Shown piece by piece: positions 1-40,854 of a stretch of 40,854 bases of DNA. Source of the DNA: an uncultured Saprospiraceae bacterium (GTDB taxonomy: Bacteria; Bacteroidota; Bacteroidia; Chitinophagales; Saprospiraceae); the NCBI GenBank assembly GCA_905480605.1, contig CAJQRD010000103.1:1-40854 (forward strand), written 5' to 3'. The notes beneath the pieces are model-generated. The model did no database searches. It was not told the origin of the DNA and saw only the letters and a list, made by a program, of their open reading frames with translations. Position 1 is the stretch's first letter. Every line of letters begins with the position of its first letter. The translations under genes and the position numbers were made by a program.

Positions 1-1097
1 ATCCAAAAGCTTTGTACAAACAAAGATATTTCCCAATTGTCGGCCATAGAATAGTTGATGGAAGGCATCAAGAATGCAGTGTGCACAGCAGGAGAATAAA
101 TAACAACCAAACCTCCATTAAAAATGGGAGAGAAGGGATAATTGACGCTGACAATTCCTGAATACTTCATAGGCAAAAGATTCTTTGCCGAGAGGGGGGA
201 AACAAATAAGTTTTCCTGATTCTGATAAATAGAATCTACTCCTACGGAATTATATAAAATACCACCTGTTAAAAACAATTGATTGCTGAAAACATAATCA
301 ATAGATAAAGTAGCACTTAGTACTTTTTGTTCTTCATTGGTCGGAATAAATAAACTCATTTCGCCTTTAAAACCAGCATTTCCTAGATTACCGGCCCAGC
401 CTGTGCCCACTACAATATCTTCATACCACCAACCAGTAAGAAATTGAAAATCATATTGCCATTTATTGAATTTGAATAATGCTGCGCCAACCCAATCTTT
501 TTTACTTTTACCTGGTTTTATAGCAATTTCAAAAGAACTCATGTTTTCAAAAAAACGTTGAATGCGCAATGCATCTGAGCCGGGTCGTTCTTCATAATCA
601 AAGTCAACGAGTGAGTAAGCATTGAACAAATCATTAGGATTCCAAAATAAATTGGTACCCCAATTGATGCGTTGACGACCAAGCCGTACTTCCCACTCTT
701 CGTTAGACCAATTGACCCAAGCTCTGTCAATTTGGGCGAGCATAACCAGAGATGGTTTGTCCACCACCGCCCAAGAAAGATCAACAAAACCATTGTCAAT
801 ATCTACCAACTTGCTATAAAAAGGAAGGGCGTCTACCGACTCGCCAAAAAAAATGCGGTTACGCATTTCTATCTTTCCAACAATATTTTTAGTTGGTAAA
901 AATTTGAATATTAAACGGTTGTGAATCAGATTGTCATTCGTGATGTTATTTAGATTATTAGCGAAGGATGCAATTTGCATATTCTTGACATAGCCCGAAA
1001 ATTTTACATAATCCGAAAATTTTTGAACAATAGTATCCTCTTGTGAATACATTGCAATGGAAAAACAAAAAAATAGAATGAAGTTAGCGAATCTCAT
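1..1097 (-). CDS. Outer-membrane beta-barrel (porin-like) protein, C-terminus beyond window
   Basis: No stop occurs in this frame before the window edge, so the gene is partial at its 3' end (about 365 codons visible). The start ATG (1097-1095) overlaps the end of the upstream ATPase gene by 14 nt and gives a Sec signal peptide (MRFANFILFFCFSIAMYS, then Q). The mature part is rich in aromatic residues and alternates polar and hydrophobic residues, with repeated strand-like segments such as WEVRLGRQRINWGTNLFW and a long run of Gly/Asn turns, which is the pattern of an outer-membrane barrel. The RLGRQRINWG segment resembles the DUF1302/alginate-export type barrels, but I cannot assign a family firmly. 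It is the last visible gene of the operon with LolA-like, FtsX and ATPase genes, so it probably serves as their outer-membrane partner. Function is inferred. Confidence 0.72.
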   Translation of the reverse strand, partial: MRFANFILFFCFSIAMYSQEDTIVQKFSDYVKFSGYVKNMQIASFANNLNNITNDNLIHNRLIFKFLPTKNIVGKIEMRNRIFFGESVDALPFYSKLVDIDNGFVDLSWAVVDKPSLVMLAQIDRAWVNWSNEEWEVRLGRQRINWGTNLFWNPNDLFNAYSLVDFDYEERPGSDALRIQRFFENMSSFEIAIKPGKSKKDWVGAALFKFNKWQYDFQFLTGWWYEDIVVGTGWAGNLGNAGFKGEMSLFIPTNEEQKVLSATLSIDYVFSNQLFLTGGILYNSVGVDSIYQNQENLFVSPLSAKNLLPMKYSGIVSVNYPFSPIFNGGLVVIYSPAVHTAFLMPSINYSMADNWEISLFVQSFW

Positions 1098-1773
1098 CCG
1101 ATACAATTTTACCATCTTCCAATGTAATGACTCTTCTTGCTCTGTCAATTACACGTTGGTCATGGGTAGAAAAAATAAAGGTGATGCCTTCTTCTTGATT
1201 TAAGCGAGCCATGATATCCAATAAATTGAAAGCACTTTTAGAATCTAAATTTGCTGTTGGTTCATCTGCTAAAACAAAATCTGGTTTGGAAGCCAAGGCA
1301 CGCGCAACAGCGACACGTTGTTGCTGACCGCCAGAAAGTTGAGAAGGTCGGCTATCTAATTTATCATCCAGTCCGACTTCTTTTAACAATGACATGACCC
1401 GTTTCTCTCGTTGTTGTAATGGAACTTTTTGAAGCAGCATAATAAACTCCGCATTTTCTTTAGCCGTCAAAACAGGAATAAGATTAAAACTCTGAAAAAC
1501 AAAACCAATGTGGTGAAGTCGAAAATTAATGAGCTGATTGTCGGTCATCCCGTTGAGTAAAATGTCATTAACTTTAATGGTACCCGAAGTAGGGCGATCC
1601 AAGCCTCCGATCATATTGAGCAAGGTAGATTTTCCAGAACCAGATGGCCCTACGATCGCAGTAAATTCGTTATCTTGAATTTGCAGATTAACTTCATCAA
1701 CTGCTTTAACAGGAACTACTCCTGCATAAATTTTTGACAAATTCTCGGCTTCTATTACATAATTCTTTTTCAT
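1084..1773 (-). CDS. ABC transporter ATPase, LolD/MacB type
   Basis: A 229-residue ATP-binding subunit that would energise the two FtsX-type permeases encoded just upstream. Visible motifs are Walker A GPSGSGKST (about residues 42-50), the Q-loop in FVFQSFNLIP, the signature LSGGQ (146-150), Walker B FVLADEP (about 166-172) and the switch His in FSTHDQ. The length and the RLHHIGFVFQSFNLIP segment are typical of the LolD/MacB/FtsE group, which acts on membrane-extracted or periplasmic substrates instead of importing solutes. Its start overlaps the preceding permease stop by 4 nt (ATGA), so translation is probably coupled. The substrate cannot be read from the ATPase; lipoprotein or lipid transfer is inferred from the neighbouring LolA-like gene. 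Confidence 0.93.
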   Translation of the reverse strand: MKKNYVIEAENLSKIYAGVVPVKAVDEVNLQIQDNEFTAIVGPSGSGKSTLLNMIGGLDRPTSGTIKVNDILLNGMTDNQLINFRLHHIGFVFQSFNLIPVLTAKENAEFIMLLQKVPLQQREKRVMSLLKEVGLDDKLDSRPSQLSGGQQQRVAVARALASKPDFVLADEPTANLDSKSAFNLLDIMARLNQEEGITFIFSTHDQRVIDRARRVITLEDGKIVSDEIR

Positions 1774-2978
1774 ATTTTTCGAATTGCTTCCACAGGAATA
1801 AGATTGATTGCTTTGACGGCAGGATAGATGGCTGCTAAAATTGCCATGCCCAATACCATTAAGGTTACACTTATATAAGACATCATATCCAATTGTGTAT
1901 AGACTAGATTCGTAAATCCATAATCTGAATAAGAGGCACCACCCAGATCAATACCATATCTACCAAAATATTGGATACATATCCATGCCAACAATAATCC
2001 AAGTGGACCACCAATCAAGCAAAGAAAAAGAGTTTCCAGCATAATCATTTTGAATACTCGAAGCTTAGACATCCCTACCGCCATGAGCATCCCAATTTCT
2101 CGAACCCGTTCCAATACCGCCATCAACATGGTATTAATGATGCTAAAAAGCAAGGCGACTAAAATAATACCGACGATAAAAAAAGTATAAACATCCATGG
2201 CTTCGACCATAAACCGCATGCCTGATGCTAAATCCATCCAAGATTTTATTTCCAAATTGGGAAACTCTTCTTGGTATTGTGTAGCTACGGATTCGGCTAG
2301 ATCATGTTCATTTAAAAGAACTGCTATTTCGTGAACGTCATGATTGATGTCAAGTAGTTTTTGTAAATCTGGTGCGAGGACAAATGCATTCATTTCGTCG
2401 TACATTCCATTTTTAGAATCATAGATACCCACAACTCTAAATGCCCCAGCTGTAATTTCACCCTGTTTATCTTGCAAGGTGAGGACGACTTTGGAGCGGA
2501 TTTTTATTTTATATTTTTCGGCTGTTTTTTTACTGAGAAGAATTGGATTTCTTTTGATGCCCTCAAAATATTTCCCCTCCAAAACAAATTCATGTAAATC
2601 AGTTACCCGTTTCTCGTTTTCAGGATCGATCCCAGTAACCTTTAGCATGCCACTATAATTGGCAGAATTAATCATGGGCATCGCAACCACTCTAGGAGAG
2701 GTGTTTTTTATAGCTTCATTATTATTCATTTTCTGAATAATTTCCTCGCTATTTGGAATTACGAATTTGGGCAACATTTCATCTTGAAAACTAGGATGGT
2801 GCACTTGGAAATGTGACAATTCCAAATTAATCACACTATCAATTTTCTGATTCATCATACCCACTACAAATGCCGAAGCAAACATACCGGCCCACAATCC
2901 AATCGCAATGGCTATAATCACCACGGCACTTCTTACCTTATTTCGCCAAATATTTTTCCATGCAATTTTACCAATCAT
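1770..2978 (-). CDS. ABC transporter permease, FtsX/LolCE-like (second of two)
   Basis: A membrane subunit with the FtsX/LolCE layout: an N-terminal transmembrane segment after MIGKIAWKNIWRNKVRSAVV, a large periplasmic MacB-PCD-like domain of about 220 residues, then three C-terminal transmembrane segments, with the family motif LERVREIGMLMAVGM between TM2 and TM3. I chose the ATG at 2978, one base after the stop of the upstream permease; a start 18 nt further upstream exists but lies inside that gene and adds a non-homologous MPCGVK. The C-terminal AAIYPAVKAINLIPVEAIR is the usual FtsX ending. It is paralogous to the upstream permease and probably forms a heterodimer with it, like LolC with LolE. 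Confidence 0.9.
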   Translation of the reverse strand: MIGKIAWKNIWRNKVRSAVVIIAIAIGLWAGMFASAFVVGMMNQKIDSVINLELSHFQVHHPSFQDEMLPKFVIPNSEEIIQKMNNNEAIKNTSPRVVAMPMINSANYSGMLKVTGIDPENEKRVTDLHEFVLEGKYFEGIKRNPILLSKKTAEKYKIKIRSKVVLTLQDKQGEITAGAFRVVGIYDSKNGMYDEMNAFVLAPDLQKLLDINHDVHEIAVLLNEHDLAESVATQYQEEFPNLEIKSWMDLASGMRFMVEAMDVYTFFIVGIILVALLFSIINTMLMAVLERVREIGMLMAVGMSKLRVFKMIMLETLFLCLIGGPLGLLLAWICIQYFGRYGIDLGGASYSDYGFTNLVYTQLDMMSYISVTLMVLGMAILAAIYPAVKAINLIPVEAIRKI

Positions 2979-2979
2979 T

Positions 2980-4194
2980 TTAACTCCGCATGGCATTTAT
3001 GGCATCTAATCGACTTATTTTCCATAAAGGATAAATCGCAATCGCACAGCCTATCAGCCCTACGATAATTGCCTGTTGAATAAATATATTAGGTGAGATG
3101 GATGCTTGGAGGACAGCTTCCATTCCATAATCTGCTACCATTTCTTCCAATTCTGCCCCAAGTTTAATCGGGTAGTAATAAAAGTATAAACAGATTGGCA
3201 AAGCGCCCAACATTCCTAAAAAAGCTCCAAGGATAGAAATACTCAAAATCTCCAAAATCATAACCATCGCTAAATTTATCCGTTTCATGCCTACCGCCAC
3301 AAGCACTCCAAACTCATGCATTCTTTCTGCCATCATCATCAAGATTGTAGCAAAAATACCAAAGGAAATAACCATGTAAAGGATAAACATAAATACGTAT
3401 CCTTCCATTTTTTCTGTCTCCATCATGTTGATGATTTCGGGGGTAAGTTCCTGCCATGCCATGACTTCATAACCATTACCTATACTACTCTGCAAAGACT
3501 GCACGAGTTCATCAGTTTCTGACTTTTGATCAGGCAGTAAAATAAGATTGGTCAGTCTGCCTTCTACATCAAATAACTTTTGAGTGGCTTGTAGCGAAAG
3601 AAAAACCAATTGCTTACTTAATTCGGGCGAACCAAACTTAACTATTCCTTTGATAGGATATTTCCCTGCAGCACTTGCGCCATGATAACCTTGGCCCAAG
3701 AGTACAAGTGTATCCCCTACTCCTACTTTTAAATATTTTGCAAGTGCCTCACCCAATAAAGCACCTTGATCTTTCTCCTGAAGATACTCACCTTCTATCA
3801 CTCTATCTTGTAAGTCGGTATGCAACATTTCTTTTTTTGGATCAATGCCCACGACCATAGTACCTCTTGTAATTTCTGAAGAAGCCGCCAAGGCGAAACT
3901 TTCAACTCTTGGTGCATAGCTTGATAAGCCATTTGCATTTTTCAACCTATAAGCCAAAGAGTCATTAAACTCAAAACTATTTTCTAAAGTTTTATCAGCC
4001 CAATAACCTGTAGCATGAATTTGGGCATAGCCCGTAAAAGCACCAACCATTGAGTCAATCATGCCTTTATAAAACCCTTCCTTCAAACTGACCATGAAAG
4101 TGGAAAGGATGACTGCAAAAAAGATGGACGCTAAAGTGATTAGCGTTCTGCGTTTATTGCGCCAAAGATTTCGCCATGCTAATTTTAGGAGCAT
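2980..4194 (-). CDS. ABC transporter permease, FtsX/LolCE-like (first of two)
   Basis: A 404-residue FtsX-family permease: the N-terminal LAWRNLWRNKRRTLITLASI leads into TM1, followed by a periplasmic domain and three C-terminal TM segments; the family hallmark appears as MAERMHEFGVLVAVGMKR. The ending AIYPLWKISRLDAINAMR matches the family. It abuts the LolA-like gene upstream (1 nt gap) and the second permease downstream (1 nt gap to the chosen start). The family moves lipoproteins, macrolides, peptides or cell-division signals; the LolA-like neighbour makes lipoprotein or lipid transfer the likeliest role here, but this is inference. Confidence 0.9.
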   Translation of the reverse strand: MLLKLAWRNLWRNKRRTLITLASIFFAVILSTFMVSLKEGFYKGMIDSMVGAFTGYAQIHATGYWADKTLENSFEFNDSLAYRLKNANGLSSYAPRVESFALAASSEITRGTMVVGIDPKKEMLHTDLQDRVIEGEYLQEKDQGALLGEALAKYLKVGVGDTLVLLGQGYHGASAAGKYPIKGIVKFGSPELSKQLVFLSLQATQKLFDVEGRLTNLILLPDQKSETDELVQSLQSSIGNGYEVMAWQELTPEIINMMETEKMEGYVFMFILYMVISFGIFATILMMMAERMHEFGVLVAVGMKRINLAMVMILEILSISILGAFLGMLGALPICLYFYYYPIKLGAELEEMVADYGMEAVLQASISPNIFIQQAIIVGLIGCAIAIYPLWKISRLDAINAMRS

Positions 4195-4195
4195 C

Positions 4196-4960
4196 TTATT
4201 TTACTTTTTTCATATTTCGTGTCGTGAAAAAATTGTCGGCTATTGGTTTATCAAAAACCATTTCCTTCATAGTCAAAATGGTTTTGTGCCCATCTTTTTC
4301 TACTGGAATCATTTCCATTTGGGTAGCTAAAAGTTGTCCGCCCATTTCTTTAATCTCGGAGGAATTTATAATGTTGACAAGAAAATCATCCTCATCATAC
4401 ATCTCTGCACGAAGCTGTATATAATCCACGGAATCAATATAAGTAATGATTTTTCCCCAAACAACAGCAGCGTCTGGTTTAGGTGTAAGTAATATTTTGT
4501 AGCAATTCCTACCCTCTAATATTGTGTCTCCCTTTATAGTATGAACATAGTCATAAACCTGTGAAGACTCTTTGACCAAATCATCATTGGTAAAATCGGT
4601 CCCCATCCAACTCTGCGACATCATACTGGGCGGCAGTTTGATGGTACGCTCAATAGAAGGAATCCAATTCCAAACTTCCTTTTTTCTTTTTAAGAATGCT
4701 GCACCTTTCTCCTTAGCAGGAGCTGTCAACAATATCAAACTATAGTCTTCTCCTTTCGACCAGGATTTCAAACTCATTTCTCGAGTCCACTTAGGACGAA
4801 CAATGGAAATGGTAAACTCTGAATAAGCGGTAATTTTACCACGCGTTTTTTCATCCGCTTTACGAATTATTTCGGTGGCATCTTGCGCTATTAAAGAGGT
4901 TGTTAAAAAAAAAACAGCGCTTATTGATGTTATGTATTTTCCCATTGAAATTATTTTCAT
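4196..4960 (-). CDS. LolA-like outer-membrane lipoprotein-sorting protein (COG2834 type)
   Basis: A secreted periplasmic protein of about 254 residues. The start is uncertain: in-frame ATGs lie at 4978, 4960 and 4945. I prefer 4960, which gives a compact signal peptide (MKIISMGKYITSISAVFFLT, cleaved near SLIAQ). The mature protein has the COG2834 pattern seen in outer-membrane lipoprotein-sorting proteins: a half-barrel of beta strands with KSWSKGEDYSLILLTAP, an RKKEVWNWIPSIERTIKLPP segment, SMMSQSWMGTDFTNDDLVKE, and late strands ending in TMKEMVFDKPIADNFFTTRN. This subgroup resembles LolA but usually sits beside RND or ABC exporters instead of the standard lol genes. It heads the operon with two FtsX permeases, an ATPase and a barrel, so it probably ferries a hydrophobic substrate across the periplasm. 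Confidence 0.82.
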   Translation of the reverse strand: MKIISMGKYITSISAVFFLTTSLIAQDATEIIRKADEKTRGKITAYSEFTISIVRPKWTREMSLKSWSKGEDYSLILLTAPAKEKGAAFLKRKKEVWNWIPSIERTIKLPPSMMSQSWMGTDFTNDDLVKESSQVYDYVHTIKGDTILEGRNCYKILLTPKPDAAVVWGKIITYIDSVDYIQLRAEMYDEDDFLVNIINSSEIKEMGGQLLATQMEMIPVEKDGHKTILTMKEMVFDKPIADNFFTTRNMKKVK

Positions 4961-5386
4961 TAAAAACGGCTTTTGCAAAAATAAATATTATGATAGGCTG
5001 AATTGGTGATTATTATCAATATGAATAATGATGGTCGTCATTGGTTTGTTCTTATTACTCTTAACTAATTAAGCCACCGTCTTATAAGTTAGACACTCAG
5101 ATACCTTGCTTGATATAGAGATAAATTGTCTAGAATCAAAATGCACATACCAAGAATCCATTATTGTCAATAAAAAAAATAGAATGTAGATGAACAGTCA
5201 CCATAATATTTTCATTTTATAATCAATTGACATTTCAAACATACAAATAGAAGAAAAAAGGTTGTATTAAGTTAATTTATTCCTTAGTTTCTAAACCAAA
5301 ATATTTATACCTAACTTGACGTTAACAGTTATCAGTTCATGTATACACTACTGATATACATTTTAATAAACAATAAATATTATCCA
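4961..5386. other. Intergenic region between divergent genes
   Basis: AT-rich spacer between the divergent LolA-like and zinc-ribbon/YbjQ genes. It must hold promoters for both directions. On the minus strand TATTTTTG (4983-4976) fits the Bacteroidota -7 consensus TAnnTTTG, and would favour the start at 4960 over 4978, but no TTG stands at the right distance upstream. I see no RNA gene or coding remnant. Confidence 0.4.
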
Positions 5387-6028
5387 ATGATAAATTGTCC
5401 CAATTGCAACACCAAGTTAAAAGGAATGCTAACTGAAGTTAAAATGCTCGACAATCATCAAATGAACTTTATTAAAGATTTCCTAAATTATGGAGGCAAA
5501 GATTTGTGCGGTAATTGTGGTAAAGACTATTTGGAGCGGGCAAGACAAAAATATATTTCTGAAAACAGCAATATGGATAAGTTTTTAGACGACCTTAAAA
5601 CTGCATTCCCAATTGTGACAATTGCAAATCCCCATAACTGGAATTATGAAACTTTAGGTATAGTAACAGCGCAATCTACAATGGATTATTCTAGTGACAC
5701 AACCAAGCTTCAAAATATGTTTAATGCCAATCAGGATTTGGTGGATTTAGACAGCAGTGTAAACAATGGAGAAAAAATTTGCTTCGAAATATTACGGCAA
5801 AAAGCGTTTCTCTTAGGAGCGAACGCCATCTTAGGTGTTGACATTGATTATTCTCAGTTTGGCAACAAAGAAGAACGGATGCTTATATGCATGGCAGGCA
5901 CCGCAGTCAACCTTACAAATCTTTCAGAACTCTCAAATGACTTTGCTGAAAAGAAGAAAGAACTTGAAAATAATCAGGAAAAACTTAATAAACTAAAGGA
6001 ACATTCTAAAGTTGCTCATTTAAAGTAA
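5387..6028 (+). CDS. Zinc-ribbon plus YbjQ-domain protein
   Basis: About 213 residues from the preferred ATG at 5387. The frame is open from 5339, but MINCPNC begins the conserved part and the upstream extension is non-descript. The N-terminus carries two CxxC pairs (C4/C7 and C41/C44), a likely zinc site. Residues about 76-180 match the YbjQ/DUF74 fold: VTIANPHNWNYETLGIVTAQ, then EILRQKAFLLGANAILGVDI and a strand ending MLICMAGTAV. YbjQ domains form pentamers and are often listed as heavy-metal-binding, without a settled function. The last 30 residues are a Lys/Glu-rich coiled coil. It is monocistronic and converges with the MscS gene. Confidence 0.75.
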   Translation: MINCPNCNTKLKGMLTEVKMLDNHQMNFIKDFLNYGGKDLCGNCGKDYLERARQKYISENSNMDKFLDDLKTAFPIVTIANPHNWNYETLGIVTAQSTMDYSSDTTKLQNMFNANQDLVDLDSSVNNGEKICFEILRQKAFLLGANAILGVDIDYSQFGNKEERMLICMAGTAVNLTNLSELSNDFAEKKKELENNQEKLNKLKEHSKVAHLK

Positions 6029-6131
6029 TTGTTATTTTATTCTAAGTAAGAAATCCTGGTTACGCGTGGCGTTTTTTATAAAAAAGTAGTACCTGTTTTT
6101 ATTGAAACTATTATTCAAAATAGTAAAGTTG

Positions 6132-7376
6132 CTAGTGAATCAATCTTTTAAAATCCATACCACTGGGATCTTGAAAAACTCTCAAATCAAACTCCGGCAC
6201 AACAGCTAAAATATGATCAAATATATCTGACTGAATGCCTTCATAATTTACCCACTCTTGATCTTTGCTAAATACGTAAATCTCGATAGGTAAACCATGT
6301 TCATTCGGAGCAAGCTGCCTTATCAGCAAAGTCATTTCCTTATTGATCATCGGGTGGTTGGTTAAATAAGCTTTGACATAGGCACGAAACGTACCGATAT
6401 TGGTCATCCTTCTACCGTTCACAAGACTAGAGTTGTCAACATGCTCCTGTTTATTTTTGTCTTGCATCTCAATTTTCGTTTTTTCAATGTAACTTGAGAT
6501 ATACTGGATTTTGCTAAATCGATCCAGCATTTCATCTGTACAAAACTGTATGGTGTTCATATCTATATTAATGGATCGTTTTATTCTCCTTCCTCCTGAA
6601 TCTGACATGCCTCGCCAGTTTTTAAATGATTCAGTAATTAATGCATAGGTAGGAATTGTAGTAATCGTTTTATCCCAATTTTGAACCTTAACTGTCGTCA
6701 ATGCTATTTCCACAATATCACCGTTTGCACCATATTTAGGCATTTCAATCCAGTCACCATTTGCAACCATTCGATTTGCCGCTAATTGTATTCCAGCTAC
6801 AAAACCCAATATGGCATCCTTAAAAATGAACATCAGTATTGCTGTGACAGCACCCAAACTTGTAAATAAAACAACTGGTGTTTTATTTACTAAAATAGAA
6901 ATTATGAATATCGCACTGGCAAAATAAATGATTAATTTTAATACCTGGATTAAACCCTTTATCGGAATTCTATTTGAAACATCATATGTTGTATAAATAG
7001 CCAAGGTCGCATTTAAGAACGCATCAAGTGCTAATACAACCATAACAATAATAAGAATTAAAACCAACCCATTAATCAAAGCTATCAACCAATCGTAACC
7101 TTCAAAAGGGATTGAGATAGACATATAAACTAACATAGCTGGCGCCAAGTGAGCAAGACGATTGAATACCTTTTTCTTTAGCATCATATCATCCCACTGT
7201 GTTGTTGTGCGACTAATAATAGCTGTAAGCCCTTTAAGGATAAAATGCTTGGCAACAAAATATGCAATAAGACTTAAAATAATTATCAATACAAAAATTA
7301 AACTTCTTGCTAAAATGTCAGCCATAGGTAAATCCAAGCCTTGGTCTATTATCCAACTTCTAAGAATATCAAGCAT
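6132..7376 (-). CDS. ybdG: Mechanosensitive channel of the MscS family, YbdG-like
   Basis: A 414-residue inner-membrane protein, almost exactly the length of E. coli YbdG (MscM). The N-terminal half has several hydrophobic helices separated by short loops (from about residue 20 to 185). The MscS beta domain follows with NGDWIEMPKYGANGDIVEIA and KVQNWDKTITTIPTYALI, then the YbdG-typical FKNWRGMSDSGGRRIKRSI. YbdG members form small-conductance channels that open under hypo-osmotic stress and carry a cytoplasmic C-terminal domain, which is present here. It stands alone, converging with the zinc-ribbon gene. The symbol is by similarity to the E. coli family. Confidence 0.9.
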   Translation of the reverse strand: MLDILRSWIIDQGLDLPMADILARSLIFVLIIILSLIAYFVAKHFILKGLTAIISRTTTQWDDMMLKKKVFNRLAHLAPAMLVYMSISIPFEGYDWLIALINGLVLILIIVMVVLALDAFLNATLAIYTTYDVSNRIPIKGLIQVLKLIIYFASAIFIISILVNKTPVVLFTSLGAVTAILMFIFKDAILGFVAGIQLAANRMVANGDWIEMPKYGANGDIVEIALTTVKVQNWDKTITTIPTYALITESFKNWRGMSDSGGRRIKRSINIDMNTIQFCTDEMLDRFSKIQYISSYIEKTKIEMQDKNKQEHVDNSSLVNGRRMTNIGTFRAYVKAYLTNHPMINKEMTLLIRQLAPNEHGLPIEIYVFSKDQEWVNYEGIQSDIFDHILAVVPEFDLRVFQDPSGMDFKRLIH

Positions 7377-7408
7377 ACTGCCTCTAGTTTAATACAATTA
7401 ATTTTGTC

Positions 7409-7440
7409 CAAATTTCTAATCTATATAAATACTAAACCAA
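7409..7440 (-). promoter_or_regulatory. Candidate Bacteroidota promoter for the MscS gene
   Basis: Read on the minus strand, TTG (7440-7438), 21 nt, then GAAATTTG (7416-7409), close to the TTG-N19-21-TAnnTTTG promoter of Bacteroidota with one mismatch in the -7 box. It would give a leader of about 25 nt before the ATG at 7376. Identified by eye only. Confidence 0.35.
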
Positions 7441-7787
7441 GCTCTTTAAAATAAGCTTGACTGAATCTGGATAAAATGGGAACAAAGGTCAAACATAGTT
7501 AAACTTTGGACAGCCTTTGATTATATATCAATTTTATACTTGCCTTTTTTAACAATAATTTGACTGAATATGCAAAATAAAAAAATGACAAACAGGGCTT
7601 TTGCCTAAATCAAAGAGACATAATAGTGTGTACAACTAAACACCAATTATTAGACCAATAGAATGAGACAACTAATAAAACCGGAGACAAAAATTTAATA
7701 ACTTTACGTTTATGAACTACAATGATGTGATAATATATTAATCAGCAATTGTAATGACCCATTTTTTCTATACTTTAGTAGTTCACA
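7441..7787. other. Intergenic region before the GAF-LuxR gene
   Basis: AT-rich, non-coding in all frames by eye. TTTACGTTTA (7703-7712) resembles the ACGTTTA core seen upstream of the TPR and S9 peptidase genes, so a promoter for the downstream regulator may lie here. Nothing else recognised. Confidence 0.3.
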
Positions 7788-8726
7788 ATGAACGATAAGG
7801 ATTATTTTTCTCATTTATATGAAATAGCAAGTCACCTAAACAAGGAGTTTTCTCTACAGTCTGCTCTACGTAAATCTTTGGAGAAGACTGTGAAAATTCT
7901 TGATATTGAAACGGGCTGGATCTGGCTTACTGAACCAGATAATAAATCTGTTTATCTGGCTGCCTCCTACAACCTTCCTCCAGCACTGAGCAATTATCCT
8001 GAGCGATTATCAGGTTGGTGTTATTGTATAAAACAATACTTGTCAGATGGCATTGATCAAGCAATGAATAACAGTGAGATTAGTTGCTCACGGTTGAAAG
8101 ATATTAGCACTGGGACGAAAGATTTGAAATTTCACGCAACGATCCCCATAATTATCAATGGACAAAAAGTAGGACTCATGAACTTACTGAGCAAAGAATC
8201 AAGACAACTAAATGAAAAGGAGCTGACGATACTTAACACCGTCAGTGAATTGGTTGGATCGGCCATTCAGCGCACACACGTGCAGCAATCATATCTAAGT
8301 GAAAATAGAAAACCAGACTCGACCATCCACAATGTGTTAGATCGTGTCTTCAACCCACAAATGGAAGCTATTATTTCATGTCTTGAAGATCCAAAAGGTA
8401 ACAAAGAAAAAGTGAACGAGGCACTTAAAAAGGCGAAGTATCTTAAAAAGCAGTTATCGCTGCTGCGAAAGGAATCTAAGGAACATGAAGAAACAGAAGG
8501 TCCAAAAAAAGAATTTCATTATCCTGAGATGCCTCTCACAAAACGCGAATTAGAAGTATTGAATCTTATAAGGAAAGGTCTCACTAACGGTCAGATTGGT
8601 AAACAAATTTTCATAGCCGAACGTACTGTTAAATTTCACGTTACTGCCATCTTATCCAAACTCAATTCCAAAACACGCACCGAAGCAGTAGATGTCAGTT
8701 TGAAGAGAGGATTGCTTAGCATCTAA
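7788..8726 (+). CDS. GAF-domain LuxR-family transcriptional regulator
   Basis: A soluble 312-residue regulator. Residues about 15-165 form a GAF domain (ETGWIWLTEPDNKSVYLAAS near the start, FHATIPIIINGQKVGLMNLL near the end), containing a Cys pair in GWCYC (78 and 80). A helical linker (about 185-235) follows, then a LuxR/NarL helix-turn-helix at 249-312: LTKRELEVLNLIRKGLTNGQ, then IAERTVKFHVTAILSKLN. There is no receiver domain, so it is a one-component sensor whose GAF ligand or redox input is unknown. The gene is upstream of and codirectional with the VOC gene, separated by a strong palindrome that may end its transcript or bind a regulator. Confidence 0.88.
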   Translation: MNDKDYFSHLYEIASHLNKEFSLQSALRKSLEKTVKILDIETGWIWLTEPDNKSVYLAASYNLPPALSNYPERLSGWCYCIKQYLSDGIDQAMNNSEISCSRLKDISTGTKDLKFHATIPIIINGQKVGLMNLLSKESRQLNEKELTILNTVSELVGSAIQRTHVQQSYLSENRKPDSTIHNVLDRVFNPQMEAIISCLEDPKGNKEKVNEALKKAKYLKKQLSLLRKESKEHEETEGPKKEFHYPEMPLTKRELEVLNLIRKGLTNGQIGKQIFIAERTVKFHVTAILSKLNSKTRTEAVDVSLKRGLLSI

Positions 8727-8749
8727 TTTAGGTGTAATTACTTCTTAAG

Positions 8750-8765
8750 CTGTACTATAGTACAG
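8750..8765. promoter_or_regulatory. Perfect 16-bp palindrome, operator or small terminator
   Basis: CTGTACTATAGTACAG is a perfect inverted repeat located 24 bp after the regulator stop. It is followed by GTGTTTTTC, so as RNA it could form a six-pair hairpin with a TATA loop and a short U-run. A third copy of the half-site, CTGTACT, occurs at 8774-8780. The repetition of the half-site favours a protein-binding operator upstream of the VOC gene; the T-run allows a weak terminator. Confidence 0.45.
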
Positions 8766-8849
8766 GTGTTTTTCTGTACTTAAGTCCGTTTTATATAACA
8801 TGATTTTTTGTGACATTTGTAATCTAACAAACAAGTAAAACAAAATATT

Positions 8850-9272
8850 ATGAGAAAGCAAAAAGTATATTTAGAGCACGCCAACATTACAGTGAACGAT
8901 CTTCAAGAAGCGATCAAATTCTTTCAAAGCGCTTTTCCTCACTTCAAGATAAGAGGAGGTGGTGACGAAAATAGAGAATGGGTTCATCTTGGTGATGATG
9001 ATACCTACATAGCCCTTAATCAAGCCCATCAAAATGAGTTAAAGTCTGAAGGTAGCTATAACAGAATTGGAATCAATCACCTGGGTTTTGTAGTTCAAGA
9101 TGTGGAGGAAATAGCCAACAATCTGTTAATCAACGGCTACAAACGAGACTACCCAAAACAAATAGAACAATTCAGAATCAGAGACTATTTTGCCGATGCT
9201 GACGGAAACCAATATGAGTTCGTACAGTATCTTAGTGAATTGGTCCAGGAAAAAAATAGCTACAACAACTGA
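8850..9272 (+). CDS. VOC (glyoxalase/dioxygenase) superfamily protein
   Basis: A 140-residue single protein of two beta-alpha-beta-beta-beta modules. It starts YLEHANITVNDLQEAIKFFQ, has the second-module start INHLGFVVQDVEEIANNLLI and ends FADADGNQYEFVQYLSE. Likely metal ligands are H10, H77 and E123, the standard VOC positions. VOC members include glyoxalase I, fosfomycin-resistance proteins, dioxygenases and epimerases; nothing in the sequence picks one. It follows the GAF-LuxR regulator after a palindromic site and may be controlled by it. It converges with the glucan operon. Confidence 0.88.
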   Translation: MRKQKVYLEHANITVNDLQEAIKFFQSAFPHFKIRGGGDENREWVHLGDDDTYIALNQAHQNELKSEGSYNRIGINHLGFVVQDVEEIANNLLINGYKRDYPKQIEQFRIRDYFADADGNQYEFVQYLSELVQEKNSYNN

Positions 9273-9322
9273 AGATATAATCGGTTGTTAAAATTAAAAA
9301 TAATAAGACAGTTTTTCTCGCA

Positions 9323-10207
9323 CTAGAATTTAAGCTTTTCTTCTTTATCCCATATTCCCCAATATGCACCAACATCTCCTTCGTCACCTACTTTCCATGA
9401 TTCATCAAATGACGAAAAATAAAACATCTCAATGTTTTCTTCCTTTGACCATTGCTGCATATTTAGAAAATATCGAAGTGCATTTTCTTTAGACGGATGC
9501 GCATCATCTAGACCAGTGCCTTGGCTGGGCCAACCAGTCTCTGTAATGATCACTTTCTTTCCCTGACCTGCATGTAAGGCTTGGTAGTACATTTGTTTGG
9601 CATGCATCAACGCATAATCGATATGACATCCTTCCCAATAGGGGTAGCAATTCGCCAAGATAACATCACAAGCATCCGTTACCTTTGGTCGGTGACTGAA
9701 TTCATAATAAGCATCTACATAAGCGACCTCTATGTCGGGTAACGCATTTTTAAACTGATTGATATAAACCAATAGTTCTTCTTCCGTCAGATCTCCTCGG
9801 TACATCACTTCATTACCTACGGCGGCGATATCAACCATTCCTTCTTTTGACAATTCAATTAATCCCTCTATTTCTTTTTTATTCAATTCTAAATCCTTCC
9901 CTAACCAGGCTCCAACTAATGTTTTAATGCCCATTTCCTTAGCTATACGAGGGATGAGATCATTGCCTTCTATGCATGAAAAAGAACGGACCCACTTTAT
10001 ATAAGGGCAAAGAATTTCCAATCGGCGTCTGACTTGATCTTCAGTTAAAACATGACCAGGTTTCTGACCTTCCTCATAAGCACTAAAGCAAAGACCATGC
10101 ATTCCCAAGTCTAGTTTTTCTTGGAATAAAAGCTTAATTTCTTCGGACGATGTTTGAGTATAATTCGTTCCTTTTAGCGATAATCGTTTTTCCGGTCTGT
10201 AGGACAT
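9323..10207 (-). CDS. Cytoplasmic GH17 beta-1,3-glucanase or transglucosylase
   Basis: A 294-residue stand-alone GH17 TIM-barrel with no signal peptide or membrane segment, so probably cytoplasmic. The two catalytic glutamates are in place: acid/base E133 in VGNE and nucleophile E223 in ITETGWPSQG. Other family landmarks are KWVRSFSCIEGN, TLVGAWLGKD, LANCYPYWEG and FYFSSFDESWKVGDEGDVG. It is the last gene of the glucan operon, 82 nt after the transporter fusion, and is a close paralogue of that fusion's GH17 domain, evidently from a tandem duplication. It could cut imported laminari-oligosaccharides or transfer glucosyl units onto them, feeding the phosphorylase upstream in the operon. Hydrolase versus transferase activity cannot be told from sequence. 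Confidence 0.9.
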   Translation of the reverse strand: MSYRPEKRLSLKGTNYTQTSSEEIKLLFQEKLDLGMHGLCFSAYEEGQKPGHVLTEDQVRRRLEILCPYIKWVRSFSCIEGNDLIPRIAKEMGIKTLVGAWLGKDLELNKKEIEGLIELSKEGMVDIAAVGNEVMYRGDLTEEELLVYINQFKNALPDIEVAYVDAYYEFSHRPKVTDACDVILANCYPYWEGCHIDYALMHAKQMYYQALHAGQGKKVIITETGWPSQGTGLDDAHPSKENALRYFLNMQQWSKEENIEMFYFSSFDESWKVGDEGDVGAYWGIWDKEEKLKF

Positions 10208-10289
10208 ATGATATAAGATTTAAAGTTAAATATATTAAGTAATATGTCTACTTTTTACAAAAAAATAGAAAGTTCTTTATTCGGTATTT

Positions 10290-12641
10290 CTATGAATATT
10301 TTAGATTTTCATATTTATCCCAAAGACCCCAACGTTCTCCTACATCTCCCTCATGGTGAACCTTCCACGATTCATCAAAAGAAGAAAAGTAAAACATTTC
10401 TATATTCTCTTGTCTAACCCACTCGTTGGTTTGAATAAAATATTTCATTGCATTGATTTCTGAAGGTTTCGCACCGTTGGTACTCTCACCTTTATCCGGC
10501 CAACCCGTCTCAGTAATAATCACTGGCTTACCTTGGGCAGCTTCTTTCGTTAAAGCATACATCTGTCTCAAGTAATTTGATGATTGCTCAATATCGCAAC
10601 CCTCCCAGAATGGATAGCAGTTTGCTAAAACAAGGTCGCAGGCCTCAACAATTCGAGGGCGTTCATGAAATTGATAATACGCATCTACATAACCAACAGG
10701 AATATCAGGTAATGCTTCTTTTACTCTATTTATGTAACTAAGCACTTCTTCTTCTGACAACTCATTTCTTAATAGTATCTCGTTACCTACAACGGCAATG
10801 TCAACAAATCCTTCTTTAGCCAGGCCAATCAATGCCTCAATCTCTTTTTCGTTTTGAGCTGTATCTTGGCCAATCCACGCACCAACCATAGTTTTCCTTC
10901 CTTTCTCATGAGCCACTCTCGGTATAAACTCATTTCCTTCTGTGCAAGAGAAAGAACGAACCCATTTGGTAAATGGAGCAATAACCTCCATTCGTTTCCG
11001 TATTTGCTCTTCTGATAATATATCACCAATATTCTGACCTTCCAAATAAGGACTAAAGCATAAACCATGAAGTCCGTTTTGTAAAGATTGCATAAAGAGA
11101 TCTGTAATCTCTCTCTTTGTTTTACCGGTAAAATCAATATCCGATTTTGATGTTGATTCTAGATCGCCAGTGAACAATGTATTTAACTTCCCAACCTGAT
11201 AAAAAGAGGTAAGTTTTTGAGGTGTTCTTTTACGTGCGTCCAATATCTTTCGCACCTCTCCAGCACTTTCTTCAGTAACGCTATAATCACGCATCACAAA
11301 CATAGCAATGAGTGTTCCCATTATAGGAATTCCTGAGAAAGATAACCTTAGGCCATCAATAGCACCTTCAGGTTGAATAGCTACACCAGAATCAAATCCC
11401 ACTGTACTCATAATAACACCACTTAACCCTCCTGCGATTGCAAATCCAAATTTTACCATCCACCAATAGATAGCTCCAAAAATTCCTTCTCTTCTCAGAC
11501 CAGTTTCCAGCTCATCTAGATCAATAACATCTGCTGTCATAGACATCATCAAAAGAAATAGGCTTCCTATACCAAAGGAAAAGAAAGGCAGTGCAATAAT
11601 GAACATATAAGGTTTGCCAGGAACAAACAGAAACCACAACATAATATACCCTATAATAGATATTCCTTGTGATACTAAAAAAGCTTTCTTTTTACCTAAT
11701 TTTTTTGACATTTTTGCTACGATAGGAATGACCATAAAAGTGGTCCCAAGAGCTCCTAAACATCCGAATAAGGTAGGCCATATACCTGCTGCACCAGCAT
11801 CACCATCAAAAAGGTGGTATACTATAATAAAGAATGAAAAAGATGCAATCGTCATAAATGCGTTATACACTAAGAAAGTAGCGATACATAGTTTTCTAAA
11901 TGGTTTGATTTTAAAAGCACTTACAAAACCTGCCCCTATTTCAATCAGACTATTTCCTATGTTTTTTATATTTAGCGGAGAATAGTCTTCGTTTAATGTT
12001 GATTTACTTTTAATAAATATACCTGGTATCATAGCACAAACTGCAAAAATTACCCCGACCCAAATAGCAAGTGTTCGGGTAGCTACTTCTGCAGATTCAA
12101 ACCATGTTGGATCATACATAATCACCCAAAACCAAGGGGCAATAACCCATGCCCATTGTCCTATAAATTGGGCAGTGGCCATTATACTAGTACGTTCATG
12201 AAAATCATTACTCATCTCATATCCCATAGCAACATAAGGAACGCTAAAAATGGTAATTCCCAAGTAAAAGACGAAGGACCAAAACATAAAGTAGGCAAAA
12301 TTATAATCTATTCCGCTAGACTTATAGAGTTGCCACATAATGATAAATGCTGCCCCCATAGTGATGGCACCAATAATCACATACTGTCTACGTCGACCCC
12401 ATCGAGATTTCGTATTATCTGAAATATACCCCATTATTGGATCCGTAAAAGTATCGAAGAGTCTTGGAAAAAAGTATATAACACCCCACATCCATCCAGG
12501 AAAACCAAGGTCTTGTACTAAAACTACCATAAATATCCCTAGCGCTGCAGGAAACATTTGATTGGCAAGCATTCCAACCCCGAAGGCTACTTTTTGACCG
12601 AACGGTACTTTATCATGCACTGATGTTTGTTGATTTGACAT
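10290..12641 (-). CDS. GPH/MelB-type sugar transporter fused to a cytoplasmic GH17 domain
   Basis: A 783-residue fusion. Residues 1-450 are a 12-TM major-facilitator transporter of the glycoside-pentoside-hexuronide:cation symporter group, with RWGRRRQYVIIGA (loop 2-3), FTDPIMGYISDNT, VPYVAMGYEM, and DVIDLDELETGLRREG near TM10. Residues about 451-505 are a polar linker. Residues about 506-783 are a complete GH17 barrel with acid/base E621 (VGNE), nucleophile E711 (ITETGWPDKG), LANCYPFWEG and FYFSSFDESWK. GPH carriers have both termini in the cytoplasm, so the enzyme should face the cytosol at the substrate exit. The ORF is uninterrupted, and both halves look intact. The GH17 half is paralogous to the next gene. 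Likely role: import of laminari-oligosaccharides coupled to immediate cleavage or transglycosylation. The fusion is directly visible; coupling is inferred. Confidence 0.93.
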   Translation of the reverse strand: MSNQQTSVHDKVPFGQKVAFGVGMLANQMFPAALGIFMVVLVQDLGFPGWMWGVIYFFPRLFDTFTDPIMGYISDNTKSRWGRRRQYVIIGAITMGAAFIIMWQLYKSSGIDYNFAYFMFWSFVFYLGITIFSVPYVAMGYEMSNDFHERTSIMATAQFIGQWAWVIAPWFWVIMYDPTWFESAEVATRTLAIWVGVIFAVCAMIPGIFIKSKSTLNEDYSPLNIKNIGNSLIEIGAGFVSAFKIKPFRKLCIATFLVYNAFMTIASFSFFIIVYHLFDGDAGAAGIWPTLFGCLGALGTTFMVIPIVAKMSKKLGKKKAFLVSQGISIIGYIMLWFLFVPGKPYMFIIALPFFSFGIGSLFLLMMSMTADVIDLDELETGLRREGIFGAIYWWMVKFGFAIAGGLSGVIMSTVGFDSGVAIQPEGAIDGLRLSFSGIPIMGTLIAMFVMRDYSVTEESAGEVRKILDARKRTPQKLTSFYQVGKLNTLFTGDLESTSKSDIDFTGKTKREITDLFMQSLQNGLHGLCFSPYLEGQNIGDILSEEQIRKRMEVIAPFTKWVRSFSCTEGNEFIPRVAHEKGRKTMVGAWIGQDTAQNEKEIEALIGLAKEGFVDIAVVGNEILLRNELSEEEVLSYINRVKEALPDIPVGYVDAYYQFHERPRIVEACDLVLANCYPFWEGCDIEQSSNYLRQMYALTKEAAQGKPVIITETGWPDKGESTNGAKPSEINAMKYFIQTNEWVRQENIEMFYFSSFDESWKVHHEGDVGERWGLWDKYENLKYS

Positions 12642-12668
12642 ATTTTATGGTTTTTAGGCACTTTACAT

Positions 12669-14207
12669 TTATGATTTTGTTGAATTCGGAATTATAATAG
12701 TTTGGATCGCCTGTCCGTTTATTTGAATTGTAACATTACTTTCACCTAAAGTCAAGTTAATAGCTTTTACTTGTTCCTTTTCATTAAAAATCACAACTGC
12801 AATACTGTTATCTGTATTCTGAGCGGCAGTAACTATTAAATCATTATTCGAAGAAGTTGCACCAATACGAACAGCACCTGGTCTAATATATTTACTGAAA
12901 TGTGTCATTACATAGTAGATCGGTGTATAATACACCTCATCCATTTCTGGATCAACTATCACGGGGGCTACACACCAATTTTTAAACCAATTTGGCCCAC
13001 CTTGTTTATCTAATATCATATTCCAATCAATCCAGCCATCGACCCAATTATTGAGACATCCAATAATATCTCTGGCATAGCGATTCACAGGCGCATACTT
13101 GGGATGTAAATGCTTTTCATTTTCTGGTGCCCAGTCCCAGCCCCAATCTGTTCCTTCTTTTTTCCAATACCAAGCGTCATCTTTCCATTTTGGAATTTCG
13201 GAATCAACACAAGCTTCTGTTTGTATTAAGTGTTTGTTAGGTGCTTTATTATGTGCATATTGCAGAACCTCAGGAAATACTTCATAGGTGCTAGCATACC
13301 AATGAATGGCAGTACCCGCAAAATATTTTGAAGAAGCTTCATTTTTGTACATGTTATCAACCCAATCTTGTAGATGATCTCGATTTTGATCGTATCCTAA
13401 AATCTTAACATCGTGTCCATCGGCCTCAAGTTTAGGACCTAGGTAGTTCTGAACGAAACTGGTCATTTCATCAGCCGTAAAATGCATGCTTTCCCAATTA
13501 TTACCATTTCCTAATGGTTCATTCTCAACTGTAACACCCCAAATATCAATCCCTTCCGCCTTGTATGCGTCGATATACTTTGAAAAGAATAAGGCCCAGG
13601 TATCCCTATGTTTAGGTAAGAGATTGCCGCCCACCCAATCCTTGTTATCTTTCATCCATGGCGGTGCTGTCCAAGGCGAGGAAACTATTTTGAATCCATC
13701 TTTCGATATTGCCATAGCCTCTTTAATCATTGGTATAATATCATCACGATCTTCGTCAATAGAAAAATGTTCTAATTTTAAATCTCCTTCAACAGGTGCG
13801 TAAGAATATTGACTCAATGAAAAATCGCATGAATTCATATGCGTTCTGGTCAACGAATAATTGGCGCCTTCTTCTCCGAAATATGCCTGTAATATTTTAT
13901 CGCGATTTGAAGCACTCAGTTTATTTAAGAGATGGGCTGAAGACTCGGTAAAAGAGCCACCAAATCCAGTAATAGTTTGGAATTTTTTTGTAGGGTCTAA
14001 ATTAATATTTACAACTTTCTGAGCAGGCTCAAATGTTGTCATTTTTTTGAGTTTGTTACCACTAGCAGAGGTCTCATAGACAGCAACTTGTAACAGCTCC
14101 ATATTTTTGTTTATAGTTTTATCAGGCTTACAAGTAATTAAGCCCAAAATAAAAATGTTGAGTATAATGAATTTGAATGTTGTCTTTGTTTCAAAAATAT
14201 TTGACAT
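12669..14207 (-). CDS. GH30 glycosidase lipoprotein (subfamily 1 type, probably beta-1,6-glucosidase)
   Basis: A 512-residue lipoprotein with an N-terminal hydrophobic stretch ending GLITC (C26). The GH30 barrel begins at FQTITGFGGSFTESSAHLL. Catalytic acid/base is E230 in TVENEP and nucleophile E331 in IQTEACVD. Other family signatures are SLTRTHMNSCDFS, SSPWTAPPWMK and the GWIDWNMILD segment. The C-terminal beta-sandwich closes with VIFNEKEQVKAINLTL. In laminarin loci GH30_1 enzymes remove beta-1,6-linked glucose side chains, and that role fits this operon. It lies 21 nt downstream of the GH17 lipoprotein gene and 27 nt upstream of the transporter fusion. Lipidation places it in the periplasm or on the cell surface. 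The lipobox has Thr at -1, slightly off consensus. Confidence 0.93.
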   Translation of the reverse strand: MSNIFETKTTFKFIILNIFILGLITCKPDKTINKNMELLQVAVYETSASGNKLKKMTTFEPAQKVVNINLDPTKKFQTITGFGGSFTESSAHLLNKLSASNRDKILQAYFGEEGANYSLTRTHMNSCDFSLSQYSYAPVEGDLKLEHFSIDEDRDDIIPMIKEAMAISKDGFKIVSSPWTAPPWMKDNKDWVGGNLLPKHRDTWALFFSKYIDAYKAEGIDIWGVTVENEPLGNGNNWESMHFTADEMTSFVQNYLGPKLEADGHDVKILGYDQNRDHLQDWVDNMYKNEASSKYFAGTAIHWYASTYEVFPEVLQYAHNKAPNKHLIQTEACVDSEIPKWKDDAWYWKKEGTDWGWDWAPENEKHLHPKYAPVNRYARDIIGCLNNWVDGWIDWNMILDKQGGPNWFKNWCVAPVIVDPEMDEVYYTPIYYVMTHFSKYIRPGAVRIGATSSNNDLIVTAAQNTDNSIAVVIFNEKEQVKAINLTLGESNVTIQINGQAIQTIIIPNSTKS

Positions 14208-14228
14208 ATAGTATTGTTTTTCTATTCA

Positions 14229-15506
14229 TTAATAGGCCATTTCTAAATTCTTTTCTGGTGGCATTTTTACTGTGTTCATTAATTCTTCTAGATTACCATT
14301 GTATGTTTTTTGAATAGGATTCCCGCCTCTAGTCAAGCCAGAAAAAACACCTTGATCAACCAGGTCCCAAATCGCACACTTGGCTTTGCCATCAATTGTG
14401 AAAAGTCCAAAATGATTTTCTGATCCCTCTGGATTTTTCGCATCTTTCCATTTTTCATCAAAAGCTTCAAAGTAAAAGCATGATATCCCCTTTTCATTTG
14501 TCCAGTTACGCATAAGTTTATAATAAACAGCCTCTTTATACTCATCGCAAGCTTTGGATCCATCTGGACCATAGAAGCCATCAGAAGAACTGGCCCATCC
14601 TGATTCTCCAATGTGAATAGGCTTATTAACATCAATCCCTTTTATATATTCTGATGTACTATTAAATTGTTGTTGAGCATATTTAACAGTACGTTGCATA
14701 GCTGAATCTATTTTTTCTTTATCAGATAAATCTTTATCGTTTTCGAAAACGCCCCAAAAACTTGGGTTATAATGTGTGTCATGCATAGGATAGGTATGCA
14801 AAGACACATAGTCGACAGCATTAATGAGTTTATTCAGCTCTTCACAATGGTACAAACTATCTCCTCCTCCCCACGAAGCAAAATTATCAGATGACGTTAT
14901 CCAAAGATCTTTGTCCAGCTTCTCATTCTTTTTTAAATCTTGTAAATAATTAACCCACTTCAGTATGACACCTGGCTGCACATAATAGGTTTCAGCCCAT
15001 TTAACCATTGCCTCATTTCCAACAGCGATGACCTTTACAATATCAGAATATTGTATGGCCAGACGAACTGCTTCGTTTATTTGGGCTTCATTGGCCTCAC
15101 TCTCTTGGTAATGGTCAGGTTGATGATCTGTCCAAGCATTTTTGCAATCGATCCATGCTCCCAACATGACATACATTTCGAAACCAGGATCTTCCTTTTT
15201 TAATGCCGAAATGGCTTTTAATAAATTTGACGCTTGTGGAAAATGTACTTTATAAGTACGTATTATTTTTATACCCATAGCAGACAATAGTTTCATGTCC
15301 TCTTTGAGCTCATCGATGGTCGGTTCAATGTCATGATCGACATGTCTATAGCCGCCATAAGACATTGCCAAATACATTGCGTTGCCTAAAATATCTTTTA
15401 CTTTCATTTCTTTTTTTTGCGATTCACTGTTTACTTTGACTTCTTGACTATGATCACAAGAAAAACAAAATATGGTTAGTGCTAATATAAAAATTCTAGG
15501 TTTCAT
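14229..15506 (-). CDS. GH17 beta-1,3-glucanase lipoprotein
   Basis: A 425-residue protein with a short lipoprotein signal (MKPRIFILALTIFCFSC, C17). The GH17 barrel carries acid/base E165 in AVGNEAMVKW and nucleophile E301 in HIGESGWASS. IKIIRTYKVHFPQASNLLKA, YVMLGAWIDCKN, VDYVSLHTYPMHDTHYNPSF and CFYFEAFDEKWKD are further family landmarks. It is clearly different from the two cytoplasmic-type GH17 copies: longer, exported and with Ser in place of Thr in the nucleophile motif. Its start ATG directly abuts the phosphorylase stop (TAAATG). It probably trims linear beta-1,3-glucan in the periplasm or on the surface, after GH30 removes branches. Confidence 0.92.
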   Translation of the reverse strand: MKPRIFILALTIFCFSCDHSQEVKVNSESQKKEMKVKDILGNAMYLAMSYGGYRHVDHDIEPTIDELKEDMKLLSAMGIKIIRTYKVHFPQASNLLKAISALKKEDPGFEMYVMLGAWIDCKNAWTDHQPDHYQESEANEAQINEAVRLAIQYSDIVKVIAVGNEAMVKWAETYYVQPGVILKWVNYLQDLKKNEKLDKDLWITSSDNFASWGGGDSLYHCEELNKLINAVDYVSLHTYPMHDTHYNPSFWGVFENDKDLSDKEKIDSAMQRTVKYAQQQFNSTSEYIKGIDVNKPIHIGESGWASSSDGFYGPDGSKACDEYKEAVYYKLMRNWTNEKGISCFYFEAFDEKWKDAKNPEGSENHFGLFTIDGKAKCAIWDLVDQGVFSGLTRGGNPIQKTYNGNLEELMNTVKMPPEKNLEMAY

Positions 15507-18500
15507 TTACTTCAAATTGTCTCTATTTATTTGAACATTAATTTGAATAACTTCTCCAGTTCTGTCAAATATTAGTTGACTATTTGCTTGGTCTAATAGC
15601 AATGAGTCAACCCTAATTGAGTCATTCTTTGTGATCAACTCTAATCGAGAGTCATCTCCCAAATGAAAAACGATCGGTACTTGGCAAACAGTAAAACAAA
15701 GTGAATCCTTAACCATTTCAATATATTTTATTTGCCCCGTCACATCCACATATTCAAAAGTTTCTGGCTGAATTAAAAATTCATCTTTTCTCAATAAATT
15801 TGGATTGAAATAAAGCCTCCCTTCTGTGACACAGACTCCTAATTCCCCAAAACGGCTCAAAACATCTTCTTTAACTTGTCCTGTCATACCTGGTTGCTGA
15901 GCGCCTTTACCACCTGGTGTATGTGAATAGGGGTCAGTAGGAAATGCTCCATATAATGAAGGAGATTTATGAACGCCAATCCCCTCATTTATTTCATAAT
16001 AATGTTCTAATAAACCACCTATAACAACTTCACTTTCATTGTTCTCAATAGCTGTTAAACAGCATTCTTGAACTGCCAATTGTAACTTTGAAACCATATG
16101 CCAATAAATTGATCCCAAGCCTTCATAACCATAAAATGTACCTGACCTTCCTGTGAAAGCTTTATGATTAAAAATATCTTCAAAAACTTTTACGATCTGC
16201 TCTTTTTCTTGTGTTGCCAACTTTGCATACTTCGTATGTTGTAGAGCTGTCAGAGCAGCATTCAAATCTTTAGCATTGTTAAAGTCTCCATTAAAATGGT
16301 AACCACCATTGATGTCCTTTTCAATTATTTGAATATTACCATCATTCACCATTTGAGTCAGCAATCCAGAAGCGGCAACCTCCATTTCTTGGATATTGTT
16401 TTTTTCTAAGAATCCAGGTAATTTCTTATTCGGATACAAGAGATAACTGTATTGATCTTTCCTGAACAATTTGCTTTTTTTCAGTGCATTTAAAAGTTCC
16501 AAGGCCTCAAAAGAAGATAAACACCCAGAACTTAAAACAGCTACCTGCCCCTCCAGCATTTCACTGAGGTGTGATATAGTAATAGCTTCAGTATTCTCGA
16601 CCGTCATTAAATTATATGCATGGTATAAATTGTCAGGCCTTTTATTAGCGGCTATCGAATGCTCAACATAATGAAGGCTCAGATTTACAAATAACCTCAA
16701 GCCACTTAAACTAACTGTTCTTTTTGTGCTCCAAAAAGACTGTTTATATATGTGCTCGCGATAATCACTGCCTGCTTGCCCTAATCCATCCAAAATTAGC
16801 TTGCGATCCTTATCAGGAATTTTTCCAGACAATACACTTTGATGTTCACTCAACACATCTCGAATACGCTTATAGAAATCCATCAATTCACCTGATACTT
16901 TGACACCTTCAAGACTAGAATCAGTTAGTATTCTTTCGAAAAACTTTAGGAATCTCCTTAAATAATAAAGTGTTACCATTGATACACCATTACCAACGAG
17001 TGCATTGTTTGCATCATTCCATTCTGGGCGTTGCGTGTTCATCCAAATTCCACCTTCGGGAATAAAATTGGATATCTTTGACAATAAGGTCGCTAATATC
17101 TTTTCTATGAAATTTACATTATGTATAGATCCATTTTCATCTTGTAATAACGCACCGTCAGCTCCAATCTCAGATTTTCGCTGATTTATGGCCAAGTCTA
17201 AATCATGATCAAAAGCAATTGTGTCTTTTGAATCCTTCAGAATTTCCTGATGACTCTTTATCTTATATGGAACATTCGCATAAACAAAAATATCTTTATC
17301 AAAATATTGTTCCAAAGTTCCAGGTGAATGGTCTTCTAAAATTTCTAATAATTTTAATAAATATATAATTTGATGATCTCCCCAATAGCCAATATAAGAC
17401 CAAGGGTTATCTGGTTCAATAGTCTCCCAATCGAATCCATCCTTCGTGACCCTATAAGGATTGTACCCTTCAAAAGTAGAGGCATTTAAAAATTTGTGTA
17501 TCATGCTCTCAGTAAAAGCTGGATAAGAATGTGCGAGTGCCTCCCAATTTTGAAATATATCTCTCCAATTTCCTTCGTAGTCTAATATTTTTGATCCATC
17601 GATTTCACTTTGAGTATTTATAGAAAACTTATTCCAAGGTCTACTTGGGTCTCCATGTCTTCGACTAAATTTCAAAGGCATATATTCAAGACACAGTCTA
17701 CTAAAATTTAAATCTTCGTTGTTTTTGGACAAATCCCTGAGCACCGAAAGTGAAAATACTTCAGGAAGATTCTTCATACTTTCTCCAAAAGTTTTAAAAA
17801 TTTCACGATTTCCATTTGATAAGAAATTAATAAAATCATCTTTTTCTATCTGATAGTTATTATCGAAAATACCCCCTCGCATAATATTGAATAGTGTATT
17901 CGAATAATGACGGGTATCTCGAAATTGATCTGCAGTACATTGCAATCCATCAGAAGATGCAATCAGTTTTAATAGCCGCTTTGTACCGTGTTCAACATCT
18001 TGAAGTACAATGTCAGCGAGATTTTTATTATTTATTATTTTTTCAGATAGGGCCACGATTGCTGACTGATTTTTATTCACATCAGCTATTATCATCCATT
18101 CTTTTTGCTCTTTGGATGATAAATTCATATCAGCAACAATAAAATATCCGCCTTTTTCGGCTTTAATATCTAATTCTTCTGAAATATGATTTCCCTTTCT
18201 AAAAGAAGATAATTGCAGTGACGATAATAAGAGAATACTGTTTTCAATGCCCAAAGACCAAACAATATTAGCCTTTAACGCTTCACTTGGCTCAGCTTTA
18301 TCAACTATAATAGCGCTAAGTGCGTATATGCCAATGCCAGATTTTTTTATAAGCTCATTCCTTTTGTAGGCATCTACTAAATTACTGGATTGGTTTTGTA
18401 TATCACTACCCACTCCTGCGGGAACAATATTTTGAATACCATCACATATTGATATTTTAACACTCTCTTGAGAATTATTAATTATCTGAGAGCGTCTAAT

Positions 18501-18953
18501 AAATCCGAATTTATTGCTCGAACTCCATTGGTATCTATACGTGATTTGTAAATCATGATTTACTTCTTCAAAGAGCAGTTTGTTTCCGCTAATATTTTTA
18601 TAAAGATTCTGACTTATATCATATTTGCCTTCCTGACGAAGCGAAAATGGCTCCCATAGATATGATTGGTTTTTTATTTCAATTCTAAAAATGGATTTAC
18701 TTCCTGTATTTTCAACTGACTCAGTAATCTTGTCATCTGTATAATAAGGAAATAATGAATGATCTGCGTTTTTTCTGCCTGCACTTAATCCTCCATTACT
18801 TGATATGAACATCCAATGATTAGAATCACTCACGATACTCATAAAAAATGGTCGCAATGCGTTGCTATTCGATATCTTAAAAAAGTTTTCGCCTTCTATT
18901 TTTACCCTCGTTATTTCTGAGGGATTAGGAAGCGTATGTTTATTTTTTTCCAA
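15507..18953 (-). CDS. Large beta-1,3-oligoglucan phosphorylase-like protein (GH149-type)
   Basis: An 1148-residue protein without signal peptide, so cytoplasmic. Its size and segments resemble the GH94/GH149/GH161 glycoside phosphorylases, closest as I recall them to GH149: a beta-sandwich N-terminus (FFMSIVSDSNHWMFISSNGG), then an (alpha/alpha)6 barrel with RRHGDPSRPWNKFSI (431-445), EGNWRDIFQNWEALAHSYP (460-478) and YIGYWGDHQIIYLLKLLEIL, where D526 is a candidate catalytic acid. GH149 enzymes split beta-1,3-gluco-oligosaccharides with phosphate to glucose 1-phosphate, saving ATP. The start is TTG at 18953: no ATG, GTG or TTG lies between it and the in-frame stop upstream, and homologous sequence precedes the first ATG codon (residue 38). 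Family assignment is by recognition, not alignment; GH94-like alternatives remain possible. Confidence 0.78.
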   Translation of the reverse strand: MEKNKHTLPNPSEITRVKIEGENFFKISNSNALRPFFMSIVSDSNHWMFISSNGGLSAGRKNADHSLFPYYTDDKITESVENTGSKSIFRIEIKNQSYLWEPFSLRQEGKYDISQNLYKNISGNKLLFEEVNHDLQITYRYQWSSSNKFGFIRRSQIINNSQESVKISICDGIQNIVPAGVGSDIQNQSSNLVDAYKRNELIKKSGIGIYALSAIIVDKAEPSEALKANIVWSLGIENSILLLSSLQLSSFRKGNHISEELDIKAEKGGYFIVADMNLSSKEQKEWMIIADVNKNQSAIVALSEKIINNKNLADIVLQDVEHGTKRLLKLIASSDGLQCTADQFRDTRHYSNTLFNIMRGGIFDNNYQIEKDDFINFLSNGNREIFKTFGESMKNLPEVFSLSVLRDLSKNNEDLNFSRLCLEYMPLKFSRRHGDPSRPWNKFSINTQSEIDGSKILDYEGNWRDIFQNWEALAHSYPAFTESMIHKFLNASTFEGYNPYRVTKDGFDWETIEPDNPWSYIGYWGDHQIIYLLKLLEILEDHSPGTLEQYFDKDIFVYANVPYKIKSHQEILKDSKDTIAFDHDLDLAINQRKSEIGADGALLQDENGSIHNVNFIEKILATLLSKISNFIPEGGIWMNTQRPEWNDANNALVGNGVSMVTLYYLRRFLKFFERILTDSSLEGVKVSGELMDFYKRIRDVLSEHQSVLSGKIPDKDRKLILDGLGQAGSDYREHIYKQSFWSTKRTVSLSGLRLFVNLSLHYVEHSIAANKRPDNLYHAYNLMTVENTEAITISHLSEMLEGQVAVLSSGCLSSFEALELLNALKKSKLFRKDQYSYLLYPNKKLPGFLEKNNIQEMEVAASGLLTQMVNDGNIQIIEKDINGGYHFNGDFNNAKDLNAALTALQHTKYAKLATQEKEQIVKVFEDIFNHKAFTGRSGTFYGYEGLGSIYWHMVSKLQLAVQECCLTAIENNESEVVIGGLLEHYYEINEGIGVHKSPSLYGAFPTDPYSHTPGGKGAQQPGMTGQVKEDVLSRFGELGVCVTEGRLYFNPNLLRKDEFLIQPETFEYVDVTGQIKYIEMVKDSLCFTVCQVPIVFHLGDDSRLELITKNDSIRVDSLLLDQANSQLIFDRTGEVIQINVQINRDNLK

Positions 18954-18985
18954 AGTATTGTAAATTTTATCGGTTATCTATTTTT

Positions 18986-19837
18986 TTAATTTTCGGCACT
19001 ATATACTCTTACATAATCTATCAACATCGTTTGAGGGAAAACCGTTGAGGCGTTTGGTGACCCAACAAAATTACCACCAACAGCCAAATTAATTATGATA
19101 TAAAATGGATGATCAAAAACCCATTCGCCATTGACATCACCCGGCGTAATTTGGTTATATAAAACATCATCTACATAGTAATTTATATAATCAGGTCCCC
19201 ATTCAATACCAAATATATGAAAGCCAGTATCAAAGCGATCATTTTCTAACTTGTAATTTTTTCCTATTGCATTCCCAGCAGAATAACCAGGTCCATGTAC
19301 ACTCCCTAATAAATTAGTTGGTGCTTGTCCACGGTATTCCATTATATCAATTTCGCCACATTGCGGCCAACTCACTTCATCAATATTATTGCCTAAAAGC
19401 CAAAAAGCGGGCCACAGTCCCTGCCCCCAAGGCAGTTGAATGCGTGCTTCAAAACGTCCATATTCCTGCTCAAATTTTCCAGCAGTATTTATTCGGGCAG
19501 AGGTGTACCCAGAAGCCATAAATGATTCTTTTATCGCTGTAATTTTTAAATTACCATCTTCTACTGTTATATTTTCAGCACGATCAGTATAATACTGCAA
19601 TTCATTATTACCCCAACCTTGTCCAGAAATAGCGTTACCAGTACCGACATCGAAATTCCAAAGAGAGTTGTTTATTGTACTTCCTTCAAAGTCATCTTCC
19701 ATAGTAACATTTGTAAAATTTACTACGGTTTGCATTTCATCAACATTGCAACCACTGAATAAAGTTAATAGCAAAGTAGAATATAATAAACCAATGCTAA
19801 TAAATAGACCTTGTTTATCTTTAGAATTGTATAACAT
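18986..19837 (-). CDS. GH16 endo-beta-1,3-glucanase (laminarinase) lipoprotein
   Basis: A 283-residue lipoprotein with lipobox LFSGC (C30). A single GH16 jelly-roll domain fills residues about 45-281. The catalytic motif is GEIDIMEY with nucleophile E162, D164 and acid/base E167; the beta-bulge form EIDIME is that of GH16 laminarinases. Flanking landmarks are YGRFEARIQLPWGQGLWPAF, LLGSVHGPGYS, FHIFGIEWGPDYINYYVDD and PFYIIINLAVGGNFVG. There are no binding modules attached; binding is supplied by the preceding gene product. It lies 99 nt after that gene and 32 nt before the phosphorylase. It probably makes the first endo-cuts in laminarin at the outer membrane. Confidence 0.95.
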   Translation of the reverse strand: MLYNSKDKQGLFISIGLLYSTLLLTLFSGCNVDEMQTVVNFTNVTMEDDFEGSTINNSLWNFDVGTGNAISGQGWGNNELQYYTDRAENITVEDGNLKITAIKESFMASGYTSARINTAGKFEQEYGRFEARIQLPWGQGLWPAFWLLGNNIDEVSWPQCGEIDIMEYRGQAPTNLLGSVHGPGYSAGNAIGKNYKLENDRFDTGFHIFGIEWGPDYINYYVDDVLYNQITPGDVNGEWVFDHPFYIIINLAVGGNFVGSPNASTVFPQTMLIDYVRVYSAEN

Positions 19838-19936
19838 CGTTATTTTGTTTGTTATTAAAAATATGTTTTATTTTTCCTTATTTACTTTTTAATAAAAAAA
19901 GAAAATATACATTACTATATTCCTTTTTTAAAATGG

Positions 19937-22786
19937 TTACTGTTGACTAACATCATCAATGTAATAAATAGCTCCAACTGCTACTGGGTTTTGATTGCTT
20001 GTATCAAAATCTGGAAATACTGAAAACCTTGGATATGTATCAGAGGCATTTACCTGACTTGTAAAATCATACGTTAAGGTCACCCATTGATTGGCATCAT
20101 TGACAGTTTGAAATACCTCATATGCAGGAGCTGCTCCACCTTCTAGTTGGAAGCGAACTATTACACCAGGAGTAGGGGACCATATTTTGATTGTAAATAC
20201 AGTACCATTTGTTAAATCAATCAAAGGTGTTGTTCGAAGTGTTTCATCAAATACAACTCCTGAATACCAAGCAGAACCCATAACTTTGCTAAATTCCAAG
20301 ACCTTTGTAGATGTATTACCACTCATATCAGGATTGTCTATTACCGTTGCTGTAGCTCCATTGTCAAAAGCAATAACAGAATTTATTCCATCTTCAAATG
20401 TTAGTGGTAGTTCAGGTTCTATTCTTATTTCATTTCCAAAGAAATAAATATTGTCTAAATAAATATCTCCATTACCATCAAATTTTAATTGAATAATATC
20501 AGCTAAATCAACCGGAGAAAAACTTCCCAATGGAATATCTATACTTACCCAGCCGTTAGTCGGCACACCCATTTCAAATGCCAATTCTACAGGACCATTG
20601 CTTATTAAAAAAGTATTTAAAGCAGAAGAATTCGCTGCCCAATAATCAATATGTAAAAATTCCATTCCCGTTACGTTCTGGCTACTTCCTAATTGTATCC
20701 CTTGGTAGTTTAATCCTGAATACAAAAGAGTATTATTCCCATCAATAAATATTTCAGAAACAACAGTAGCCTGTCCCCAGTTTGGATTCAACTCTGTTCC
20801 ACCAATGTTGGTATATGCATCACTGTAAACAGATATAACCATTCCAGGATCTTGCATTGGTGTGGGTGCCGCTTGTGTTGGTTCAGTGGATCCATTTCCT
20901 TCACTATAAAAATAAATATTGTCTAAATAAATATCCCCATTACCATCAAATTTTAATTGAATAATATCAGCTAGATCAACCGGAGAAAAACTTCCTAATG
21001 GAATATCTATACTTACCCAGCCGTTAGTAGGTACGCTCATTGCGTTAGCTGCTTCCACTGGCCCATTGCTTATTAAAAAAGTATTTAAAGCAGAAGAATT
21101 CGCTGTCCAATAATCAATATGTAAAAATTCCATTCCCGATACGTTCTGGCTACTTCCTAATTGTATGCCCTGAAAATTGAGTCCTTGATAAAGTAATGTA
21201 TTATTTCCAGCAATAGTTGTTTCAGAAACCATTGTAGCTTGACCCCAGTTTGGATTTAGATCTGTTCCAGAAATATTGGTAAATGCATCACTAAAAACAG
21301 ATATCACATCATCAGGATCTTGAAGGGGTGATGGCGCTGCCGTTGTAGGTTCACTTGATCCTCCTCCAGATTCTTTATAAAAATAAACATTATCGACATA
21401 TATATTCTCAATTGTAGCATCTGTTACAAAAATAATTTGCCCAAGATGAGATCTACTTGATAATGAACCAAAACTTGTAAATGGAACATCTAGACTAAGC
21501 CATTCACCTTCTTTTAATTCAGTATTTGTCAATGTAATTTCTGAAGACGTATCATCATTTCCACCTATTACATTATCAGCACCAGCATCAACTAAACGAA
21601 CAGTTAAAAAATCACCTGGTTCTACTTCCTCACGTACCTGAACATCAAAATGGAAGTGTGTCATTTGTGATACATCAATTGTGGGAACGTTTTCAGAAAA
21701 TTGAATACCTACAAAATTCAATTCACTATATGAAAGAATATCATCAGCATTTACAGTCAAATTATTACCGCCTTGGGTCGTTTGAAAGGGTGCCCAAAAT
21801 CCATTATAATAATCAACCGGCTCATCTTCATAAGCATTTGAAAATATAGAAATAACATCATCAGGATTTCTAGAAGGGGGCATTGGTGCATTTTCAAATG
21901 TACCTGAAACTTCAAGGGTTACTGATCCAACCGCATCCACACCATTCAATTTGGCAGTAACTACTGTTGTCCCATTAGAGACAGCCGTAATCAGACCCAA
22001 TTCATCTACTGTTGCAACATTAAGATCTGATGAAGTAAATTCAAAGTATCCTGCTGCCACATTAACTGTTCTATCAATGCCCTCTTCCAAATTCACAGTC
22101 AATCTAGTGGATGGTATTTGAGTTGTGAGACCAAGAAAGGTTTGAACGGTAACATTTGTACCATCATAAATAGAAGGTCTTGGTTGAGCAATAGTTCCTA
22201 ATTTCACAAATTGTAAATCGTCGATCCAGAAAGAATATCCTTTTCCATCCTGTGGTCCTTCTGCATACCAGAACAATCCTTTTTCCTGAGTTAATTTGGA
22301 GGGATCAGGAATTGGAATAGTATATTTTTTCCAATTTGTTGTTAACTGCAAACCATTTTCTATGCCAACCTCATATTTGTTTTCTCCAAAATCTTGCCCA
22401 AAACCAATGTCATTAACCGTATTGGCTTCAGTACCTTTAGCCCAAAATGTTAAGGCGTCAAATTCAGTTAAATTACGCCCCCCATTGTCAGGAAAAATTG
22501 CACCTGCATAGGCACCTTTAGGATCACCTTCATTAGGAACATCAAATCGCATGGAAGCACTCCCTGCATATTTTATATCTGTATCCACACTAAAGGCCTC
22601 AAAATTAGAATCACCATAAGGTAAGTATTCCAACCCTGGACTAAAATCGTCAATAAAGACATCTCCATTTTTGGGAAAAGTAGCCTCAGTAGCATCATCT
22701 GAGAGATCTCTGCCACAACTGACAGCAAGAAACATGAATGCTAGAAGTAATAGGATATTAGGGAACGTGTATTTAATATTTTGCAT
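19937..22786 (-). CDS. Multi-module surface glycan-binding lipoprotein
   Basis: A 949-residue lipoprotein (lipobox LAVSC, C24) with no catalytic domain that I can find. Modules in order: a jelly-roll CBM-like domain (about 42-195), a bacterial Ig-like domain of BIG2 type (about 205-295, with SSDLNVATVDELGLITAVSN), three related beta-sandwich modules each opening with a DPDDVIS(V/I)(F/Y)SDAY-like motif (about 300-472, 483-628, 639-784), and a final CBM-like module (about 790-949). Linkers are Pro/Thr/Ser/Gly rich. Modules 3 and 4 are near copies of each other. Position between the barrel-fused glycosidase and the GH16 gene fits a surface glycan-binding protein capturing beta-glucan. Specificity is inferred from context. 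Confidence 0.82.
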   Translation of the reverse strand: MQNIKYTFPNILLLLAFMFLAVSCGRDLSDDATEATFPKNGDVFIDDFSPGLEYLPYGDSNFEAFSVDTDIKYAGSASMRFDVPNEGDPKGAYAGAIFPDNGGRNLTEFDALTFWAKGTEANTVNDIGFGQDFGENKYEVGIENGLQLTTNWKKYTIPIPDPSKLTQEKGLFWYAEGPQDGKGYSFWIDDLQFVKLGTIAQPRPSIYDGTNVTVQTFLGLTTQIPSTRLTVNLEEGIDRTVNVAAGYFEFTSSDLNVATVDELGLITAVSNGTTVVTAKLNGVDAVGSVTLEVSGTFENAPMPPSRNPDDVISIFSNAYEDEPVDYYNGFWAPFQTTQGGNNLTVNADDILSYSELNFVGIQFSENVPTIDVSQMTHFHFDVQVREEVEPGDFLTVRLVDAGADNVIGGNDDTSSEITLTNTELKEGEWLSLDVPFTSFGSLSSRSHLGQIIFVTDATIENIYVDNVYFYKESGGGSSEPTTAAPSPLQDPDDVISVFSDAFTNISGTDLNPNWGQATMVSETTIAGNNTLLYQGLNFQGIQLGSSQNVSGMEFLHIDYWTANSSALNTFLISNGPVEAANAMSVPTNGWVSIDIPLGSFSPVDLADIIQLKFDGNGDIYLDNIYFYSEGNGSTEPTQAAPTPMQDPGMVISVYSDAYTNIGGTELNPNWGQATVVSEIFIDGNNTLLYSGLNYQGIQLGSSQNVTGMEFLHIDYWAANSSALNTFLISNGPVELAFEMGVPTNGWVSIDIPLGSFSPVDLADIIQLKFDGNGDIYLDNIYFFGNEIRIEPELPLTFEDGINSVIAFDNGATATVIDNPDMSGNTSTKVLEFSKVMGSAWYSGVVFDETLRTTPLIDLTNGTVFTIKIWSPTPGVIVRFQLEGGAAPAYEVFQTVNDANQWVTLTYDFTSQVNASDTYPRFSVFPDFDTSNQNPVAVGAIYYIDDVSQQ
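20435..21331 (-). repeat. Tandem intragenic repeat, two units of about 429 bp at 468-bp spacing
   Basis: Units at 20435-20863 and 20903-21331 encode binding modules 4 and 3 of the 949-residue lipoprotein. They align without gaps at an offset of 468 bp (156 codons). The C-terminal third is nearly identical at nucleotide level, from VPTNGWVSIDIPLGSFSPVD to the DNIYF strand, whereas N-terminal thirds differ more, suggesting recent duplication or ongoing gene conversion. Confidence 0.9.
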
Positions 22787-22798
22787 GATCTCTATTTA

Positions 22799-25700
22799 TT
22801 ATTTTCCAATGTTGATGTGTATATAAGTTCTAATTTCCCATTCTGTTCCATTACCAAACCCTACTGGACTGATCACAGGCTCTGGATTAAATTCAACAGT
22901 CTCATTTGGACTGTAGCGGGGTGAGAATTCATCAAGTGAGCGCCATGTTCCTCTTATCCCCATTTGTGTATTTGGCAAAATAAACCAATCTGGTTTTCCC
23001 AGTGTCGTAGATAAGTCTAGCATCAACTGTGCTGGATACGTTAGGTTAAAATCGCGGTGATAATCAAAAGGTCCCCAGTCATTTATTTTAACATGAGAAG
23101 TTAATTTTAATTTCTTGTATATAGCTCTTAAGTCTATTCCATAGCGTTTAATCAGTCTTGCATCGCTACCATTTGATTGAGTATTTCCGACGTGAACATT
23201 CGCAATCAAGCCAAAATCAAGATTGAATTTAGAAACTATTCGAATATTTGTCTCCCACAAATCTTGCGCAGGCACAGAGTTTGGAAATGCAAACGAAGTA
23301 CGATTGCTTAAAAACCCAATGGCAGCATCTTGTGTCGTTGGTAGGTGACGAAAAACAAATCCAGCACTCATAGCAAAACTAGCGTCTTCTGTTCGATCGT
23401 TGTCCCATTCGTACATCCATGTTGCTGGAGTTGGGTCAAATGTTAGCAACAGTTCCCCTGCTACTGTTTCTCTATTTGCTCGTACAGCAAACGGGTCGTC
23501 TTGTATGTTTCTTAATCTTCCTGGACCACTTACATCACCTGGGATAGGATCAACCAATGGTTTTTGCCATAGAAAATTCGGAGCAATTTGTAGGTTGCCA
23601 ATTAAGTATGAAAATCCTGTTAAAAAGTTTTTCTGATTTCCACTTCCAGAGTCTTTTAATCTCCAACCTGTAAAAGTTCTTGTGTAATCCGCTCCCCCAT
23701 TGGCTACTAAGCCCATCATTGCACCTTGTGCATACCAACTAAATGCGCCTTTAGAATATGTAATTTTAGCTTTGCTACCCCAATTGTCCGAGGACTTGAT
23801 TTTATCATCATACACGGTATAATCTCCTGATGTACCTTCTACCATTTGGAAAGTCCTTCCATTTAATGGCTGACCTCCCCAGATACCACCCACTTCAAAT
23901 TCGACAGCTCCAAAATCTCTTTTTAAATGAACAGTAGCTTTCCTAGTTTTTGGAAGTGGTATCGCAATAGAGGTCACTGCATCTCCTACTTCATCTATGT
24001 CCTCATGAAACACACCTGTGAAATCAAAATGACCAACTTTTCGACTATATTTTAATAAAAAAGCCGGGTTTGCTCCCCACCATAATTGTGGTCCAAAGGC
24101 TGCTTTTAATCCTTTTAATTTCTTCTTTCCATCAATTTCGATTCCTAGTATTTCACCATTATAAATATCCAGATTAGGCCCATAATTGGCTTCGGGATAT
24201 AAGCCAAAAAAATCACCTTCATATCCCCAATGATAATGGCCGGTTCTGTAAAACCCTCTTGCATCAAAATCTTTAGCACTCCATTCAAATTCAGCATTAT
24301 AAACCTGCATTCTATTAACATCATTAAGGACTTGTGTGCCATTAGAACTATTAACAGCAATAGAACGACCTCTGTTTTCATAAAAAATTTCATCTATTGG
24401 ATTCTGTGCCACAGCCCCAAGTACATTAAAATTAACATTGGCTCGCATGTTAGGAGCTGGATTGGCTTCAACGCCGATATAATAAGATTGCATCTGATCA
24501 AAGCCCAATTCATCAGGATAATTATTTGCCGTTGGATCTGGATCAGAAGGTGTTGTTATCAAACTACCTCCAGTACTAAAAGTGGTAAATTCAGCTCTTA
24601 AGTTACTCAAGCTAATTTTTTTTTTTGCATCTAAAGCTGCTTTATCACCGCGCGCTTTGAGTACAGCATCCATAAGTTCAATGTCATTAAAATATTGATC
24701 TATAGATGCAACAGTAAAGCCATCTTTATATGGATTGATTTGGTGTGCCTCTTTAAGGGCATAATAAGCAGCTCGTGGATATAAATCATAAAGGCCTCTT
24801 TCATTAGTCGGACCTTTAGCACACACACCAAACCATTCTTCATTCATATTGTTTTCACCTGGCGCTAAGTCCAAGCCATAACCACCATTAGACCACGATG
24901 CATTATTATCATGGACTTCTAAATTTTTTGTTTGGCCATACTTCCACCATCCATCGCTAAATTGAAAGGTAAATCCACCGATTGAATTTCCTGCTTTGCC
25001 AAGTCCTGCTGCGTTTTGGTAAATTTCCTTCCAGTTTTCTACCATATAATAAGCTTGCATTCTCTGGTCTTCTGCATTTTCGATTGCATTAAATGCATCA
25101 CAACCAAACTCTGTAAATAGAATAGGTTTATTCAATTCATTTTTCACCCTCTGGAACGCATCACCAAAGGAAGATCCACGATACATATTTACGCCTATAA
25201 TGTCTACGTCCTTGCATTCTTCTGCAAGAATGTCTGCAAACAAAAGATCCCCATTACAAACAGCAATTGGATGCAAGGAGTCAATCTCTTTCATTTGGAT
25301 TGTTGCGGCGTTCATTAGTTTATACATAGGACGCCCGCGAGATTCCCCAACAAACCTCTGTTCGGCCTCATCGTCTGGAAAATCTTCGGTTTCAGCACCT
25401 GCCCAGAATAGCCCATAATTGTTTTCATTTCCCAATAAAAACAGCAAAACACCAGGCGTGTTTTTATATTCTTCCGCCATTAGTTTGACCTCAGATAGAA
25501 GCAATTCTTGTGTTGAAGGATCAGAATAATCTGTAACAGGAACCCAAGCTCCATTTATTGTCATTCCATATCGACCAAATGCATGATTAAGCATGGTGTA
25601 AATGCCATGTTTATCATAGATATATTGAATCCATTTAGGTTGAACGCCGGTATACTGTCTAATGGCATTGACGCCCATGTTCTTTAACAGTCCCATCTCT

Positions 25701-25918
25701 TCATCCAAAGCTGCCCTAATAAAATCGTCTGATTGGTTCCATAAACTGTATGAGTAGTTGGTGCCAATGGGAAAATAATCCCAATTCATTCCATTGATCA
25801 TGAAGTCTTCTCCATTAACCACGAGTCTCATTCCTTCTTCATTGTGCAATACTGATATCTGAGTAAATGCCGAGGTCGTGAAGAGAAAAAGAAAAAAACC
25901 TAAAATGTGCTTTTTCAT
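22799..25918 (-). CDS. Secreted clan GH-A glycosidase fused to a C-terminal outer-membrane barrel-like domain
   Basis: A 1039-residue protein with a Sec signal peptide (about 1-19, cut before Q20). Residues about 28-395 are a TIM-barrel glycosidase of clan GH-A: FMINGMNWDYFPIGTNYSYS, MGVNAIRQYTGVQP, acid/base E165 in LLGNENNYG and nucleophile E270 in PILFTEFGCDAF. It looks like a GH2- or GH72-type barrel, but I cannot fix the family. A helical linker (about 400-460) follows. Residues about 470-1039 are a long run of amphipathic strands with aromatic girdles and Asp/Asn/Gly turns (RANVNFNVLGAVA, KGAFSWYAQGAMMGLVANGG, IRTYIHINIGK), the look of an outer-membrane beta-barrel. First gene of the operon, divergent from the regulator. 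Likely a surface beta-glucan enzyme carried by its own pore or anchor; barrel identity is inferred. Confidence 0.8.
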   Translation of the reverse strand: MKKHILGFFLFLFTTSAFTQISVLHNEEGMRLVVNGEDFMINGMNWDYFPIGTNYSYSLWNQSDDFIRAALDEEMGLLKNMGVNAIRQYTGVQPKWIQYIYDKHGIYTMLNHAFGRYGMTINGAWVPVTDYSDPSTQELLLSEVKLMAEEYKNTPGVLLFLLGNENNYGLFWAGAETEDFPDDEAEQRFVGESRGRPMYKLMNAATIQMKEIDSLHPIAVCNGDLLFADILAEECKDVDIIGVNMYRGSSFGDAFQRVKNELNKPILFTEFGCDAFNAIENAEDQRMQAYYMVENWKEIYQNAAGLGKAGNSIGGFTFQFSDGWWKYGQTKNLEVHDNNASWSNGGYGLDLAPGENNMNEEWFGVCAKGPTNERGLYDLYPRAAYYALKEAHQINPYKDGFTVASIDQYFNDIELMDAVLKARGDKAALDAKKKISLSNLRAEFTTFSTGGSLITTPSDPDPTANNYPDELGFDQMQSYYIGVEANPAPNMRANVNFNVLGAVAQNPIDEIFYENRGRSIAVNSSNGTQVLNDVNRMQVYNAEFEWSAKDFDARGFYRTGHYHWGYEGDFFGLYPEANYGPNLDIYNGEILGIEIDGKKKLKGLKAAFGPQLWWGANPAFLLKYSRKVGHFDFTGVFHEDIDEVGDAVTSIAIPLPKTRKATVHLKRDFGAVEFEVGGIWGGQPLNGRTFQMVEGTSGDYTVYDDKIKSSDNWGSKAKITYSKGAFSWYAQGAMMGLVANGGADYTRTFTGWRLKDSGSGNQKNFLTGFSYLIGNLQIAPNFLWQKPLVDPIPGDVSGPGRLRNIQDDPFAVRANRETVAGELLLTFDPTPATWMYEWDNDRTEDASFAMSAGFVFRHLPTTQDAAIGFLSNRTSFAFPNSVPAQDLWETNIRIVSKFNLDFGLIANVHVGNTQSNGSDARLIKRYGIDLRAIYKKLKLTSHVKINDWGPFDYHRDFNLTYPAQLMLDLSTTLGKPDWFILPNTQMGIRGTWRSLDEFSPRYSPNETVEFNPEPVISPVGFGNGTEWEIRTYIHINIGK

Positions 25919-26113
25919 TCTGTATTATTTAAAGTAATAAATAATTAATTGTACCAACTCTACGTTGCCCAATATAAGAATAAGACACTTAAAGCTCATG
26001 CAAATCACCTCATCAAATATTTCATCAGCTATAATATATGCTACATCAAAAATCATACATATAGGGTCTAAGTCCCTGTTATTTAACTATATTTGAATTT
26101 TGCAAAATTTCGC
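25919..26113. promoter_or_regulatory. Divergent promoter region of the glucan operon and its regulator
   Basis: The 195-bp spacer separates the glucan operon (minus) from its probable regulator (plus), so it should contain both promoters and any operator. An inverted repeat AGGG-TCTAAGT-CCCT lies at 26063-26077, 37 bp before the regulator ATG. No clear TTG-N19-21-TAnnTTTG promoter was found by eye. Confidence 0.4.
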
Positions 26114-28987
26114 ATGATAAAAAAACAACACTACTGCAAGTACATTTTTTGTTTGATATTTCTTTTAGGATATCTATATCCAATACTTGCTTTTGAGGGT
26201 CGCTACCCCATTCAAAATTTTACTCCTGCTGCATACAAGGCCGGTATCCAAAATATCGATTTTGCTCAAAATCGAGATATGTCCCTATTTGTGGCAAATA
26301 ATTTAGGTGTCCTGTCATTCAATGGAAACGATTGGGAAACCCACTCCTTTAAGTCAGGAAAGAAAAAAAGATCACTGGCTTTTGATGAAAATACCAATAG
26401 ACTATATGTTGGATCACAAGGTGAATTTGGGTATTTTAAAGAAGACTGGAACTATGTTTCCTTGGTAGACATTATTCCAGATAATAATCGGGATTTTGAT
26501 GAAGTTTGGGATGTTTACATACACAATTCAAAAATTTATTTCTGTTCTTTTCAAAATATTTATGTGTATGATGGTAAGACCATTTCTTGCATCAAACACG
26601 AAGGAGGGTTCGAAAGATCGTTTCACACAAATGGACAACTCTTCACTCAGAGCCAACAAGGGAAGCTTTTTGCGATAAAAGGCAATAAACTCACTGAAGT
26701 GTACCAGCAAATACATAATGGACAAACTATCGCCGGTGTGATTCAGCATGATACTGGATATTCGCTATTTTATAATTCAGGGCAAATCGAGTATATGACT
26801 TCATTCAGAGTCACTCCTCAGTATCCTGATTTAATTCAGGCATTGCAGGGAAGCTACGTTAATCATGTATTACAACTTGCGGATATGCGCCTTGCAATTT
26901 CAACCCAATCGTCAGGTTTATTTATATATGATACACAAACTAATAGTATAGAAAATATAACAACCAACGATGGACTAGAATCCAATACATGCTTACGGTC
27001 TTTTCAAGACTATACCGGAAATATATGGGTAGGTATGCAGAACGGAATCGCCTTAATTCATATTAATTCCCCAATGCGTTTAATCAACCAAGAACTTAAT
27101 ATTCAGGGAAGTGGTTATGAGGCATTTGAGACAGATTCTGGAATCTATTATACTACCTCCAATGGCATTTATTTTTTAGCAAAAAATGCTAAAAAATGTG
27201 TATTTCTTAAAGGAACTGAAGGCCCAGCATATGGAATTACAAAGGTTGCAGGGCTTCTATACGCAGGACATCAGACTGGCCTATTTCTTTTAGAAAATAC
27301 AACAGCTCAACTATTGGCCAATACGGATGGATTATGGCGGATCAAGCAGTTGCGTTCAAATCCTAATTTTGCAATTGGAGGGATGTATTCCGGCCTATAC
27401 CTATTCAAGATCAATAAAAACAGACAGCTAAAAGCAATACAAAAAATCAATGGCTTTAATGAGTCAAGTCGCTTCTTTGAAGAAGACCAACAGGGAAATA
27501 TTTGGGTAGGACAATATTACAAAGGACTTTACAGATTAACACTTTCTGAAAGCTTAACTGAAGCTACTGTCATTAAAGTTTCAGATGATTATAACTTAAC
27601 AAACCACGAACAAATTATTCTCGCCAACATTGATAATAAGATTCATATCGCTACCACAGAAGGTATGTCTCAATTGGATCAGACTATAGATAAGATTGTG
27701 GACGCCGATGTTTTTAGCAAAGAATTTGGTGGCCGACCTATATATTTAATTGGGCAAGATCTCCAGAAAAACGTGCATGTTATTGGAGAAAATCAAGTTG
27801 GTTTTTACAAACAAATCAGTTCAAAAAACTATACATTCATACCATCTTCTTTATTTCAATTACGCTATTACTTAAACAATGATTTATTAAACATTTCAGT
27901 CAATAGTCATAGTGGAGTTTTATTTTCTGCTAATGAGGGTTTTATACATTATAATCCTGAATTGGAAAAACGTTTATATTCAGAAACTCCTCTAGTCATA
28001 AATAAGGTATTCAGTGTTACACAAGACAGCCTATTGTATATACTAAATCCATTTGAGACTCGCCCAAAGCAGATCGAACCCCTAGTTGTTCATCAAAGCG
28101 CCAGAGTACTACAGATAGATATAGAATCTTATCAATTCAACGATGTCAACAACCTACAGTTTAGGTACATTCTAAAGGGGTTTAATGATAATTATGGAGA
28201 ATGGACAAATGCTACAACAAAAGAATATACCAATTTAAAAGAAGGCAATTATTCATTTATAGCCCAGACGCGCAATTACCTTGGAGAAATATCAACGAGC
28301 CAACCTTTATCAATAAAAGTGAAACCGCCATTTTATAAAAGTTGGTGGGCTAAAACCATTTATATTGTACTAGGATGCGTAACACTATTATTATTGTATC
28401 TATTTCAAAATAGACGGTATATAAAGCAAGCAAAGAAATTAGAAGAAAACACGCAAATTGAACTGGACGAAAAACAAAATAAATTAATCGAAATAGAAAA
28501 GCAAAAAGAACGTGAACTTTCTCAAATGGAAGAATTGAAAATAGAAAGAGAATTACATCACGTCAATAATTTACTAGCTGCGTCAACAATGAATCTGGTA
28601 GTGAAAAATGAATTTATAGAAACAATTAAAGAAGAACTCAAAGACGTCAGGAAAAAAGGTAAAAGCAAGGAAACCAAAATGGCCTTGGAACGAATAGTAA
28701 AAGAAATAGATACTTCACTACGAATTCAAGAAGACTGGAAACAGTTCGAACATCATTTCGATCAGGTTCATGGTGATTTATTAAAACGTCTTCGAGATGA
28801 ATTCAAAGATCTTTCACCTAATGAACAGAAACTCTGTGCTTTTTTACGCCTCAATCTTAATACAAAAGAAATCGCAAACCTCATGAGCATTTCTGTAAGA
28901 GGAGTTGAACTTGCACGCTATCGATTGCGCAAAAAATTGGATTTGCACAAAGGGCAAAATCTATCTAAGTTTATCATGAAATATTAA
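26114..28987 (+). CDS. Membrane-bound propeller/Y_Y_Y sensor with cytoplasmic LuxR-type HTH
   Basis: About 957 residues from the ATG at 26114; the frame also opens at a TTG 21 nt earlier. A signal or anchor segment (CKYIFCLIFLLGYLYPILAF) leads to a periplasmic two-component-regulator-type beta-propeller (about 40-640, with repeats such as YVGSQGEFGYFKED and GNIWVGQYYKGLYRL), a Y_Y_Y domain (about 655-737, FRYILKGFNDNYGEW), one TM helix (about 745-765), a Glu/Lys-rich coiled coil (about 769-892) and a C-terminal helix-turn-helix (about 896-957: LSPNEQKLCAFLRLNLNTKE, then ISVRGVELARYRLRKKL). There is no kinase or receiver domain, so it is a transmembrane one-component regulator. Divergent placement implies it senses glucan fragments in the periplasm and activates the operon. 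Confidence 0.9.
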   Translation: MIKKQHYCKYIFCLIFLLGYLYPILAFEGRYPIQNFTPAAYKAGIQNIDFAQNRDMSLFVANNLGVLSFNGNDWETHSFKSGKKKRSLAFDENTNRLYVGSQGEFGYFKEDWNYVSLVDIIPDNNRDFDEVWDVYIHNSKIYFCSFQNIYVYDGKTISCIKHEGGFERSFHTNGQLFTQSQQGKLFAIKGNKLTEVYQQIHNGQTIAGVIQHDTGYSLFYNSGQIEYMTSFRVTPQYPDLIQALQGSYVNHVLQLADMRLAISTQSSGLFIYDTQTNSIENITTNDGLESNTCLRSFQDYTGNIWVGMQNGIALIHINSPMRLINQELNIQGSGYEAFETDSGIYYTTSNGIYFLAKNAKKCVFLKGTEGPAYGITKVAGLLYAGHQTGLFLLENTTAQLLANTDGLWRIKQLRSNPNFAIGGMYSGLYLFKINKNRQLKAIQKINGFNESSRFFEEDQQGNIWVGQYYKGLYRLTLSESLTEATVIKVSDDYNLTNHEQIILANIDNKIHIATTEGMSQLDQTIDKIVDADVFSKEFGGRPIYLIGQDLQKNVHVIGENQVGFYKQISSKNYTFIPSSLFQLRYYLNNDLLNISVNSHSGVLFSANEGFIHYNPELEKRLYSETPLVINKVFSVTQDSLLYILNPFETRPKQIEPLVVHQSARVLQIDIESYQFNDVNNLQFRYILKGFNDNYGEWTNATTKEYTNLKEGNYSFIAQTRNYLGEISTSQPLSIKVKPPFYKSWWAKTIYIVLGCVTLLLLYLFQNRRYIKQAKKLEENTQIELDEKQNKLIEIEKQKERELSQMEELKIERELHHVNNLLAASTMNLVVKNEFIETIKEELKDVRKKGKSKETKMALERIVKEIDTSLRIQEDWKQFEHHFDQVHGDLLKRLRDEFKDLSPNEQKLCAFLRLNLNTKEIANLMSISVRGVELARYRLRKKLDLHKGQNLSKFIMKY

Positions 28988-29461
28988 TATGAAAACTTTT
29001 TTTAAGTATCTGCCTTAATATTAAACTTACAATAAACAATTTGAATAAATATCTATATTTAAACAAATTAAATGAACAGTGAGAGACAATCAATCTTAAC
29101 TACAAAATATTTAAATCCATTAGAATAAGCAAATCTACTTTTTAAGAAAAAATCTATTCTTAAAAATATTGAGAGACGTTATCTTATATTTCGTGATAAT
29201 TAGAAATATTATTTTTTTCCTAAAGTACTAAAAAAAACATATTTACTATTCTGTAAAATCTGAAGATAAATTAATACCAACTAATCTCTAATACAATTTT
29301 CAAATTTTTGTGGGTTAAAAACAGATAGACGTTTAAATCTAAATAAAAGGATATCAAAACAAAACTTAAAACCAATAATAATGACAGAAATTGTTAAAAT
29401 GATTCTTACATTACATTTCAAAATAAAATAAAATTCAAAAAAACATTGACCAATATATTGT
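28988..29461. other. Long AT-rich intergenic region
   Basis: A 474-bp spacer after the regulator and before the MBOAT gene, with many stops in every frame. GACGTTTAAATC near 29327-29338 resembles the ACGTTTAA core found before the TPR and S9 peptidase genes and might belong to a promoter about 125 bp upstream of the MBOAT start. No RNA gene, hairpin with T-run or coding remnant recognised. Confidence 0.3.
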
Positions 29462-30910
29462 ATGCTTTTTAACTCAGTAGACTTCGCACTATTTGTACCA
29501 GTTATTTTTATACTCTATTGGTTTATATTAAAAAACAACTTGCAATCGCAAAACTTTTTAATAGTTGTGGCGAGTTATTTATTTTATGGTTGGTGGGATT
29601 GGAGGTTTTTATCTCTAATACTAATTAGTACTATAGTTGACTATTCTATAGGTCGTGCTCTTGAAACAGAAAATAACCAAAGAAATAGAAAGCTTTTACT
29701 ATTTATTAGCTTATCAATAAATCTAGGAATTCTAGGATTTTTTAAATATTACAATTTCTTTTTAGATAATTTTATCTCCGCATTTTCATTTTTTGGAACA
29801 CAAATTAAAGCAGATTCACTAAATATTATTTTACCAGTAGGAATTAGTTTTTATACTTTCCAAACATTGAGTTACTCCATTGATGTTTACAAACGAAAAC
29901 TGAAGCCCACTAATGATTTTATTGCCTTCTCAGCTTTTGTAAGTTTCTTTCCCCAATTGGTTGCTGGACCAATTGAAAGAGCGACAAATTTACTCCCTCA
30001 ATTTTATACCAAGCGTGTATTTGAATACTCAAAAGCCGCTGACGGGATGCGTCAGATACTTTGGGGTTTATTTAAAAAGATAGTCATAGCAGACAATTGT
30101 GCAGAATTTGCAAATTTAATTTTTAACAATTCAGCAGGTTATTCTGGGAGCACTTTAATTCTTGGAGCCTTATTTTTTACTTTTCAAATTTATGGTGACT
30201 TTTCTGGATACTCAGATATTGCTATAGGAACTTCAAGGCTGCTAGGGTTTAATCTCAAGCAAAATTTTAACTTTCCATACTTTTCAAGAGATATAGCAGA
30301 ATTTTGGCGGCGTTGGCACATTTCTTTATCTACTTGGTTTAGAGACTATCTATATATACCATTAGGTGGTAGTAAAGGTGGAAACATTATGAAAATTAGA
30401 AACACTTTTATCATTTTTATAGTTAGTGGATTTTGGCATGGCGCGAATTGGACATTTATAGTTTGGGGCTTTTTAAATGCATTGTATTTCATACCTCTAT
30501 TAATAACAAATAACAACAGAAATAACTTGGATACTGTTGCATCTGGTAAGTTACTTCCAAGTATAAAAGAACTTTCCTACATTTTGATAACCTTTAGCCT
30601 GACTGTATTTGCATGGATCTTCTTCAGAGCAGATAATATTAGTCATGCATTAAATTATATAAATGGAATAATATCACTCTCACTATTTACAATACCAAAA
30701 TTTGTAGGTATGGGGAAAGCTTTAAAAACTATAATACTTGTTGTGATTTTCACTCTAGTTGAATGGCAAGGCAGAGATAAGCAATATGCCATCGAAAAAC
30801 TAGGACTAAATTGGAATCGCACATTAAGATACTCAATGTACTTAATAATTCTATCAGCTATATTTTGGTTTGGTGGCGAAGATCAACAATTCATTTATTT
30901 TCAATTTTAG
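29462..30910 (+). CDS. MBOAT family O-acyltransferase (AlgI-like)
   Basis: A 482-residue polytopic membrane protein of the AlgI/DltB branch of MBOAT acyltransferases. Landmarks are YLFYGWWDWRFL near the N-terminus, ILPVGISFYTFQTLSYSIDV, FFPQLVAGPIERATNLLPQF, FQIYGDFSGYSDIAIG, FWRRWHISLSTWFRDYLYIP with H286, and the catalytic-type His in SGFWHGANWTF (H326). These proteins transfer acyl, usually acetyl, groups across the membrane to polysaccharides or teichoic acids. The stop is 2 bp before the ATG of the SGNH-like partner gene, the usual arrangement for such systems (compare AlgI with AlgX/AlgJ). The glycan acceptor is not evident from the neighbourhood. Confidence 0.95.
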   Translation: MLFNSVDFALFVPVIFILYWFILKNNLQSQNFLIVVASYLFYGWWDWRFLSLILISTIVDYSIGRALETENNQRNRKLLLFISLSINLGILGFFKYYNFFLDNFISAFSFFGTQIKADSLNIILPVGISFYTFQTLSYSIDVYKRKLKPTNDFIAFSAFVSFFPQLVAGPIERATNLLPQFYTKRVFEYSKAADGMRQILWGLFKKIVIADNCAEFANLIFNNSAGYSGSTLILGALFFTFQIYGDFSGYSDIAIGTSRLLGFNLKQNFNFPYFSRDIAEFWRRWHISLSTWFRDYLYIPLGGSKGGNIMKIRNTFIIFIVSGFWHGANWTFIVWGFLNALYFIPLLITNNNRNNLDTVASGKLLPSIKELSYILITFSLTVFAWIFFRADNISHALNYINGIISLSLFTIPKFVGMGKALKTIILVVIFTLVEWQGRDKQYAIEKLGLNWNRTLRYSMYLIILSAIFWFGGEDQQFIYFQF

Positions 30911-30912
30911 TT

Positions 30913-31887
30913 ATGAAATTATTCTTATCGCGTTTTATTAAATTTAATATTATTCTAATACTAATGGTTCAATTTTTTACATGGATTTACCTTGATATTA
31001 GAGGGGATATTTATAAAGATGTATTAAGTATAAAACAAAACAACTGGGATAGTATTAAAACCAATCTAAATAATTATGATTTAATATTCTTGGGTTCAAG
31101 TAGAGGGTATTGTTCTTTTAATCCACTGATTATTGATAATAATACCGAATTAAACTCTTACAATATGTGTACAAGTTTTCAGCATATAATTGAAAGTTTA
31201 TACATGTTTAAAGAAATTCTCAAAACACAAAAACCGAAATATTTAGTATATGAAATATTCCTCCCCTCATTTAATAAATCCCCCAATTATTACCATCTAT
31301 TCTCTAATGCCAAGTTCATGTCAAATGATATGGTATTTCAAGAGTTTAAAACTCCTAAATTGATCGATATACTTTATCCAATTGTAAAATATAAAGCATT
31401 TATAAAAAAAGAAGTTGAGAATTCATTATTATCTAAAAAGAAAAGTAAAGACAAATCTGTATCATGGTACAAAGGTTACAAATCATCAACTAAAACTAAT
31501 GACTCAATCTCAATCAATAAATTCCCTCCAATTTATAGTTTTTCAAATACAGCCGTAATGTCAACTTCTAGCATAGAGTTCTATTTGGATGAATTGAAAA
31601 ACCTATGTGATAACCATAGTGTTGAACTTATATGCATTAGATCTCCATATCCTCCTTCAAGGCTAAAAAAAGACCCTGAATACAATACAGGAGCATATTT
31701 TACTAAATTTTTGAATTCACGTGATATTTCGTTCTATGATTTAAGTTTTTATTCGAAACAAAAATATTCTGATTACGACTTTACTGACTTTCATCACTTG
31801 AATTCATTTGGCGCTAAAAAAACATCCTTCGATTTAATAGAAATTTTAAATGCACGAAAACAAAAAAAATTGAATAAAAAAAATTGA
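30913..31887 (+). CDS. SGNH/AlgX-like partner of the MBOAT acyltransferase
   Basis: About 324 residues from the ATG at 30913, 2 bp after the MBOAT stop. The frame is open upstream to 30811, but that part lies inside the MBOAT gene. An N-terminal membrane anchor (MKLFLSRFIKFNIILILMVQ) is followed by an SGNH-hydrolase-like fold: block I LIFLGSSRGYCSFNP (nucleophile S62 or S63), LVYEIFLPSFNK, a late strand VELICIRSPYPPS, and the C-terminal DFHHLNSFGA with D292 and H295 as the catalytic pair. Such proteins accept the acyl group delivered by MBOAT and pass it to the glycan outside the cytoplasmic membrane. Overall similarity is weak, so function rests on the Ser-Asp-His motifs and operon partner. 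Confidence 0.75.
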   Translation: MKLFLSRFIKFNIILILMVQFFTWIYLDIRGDIYKDVLSIKQNNWDSIKTNLNNYDLIFLGSSRGYCSFNPLIIDNNTELNSYNMCTSFQHIIESLYMFKEILKTQKPKYLVYEIFLPSFNKSPNYYHLFSNAKFMSNDMVFQEFKTPKLIDILYPIVKYKAFIKKEVENSLLSKKKSKDKSVSWYKGYKSSTKTNDSISINKFPPIYSFSNTAVMSTSSIEFYLDELKNLCDNHSVELICIRSPYPPSRLKKDPEYNTGAYFTKFLNSRDISFYDLSFYSKQKYSDYDFTDFHHLNSFGAKKTSFDLIEILNARKQKKLNKKN

Positions 31888-32053
31888 AAGCAATTATTTA
31901 TATATATAAATATTGACAAGAAAAATAGAAGCTATTATTATGCGAATCTAAATTGGATAAAATAATTTTTTGTATCAAAAAAAATCAATGAACTATATTA
32001 GTACTGTGTGCACCAACTGTAAGGACTCAAATGTTAAAAAATAATTCATTTTG

Positions 32054-32496
32054 ATGACACTAAAACTCTATACCAACACTCTTGATCAAAAAGAAAATTT
32101 CTATTCGAAAACTTTAGGCTTTGAAATAATAAGTCAAAGTTTTTTTTAAATTTACACTAAAGGTGAGTTGGAGCGAATTAACTTTTGAGAATCAGAAAAA
32201 AAACTATTTTTGACTATTACTTTTTAATTCCTTCCAACAAATTGCATCAAGCTTTGGAGTGGATGGAAAAAAGAGTAGAAATAATAAATATAGAAAATGG
32301 TAGGAAAACACGAAAATTTGAAAACTGGAATGCAACCTCTTTCTATCTTTATGATGCCAGTGGAAACATAGCAGAATTTATCGTTAGGCACGAATTAATA
32401 AACGAAAGCAAACTCGACTTTAAAATTTCAGATGTTCTCTGCATAAATAAAATAAGAATTCCAATTAGCAACGTTGAAACAGCAAATGAATCTTAA
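32054..32496 (+). pseudogene. Decayed VOC (glyoxalase-like) gene
   Basis: Translation from ATG 32054 gives a VOC-like N-terminus (MTLKLYTNTLDQKENFYSKT, LGFEII) that stops in a T-run near 32145. The reading resumes in another frame with FTLKVSWSELTFENQKKNYF, stops again near 32210, and continues in a third frame from YYFLIPSNKLHQALEWMEKR through ASGNIAEFIVRHEL to the stop at 32496. Two frameshifts at homopolymer tracts thus break one domain. The C-terminal half of the usual two-module protein is missing, cut just where the next gene's start begins. No functional product is expected unless the frameshifts are sequencing errors. Confidence 0.75.
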
Positions 32497-33018
32497 AGAA
32501 GCTCAAAAGGATATGCGGCAATCATATAATGGTGGCAGCTCAGGTGTAATTATCTAAGGATTAATTTAGCGCTCAGCAGGAATATCAACAATTACGCTTA
32601 GTAAGCAAATAAGCATTATCATATTCTTCTTTGGAGGAGTGCTTGTTTTTCCATTAAGTATTTTGGTCTCAAAATTATTCAAGCGCAGTGGTAAGCATTC
32701 AATAGAAAATCCATTAGCCAAGCTAGCCACAGAAAGCACCATTATTTCATTCGCAGGATTATTTATAGCCAATTCTGTTTTTCAAGTAAAAACTCATTGG
32801 TTCTTTCCAATAATCTTAATGATTATACGTGTCATATATATAGTTTTACAAACAATTTATGGGATGAAGGTTTCCTAGGATCTTGTTATAGTTTTGGCAC
32901 TTGAGGCAACATATCTCTCACTACACATCAACCATTTCATTTTGTTGCTCTTGTTGGAGGTACAATTGAAATAGTATTTGTATTTCTTATATTTAAATTA
33001 GAGAGAACCTTTCTTTAA
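32486..33018 (+). pseudogene. Decayed small multi-TM protein (DUF7010-like)
   Basis: ATG 32486 begins MNLKEAQKDMRQSYNGGSSG, which resembles the start of a family of short four-to-six-helix membrane proteins of unknown function (DUF7010-like, from memory). The frame is broken by two in-frame stops soon after (32555-32569, one plausibly Trp TGG changed to TAG). It then runs open through FFFGGVLVFPLSILVSKLFK, IENPLAKLATESTIISFAGL and LMIIRVIYIVLQTIYGMK to a further stop at about 32876. The tail is recovered in another frame as VGGTIEIVFVFLIFKLERTF ending at 33018. At least two nonsense mutations and one frameshift mark it as a pseudogene. Confidence 0.7.
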
Positions 33019-33160
33019 CTTTAACATTTATATAAAAAAAACAAAAGAAGTTACCCTCCTACTTAATTATACATTGGTATTTTACTCCTTTTATATAACT
33101 AGGTTCATTTTATTTCATTGGAGATTGTAACACACTTTTACACTAAACACAAACATCAAA

Positions 33161-33661
33161 ATGAGATATCTAAATATAGTATTGGCATTAACTATTACAA
33201 TTTTAATAACTGCGTGCACTCAAGAAAATCCGAAAACTAAACTCAACAAACTCAATGGCCTCTGGTCCTTGCAAATAATGGAGCAACAAGATTCAGTTAC
33301 TGGACAATGGAACGAATGGAGAAATGGAATGCAAGGTTATATTCTATACGACAATGCTGAAAACATGGCACTTCACCTCACAACAAAAGGATATCAAGAT
33401 ACTGACATGGTATTTCCAAATTTCAATGATACAATATCAAACGACGCACTTAAGCATTTAACAGGGTCTTATGTGTATTTTGCAAAGTACAGTGTCGACG
33501 AAAAGGAGAGTATTGTTCAGCATTCAAGAATCTCGCACTCAAATCCAAGTATGTGGAACCAGATTGTTAGAAGGAGGTTTTCATTTAGTGGTGACACCTT
33601 GATACTACAACCGGTTGAGAAAACATTGTCAGGCTTAAGACTTAAGTGGATAAAGGGTTAA
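33161..33661 (+). CDS. Lipocalin-like domain lipoprotein
   Basis: A 166-residue lipoprotein (lipobox LITAC, C19). The mature part fits the lipocalin-like domain of the Lipocalin_5 type: LNGLWSLQIMEQQDSVTGQW, GMQGYILYDNAENMALHLTT, YVYFAKYSVDEKESIVQHS and a late RRRFSFSGDTLILQPVEK. Such proteins are small beta-barrels of unclear ligand, common in Bacteroidota and often single genes. It stands alone after two pseudogenes and converges with the GHMP kinase gene, with a hairpin between the two. Confidence 0.75.
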   Translation: MRYLNIVLALTITILITACTQENPKTKLNKLNGLWSLQIMEQQDSVTGQWNEWRNGMQGYILYDNAENMALHLTTKGYQDTDMVFPNFNDTISNDALKHLTGSYVYFAKYSVDEKESIVQHSRISHSNPSMWNQIVRRRFSFSGDTLILQPVEKTLSGLRLKWIKG

Positions 33662-33996
33662 GCGATTTATAATTAATGAGGAATGAGAAATGATTATTGG
33701 CTTAACTTATCCTCTAGCATATATCCTCAACTCGCGATCTACTACCCAAGTCAACTTTAATAGTTAAAGAGAATTATTCAACCATTATTACTGGTAGAAA
33801 AAAATAAGCCACAGAGTAGCGATATCTTAATAGAAAATATTAATGAAAAAAGGAACGTTATTGAGTAGCGAAACAATTTGATCCTTCTCGTGAATCTCTG
33901 ACCCCGCAATTACAACTCAACAAAACTGAGTTATAAATAAATAAACATTGAATCAATATTGACACTGAATCATTGTTGACAATGATTCACTGATAT
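33662..33996. other. Intergenic region between convergent genes
   Basis: A 335-bp AT-rich spacer without coding potential. Besides the hairpin at 33966-33989, a related TGAATCA sequence is repeated at 33950-33956, just upstream of the hairpin arms. Nothing else recognised. Confidence 0.4.
33966..33989. terminator. Hairpin between convergent genes, probable bidirectional terminator
   Basis: TGAATCATTG-TTGA-CAATGATTCA forms a perfect 10-bp stem with a 4-nt loop, 7 bp beyond the GHMP kinase stop. On the minus strand the following sequence is T-rich but lacks a strong U-run. Placement between convergent genes supports a terminator serving mainly the minus strand. Confidence 0.6.
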
Positions 33997-34902
33997 TTAA
34001 GCAGGAATAACAACCTTTTCTCTGTAGATCATTTCTCTATAAGGAATTACTGTATCGTATCCTTTATTTGAAAAATAGGTTTTCATTGAAGTGAGTCCAC
34101 CTTTGCAAGCGACTAAAACAAAGTCACCACCCCAGGCACCTAAAGATTTAATACCTCCATCAAAATCTGAGAAATATTTATCTTTTACGCGTTCTAGTCC
34201 AACGTGGTCAGAAACCAATTGCTCATGCCTATCAATCAAATCGATAAACTTATTGAGTGAGTTACATTTAAGAATGGCTTGTGTAATCTCTGTTTGTTCC
34301 TTTGCTAAGGACTTTCTGCCTTTCGTATTTTTTAAATAATGCTTTACTGCATCTGGTGAGGATTGTTTTTGATTGAGACTCACAAAGTAAAGATGCTCAC
34401 CAAAAACTGGTCTAAACTCAATTTCTGTATAATTGATAGTGTCGTCAATCATCTGATAAGTAATTGGCAGGTCAGCACCAGCAGAAGCTGCATCATACCC
34501 AGATCCTTCTGAAACTTGAAAATGCAACAAAAGTGGATTGACATCAGCCCATTGTGCAACCAAGTATATCAAAGTAGAACTAGACCCCAATCCCCAGTCT
34601 TTTGGGAATTCTAAATAAGTCTTAACATCGAAACCATTCCACTTGGATAAAAATTCAGAATTGAGTCGAACAGCTCCTTTCAAAAGCTTTTGCAGATAAA
34701 GAGCTTTTTCATCATCTGTTGTTTTAACAGGTGAAAAGTCCATCAGCGAGATTTGTGCCTTGAACCATTCATTGCCATCCATATCATATGCAAACCAATG
34801 CAAATCAGACTTTCTAGTTTGTTTGGTTGTCATTTTCTGACCGTAAATAGTAGGGATTGCTAGTGCCAATGCACCATCTAAGACTCCATATTCAGAAGTC
34901 AA
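33997..34902 (-). CDS. GHMP kinase, mevalonate pathway (mevalonate or phosphomevalonate kinase type)
   Basis: A 301-residue GHMP-family kinase when counted from the TTG at 34902. The ATP-binding motif is FPKDWGLGSSSTLIYL (about 99-114); GSGYDAASAGADLPITYQ is the second conserved region, and GGIKSLGAWGGDFVLVAC is the C-terminal motif 3. It lies on the same strand as HMG-CoA reductase and IPP isomerase, so it belongs to the mevalonate route, but the exact phosphorylation step cannot be assigned. The TTG start truncates the conserved first strand: in-frame sequence upstream reads FYGHGKLLLTSEYGVLDGA, so translation more likely begins about 11 codons earlier, where the only fitting codon is ATC at 34935-34933. 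A hairpin terminator separates it from HMG-CoA reductase. Confidence 0.85.
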   Translation of the reverse strand: MTSEYGVLDGALALAIPTIYGQKMTTKQTRKSDLHWFAYDMDGNEWFKAQISLMDFSPVKTTDDEKALYLQKLLKGAVRLNSEFLSKWNGFDVKTYLEFPKDWGLGSSSTLIYLVAQWADVNPLLLHFQVSEGSGYDAASAGADLPITYQMIDDTINYTEIEFRPVFGEHLYFVSLNQKQSSPDAVKHYLKNTKGRKSLAKEQTEITQAILKCNSLNKFIDLIDRHEQLVSDHVGLERVKDKYFSDFDGGIKSLGAWGGDFVLVACKGGLTSMKTYFSNKGYDTVIPYREMIYREKVVIPA

Positions 34903-35001
34903 AAGAAGTTTACCGTGTCCGTAAAAATTGGCGATAGCTCTTGGTTTAGTCTCGTTTAAAAAACGAAAATATGAAAAGAGATTTATATATTAACTTTTTA
35001 T

Positions 35002-35040
35002 ATATAAAAAAACCATTCATATAAAGAATTTAATGGTTTT
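35002..35040 (-). terminator. Rho-independent terminator after HMG-CoA reductase
   Basis: Read on the minus strand, AAAACCATT (35040-35032), a 14-nt loop, then AATGGTTTT (35017-35009) continuing into a T-run to about 35005. The 9-bp stem plus T-run lies about 100 bp after the reductase stop and 75-100 bp before the kinase gene, so the kinase probably has its own promoter. Confidence 0.65.
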
Positions 35041-35139
35041 GGGGTATACTTTAGTTATATTAGACTGCCATTTACTAATTATTACATACAATATCTTTCC
35101 TAGGATTTACTAAGAATTGATGTTAATACTCATTATTGT

Positions 35140-36468
35140 TTAACTCAGTCTCAGTTTCTCCAAAAATTCTCTCACTGCACTAAAAGAGACAACCTCCTCT
35201 TCAAAATGCTCAATGGCTGCTATTTCTTCAATAGCACTGGCTTTTAATTGATTGAGAATATTTTGAAGGTGCATCTTCATATGACCTTTTTGAATTCCAG
35301 TTGTCACCAATGATCGTAAAGCAGAAAAATTTTGTGCCAAACCAGTAGATGCAATGATTCGCATCAACTTGTCTGCGTTAGGATTTTCTAACAACTCCAA
35401 TGACCGTTTGGCGATAGGATGTAGAGATGTCAAACCTCCAACGGTACCGACTGCTAAAGGCAAGTCCAACCAAAATTTAAACATTCCATTCTCCAATGAG
35501 CAATGACTTAAACTTGTGTATTGACCGTCTTTGCTAGCGTATGTATGACCACAAGCCTCAATAGCTCTAAAGTCGTTTCCTGTAGCAATGACAACAGAGT
35601 CCACACCATTGTAAATTCCTTTATTGTGCGTTGTTGCCCTAAATGGATCTATCTCTGCTACACGTACAGCCATTGCAAATTTCTCAGCAAAACGAGCAGC
35701 TGTCATACCGTTTGGAAACTTACCAAGATCTTCAATTGGACATTCAACGTAAACCCGAACAATACATTCAGGTGTAAAATTAGACAAGATGCTCATGATG
35801 ATCTCGACTTCTTTTTCATCACCCTTAAATTGGTCATGAGAATTAAAGTAATTTATAAGTGACTGTCCAAATTGCTCTAAACATGTATTTATAAAATTAG
35901 CCCCCATGGAATCACATGTCTCAAATGAGGCCATTAATTGATACAAATTATCTTCACGATCTGTCAGGTCAATCAGGTCAATATCCATTATTCCTCCACC
36001 TCTTTTAACCATACTTTCAGTTAATGGAAAACATTCTTCCATCAATTTCTTTTTGATATCCTCGAAGTGATAATGCAATTTGAATTTATCTCCTTTCCAC
36101 AAGAAATGGACTTGCCCTAATTTCTTTGTAGACAAAACTTCAGTTTTAAACCCTCCCCTTGTCATCCAAAACTTTGCTGCGGCAGAAGCTGCAGCAACGA
36201 CAGAACTTTCTTCGATTACCATTGGAACACAATAAGCGTAATCATCAATTACAAAATTTGGGGCTACTCCAAAAGGCATTGGAAAGTTACTGATTGTATT
36301 TTCGCTAAAATTATCGAGAATCTTTTGTTGTTCCTCATTGGAGTGCCAATAACTCATCAATTCAGACATAACTGTGTCTGGCTCTTTGAAAAACGTCTTC
36401 ACGATCCATTTGATTTTACCCCGCTTTGATAGCTTTGAAAATCCTGATATAGTTTTATGATCAGACAT
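35140..36468 (-). CDS. mvaA: Hydroxymethylglutaryl-CoA reductase, class II type
   Basis: A 442-residue soluble HMG-CoA reductase that would reduce HMG-CoA to mevalonate. It lacks the membrane domain of eukaryotic enzymes and has class II length. Visible motifs are PFGVAPNFVIDDYAYCVPMV, the catalytic Glu in EESSVVAAAS (86/87), ETCDSMGANFIN, TTHNKGIYNGVD with K283 and D290, ATGNDFRAIEACGHTYAS, LPLAVGTVGGLTSLHP, and the C-terminal catalytic His in KGHMKMHLQNI. It starts 1 nt after the isomerase stop and is followed by a terminator-like hairpin. Together with the isomerase and GHMP kinase it shows isoprenoid synthesis by the mevalonate route. Cofactor preference is not evident. Confidence 0.95.
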   Translation of the reverse strand: MSDHKTISGFSKLSKRGKIKWIVKTFFKEPDTVMSELMSYWHSNEEQQKILDNFSENTISNFPMPFGVAPNFVIDDYAYCVPMVIEESSVVAAASAAAKFWMTRGGFKTEVLSTKKLGQVHFLWKGDKFKLHYHFEDIKKKLMEECFPLTESMVKRGGGIMDIDLIDLTDREDNLYQLMASFETCDSMGANFINTCLEQFGQSLINYFNSHDQFKGDEKEVEIIMSILSNFTPECIVRVYVECPIEDLGKFPNGMTAARFAEKFAMAVRVAEIDPFRATTHNKGIYNGVDSVVIATGNDFRAIEACGHTYASKDGQYTSLSHCSLENGMFKFWLDLPLAVGTVGGLTSLHPIAKRSLELLENPNADKLMRIIASTGLAQNFSALRSLVTTGIQKGHMKMHLQNILNQLKASAIEEIAAIEHFEEEVVSFSAVREFLEKLRLS

Positions 36469-36469
36469 T

Positions 36470-37513
36470 TTAATCTTTTACTTTTAATAATTTATTAGCC
36501 ATCTTCAAACCCTCAACTTGGTAATTGACGTGATCTTCTAATGCGCTATAATCCAATGCATGTTTTAAAAAACCAGAAGCTTGTGCATAAATTGAACTCA
36601 ATTTAGACTTTTTAATAAAATAAAAACCATCTAAAAATGTTTTTATGCCTCCTGAATAAATAATTTGATCACATTTATTATTCAATTTCCCCTCAGTAAC
36701 AAAATCATTGATATGGTTCAACATTTCATCACATGTATGTCCTAAGTTAAACACATCTTTAAATGCATTATACCTTATATCATCAGATCGCAACAATTCC
36801 AATTTAGAAAAATTGGTTCCCCCAAATCCAGCCAGATCTATTGCTGCTAATGGTAAACTCAATAAAGCTTTCAAACTTTCAGGACCAAAGCCTTGTCCCA
36901 CTTCTTTAACTATTATTGGGCATTCCACTCTTTCAAACAAAGTTTTTATGGTCTCAACTGGAGCTGTAAAATAACGATCCCCCTCTGGTTGCATCCACTC
37001 TTGTAAAGGGTTGACATGTACAATCAATCCATCTGCAGAAAGATTTTTAATCAAGTCATCTATTCTATAGGTCTCATTCTCAGAAATCAACCTTTCAACC
37101 TGCGCTATTCCCAAATTGGCATATAATGGTTGATCTCCCATATATTTTCTAATATCAAACTCATGCAAGCGTGAATCATCAAACAACAATTGTCGACAAG
37201 AGCCTAATCCCATTCCCAATCCAAAGTGTCCCGCAGCTTTCGCTAAGTTTTTATTGATGATATTTGCCTTTTCGGTACCACCTGTCATGCTTGACACCCA
37301 TAAAGGAAATTTCATATTTTTATTTAAAAAACTCAAAGACATATCGTCAACGTCTTGTGCATGACCAGCCAAAATGGACTCATAATTGAATCTAGGATCA
37401 GCTTCATCACTTTTCACAGCTGATTTCATTGCCAACTCTATATGGTCTGATTTGCGAGAAGAAGCCGTATTATCAGCTTCTATATTGTACGATTTTGAAT
37501 CTTTGTCTTCCAA
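36470..37513 (-). CDS. fni: Isopentenyl-diphosphate delta-isomerase, type 2
   Basis: A 347-residue FMN-dependent type 2 IPP isomerase, interconverting IPP and DMAPP. Conserved segments are SRKSDHIELAMKS (19-31, the usual N-terminus), LWVSSMTGGTEKANIINKNL, GLGMGLGSCRQLL, LIVHVNPLQEWMQPEGDR, IIVKEVGQGFG, AAIDLAGFGGTNFSKLE and IIYSGGIKTFLDGFYF for flavin phosphate binding. The start is TTG at 37513; an in-frame stop lies two codons upstream and no other start codon precedes the conserved RKSDH motif, so TTG must be used. It is the first gene of a two-gene unit with HMG-CoA reductase, a 1-nt gap apart. Confidence 0.94.
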   Translation of the reverse strand: MEDKDSKSYNIEADNTASSRKSDHIELAMKSAVKSDEADPRFNYESILAGHAQDVDDMSLSFLNKNMKFPLWVSSMTGGTEKANIINKNLAKAAGHFGLGMGLGSCRQLLFDDSRLHEFDIRKYMGDQPLYANLGIAQVERLISENETYRIDDLIKNLSADGLIVHVNPLQEWMQPEGDRYFTAPVETIKTLFERVECPIIVKEVGQGFGPESLKALLSLPLAAIDLAGFGGTNFSKLELLRSDDIRYNAFKDVFNLGHTCDEMLNHINDFVTEGKLNNKCDQIIYSGGIKTFLDGFYFIKKSKLSSIYAQASGFLKHALDYSALEDHVNYQVEGLKMANKLLKVKD

Positions 37514-37662
37514 ATTTTAAAAAATTGATTATAAAAGTAATAAAACAACAACAATGAAGCGTTTAAACAACCAATAGATTTAAATGTTGGTAGTTTTGTT
37601 AAAAAAATCATATTTACCAATTTTTCGTGAATTTTCTTGCAAGATATTTGCTTGTATATAAT

Positions 37663-37676
37663 ATACGTTTAACTAT
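37663..37676 (+). promoter_or_regulatory. Promoter-like motif before the TPR gene
   Basis: ATACGTTTAACTAT lies 14 nt before the ATG. The same 14-mer stands before the S9 peptidase gene, with a TTG at the same 25-nt distance upstream of TACG in both (here 37637-37639). Likely the -7 side of a shared promoter; the 25-nt spacing is longer than the usual 19-21. Confidence 0.4.
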
Positions 37677-37690
37677 AAATCTAATACGAT

Positions 37691-38809
37691 ATGAAATTAT
37701 GCTTTTTGTCTTTTTTAATGTTGCCTCTGTTTTTAAGTGCTCAGACGCCAAATGCTGTAATTAAATATAACGAAGGAGTCGCCTTTTCAAAGGCAAAAAA
37801 CTATAAAAAAGCAATTCAGTCATATAATGAATCACTAGAAATTGATCCATTGTATGATGCACCTTATTATGCCAGAGGTACGGCCAAGGTCGTTCTTAAA
37901 GATTATAAATCAGCTATTTCCGATTTTAGTAAATGTTTGAAATTACAAAAAACAAATGCCAAAGCCTCATATTATAAAGGGTACTGCCAAATGAAAATCA
38001 AAGACACCAAAGGAGCATTGGCCAGTTTCTCAAAAGCAATCACTATAGACAATAAACTTGAGAAAGCTTTTTATTACAGAGCTTATATTCAAATGGGTGA
38101 AAAAAAATACGAATTAGCTGTTTTGGACTTTTTACATTATAATAAATTGGTTGATGACAATGAAAAATCACATTTCAATTTGGCTATTTGTTACAACGCC
38201 CAGAGCCAAAAAGATTTGGCCATCCAATCTTACTCAAAAGCATTAAAAATCAAGCCTAATTATGACGATGCCAGATATGCTCGTATGAAGTTATATTTCA
38301 AAACAGAAAATTACGGATTGGCAGTAGACGATTGTACAGAACTTATATCAAAGGACAGTGACAATGCTGATGCTTATAATTATCGAGCCCTCTGCCATTT
38401 AAGACTGGAAGATTTTGAAAATGCTCAATCTGATTTTAATACTTTAGTTAAACTTATTCCTGACAACCCAATGTATTGGACCAATAAAGGTGTCGTAAGT
38501 TTCAAGCAAAAAAACTATCAGGAAGCTGCCATTGATTACTCTAACTTAATCAATCTTGAGCCTACAAAATTAGCACACTATAAAAACAGATCTGTAGCAT
38601 ATATGCAAACAAAAGATTGGAATGGTGCTCTAAGTGACCTCAATAAAATGATTGAAATGAGTTCAAACAATGGAGACGCATATTATAACCGTTCAAATGT
38701 GCATCTTCAATTAAAAGAAGGTGACAAAGCCTGTGCAGATATGAGAGAAGCTGCCAAGCTTGGTTTTGAACAAGCATTTCAATACATCGCTGGATTGTGT
38801 GGGAGTTAG
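37691..38809 (+). CDS. Secreted tetratricopeptide-repeat protein
   Basis: A 372-residue protein with a Sec signal peptide (MKLCFLSFLMLPLFLSAQ). The rest is built of about ten TPR units in tandem, for example YNEGVAFSKAKNYKKAIQSY, APYYARGTAKVVLKDYKSAI, ASYYKGYCQMKIKDTKGALA and DAYYNRSNVHLQLKEGDKAC, and it ends with CADMREAAKLGFEQAFQYI, a SEL1-like cap. There is no membrane or enzymatic domain, so it should act as a periplasmic or surface scaffold for protein interactions. The partner is unknown. It is divergent from the isoprenoid genes and shares a promoter motif with the downstream S9 peptidase. Confidence 0.9.
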   Translation: MKLCFLSFLMLPLFLSAQTPNAVIKYNEGVAFSKAKNYKKAIQSYNESLEIDPLYDAPYYARGTAKVVLKDYKSAISDFSKCLKLQKTNAKASYYKGYCQMKIKDTKGALASFSKAITIDNKLEKAFYYRAYIQMGEKKYELAVLDFLHYNKLVDDNEKSHFNLAICYNAQSQKDLAIQSYSKALKIKPNYDDARYARMKLYFKTENYGLAVDDCTELISKDSDNADAYNYRALCHLRLEDFENAQSDFNTLVKLIPDNPMYWTNKGVVSFKQKNYQEAAIDYSNLINLEPTKLAHYKNRSVAYMQTKDWNGALSDLNKMIEMSSNNGDAYYNRSNVHLQLKEGDKACADMREAAKLGFEQAFQYIAGLCGS

Positions 38810-38834
38810 AGTAAAGGTTAACTTTTCTTCTATC

Positions 38835-38885
38835 CCCCGTCATTAACTACACAAGGCTACAGCCTTTGCAATTAAATTTTCGGGG
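38835..38885. repeat. Nested inverted repeat, possible terminator or structured RNA
   Basis: An outer pair CCCCG (38835-38839) and CGGGG (38881-38885) encloses an inner hairpin AAGGCT-AC-AGCCTT (38853-38866). It sits 26 bp after the TPR gene stop, where a transcript end is expected, but lacks a T-run after the outer arm. GC-rich arms stand out in AT-rich surroundings. Confidence 0.4.
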
Positions 38886-39278
38886 TGAGCATTAACGAAA
38901 AAAAAGATTTCCTATGGATAATTTTGGATACCTGTGTTCTATTCAATTGAAGACATCATTCAGTTCCGCGTTTCTTATAAATCTCAACATTTTTGGATTT
39001 ATTATCTCACTTTAAGAATTTCTCGTCATAGAAATCTAAAAATTCAAATGGATTTTCCTACCTTAATTTAATTGTGAAGATAGCTTTGGCCACAGCCACA
39101 CTTTAATCCGTGACTTTAAAACGAAACTAGACGCAAATGAAAGTATAGTATCCAAAGATGGGACGACTGTAATAATGGCTATTAAATAATTATGCAAAAT
39201 TACATGCGGAATAAGCATTTAATTTTGTGGTATTATAAATAGATAATTGCATTGTACAAGATAGGGTATATAATTTAA

Positions 39279-39292
39279 ATACGTTTAACTAT
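39279..39292 (+). promoter_or_regulatory. Promoter-like motif before the S9 peptidase gene
   Basis: ATACGTTTAACTAT, identical to the motif before the TPR gene, with TTG at 39252-39254 (25 nt before TACG) and an AT-rich TATATAAT between. It lies 51 nt before the ATG. Confidence 0.4.
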
Positions 39293-39343
39293 CTTTATTG
39301 TAGTAATACTTTTTACTAAGAAGTGATTCAAAACAATTATACT

Positions 39344-40854
39344 ATGAAGACAATTAAATTTATACTTTGCTGCTTTCTTTTTTCAGGAGCTTTAAATGCA
39401 CAACAAAATCTTTCACCCCAACAATTACTAGAACTTAACAGGGTGTCATCTGTTGGATTAACCCATGATAAATCTGCAGTAATTTACCGTTCTTCTAAAA
39501 ATGATGTTTTTGCAAATACACGCAGTACTAAATATTATTTACAACCTCTAGACGGATCGGCAAAAAAAGAGATTTCTGACTACTCGCATCTTGTATCTGA
39601 CAAGCATGTTTCACCAGATGGTCAATACAAAATCAGCACTAAAAGCGTTAAGATAGAACGTATCACAGGTACTGACTTTTATCCTGAATTGGAAAATTCC
39701 AATGTACAGATTTATGAGAGTTTACAATATCGACACTGGGACACTTGGGAAGATGGTGAGTACAGTCATTTGTTTGTTGAAGATTTGTCGGGTCGAATGA
39801 TGAATAGTGTTGACGTTATGCAAGGAGAGCCCTTTGATTGTCCGACAATGCCTTTTGGTGGTGATGAAGATTACATATGGTACCCAGATAGTAAAAAGTT
39901 ACTGTATGTGACAAAAAAATTACACGGAACAGATTATACAGTTAGCACAAATACTGATATTTATGAATATAACCTTGCTACTAAAAAGACTAAGAACTTA
40001 ACTGCCAATAACAAAGGTTATGATATGGCGCCTGCATTTTCATCTAAAGGAATATTAGGATGGCTGCAAATGAAAAGAGACGGATATGAGTCTGACAAAA
40101 ATGACATCATAGTGCGTTACAATGGTGGGGATCTTAACCTTACAAAAAACTGGGATGGAACAGTAAATGGATTTGTTTGGAGCAATGCTGGAGATAAAAT
40201 TTATTTTAATGCGCCAGTTGGAGGTACTGTACATTTATTTGAATTAAACATTCCTTCTTCATTCGACGGAAAAGTTAGTGCACCAAAGCAAATTACACAA
40301 GGTCAGTTTGATGTCAACGGCATTGTCGGGCATAACGGTAAGACAATGGTTGTTTACCGCAGAGACATGAATCACGCCAGTGAATTGTATACCGTAGATC
40401 TTTCAAACGGGAGCATGAAGCAACTGACTCATGAAAATGATGCTATGTATAAAAACATCAACATGAGCAATGTCGAAAAGCGTATGGTTAAAACAACTGA
40501 CGGCAAAGACATGGTGACTTGGGTTATTTATCCACCAAATTTTGATAAAAACAAAAAGTATCCAACACTTTTATATTGCCAAGGAGGACCACAAGGAGCA
40601 CTAAGTCAATTTTACTCTTTCAGATGGAATTTTCAATTGATGGCTGCACAGGGATATATTATTGTTGCACCTAATAGACGAGGTATGCCAGGTCATGGTG
40701 TAGAATGGAATGAACAAATCAGTGGTGATTACGGTGGCCAAAACATGAAAGATTATTTGTCAGCAATTGACGATGTATCAAAGGAATCATATGTCGATAA
40801 AGATAAGTTAGGTTGCATCGGTGCCAGTTATGGAGGTTACTCTGTTTTCTATTT
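39344..40854 (+). CDS. S9 family prolyl oligopeptidase/DPP-type peptidase, 3' end beyond window
   Basis: 503 codons are visible, then the window ends. A Sec signal peptide (MKTIKFILCCFLFSGALNAQ) is followed by an N-terminal beta-propeller (about 30-390; blade segments such as DDYSHL-like turns, YIWYPDSKKLLYVTKK and GFVWSNAGDKIYFNAP). The alpha/beta-hydrolase domain starts at VTWVIYPPNFDKNKKYPTLL, with the oxyanion region YCQGGPQGA and VAPNRRGMPGHGVEWNEQIS. The nucleophile is S495 in GASYGGYS, a few residues before the cut. The Asp and His of the triad lie outside the window. Such enzymes cleave short periplasmic peptides. It probably has its own promoter, shared in type with the TPR gene. Confidence 0.93.
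   Translation, partial: MKTIKFILCCFLFSGALNAQQNLSPQQLLELNRVSSVGLTHDKSAVIYRSSKNDVFANTRSTKYYLQPLDGSAKKEISDYSHLVSDKHVSPDGQYKISTKSVKIERITGTDFYPELENSNVQIYESLQYRHWDTWEDGEYSHLFVEDLSGRMMNSVDVMQGEPFDCPTMPFGGDEDYIWYPDSKKLLYVTKKLHGTDYTVSTNTDIYEYNLATKKTKNLTANNKGYDMAPAFSSKGILGWLQMKRDGYESDKNDIIVRYNGGDLNLTKNWDGTVNGFVWSNAGDKIYFNAPVGGTVHLFELNIPSSFDGKVSAPKQITQGQFDVNGIVGHNGKTMVVYRRDMNHASELYTVDLSNGSMKQLTHENDAMYKNINMSNVEKRMVKTTDGKDMVTWVIYPPNFDKNKKYPTLLYCQGGPQGALSQFYSFRWNFQLMAAQGYIIVAPNRRGMPGHGVEWNEQISGDYGGQNMKDYLSAIDDVSKESYVDKDKLGCIGASYGGYSVFY

Follow-up and report, generated by a model that had tools for sequence, protein, structure and literature searches.

Laminarin is one of the largest marine carbon flows, and its uptake is attributed to SusC/SusD (SusCD) pairs. 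Among the laminarin PULs, a type termed variant 1, or the GH16-GH30_1-GH17 laminarin PUL, has been defined (PMC10108472; PMC6794258). According to the accessible text of PMC10108472, this type was among the most expressed PULs in a North Sea bloom; the same paper takes the susCD pair as the criterion that separates PULs from CAZyme clusters, and lists the arrangements GH149-GH0-GH30_1-GH17 and GH149-GH0-GH17-GH16_3-GH30_1. Laminarin PUL 2 of Formosa sp. Hel1_33_131 comprises GH16, GH149, GH17, GH30_1, and MFS-GH17 (PMC6246565; PMC10108472). A fusion of MFS with GH17 was reported in 2018 and stated to be common among marine Flavobacteriia, and FbGH17B carries an N-terminal MFS and a C-terminal GH17 in one ORF (PMC6246565). 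A PUL of Muricauda encodes, in syntenic order, a GH2-annotated protein, GH16, GH149 (or GH3), GH17, GH30_1, MFS, GH17, and LuxR; in the available part of that paper, the name given to the first enzyme is GH2 beta-glycosidase, a barrel is not mentioned, and the MFS and GH17 are separate genes (PMC13188888). In addition, one NS4 MAG was reported to be without susCD (PMC6246565; PMC10108472).

We analyzed a window of 40,854 bp that constitutes the entire contig C103 of an uncultured Saprospiraceae bacterium. All nine ORFs of the locus are open at the coordinates in Table 1; eight run along the minus strand between 25918 and 9323, separated by gaps of 0-99 bp, and a regulator diverges from them, as the initial annotation had described. 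TTG is the listed start of the regulator, and an in-frame ATG at 26114 is the likelier one. The locus is a predicted laminarin utilization operon of the published type, since GH16, GH30, GH17, GH149, and MFS in one cluster fit the variant 1 PUL, in which GH17 often occurs twice, and the Formosa and Muricauda loci are composed likewise. The proposal that it represents an undescribed system is thus not supported, because the gene set and the MFS-GH17 fusion are both in print. The GH149 protein scored 1782.7 bits against NF058639, above the curated cut-off of 1150, while the GH30 protein stayed under the threshold set for NF053856, the endo-1,6 model. The carrier and a GH17 domain are encoded in one ORF, which bears out the annotated glycosidase fusion at the inner membrane and resembles FbGH17B in architecture, and the separate GH17 is 58% identical to the fused domain over 280 residues. 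The genome's matches to Plug and SusD (PF07980 and PF14322) all lie on other contigs, including one designated C50, and none on C103, confirming that the window holds no SusC/SusD; by the susCD rule of PMC10108472, the locus is a CAZyme cluster. It further differs from the Formosa and variant 1 loci in its divergent regulator; the accessible text of those descriptions mentions no barrel domain.

Table 1. Features of the locus on contig C103
Feature	Coordinates	Strand	Evidence
Enzyme-barrel protein, 1039 aa: GH158-like clan GH-A domain flanked by a signal peptide and a C-terminal outer-membrane beta-barrel	22799..25918	-	Profiles, models, full-length relatives
Glycoside hydrolase domain, ~residues 20-400	24719..25861	-	Conserved Glu pair, Foldseek, profile match
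Beta-barrel domain, ~residues 435-1038, 26 strands (model)	22802..24616	-	AlphaFold2, Foldseek, loop/side-chain pattern
Putative surface glycan-binding lipoprotein, 949 aa, lipobox	19937..22786	-	Next-gene partner, C50 SGBP modules
GH16 lipoprotein, probable endo-beta-1,3-glucanase	18986..19837	-	PF00722, 90.8 bits; activity inferred
GH149 beta-1,3-glucan phosphorylase without a recognizable signal peptide	15507..18953	-	NF058639; PDB 6hq6, E 0
GH17 with lipobox, probable endo-beta-1,3-glucanase	14229..15506	-	PF00332, 30.5 bits; PUL position like FbGH17A/MlGH17A
GH30 with lipobox, probable beta-1,6-debranching enzyme	12669..14207	-	PF02055, 260 bits; PUL position like FbGH30
GPH-type MFS symporter with C-terminal GH17	10290..12641	-	PF13347, 213 bits; PF00332, 38.1 bits; FbGH17B-like architecture
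Separate GH17 lacking a signal peptide, paralogous to fused GH17	9323..10207	-	Identity to fused domain
Divergent Y_Y_Y/LuxR-type regulator	26093..28987	+	Y_Y_Y/Reg_prop; weak LuxR-type HTH matches
Promoter/regulator-leader block, second copy upstream of C50 susC	25971..26221		203/252 identical positions
Candidate operator GTAG-N16-TGAAA-N3-TTGATG, inside block	26011..26044	-	Motif from same sequences, post hoc

The N-terminal part of the first gene product matched a GH2_C-like TIM barrel profile, and its best Foldseek matches were GH158 and GH157 enzymes at about 12-14% identity. BuGH158 (PDB 6pal) was found by profile at E 4.9e-5 and ranked fourth in Foldseek, and a single-sequence comparison matched 9oro at E 0.42. 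In an alignment of relatives, N164, E165, and E270 were invariant, both glutamates being kept in all 109 full-length relatives, so that N164-E165 is the candidate acid/base and E270 the candidate nucleophile. We infer a GH158-like beta-1,3-glucanase from this likeness. The enzyme domain is probably the unclassified GH0 of PMC10108472, and a MAG titled Formosa sp. Hel1_33_131 encodes the barrel gene (locus L020).

The C-terminal 600 residues gave no meaningful Pfam match (best E 0.14) and no sequence relative in the PDB up to E 10. AlphaFold2 modeled this part alone as a barrel of 26 strands (pLDDT 85.6, pTM 0.83), while the full-length model (pTM 0.52) was too low in confidence to place the enzyme against the pore. 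By title, 49 of the 50 PDB matches listed by Foldseek were outer-membrane barrel proteins, among them chitoporin, MOMP, OmpF, AlgE, and BtuB as well as FimD ushers and LptD, and the remaining one was an artificial metalloprotein. Because TM-scores by query length were only 0.17-0.38 and identities 6-11%, the strand number is to be read as a result of the model. The modeled strands are antiparallel and even in number, short turns and long loops lie on opposite sides (median 19 residues after odd strands and 2 after even ones, p 4e-4), and side chains alternate in and out more strongly than in any of 2000 shuffles. The models thus support the annotated fusion of a glycosidase to an outer-membrane barrel. 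The loop and alternation patterns imply that both barrel ends are periplasmic, which would make the enzyme a periplasmic domain at the mouth of the barrel. A fragment of a TonB receptor was rejected as its identity, as no Plug match occurred in the protein or the contig. A C-terminal aromatic residue is typical of proteobacterial barrels, and Bacteroidota may differ; among 109 relatives the last residue was K in 80 and N in 14, not an aromatic one. It is very improbable in our estimate that the barrel instead serves in adhesion or export or binds insoluble glucan, or that the enzyme faces outward: the large loops, which the model shows on one side, and the matches to FimD ushers and LptD would suit such a job, and transport is itself a putative role, but the operon is catabolic in all its content and the N-terminal position of the enzyme, with the loop pattern, points to the periplasm.

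The enzyme-barrel fusion recurs across Bacteroidota at 57-75% identity, and its roughly 600 barrel residues are conserved (mean 70% identity over 109 relatives). When we surveyed 395 genomes of the phylum (E up to 0.01), 38 had a barrel match. Stand-alone barrels were discarded as a category, since 33 of these 38 encode full-length fused frames; the other five comprise two fragments (G235 and G119) and three weak matches (G095, G277, and G023). The N-terminal domain of the 949-aa lipoprotein (residues 21-235) was present in the next gene at 96 of 97 fused loci and in all seven further loci with a match that were checked, and absent from all seven enzyme-only loci; this domain is the barrel's constant partner. 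A homologue of the regulator also adjoins the barrel gene in many loci. The inner-membrane fusion is less regular: elsewhere, the barrel loci whose stretch includes a complete MFS gene, a count that leaves out 16 MFS genes cut by the locus edge, contained 13 unfused and 2 fused carriers, so a tie of every membrane crossing to cleavage is not conserved as a design.

Related loci speak partly in favor of the initial annotation. A SusC and SusD pair was absent within 9 kb upstream in 63 of the 78 fused loci for which sufficient upstream DNA was available and present in 15, as judged by profiles derived from relatives of the C50 pair, by which distant pairs may be missed. In addition, five genomes at least 99% complete kept the barrel operon and matched none of the three SusD families searched, a set without PF12741 (a fourth such family) and without TonB receptors. 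Among the matches listed, a PF07980 SusD within 10 kb was found in 5 of 43 barrel genomes versus 3 of 6 enzyme-only genomes (Fisher p 0.047), while the local maps gave 15/78 fused versus 2/5 enzyme-only loci (p 0.27). A strict rule of either barrel or SusCD was rejected on these inconsistent statistics and on three enzyme-only loci (L123, L124, and L125) with neither nearby, which indicate that the barrel is not simply an alternative to SusCD.

The annotation had also called the system distinct and self-contained, a description that the same genome does not support. Contig C50 carries a SusC-SusD-SGBP-GH16 locus with the genome's only other GH16, so the absence of SusCD is not an organism-wide property. 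The 949-aa lipoprotein shares repeat modules with the C50 SGBP (48% identity over 490 residues), and the 252-bp promoter/regulator-leader block has its sole strong second copy in the genome, 81% identical, upstream of C50 susC, where its spacing from the start codon is almost the same. This copy makes it likely, as judged from sequence, that the two loci are co-regulated. The candidate operator gave 15 hits in seven genomes versus two for a control pattern: seven at barrel promoters, one at C50, and seven elsewhere, six of them inside open frames and one intergenic, on contig C26 of the same genome, 68 bp upstream of an ORF of 109 aa. A wider regulon in relatives was not retained, because none of the hits beyond the barrel and C50 promoters lay upstream of a susC, and none was upstream of any susC in the six relatives searched. 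A -33/-7 promoter pattern of Bacteroidota did not occur as a pair in any of 11 upstream regions, and scans for sigma-70 promoters and terminators were at or below chance. The version in which the cluster alone imports the glucan in this organism, without any SusCD, draws on the bare contig and on the five relatives without a SusD match, but it is quite improbable given the C50 pair with its shared modules and promoter block, and given that the only other GH16 sits there.

From the computed gene content, fusion, barrel fold and predicted topology, partner domain, and shared promoter block, we lean slightly toward a laminarin operon with a glucanase-coupled, TonB-independent channel beside the SusCD of C50; substrate, activity, transport, and co-regulation enter this explanation as deductions. 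The surface lipoproteins (the 949-aa binding protein and GH16) would catch and then cut beta-1,3-glucan. The wide barrel and its dedicated lipoprotein partner would form the channel, at whose inner mouth the periplasmic GH158-like glucanase may cut incoming chains and so prevent back-diffusion. The GH17 and GH30 lipoproteins would shorten and debranch the chains, MFS-GH17 would take up the oligosaccharides, and GH149 and GH17 would complete the breakdown in the cytoplasm, with the channel running alongside the C50 SusC/SusD locus under the same promoter type. The main rival, which we consider unlikely, holds that the barrel is a membrane anchor for a periplasmic glucanase and that uptake proceeds via the C50 SusCD or other TonB-dependent receptors. 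The C50 locus with its copied promoter region and the 15 fused loci with a nearby pair suit an anchor, as does the report that SusD of PUL 1 and GH16 of PUL 2 in Formosa were both detected only on laminarin (PMC6246565, available text). Against it, a conserved barrel of 26 strands and 600 residues is a costly anchor where enzyme-only relatives use a lipobox (seen by eye in L122, L123, and L125), the dedicated lipoprotein partner recalls SusC-SusD pairing, and no SusD of the three families was matched in the five near-complete genomes. More tentatively, with somewhat less than even expectation, the enzyme-barrel protein and lipoprotein may be the TonB-independent equivalent of SusC/SusD: laminarin chains would enter through a pore that the glucanase fused at the periplasmic end rectifies, net uptake being driven by hydrolysis and not by TonB, and the pair would act as the only dedicated importer in lineages without SusCD and in parallel in most others.

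Should the protein listed as GH0, or as GH2 in Muricauda, prove to be a pore coupled to a glucanase, laminarin would have a dedicated way in that has gone unnoticed, and TonB-independent polysaccharide import could be tested in strains without SusCD; the shared promoter block predicts one regulon from two distant loci of the genome. The cluster type and MFS-GH17 are already known. Our search, limited to the open-licence PMC literature, returned no fusion of a GH158-like enzyme with an outer-membrane barrel, nor any paper on CBM103. Chitoporin and other substrate-specific porins were matched by the barrel (7vu2, 5ldv, and AlgE), but they are smaller, carry no fused enzyme, and gave very low TM-scores. 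The endo-beta-1,3-glucanase BuGH158 shares the clan GH-A fold and the Asn before the acid/base Glu, whereas it is described, in the accessible text, as a single-domain lipoprotein and is only about 12% identical in structural alignment (PMC7157763). Unlike SusC/SusD, the present pair shows no Plug and no TonB link, has a fused glycosidase, and includes a lipoprotein that is not SusD, but it resembles them in that a polysaccharide operon encodes an outer-membrane barrel beside a lipoprotein that constantly accompanies it.

The nine genes described by the initial annotation were all intact and in place, eight of them forming a minus-strand run with intergenic gaps of 0-99 bp. The absence of SusC and SusD from the window was likewise borne out, with 0 Plug and 0 SusD matches on the contig, which at 40,854 bp is identical in extent to the window. 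By Pfam and NCBIfam, the families in the cluster are GH2_C-like, GH16, GH149, GH17, GH30, MFS_2 + GH17, and GH17; the GH149 gene scored above the curated cut-off of its family model, and its top PDB match was a GH149 structure (6hq6). Elsewhere in the window, an MBOAT acyltransferase is overlapped by a 358-aa ORF without a family match, the two perhaps being a polysaccharide O-acetylation pair. A mevalonate-pathway group consists of a GHMP kinase (GYDIA family), HMG-CoA reductase, and a type-2 IPP isomerase-like gene, and genes for an ABC ATPase, two LolCE-like permeases, and a LolA-like protein are consecutive.

Coordinates of features in the window and on two other contigs (C50, C26) of the same genome (G000)
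Feature	Position	Remark
ABC ATPase to LolA-like group	window 1084-4978	
Separate GH17	window 9323-10207	
MFS-fused GH17	window 10290-11189	
Eight-gene run	window 25918 down to 9323	minus strand
Promoter block, window copy	window 25971-26221	upstream of barrel gene
Regulator	window 26093-28987	divergent, pointing away from the eight genes
MBOAT and 358-aa ORF	window 29462-31887	
Mevalonate-pathway group	window 33997-37513	
Promoter block, C50 copy	C50:22460-22709 (L009:19461-19710 in the mapped C50 stretch)	upstream of susC
Third operator-like site	G000:C26:61432-61466	between genes, upstream of 109-aa ORF

The protein encoded by the leading gene joins an enzyme domain to a C-terminal barrel. 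Residues ~20-400 form a TIM barrel, and Foldseek with the full-length model (pLDDT 76.8, pTM 0.52) placed GH158 and GH157 beta-1,3-glucanases at ranks 1-8, with outer-membrane proteins lower in the list. With a profile of 52 relatives, the match to BuGH158 had E 4.9e-5 and that to GH158(Pro) 2.7e-3; searched singly, the sequence reached GH158 only at E 0.42, its match to the beta-galactosidase 1yq2 being at 5.5e-6. Glu165 and Glu270 were kept in 109/109 full-length relatives; for BuGH158, Asn136-Glu137 and Glu220 are reported (PMC7157763).

The last 610 residues, modeled alone with 108 sequences, gave a pLDDT of 85.6 and a pTM of 0.83. Among the best 50 of 792 PDB matches found by Foldseek (E up to 10), 49 bore the title of an outer-membrane barrel protein (a porin, TonB receptor, usher, LptD, AlgE, or chitoporin) and the remaining one was an artificial metalloprotein, at low TM-scores of 0.17-0.38 and identities of 6-11%. 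The barrel profile had no match among PDB sequences up to E 10, and Pfam gave no convincing match to the domain. The model contains 26 strands by DSSP, two short pairs being left out; its side-chain alternation (2.44) exceeded all 2000 within-strand shuffles (mean 1.52), and the median loop length was 19 residues after odd strands versus 2 after even strands (Mann-Whitney p 4e-4). Known outer-membrane barrels have short turns on the periplasmic side. With the short turns after even strands taken as periplasmic, both barrel ends, and hence the enzyme domain, would lie in the periplasm. The main rival reading is that the protein is an anchored enzyme; most likely, it is a glucanase-coupled channel working beside SusCD.

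A contig scan yielded at least 587 confirmed relatives of the leading protein, from which 80 were kept. At E up to 1e-10, 47/395 genomes of the phylum sample matched: 33 with full-length fused frames (own genome counted), 6 enzyme-only, 4 broken or fragmentary, and 4 remote (27-33% identity). The class sample gave 18/395, 17 fused and 1 enzyme-only. Across the 110 mapped loci (fused gene in 99, enzyme alone in 7, neither in 4), the order barrel, binding lipoprotein, GH16 was near-constant. Of the 78 fused loci having at least 8.5 kb of upstream DNA, 15 had codirectional SusC and SusD no more than 9 kb upstream. The same count was 2/5 for enzyme-only loci, and the enzyme-only L122, with 8.2 kb of upstream DNA, has SusC and SusD as well. 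The N-terminal domain of the 949-aa putative binding lipoprotein occurred in the next gene in 96 of the 97 fused loci having one, and elsewhere in the cluster in the last (L150); it occurred in 0/7 enzyme-only loci, L126 among them being very short, and was absent from the C50 stretch. It adjoins the barrel in seven of nine further stretches; it does not in L158, from the same genome as L150, and L159 stops before the next gene. In L121, L122, and L152, the leading gene encodes the enzyme alone and shares its operon with SusC-SusD and GH16-GH149, a pattern that would fit gain or loss of the barrel along with the importer.

Of the 49 genomes searched for the SusD family PF07980, 43 with the fused gene and 6 with the enzyme alone, 39 had a match; nine fused genomes and one enzyme-only genome had none. 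These ten were then searched for two further SusD families, PF14322 and PF12771. None of the three families matched in G404, G726, G051, G066, and G255 (99-100% complete), in G543 (80% complete), or in the enzyme-only G242. The loci of the first five all contain barrel, binding protein, GH16, and MFS genes; GH149 was seen in G404, G726, G255, and, truncated at the edge, in G051, but not within the G066 stretch, and GH30 was not seen within the G255 stretch. In G051, G066, and G255 (L156, L157, and L160), a 415-423-aa protein that by eye reads like a ROK/HTH-type regulator lies between the binding protein and GH16, and the LuxR-type regulator is missing there.

For its own genome, the proposal of a self-contained cluster is not supported: C50 carries a SusC-SusD run whose upstream DNA matches that of the window. 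The genome has 43 Plug and 7 PF07980 matches, and the codirectional C50 run encodes SusC, SusD, a repeat protein, and GH16 (991, 537, 695, and 371 aa, respectively), this GH16 being the only one besides that of the window. The 695-aa protein has modules in common with the 949-aa protein (48% over 490 residues). The promoter blocks are identical at 203/252 positions in the same orientation, and lie ~52 bp from the barrel gene start codon and ~49 bp from that of susC; no further copy in the genome was better than E 0.056. The window copy takes in the regulator's first codons, and what remains of the regulator in the C50 copy is a stub of 42 codons carrying an in-frame stop. A motif within the block, GTAG-N16-TGAAA-N3-TTGATG, is also present 5' of relatives' barrel genes. 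Its strict form occurred in 6/118 upstream regions (window and C50 counted) versus 0/11,800 shuffled regions and its loose form in 8/118 versus 3/11,800, figures that are descriptive since the motif was derived from some of the same sequences. The genome has three sites, at the two promoters and on C26; in six relatives, the motif was not found near a susC. Judging from these sequences, the two loci probably answer to one regulator, and a promoter duplication may have tied them into one regulon.

Glycosidase fusions to a putative outer-membrane channel and to an inner-membrane MFS carrier are both present in the window, but where the MFS gene of another barrel locus was complete, it was unfused in 13 cases and fused in 2; 16 further MFS genes, among which long operons are over-represented, were cut by the locus edge. 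The separate and MFS-fused GH17 are side-by-side paralogues (58% identical). The MFS fusion has the same architecture as that described for FbGH17B, whose exo-beta-1,3-glucosidase activity is presumed to link cleavage with uptake (PMC6246565), and MlGH17B, related to the separate GH17, is a transglycosylase (PMC11005184).

As far as literature searches reach, the enzyme-barrel protein and the partner that constantly accompanies it form an undescribed architecture; the accessible parts of PMC6246565, PMC13188888, PMC10108472, and PMC6794258 make no mention of a barrel on the enzyme. The cluster itself, put forward as a candidate for an undescribed system, is of a known kind, its gene order and laminarin PUL type being already published in PMC13188888 and PMC10108472. 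Formosa is reported to have three laminarin PULs, all at their strongest on laminarin; the SusD of PUL 1 and PUL 2's GH16 were detected exclusively on this substrate (PMC6246565). Laminarin PULs have been sorted into three variants (PMC6794258); variant 1 PULs, reported as highly expressed, include GH149-GH0-GH30_1-GH17, and one PUL lacking susCD is noted (PMC10108472). The Muricauda laminarin PUL has the gene order of the window, its first enzyme being named GH2 (PMC13188888).
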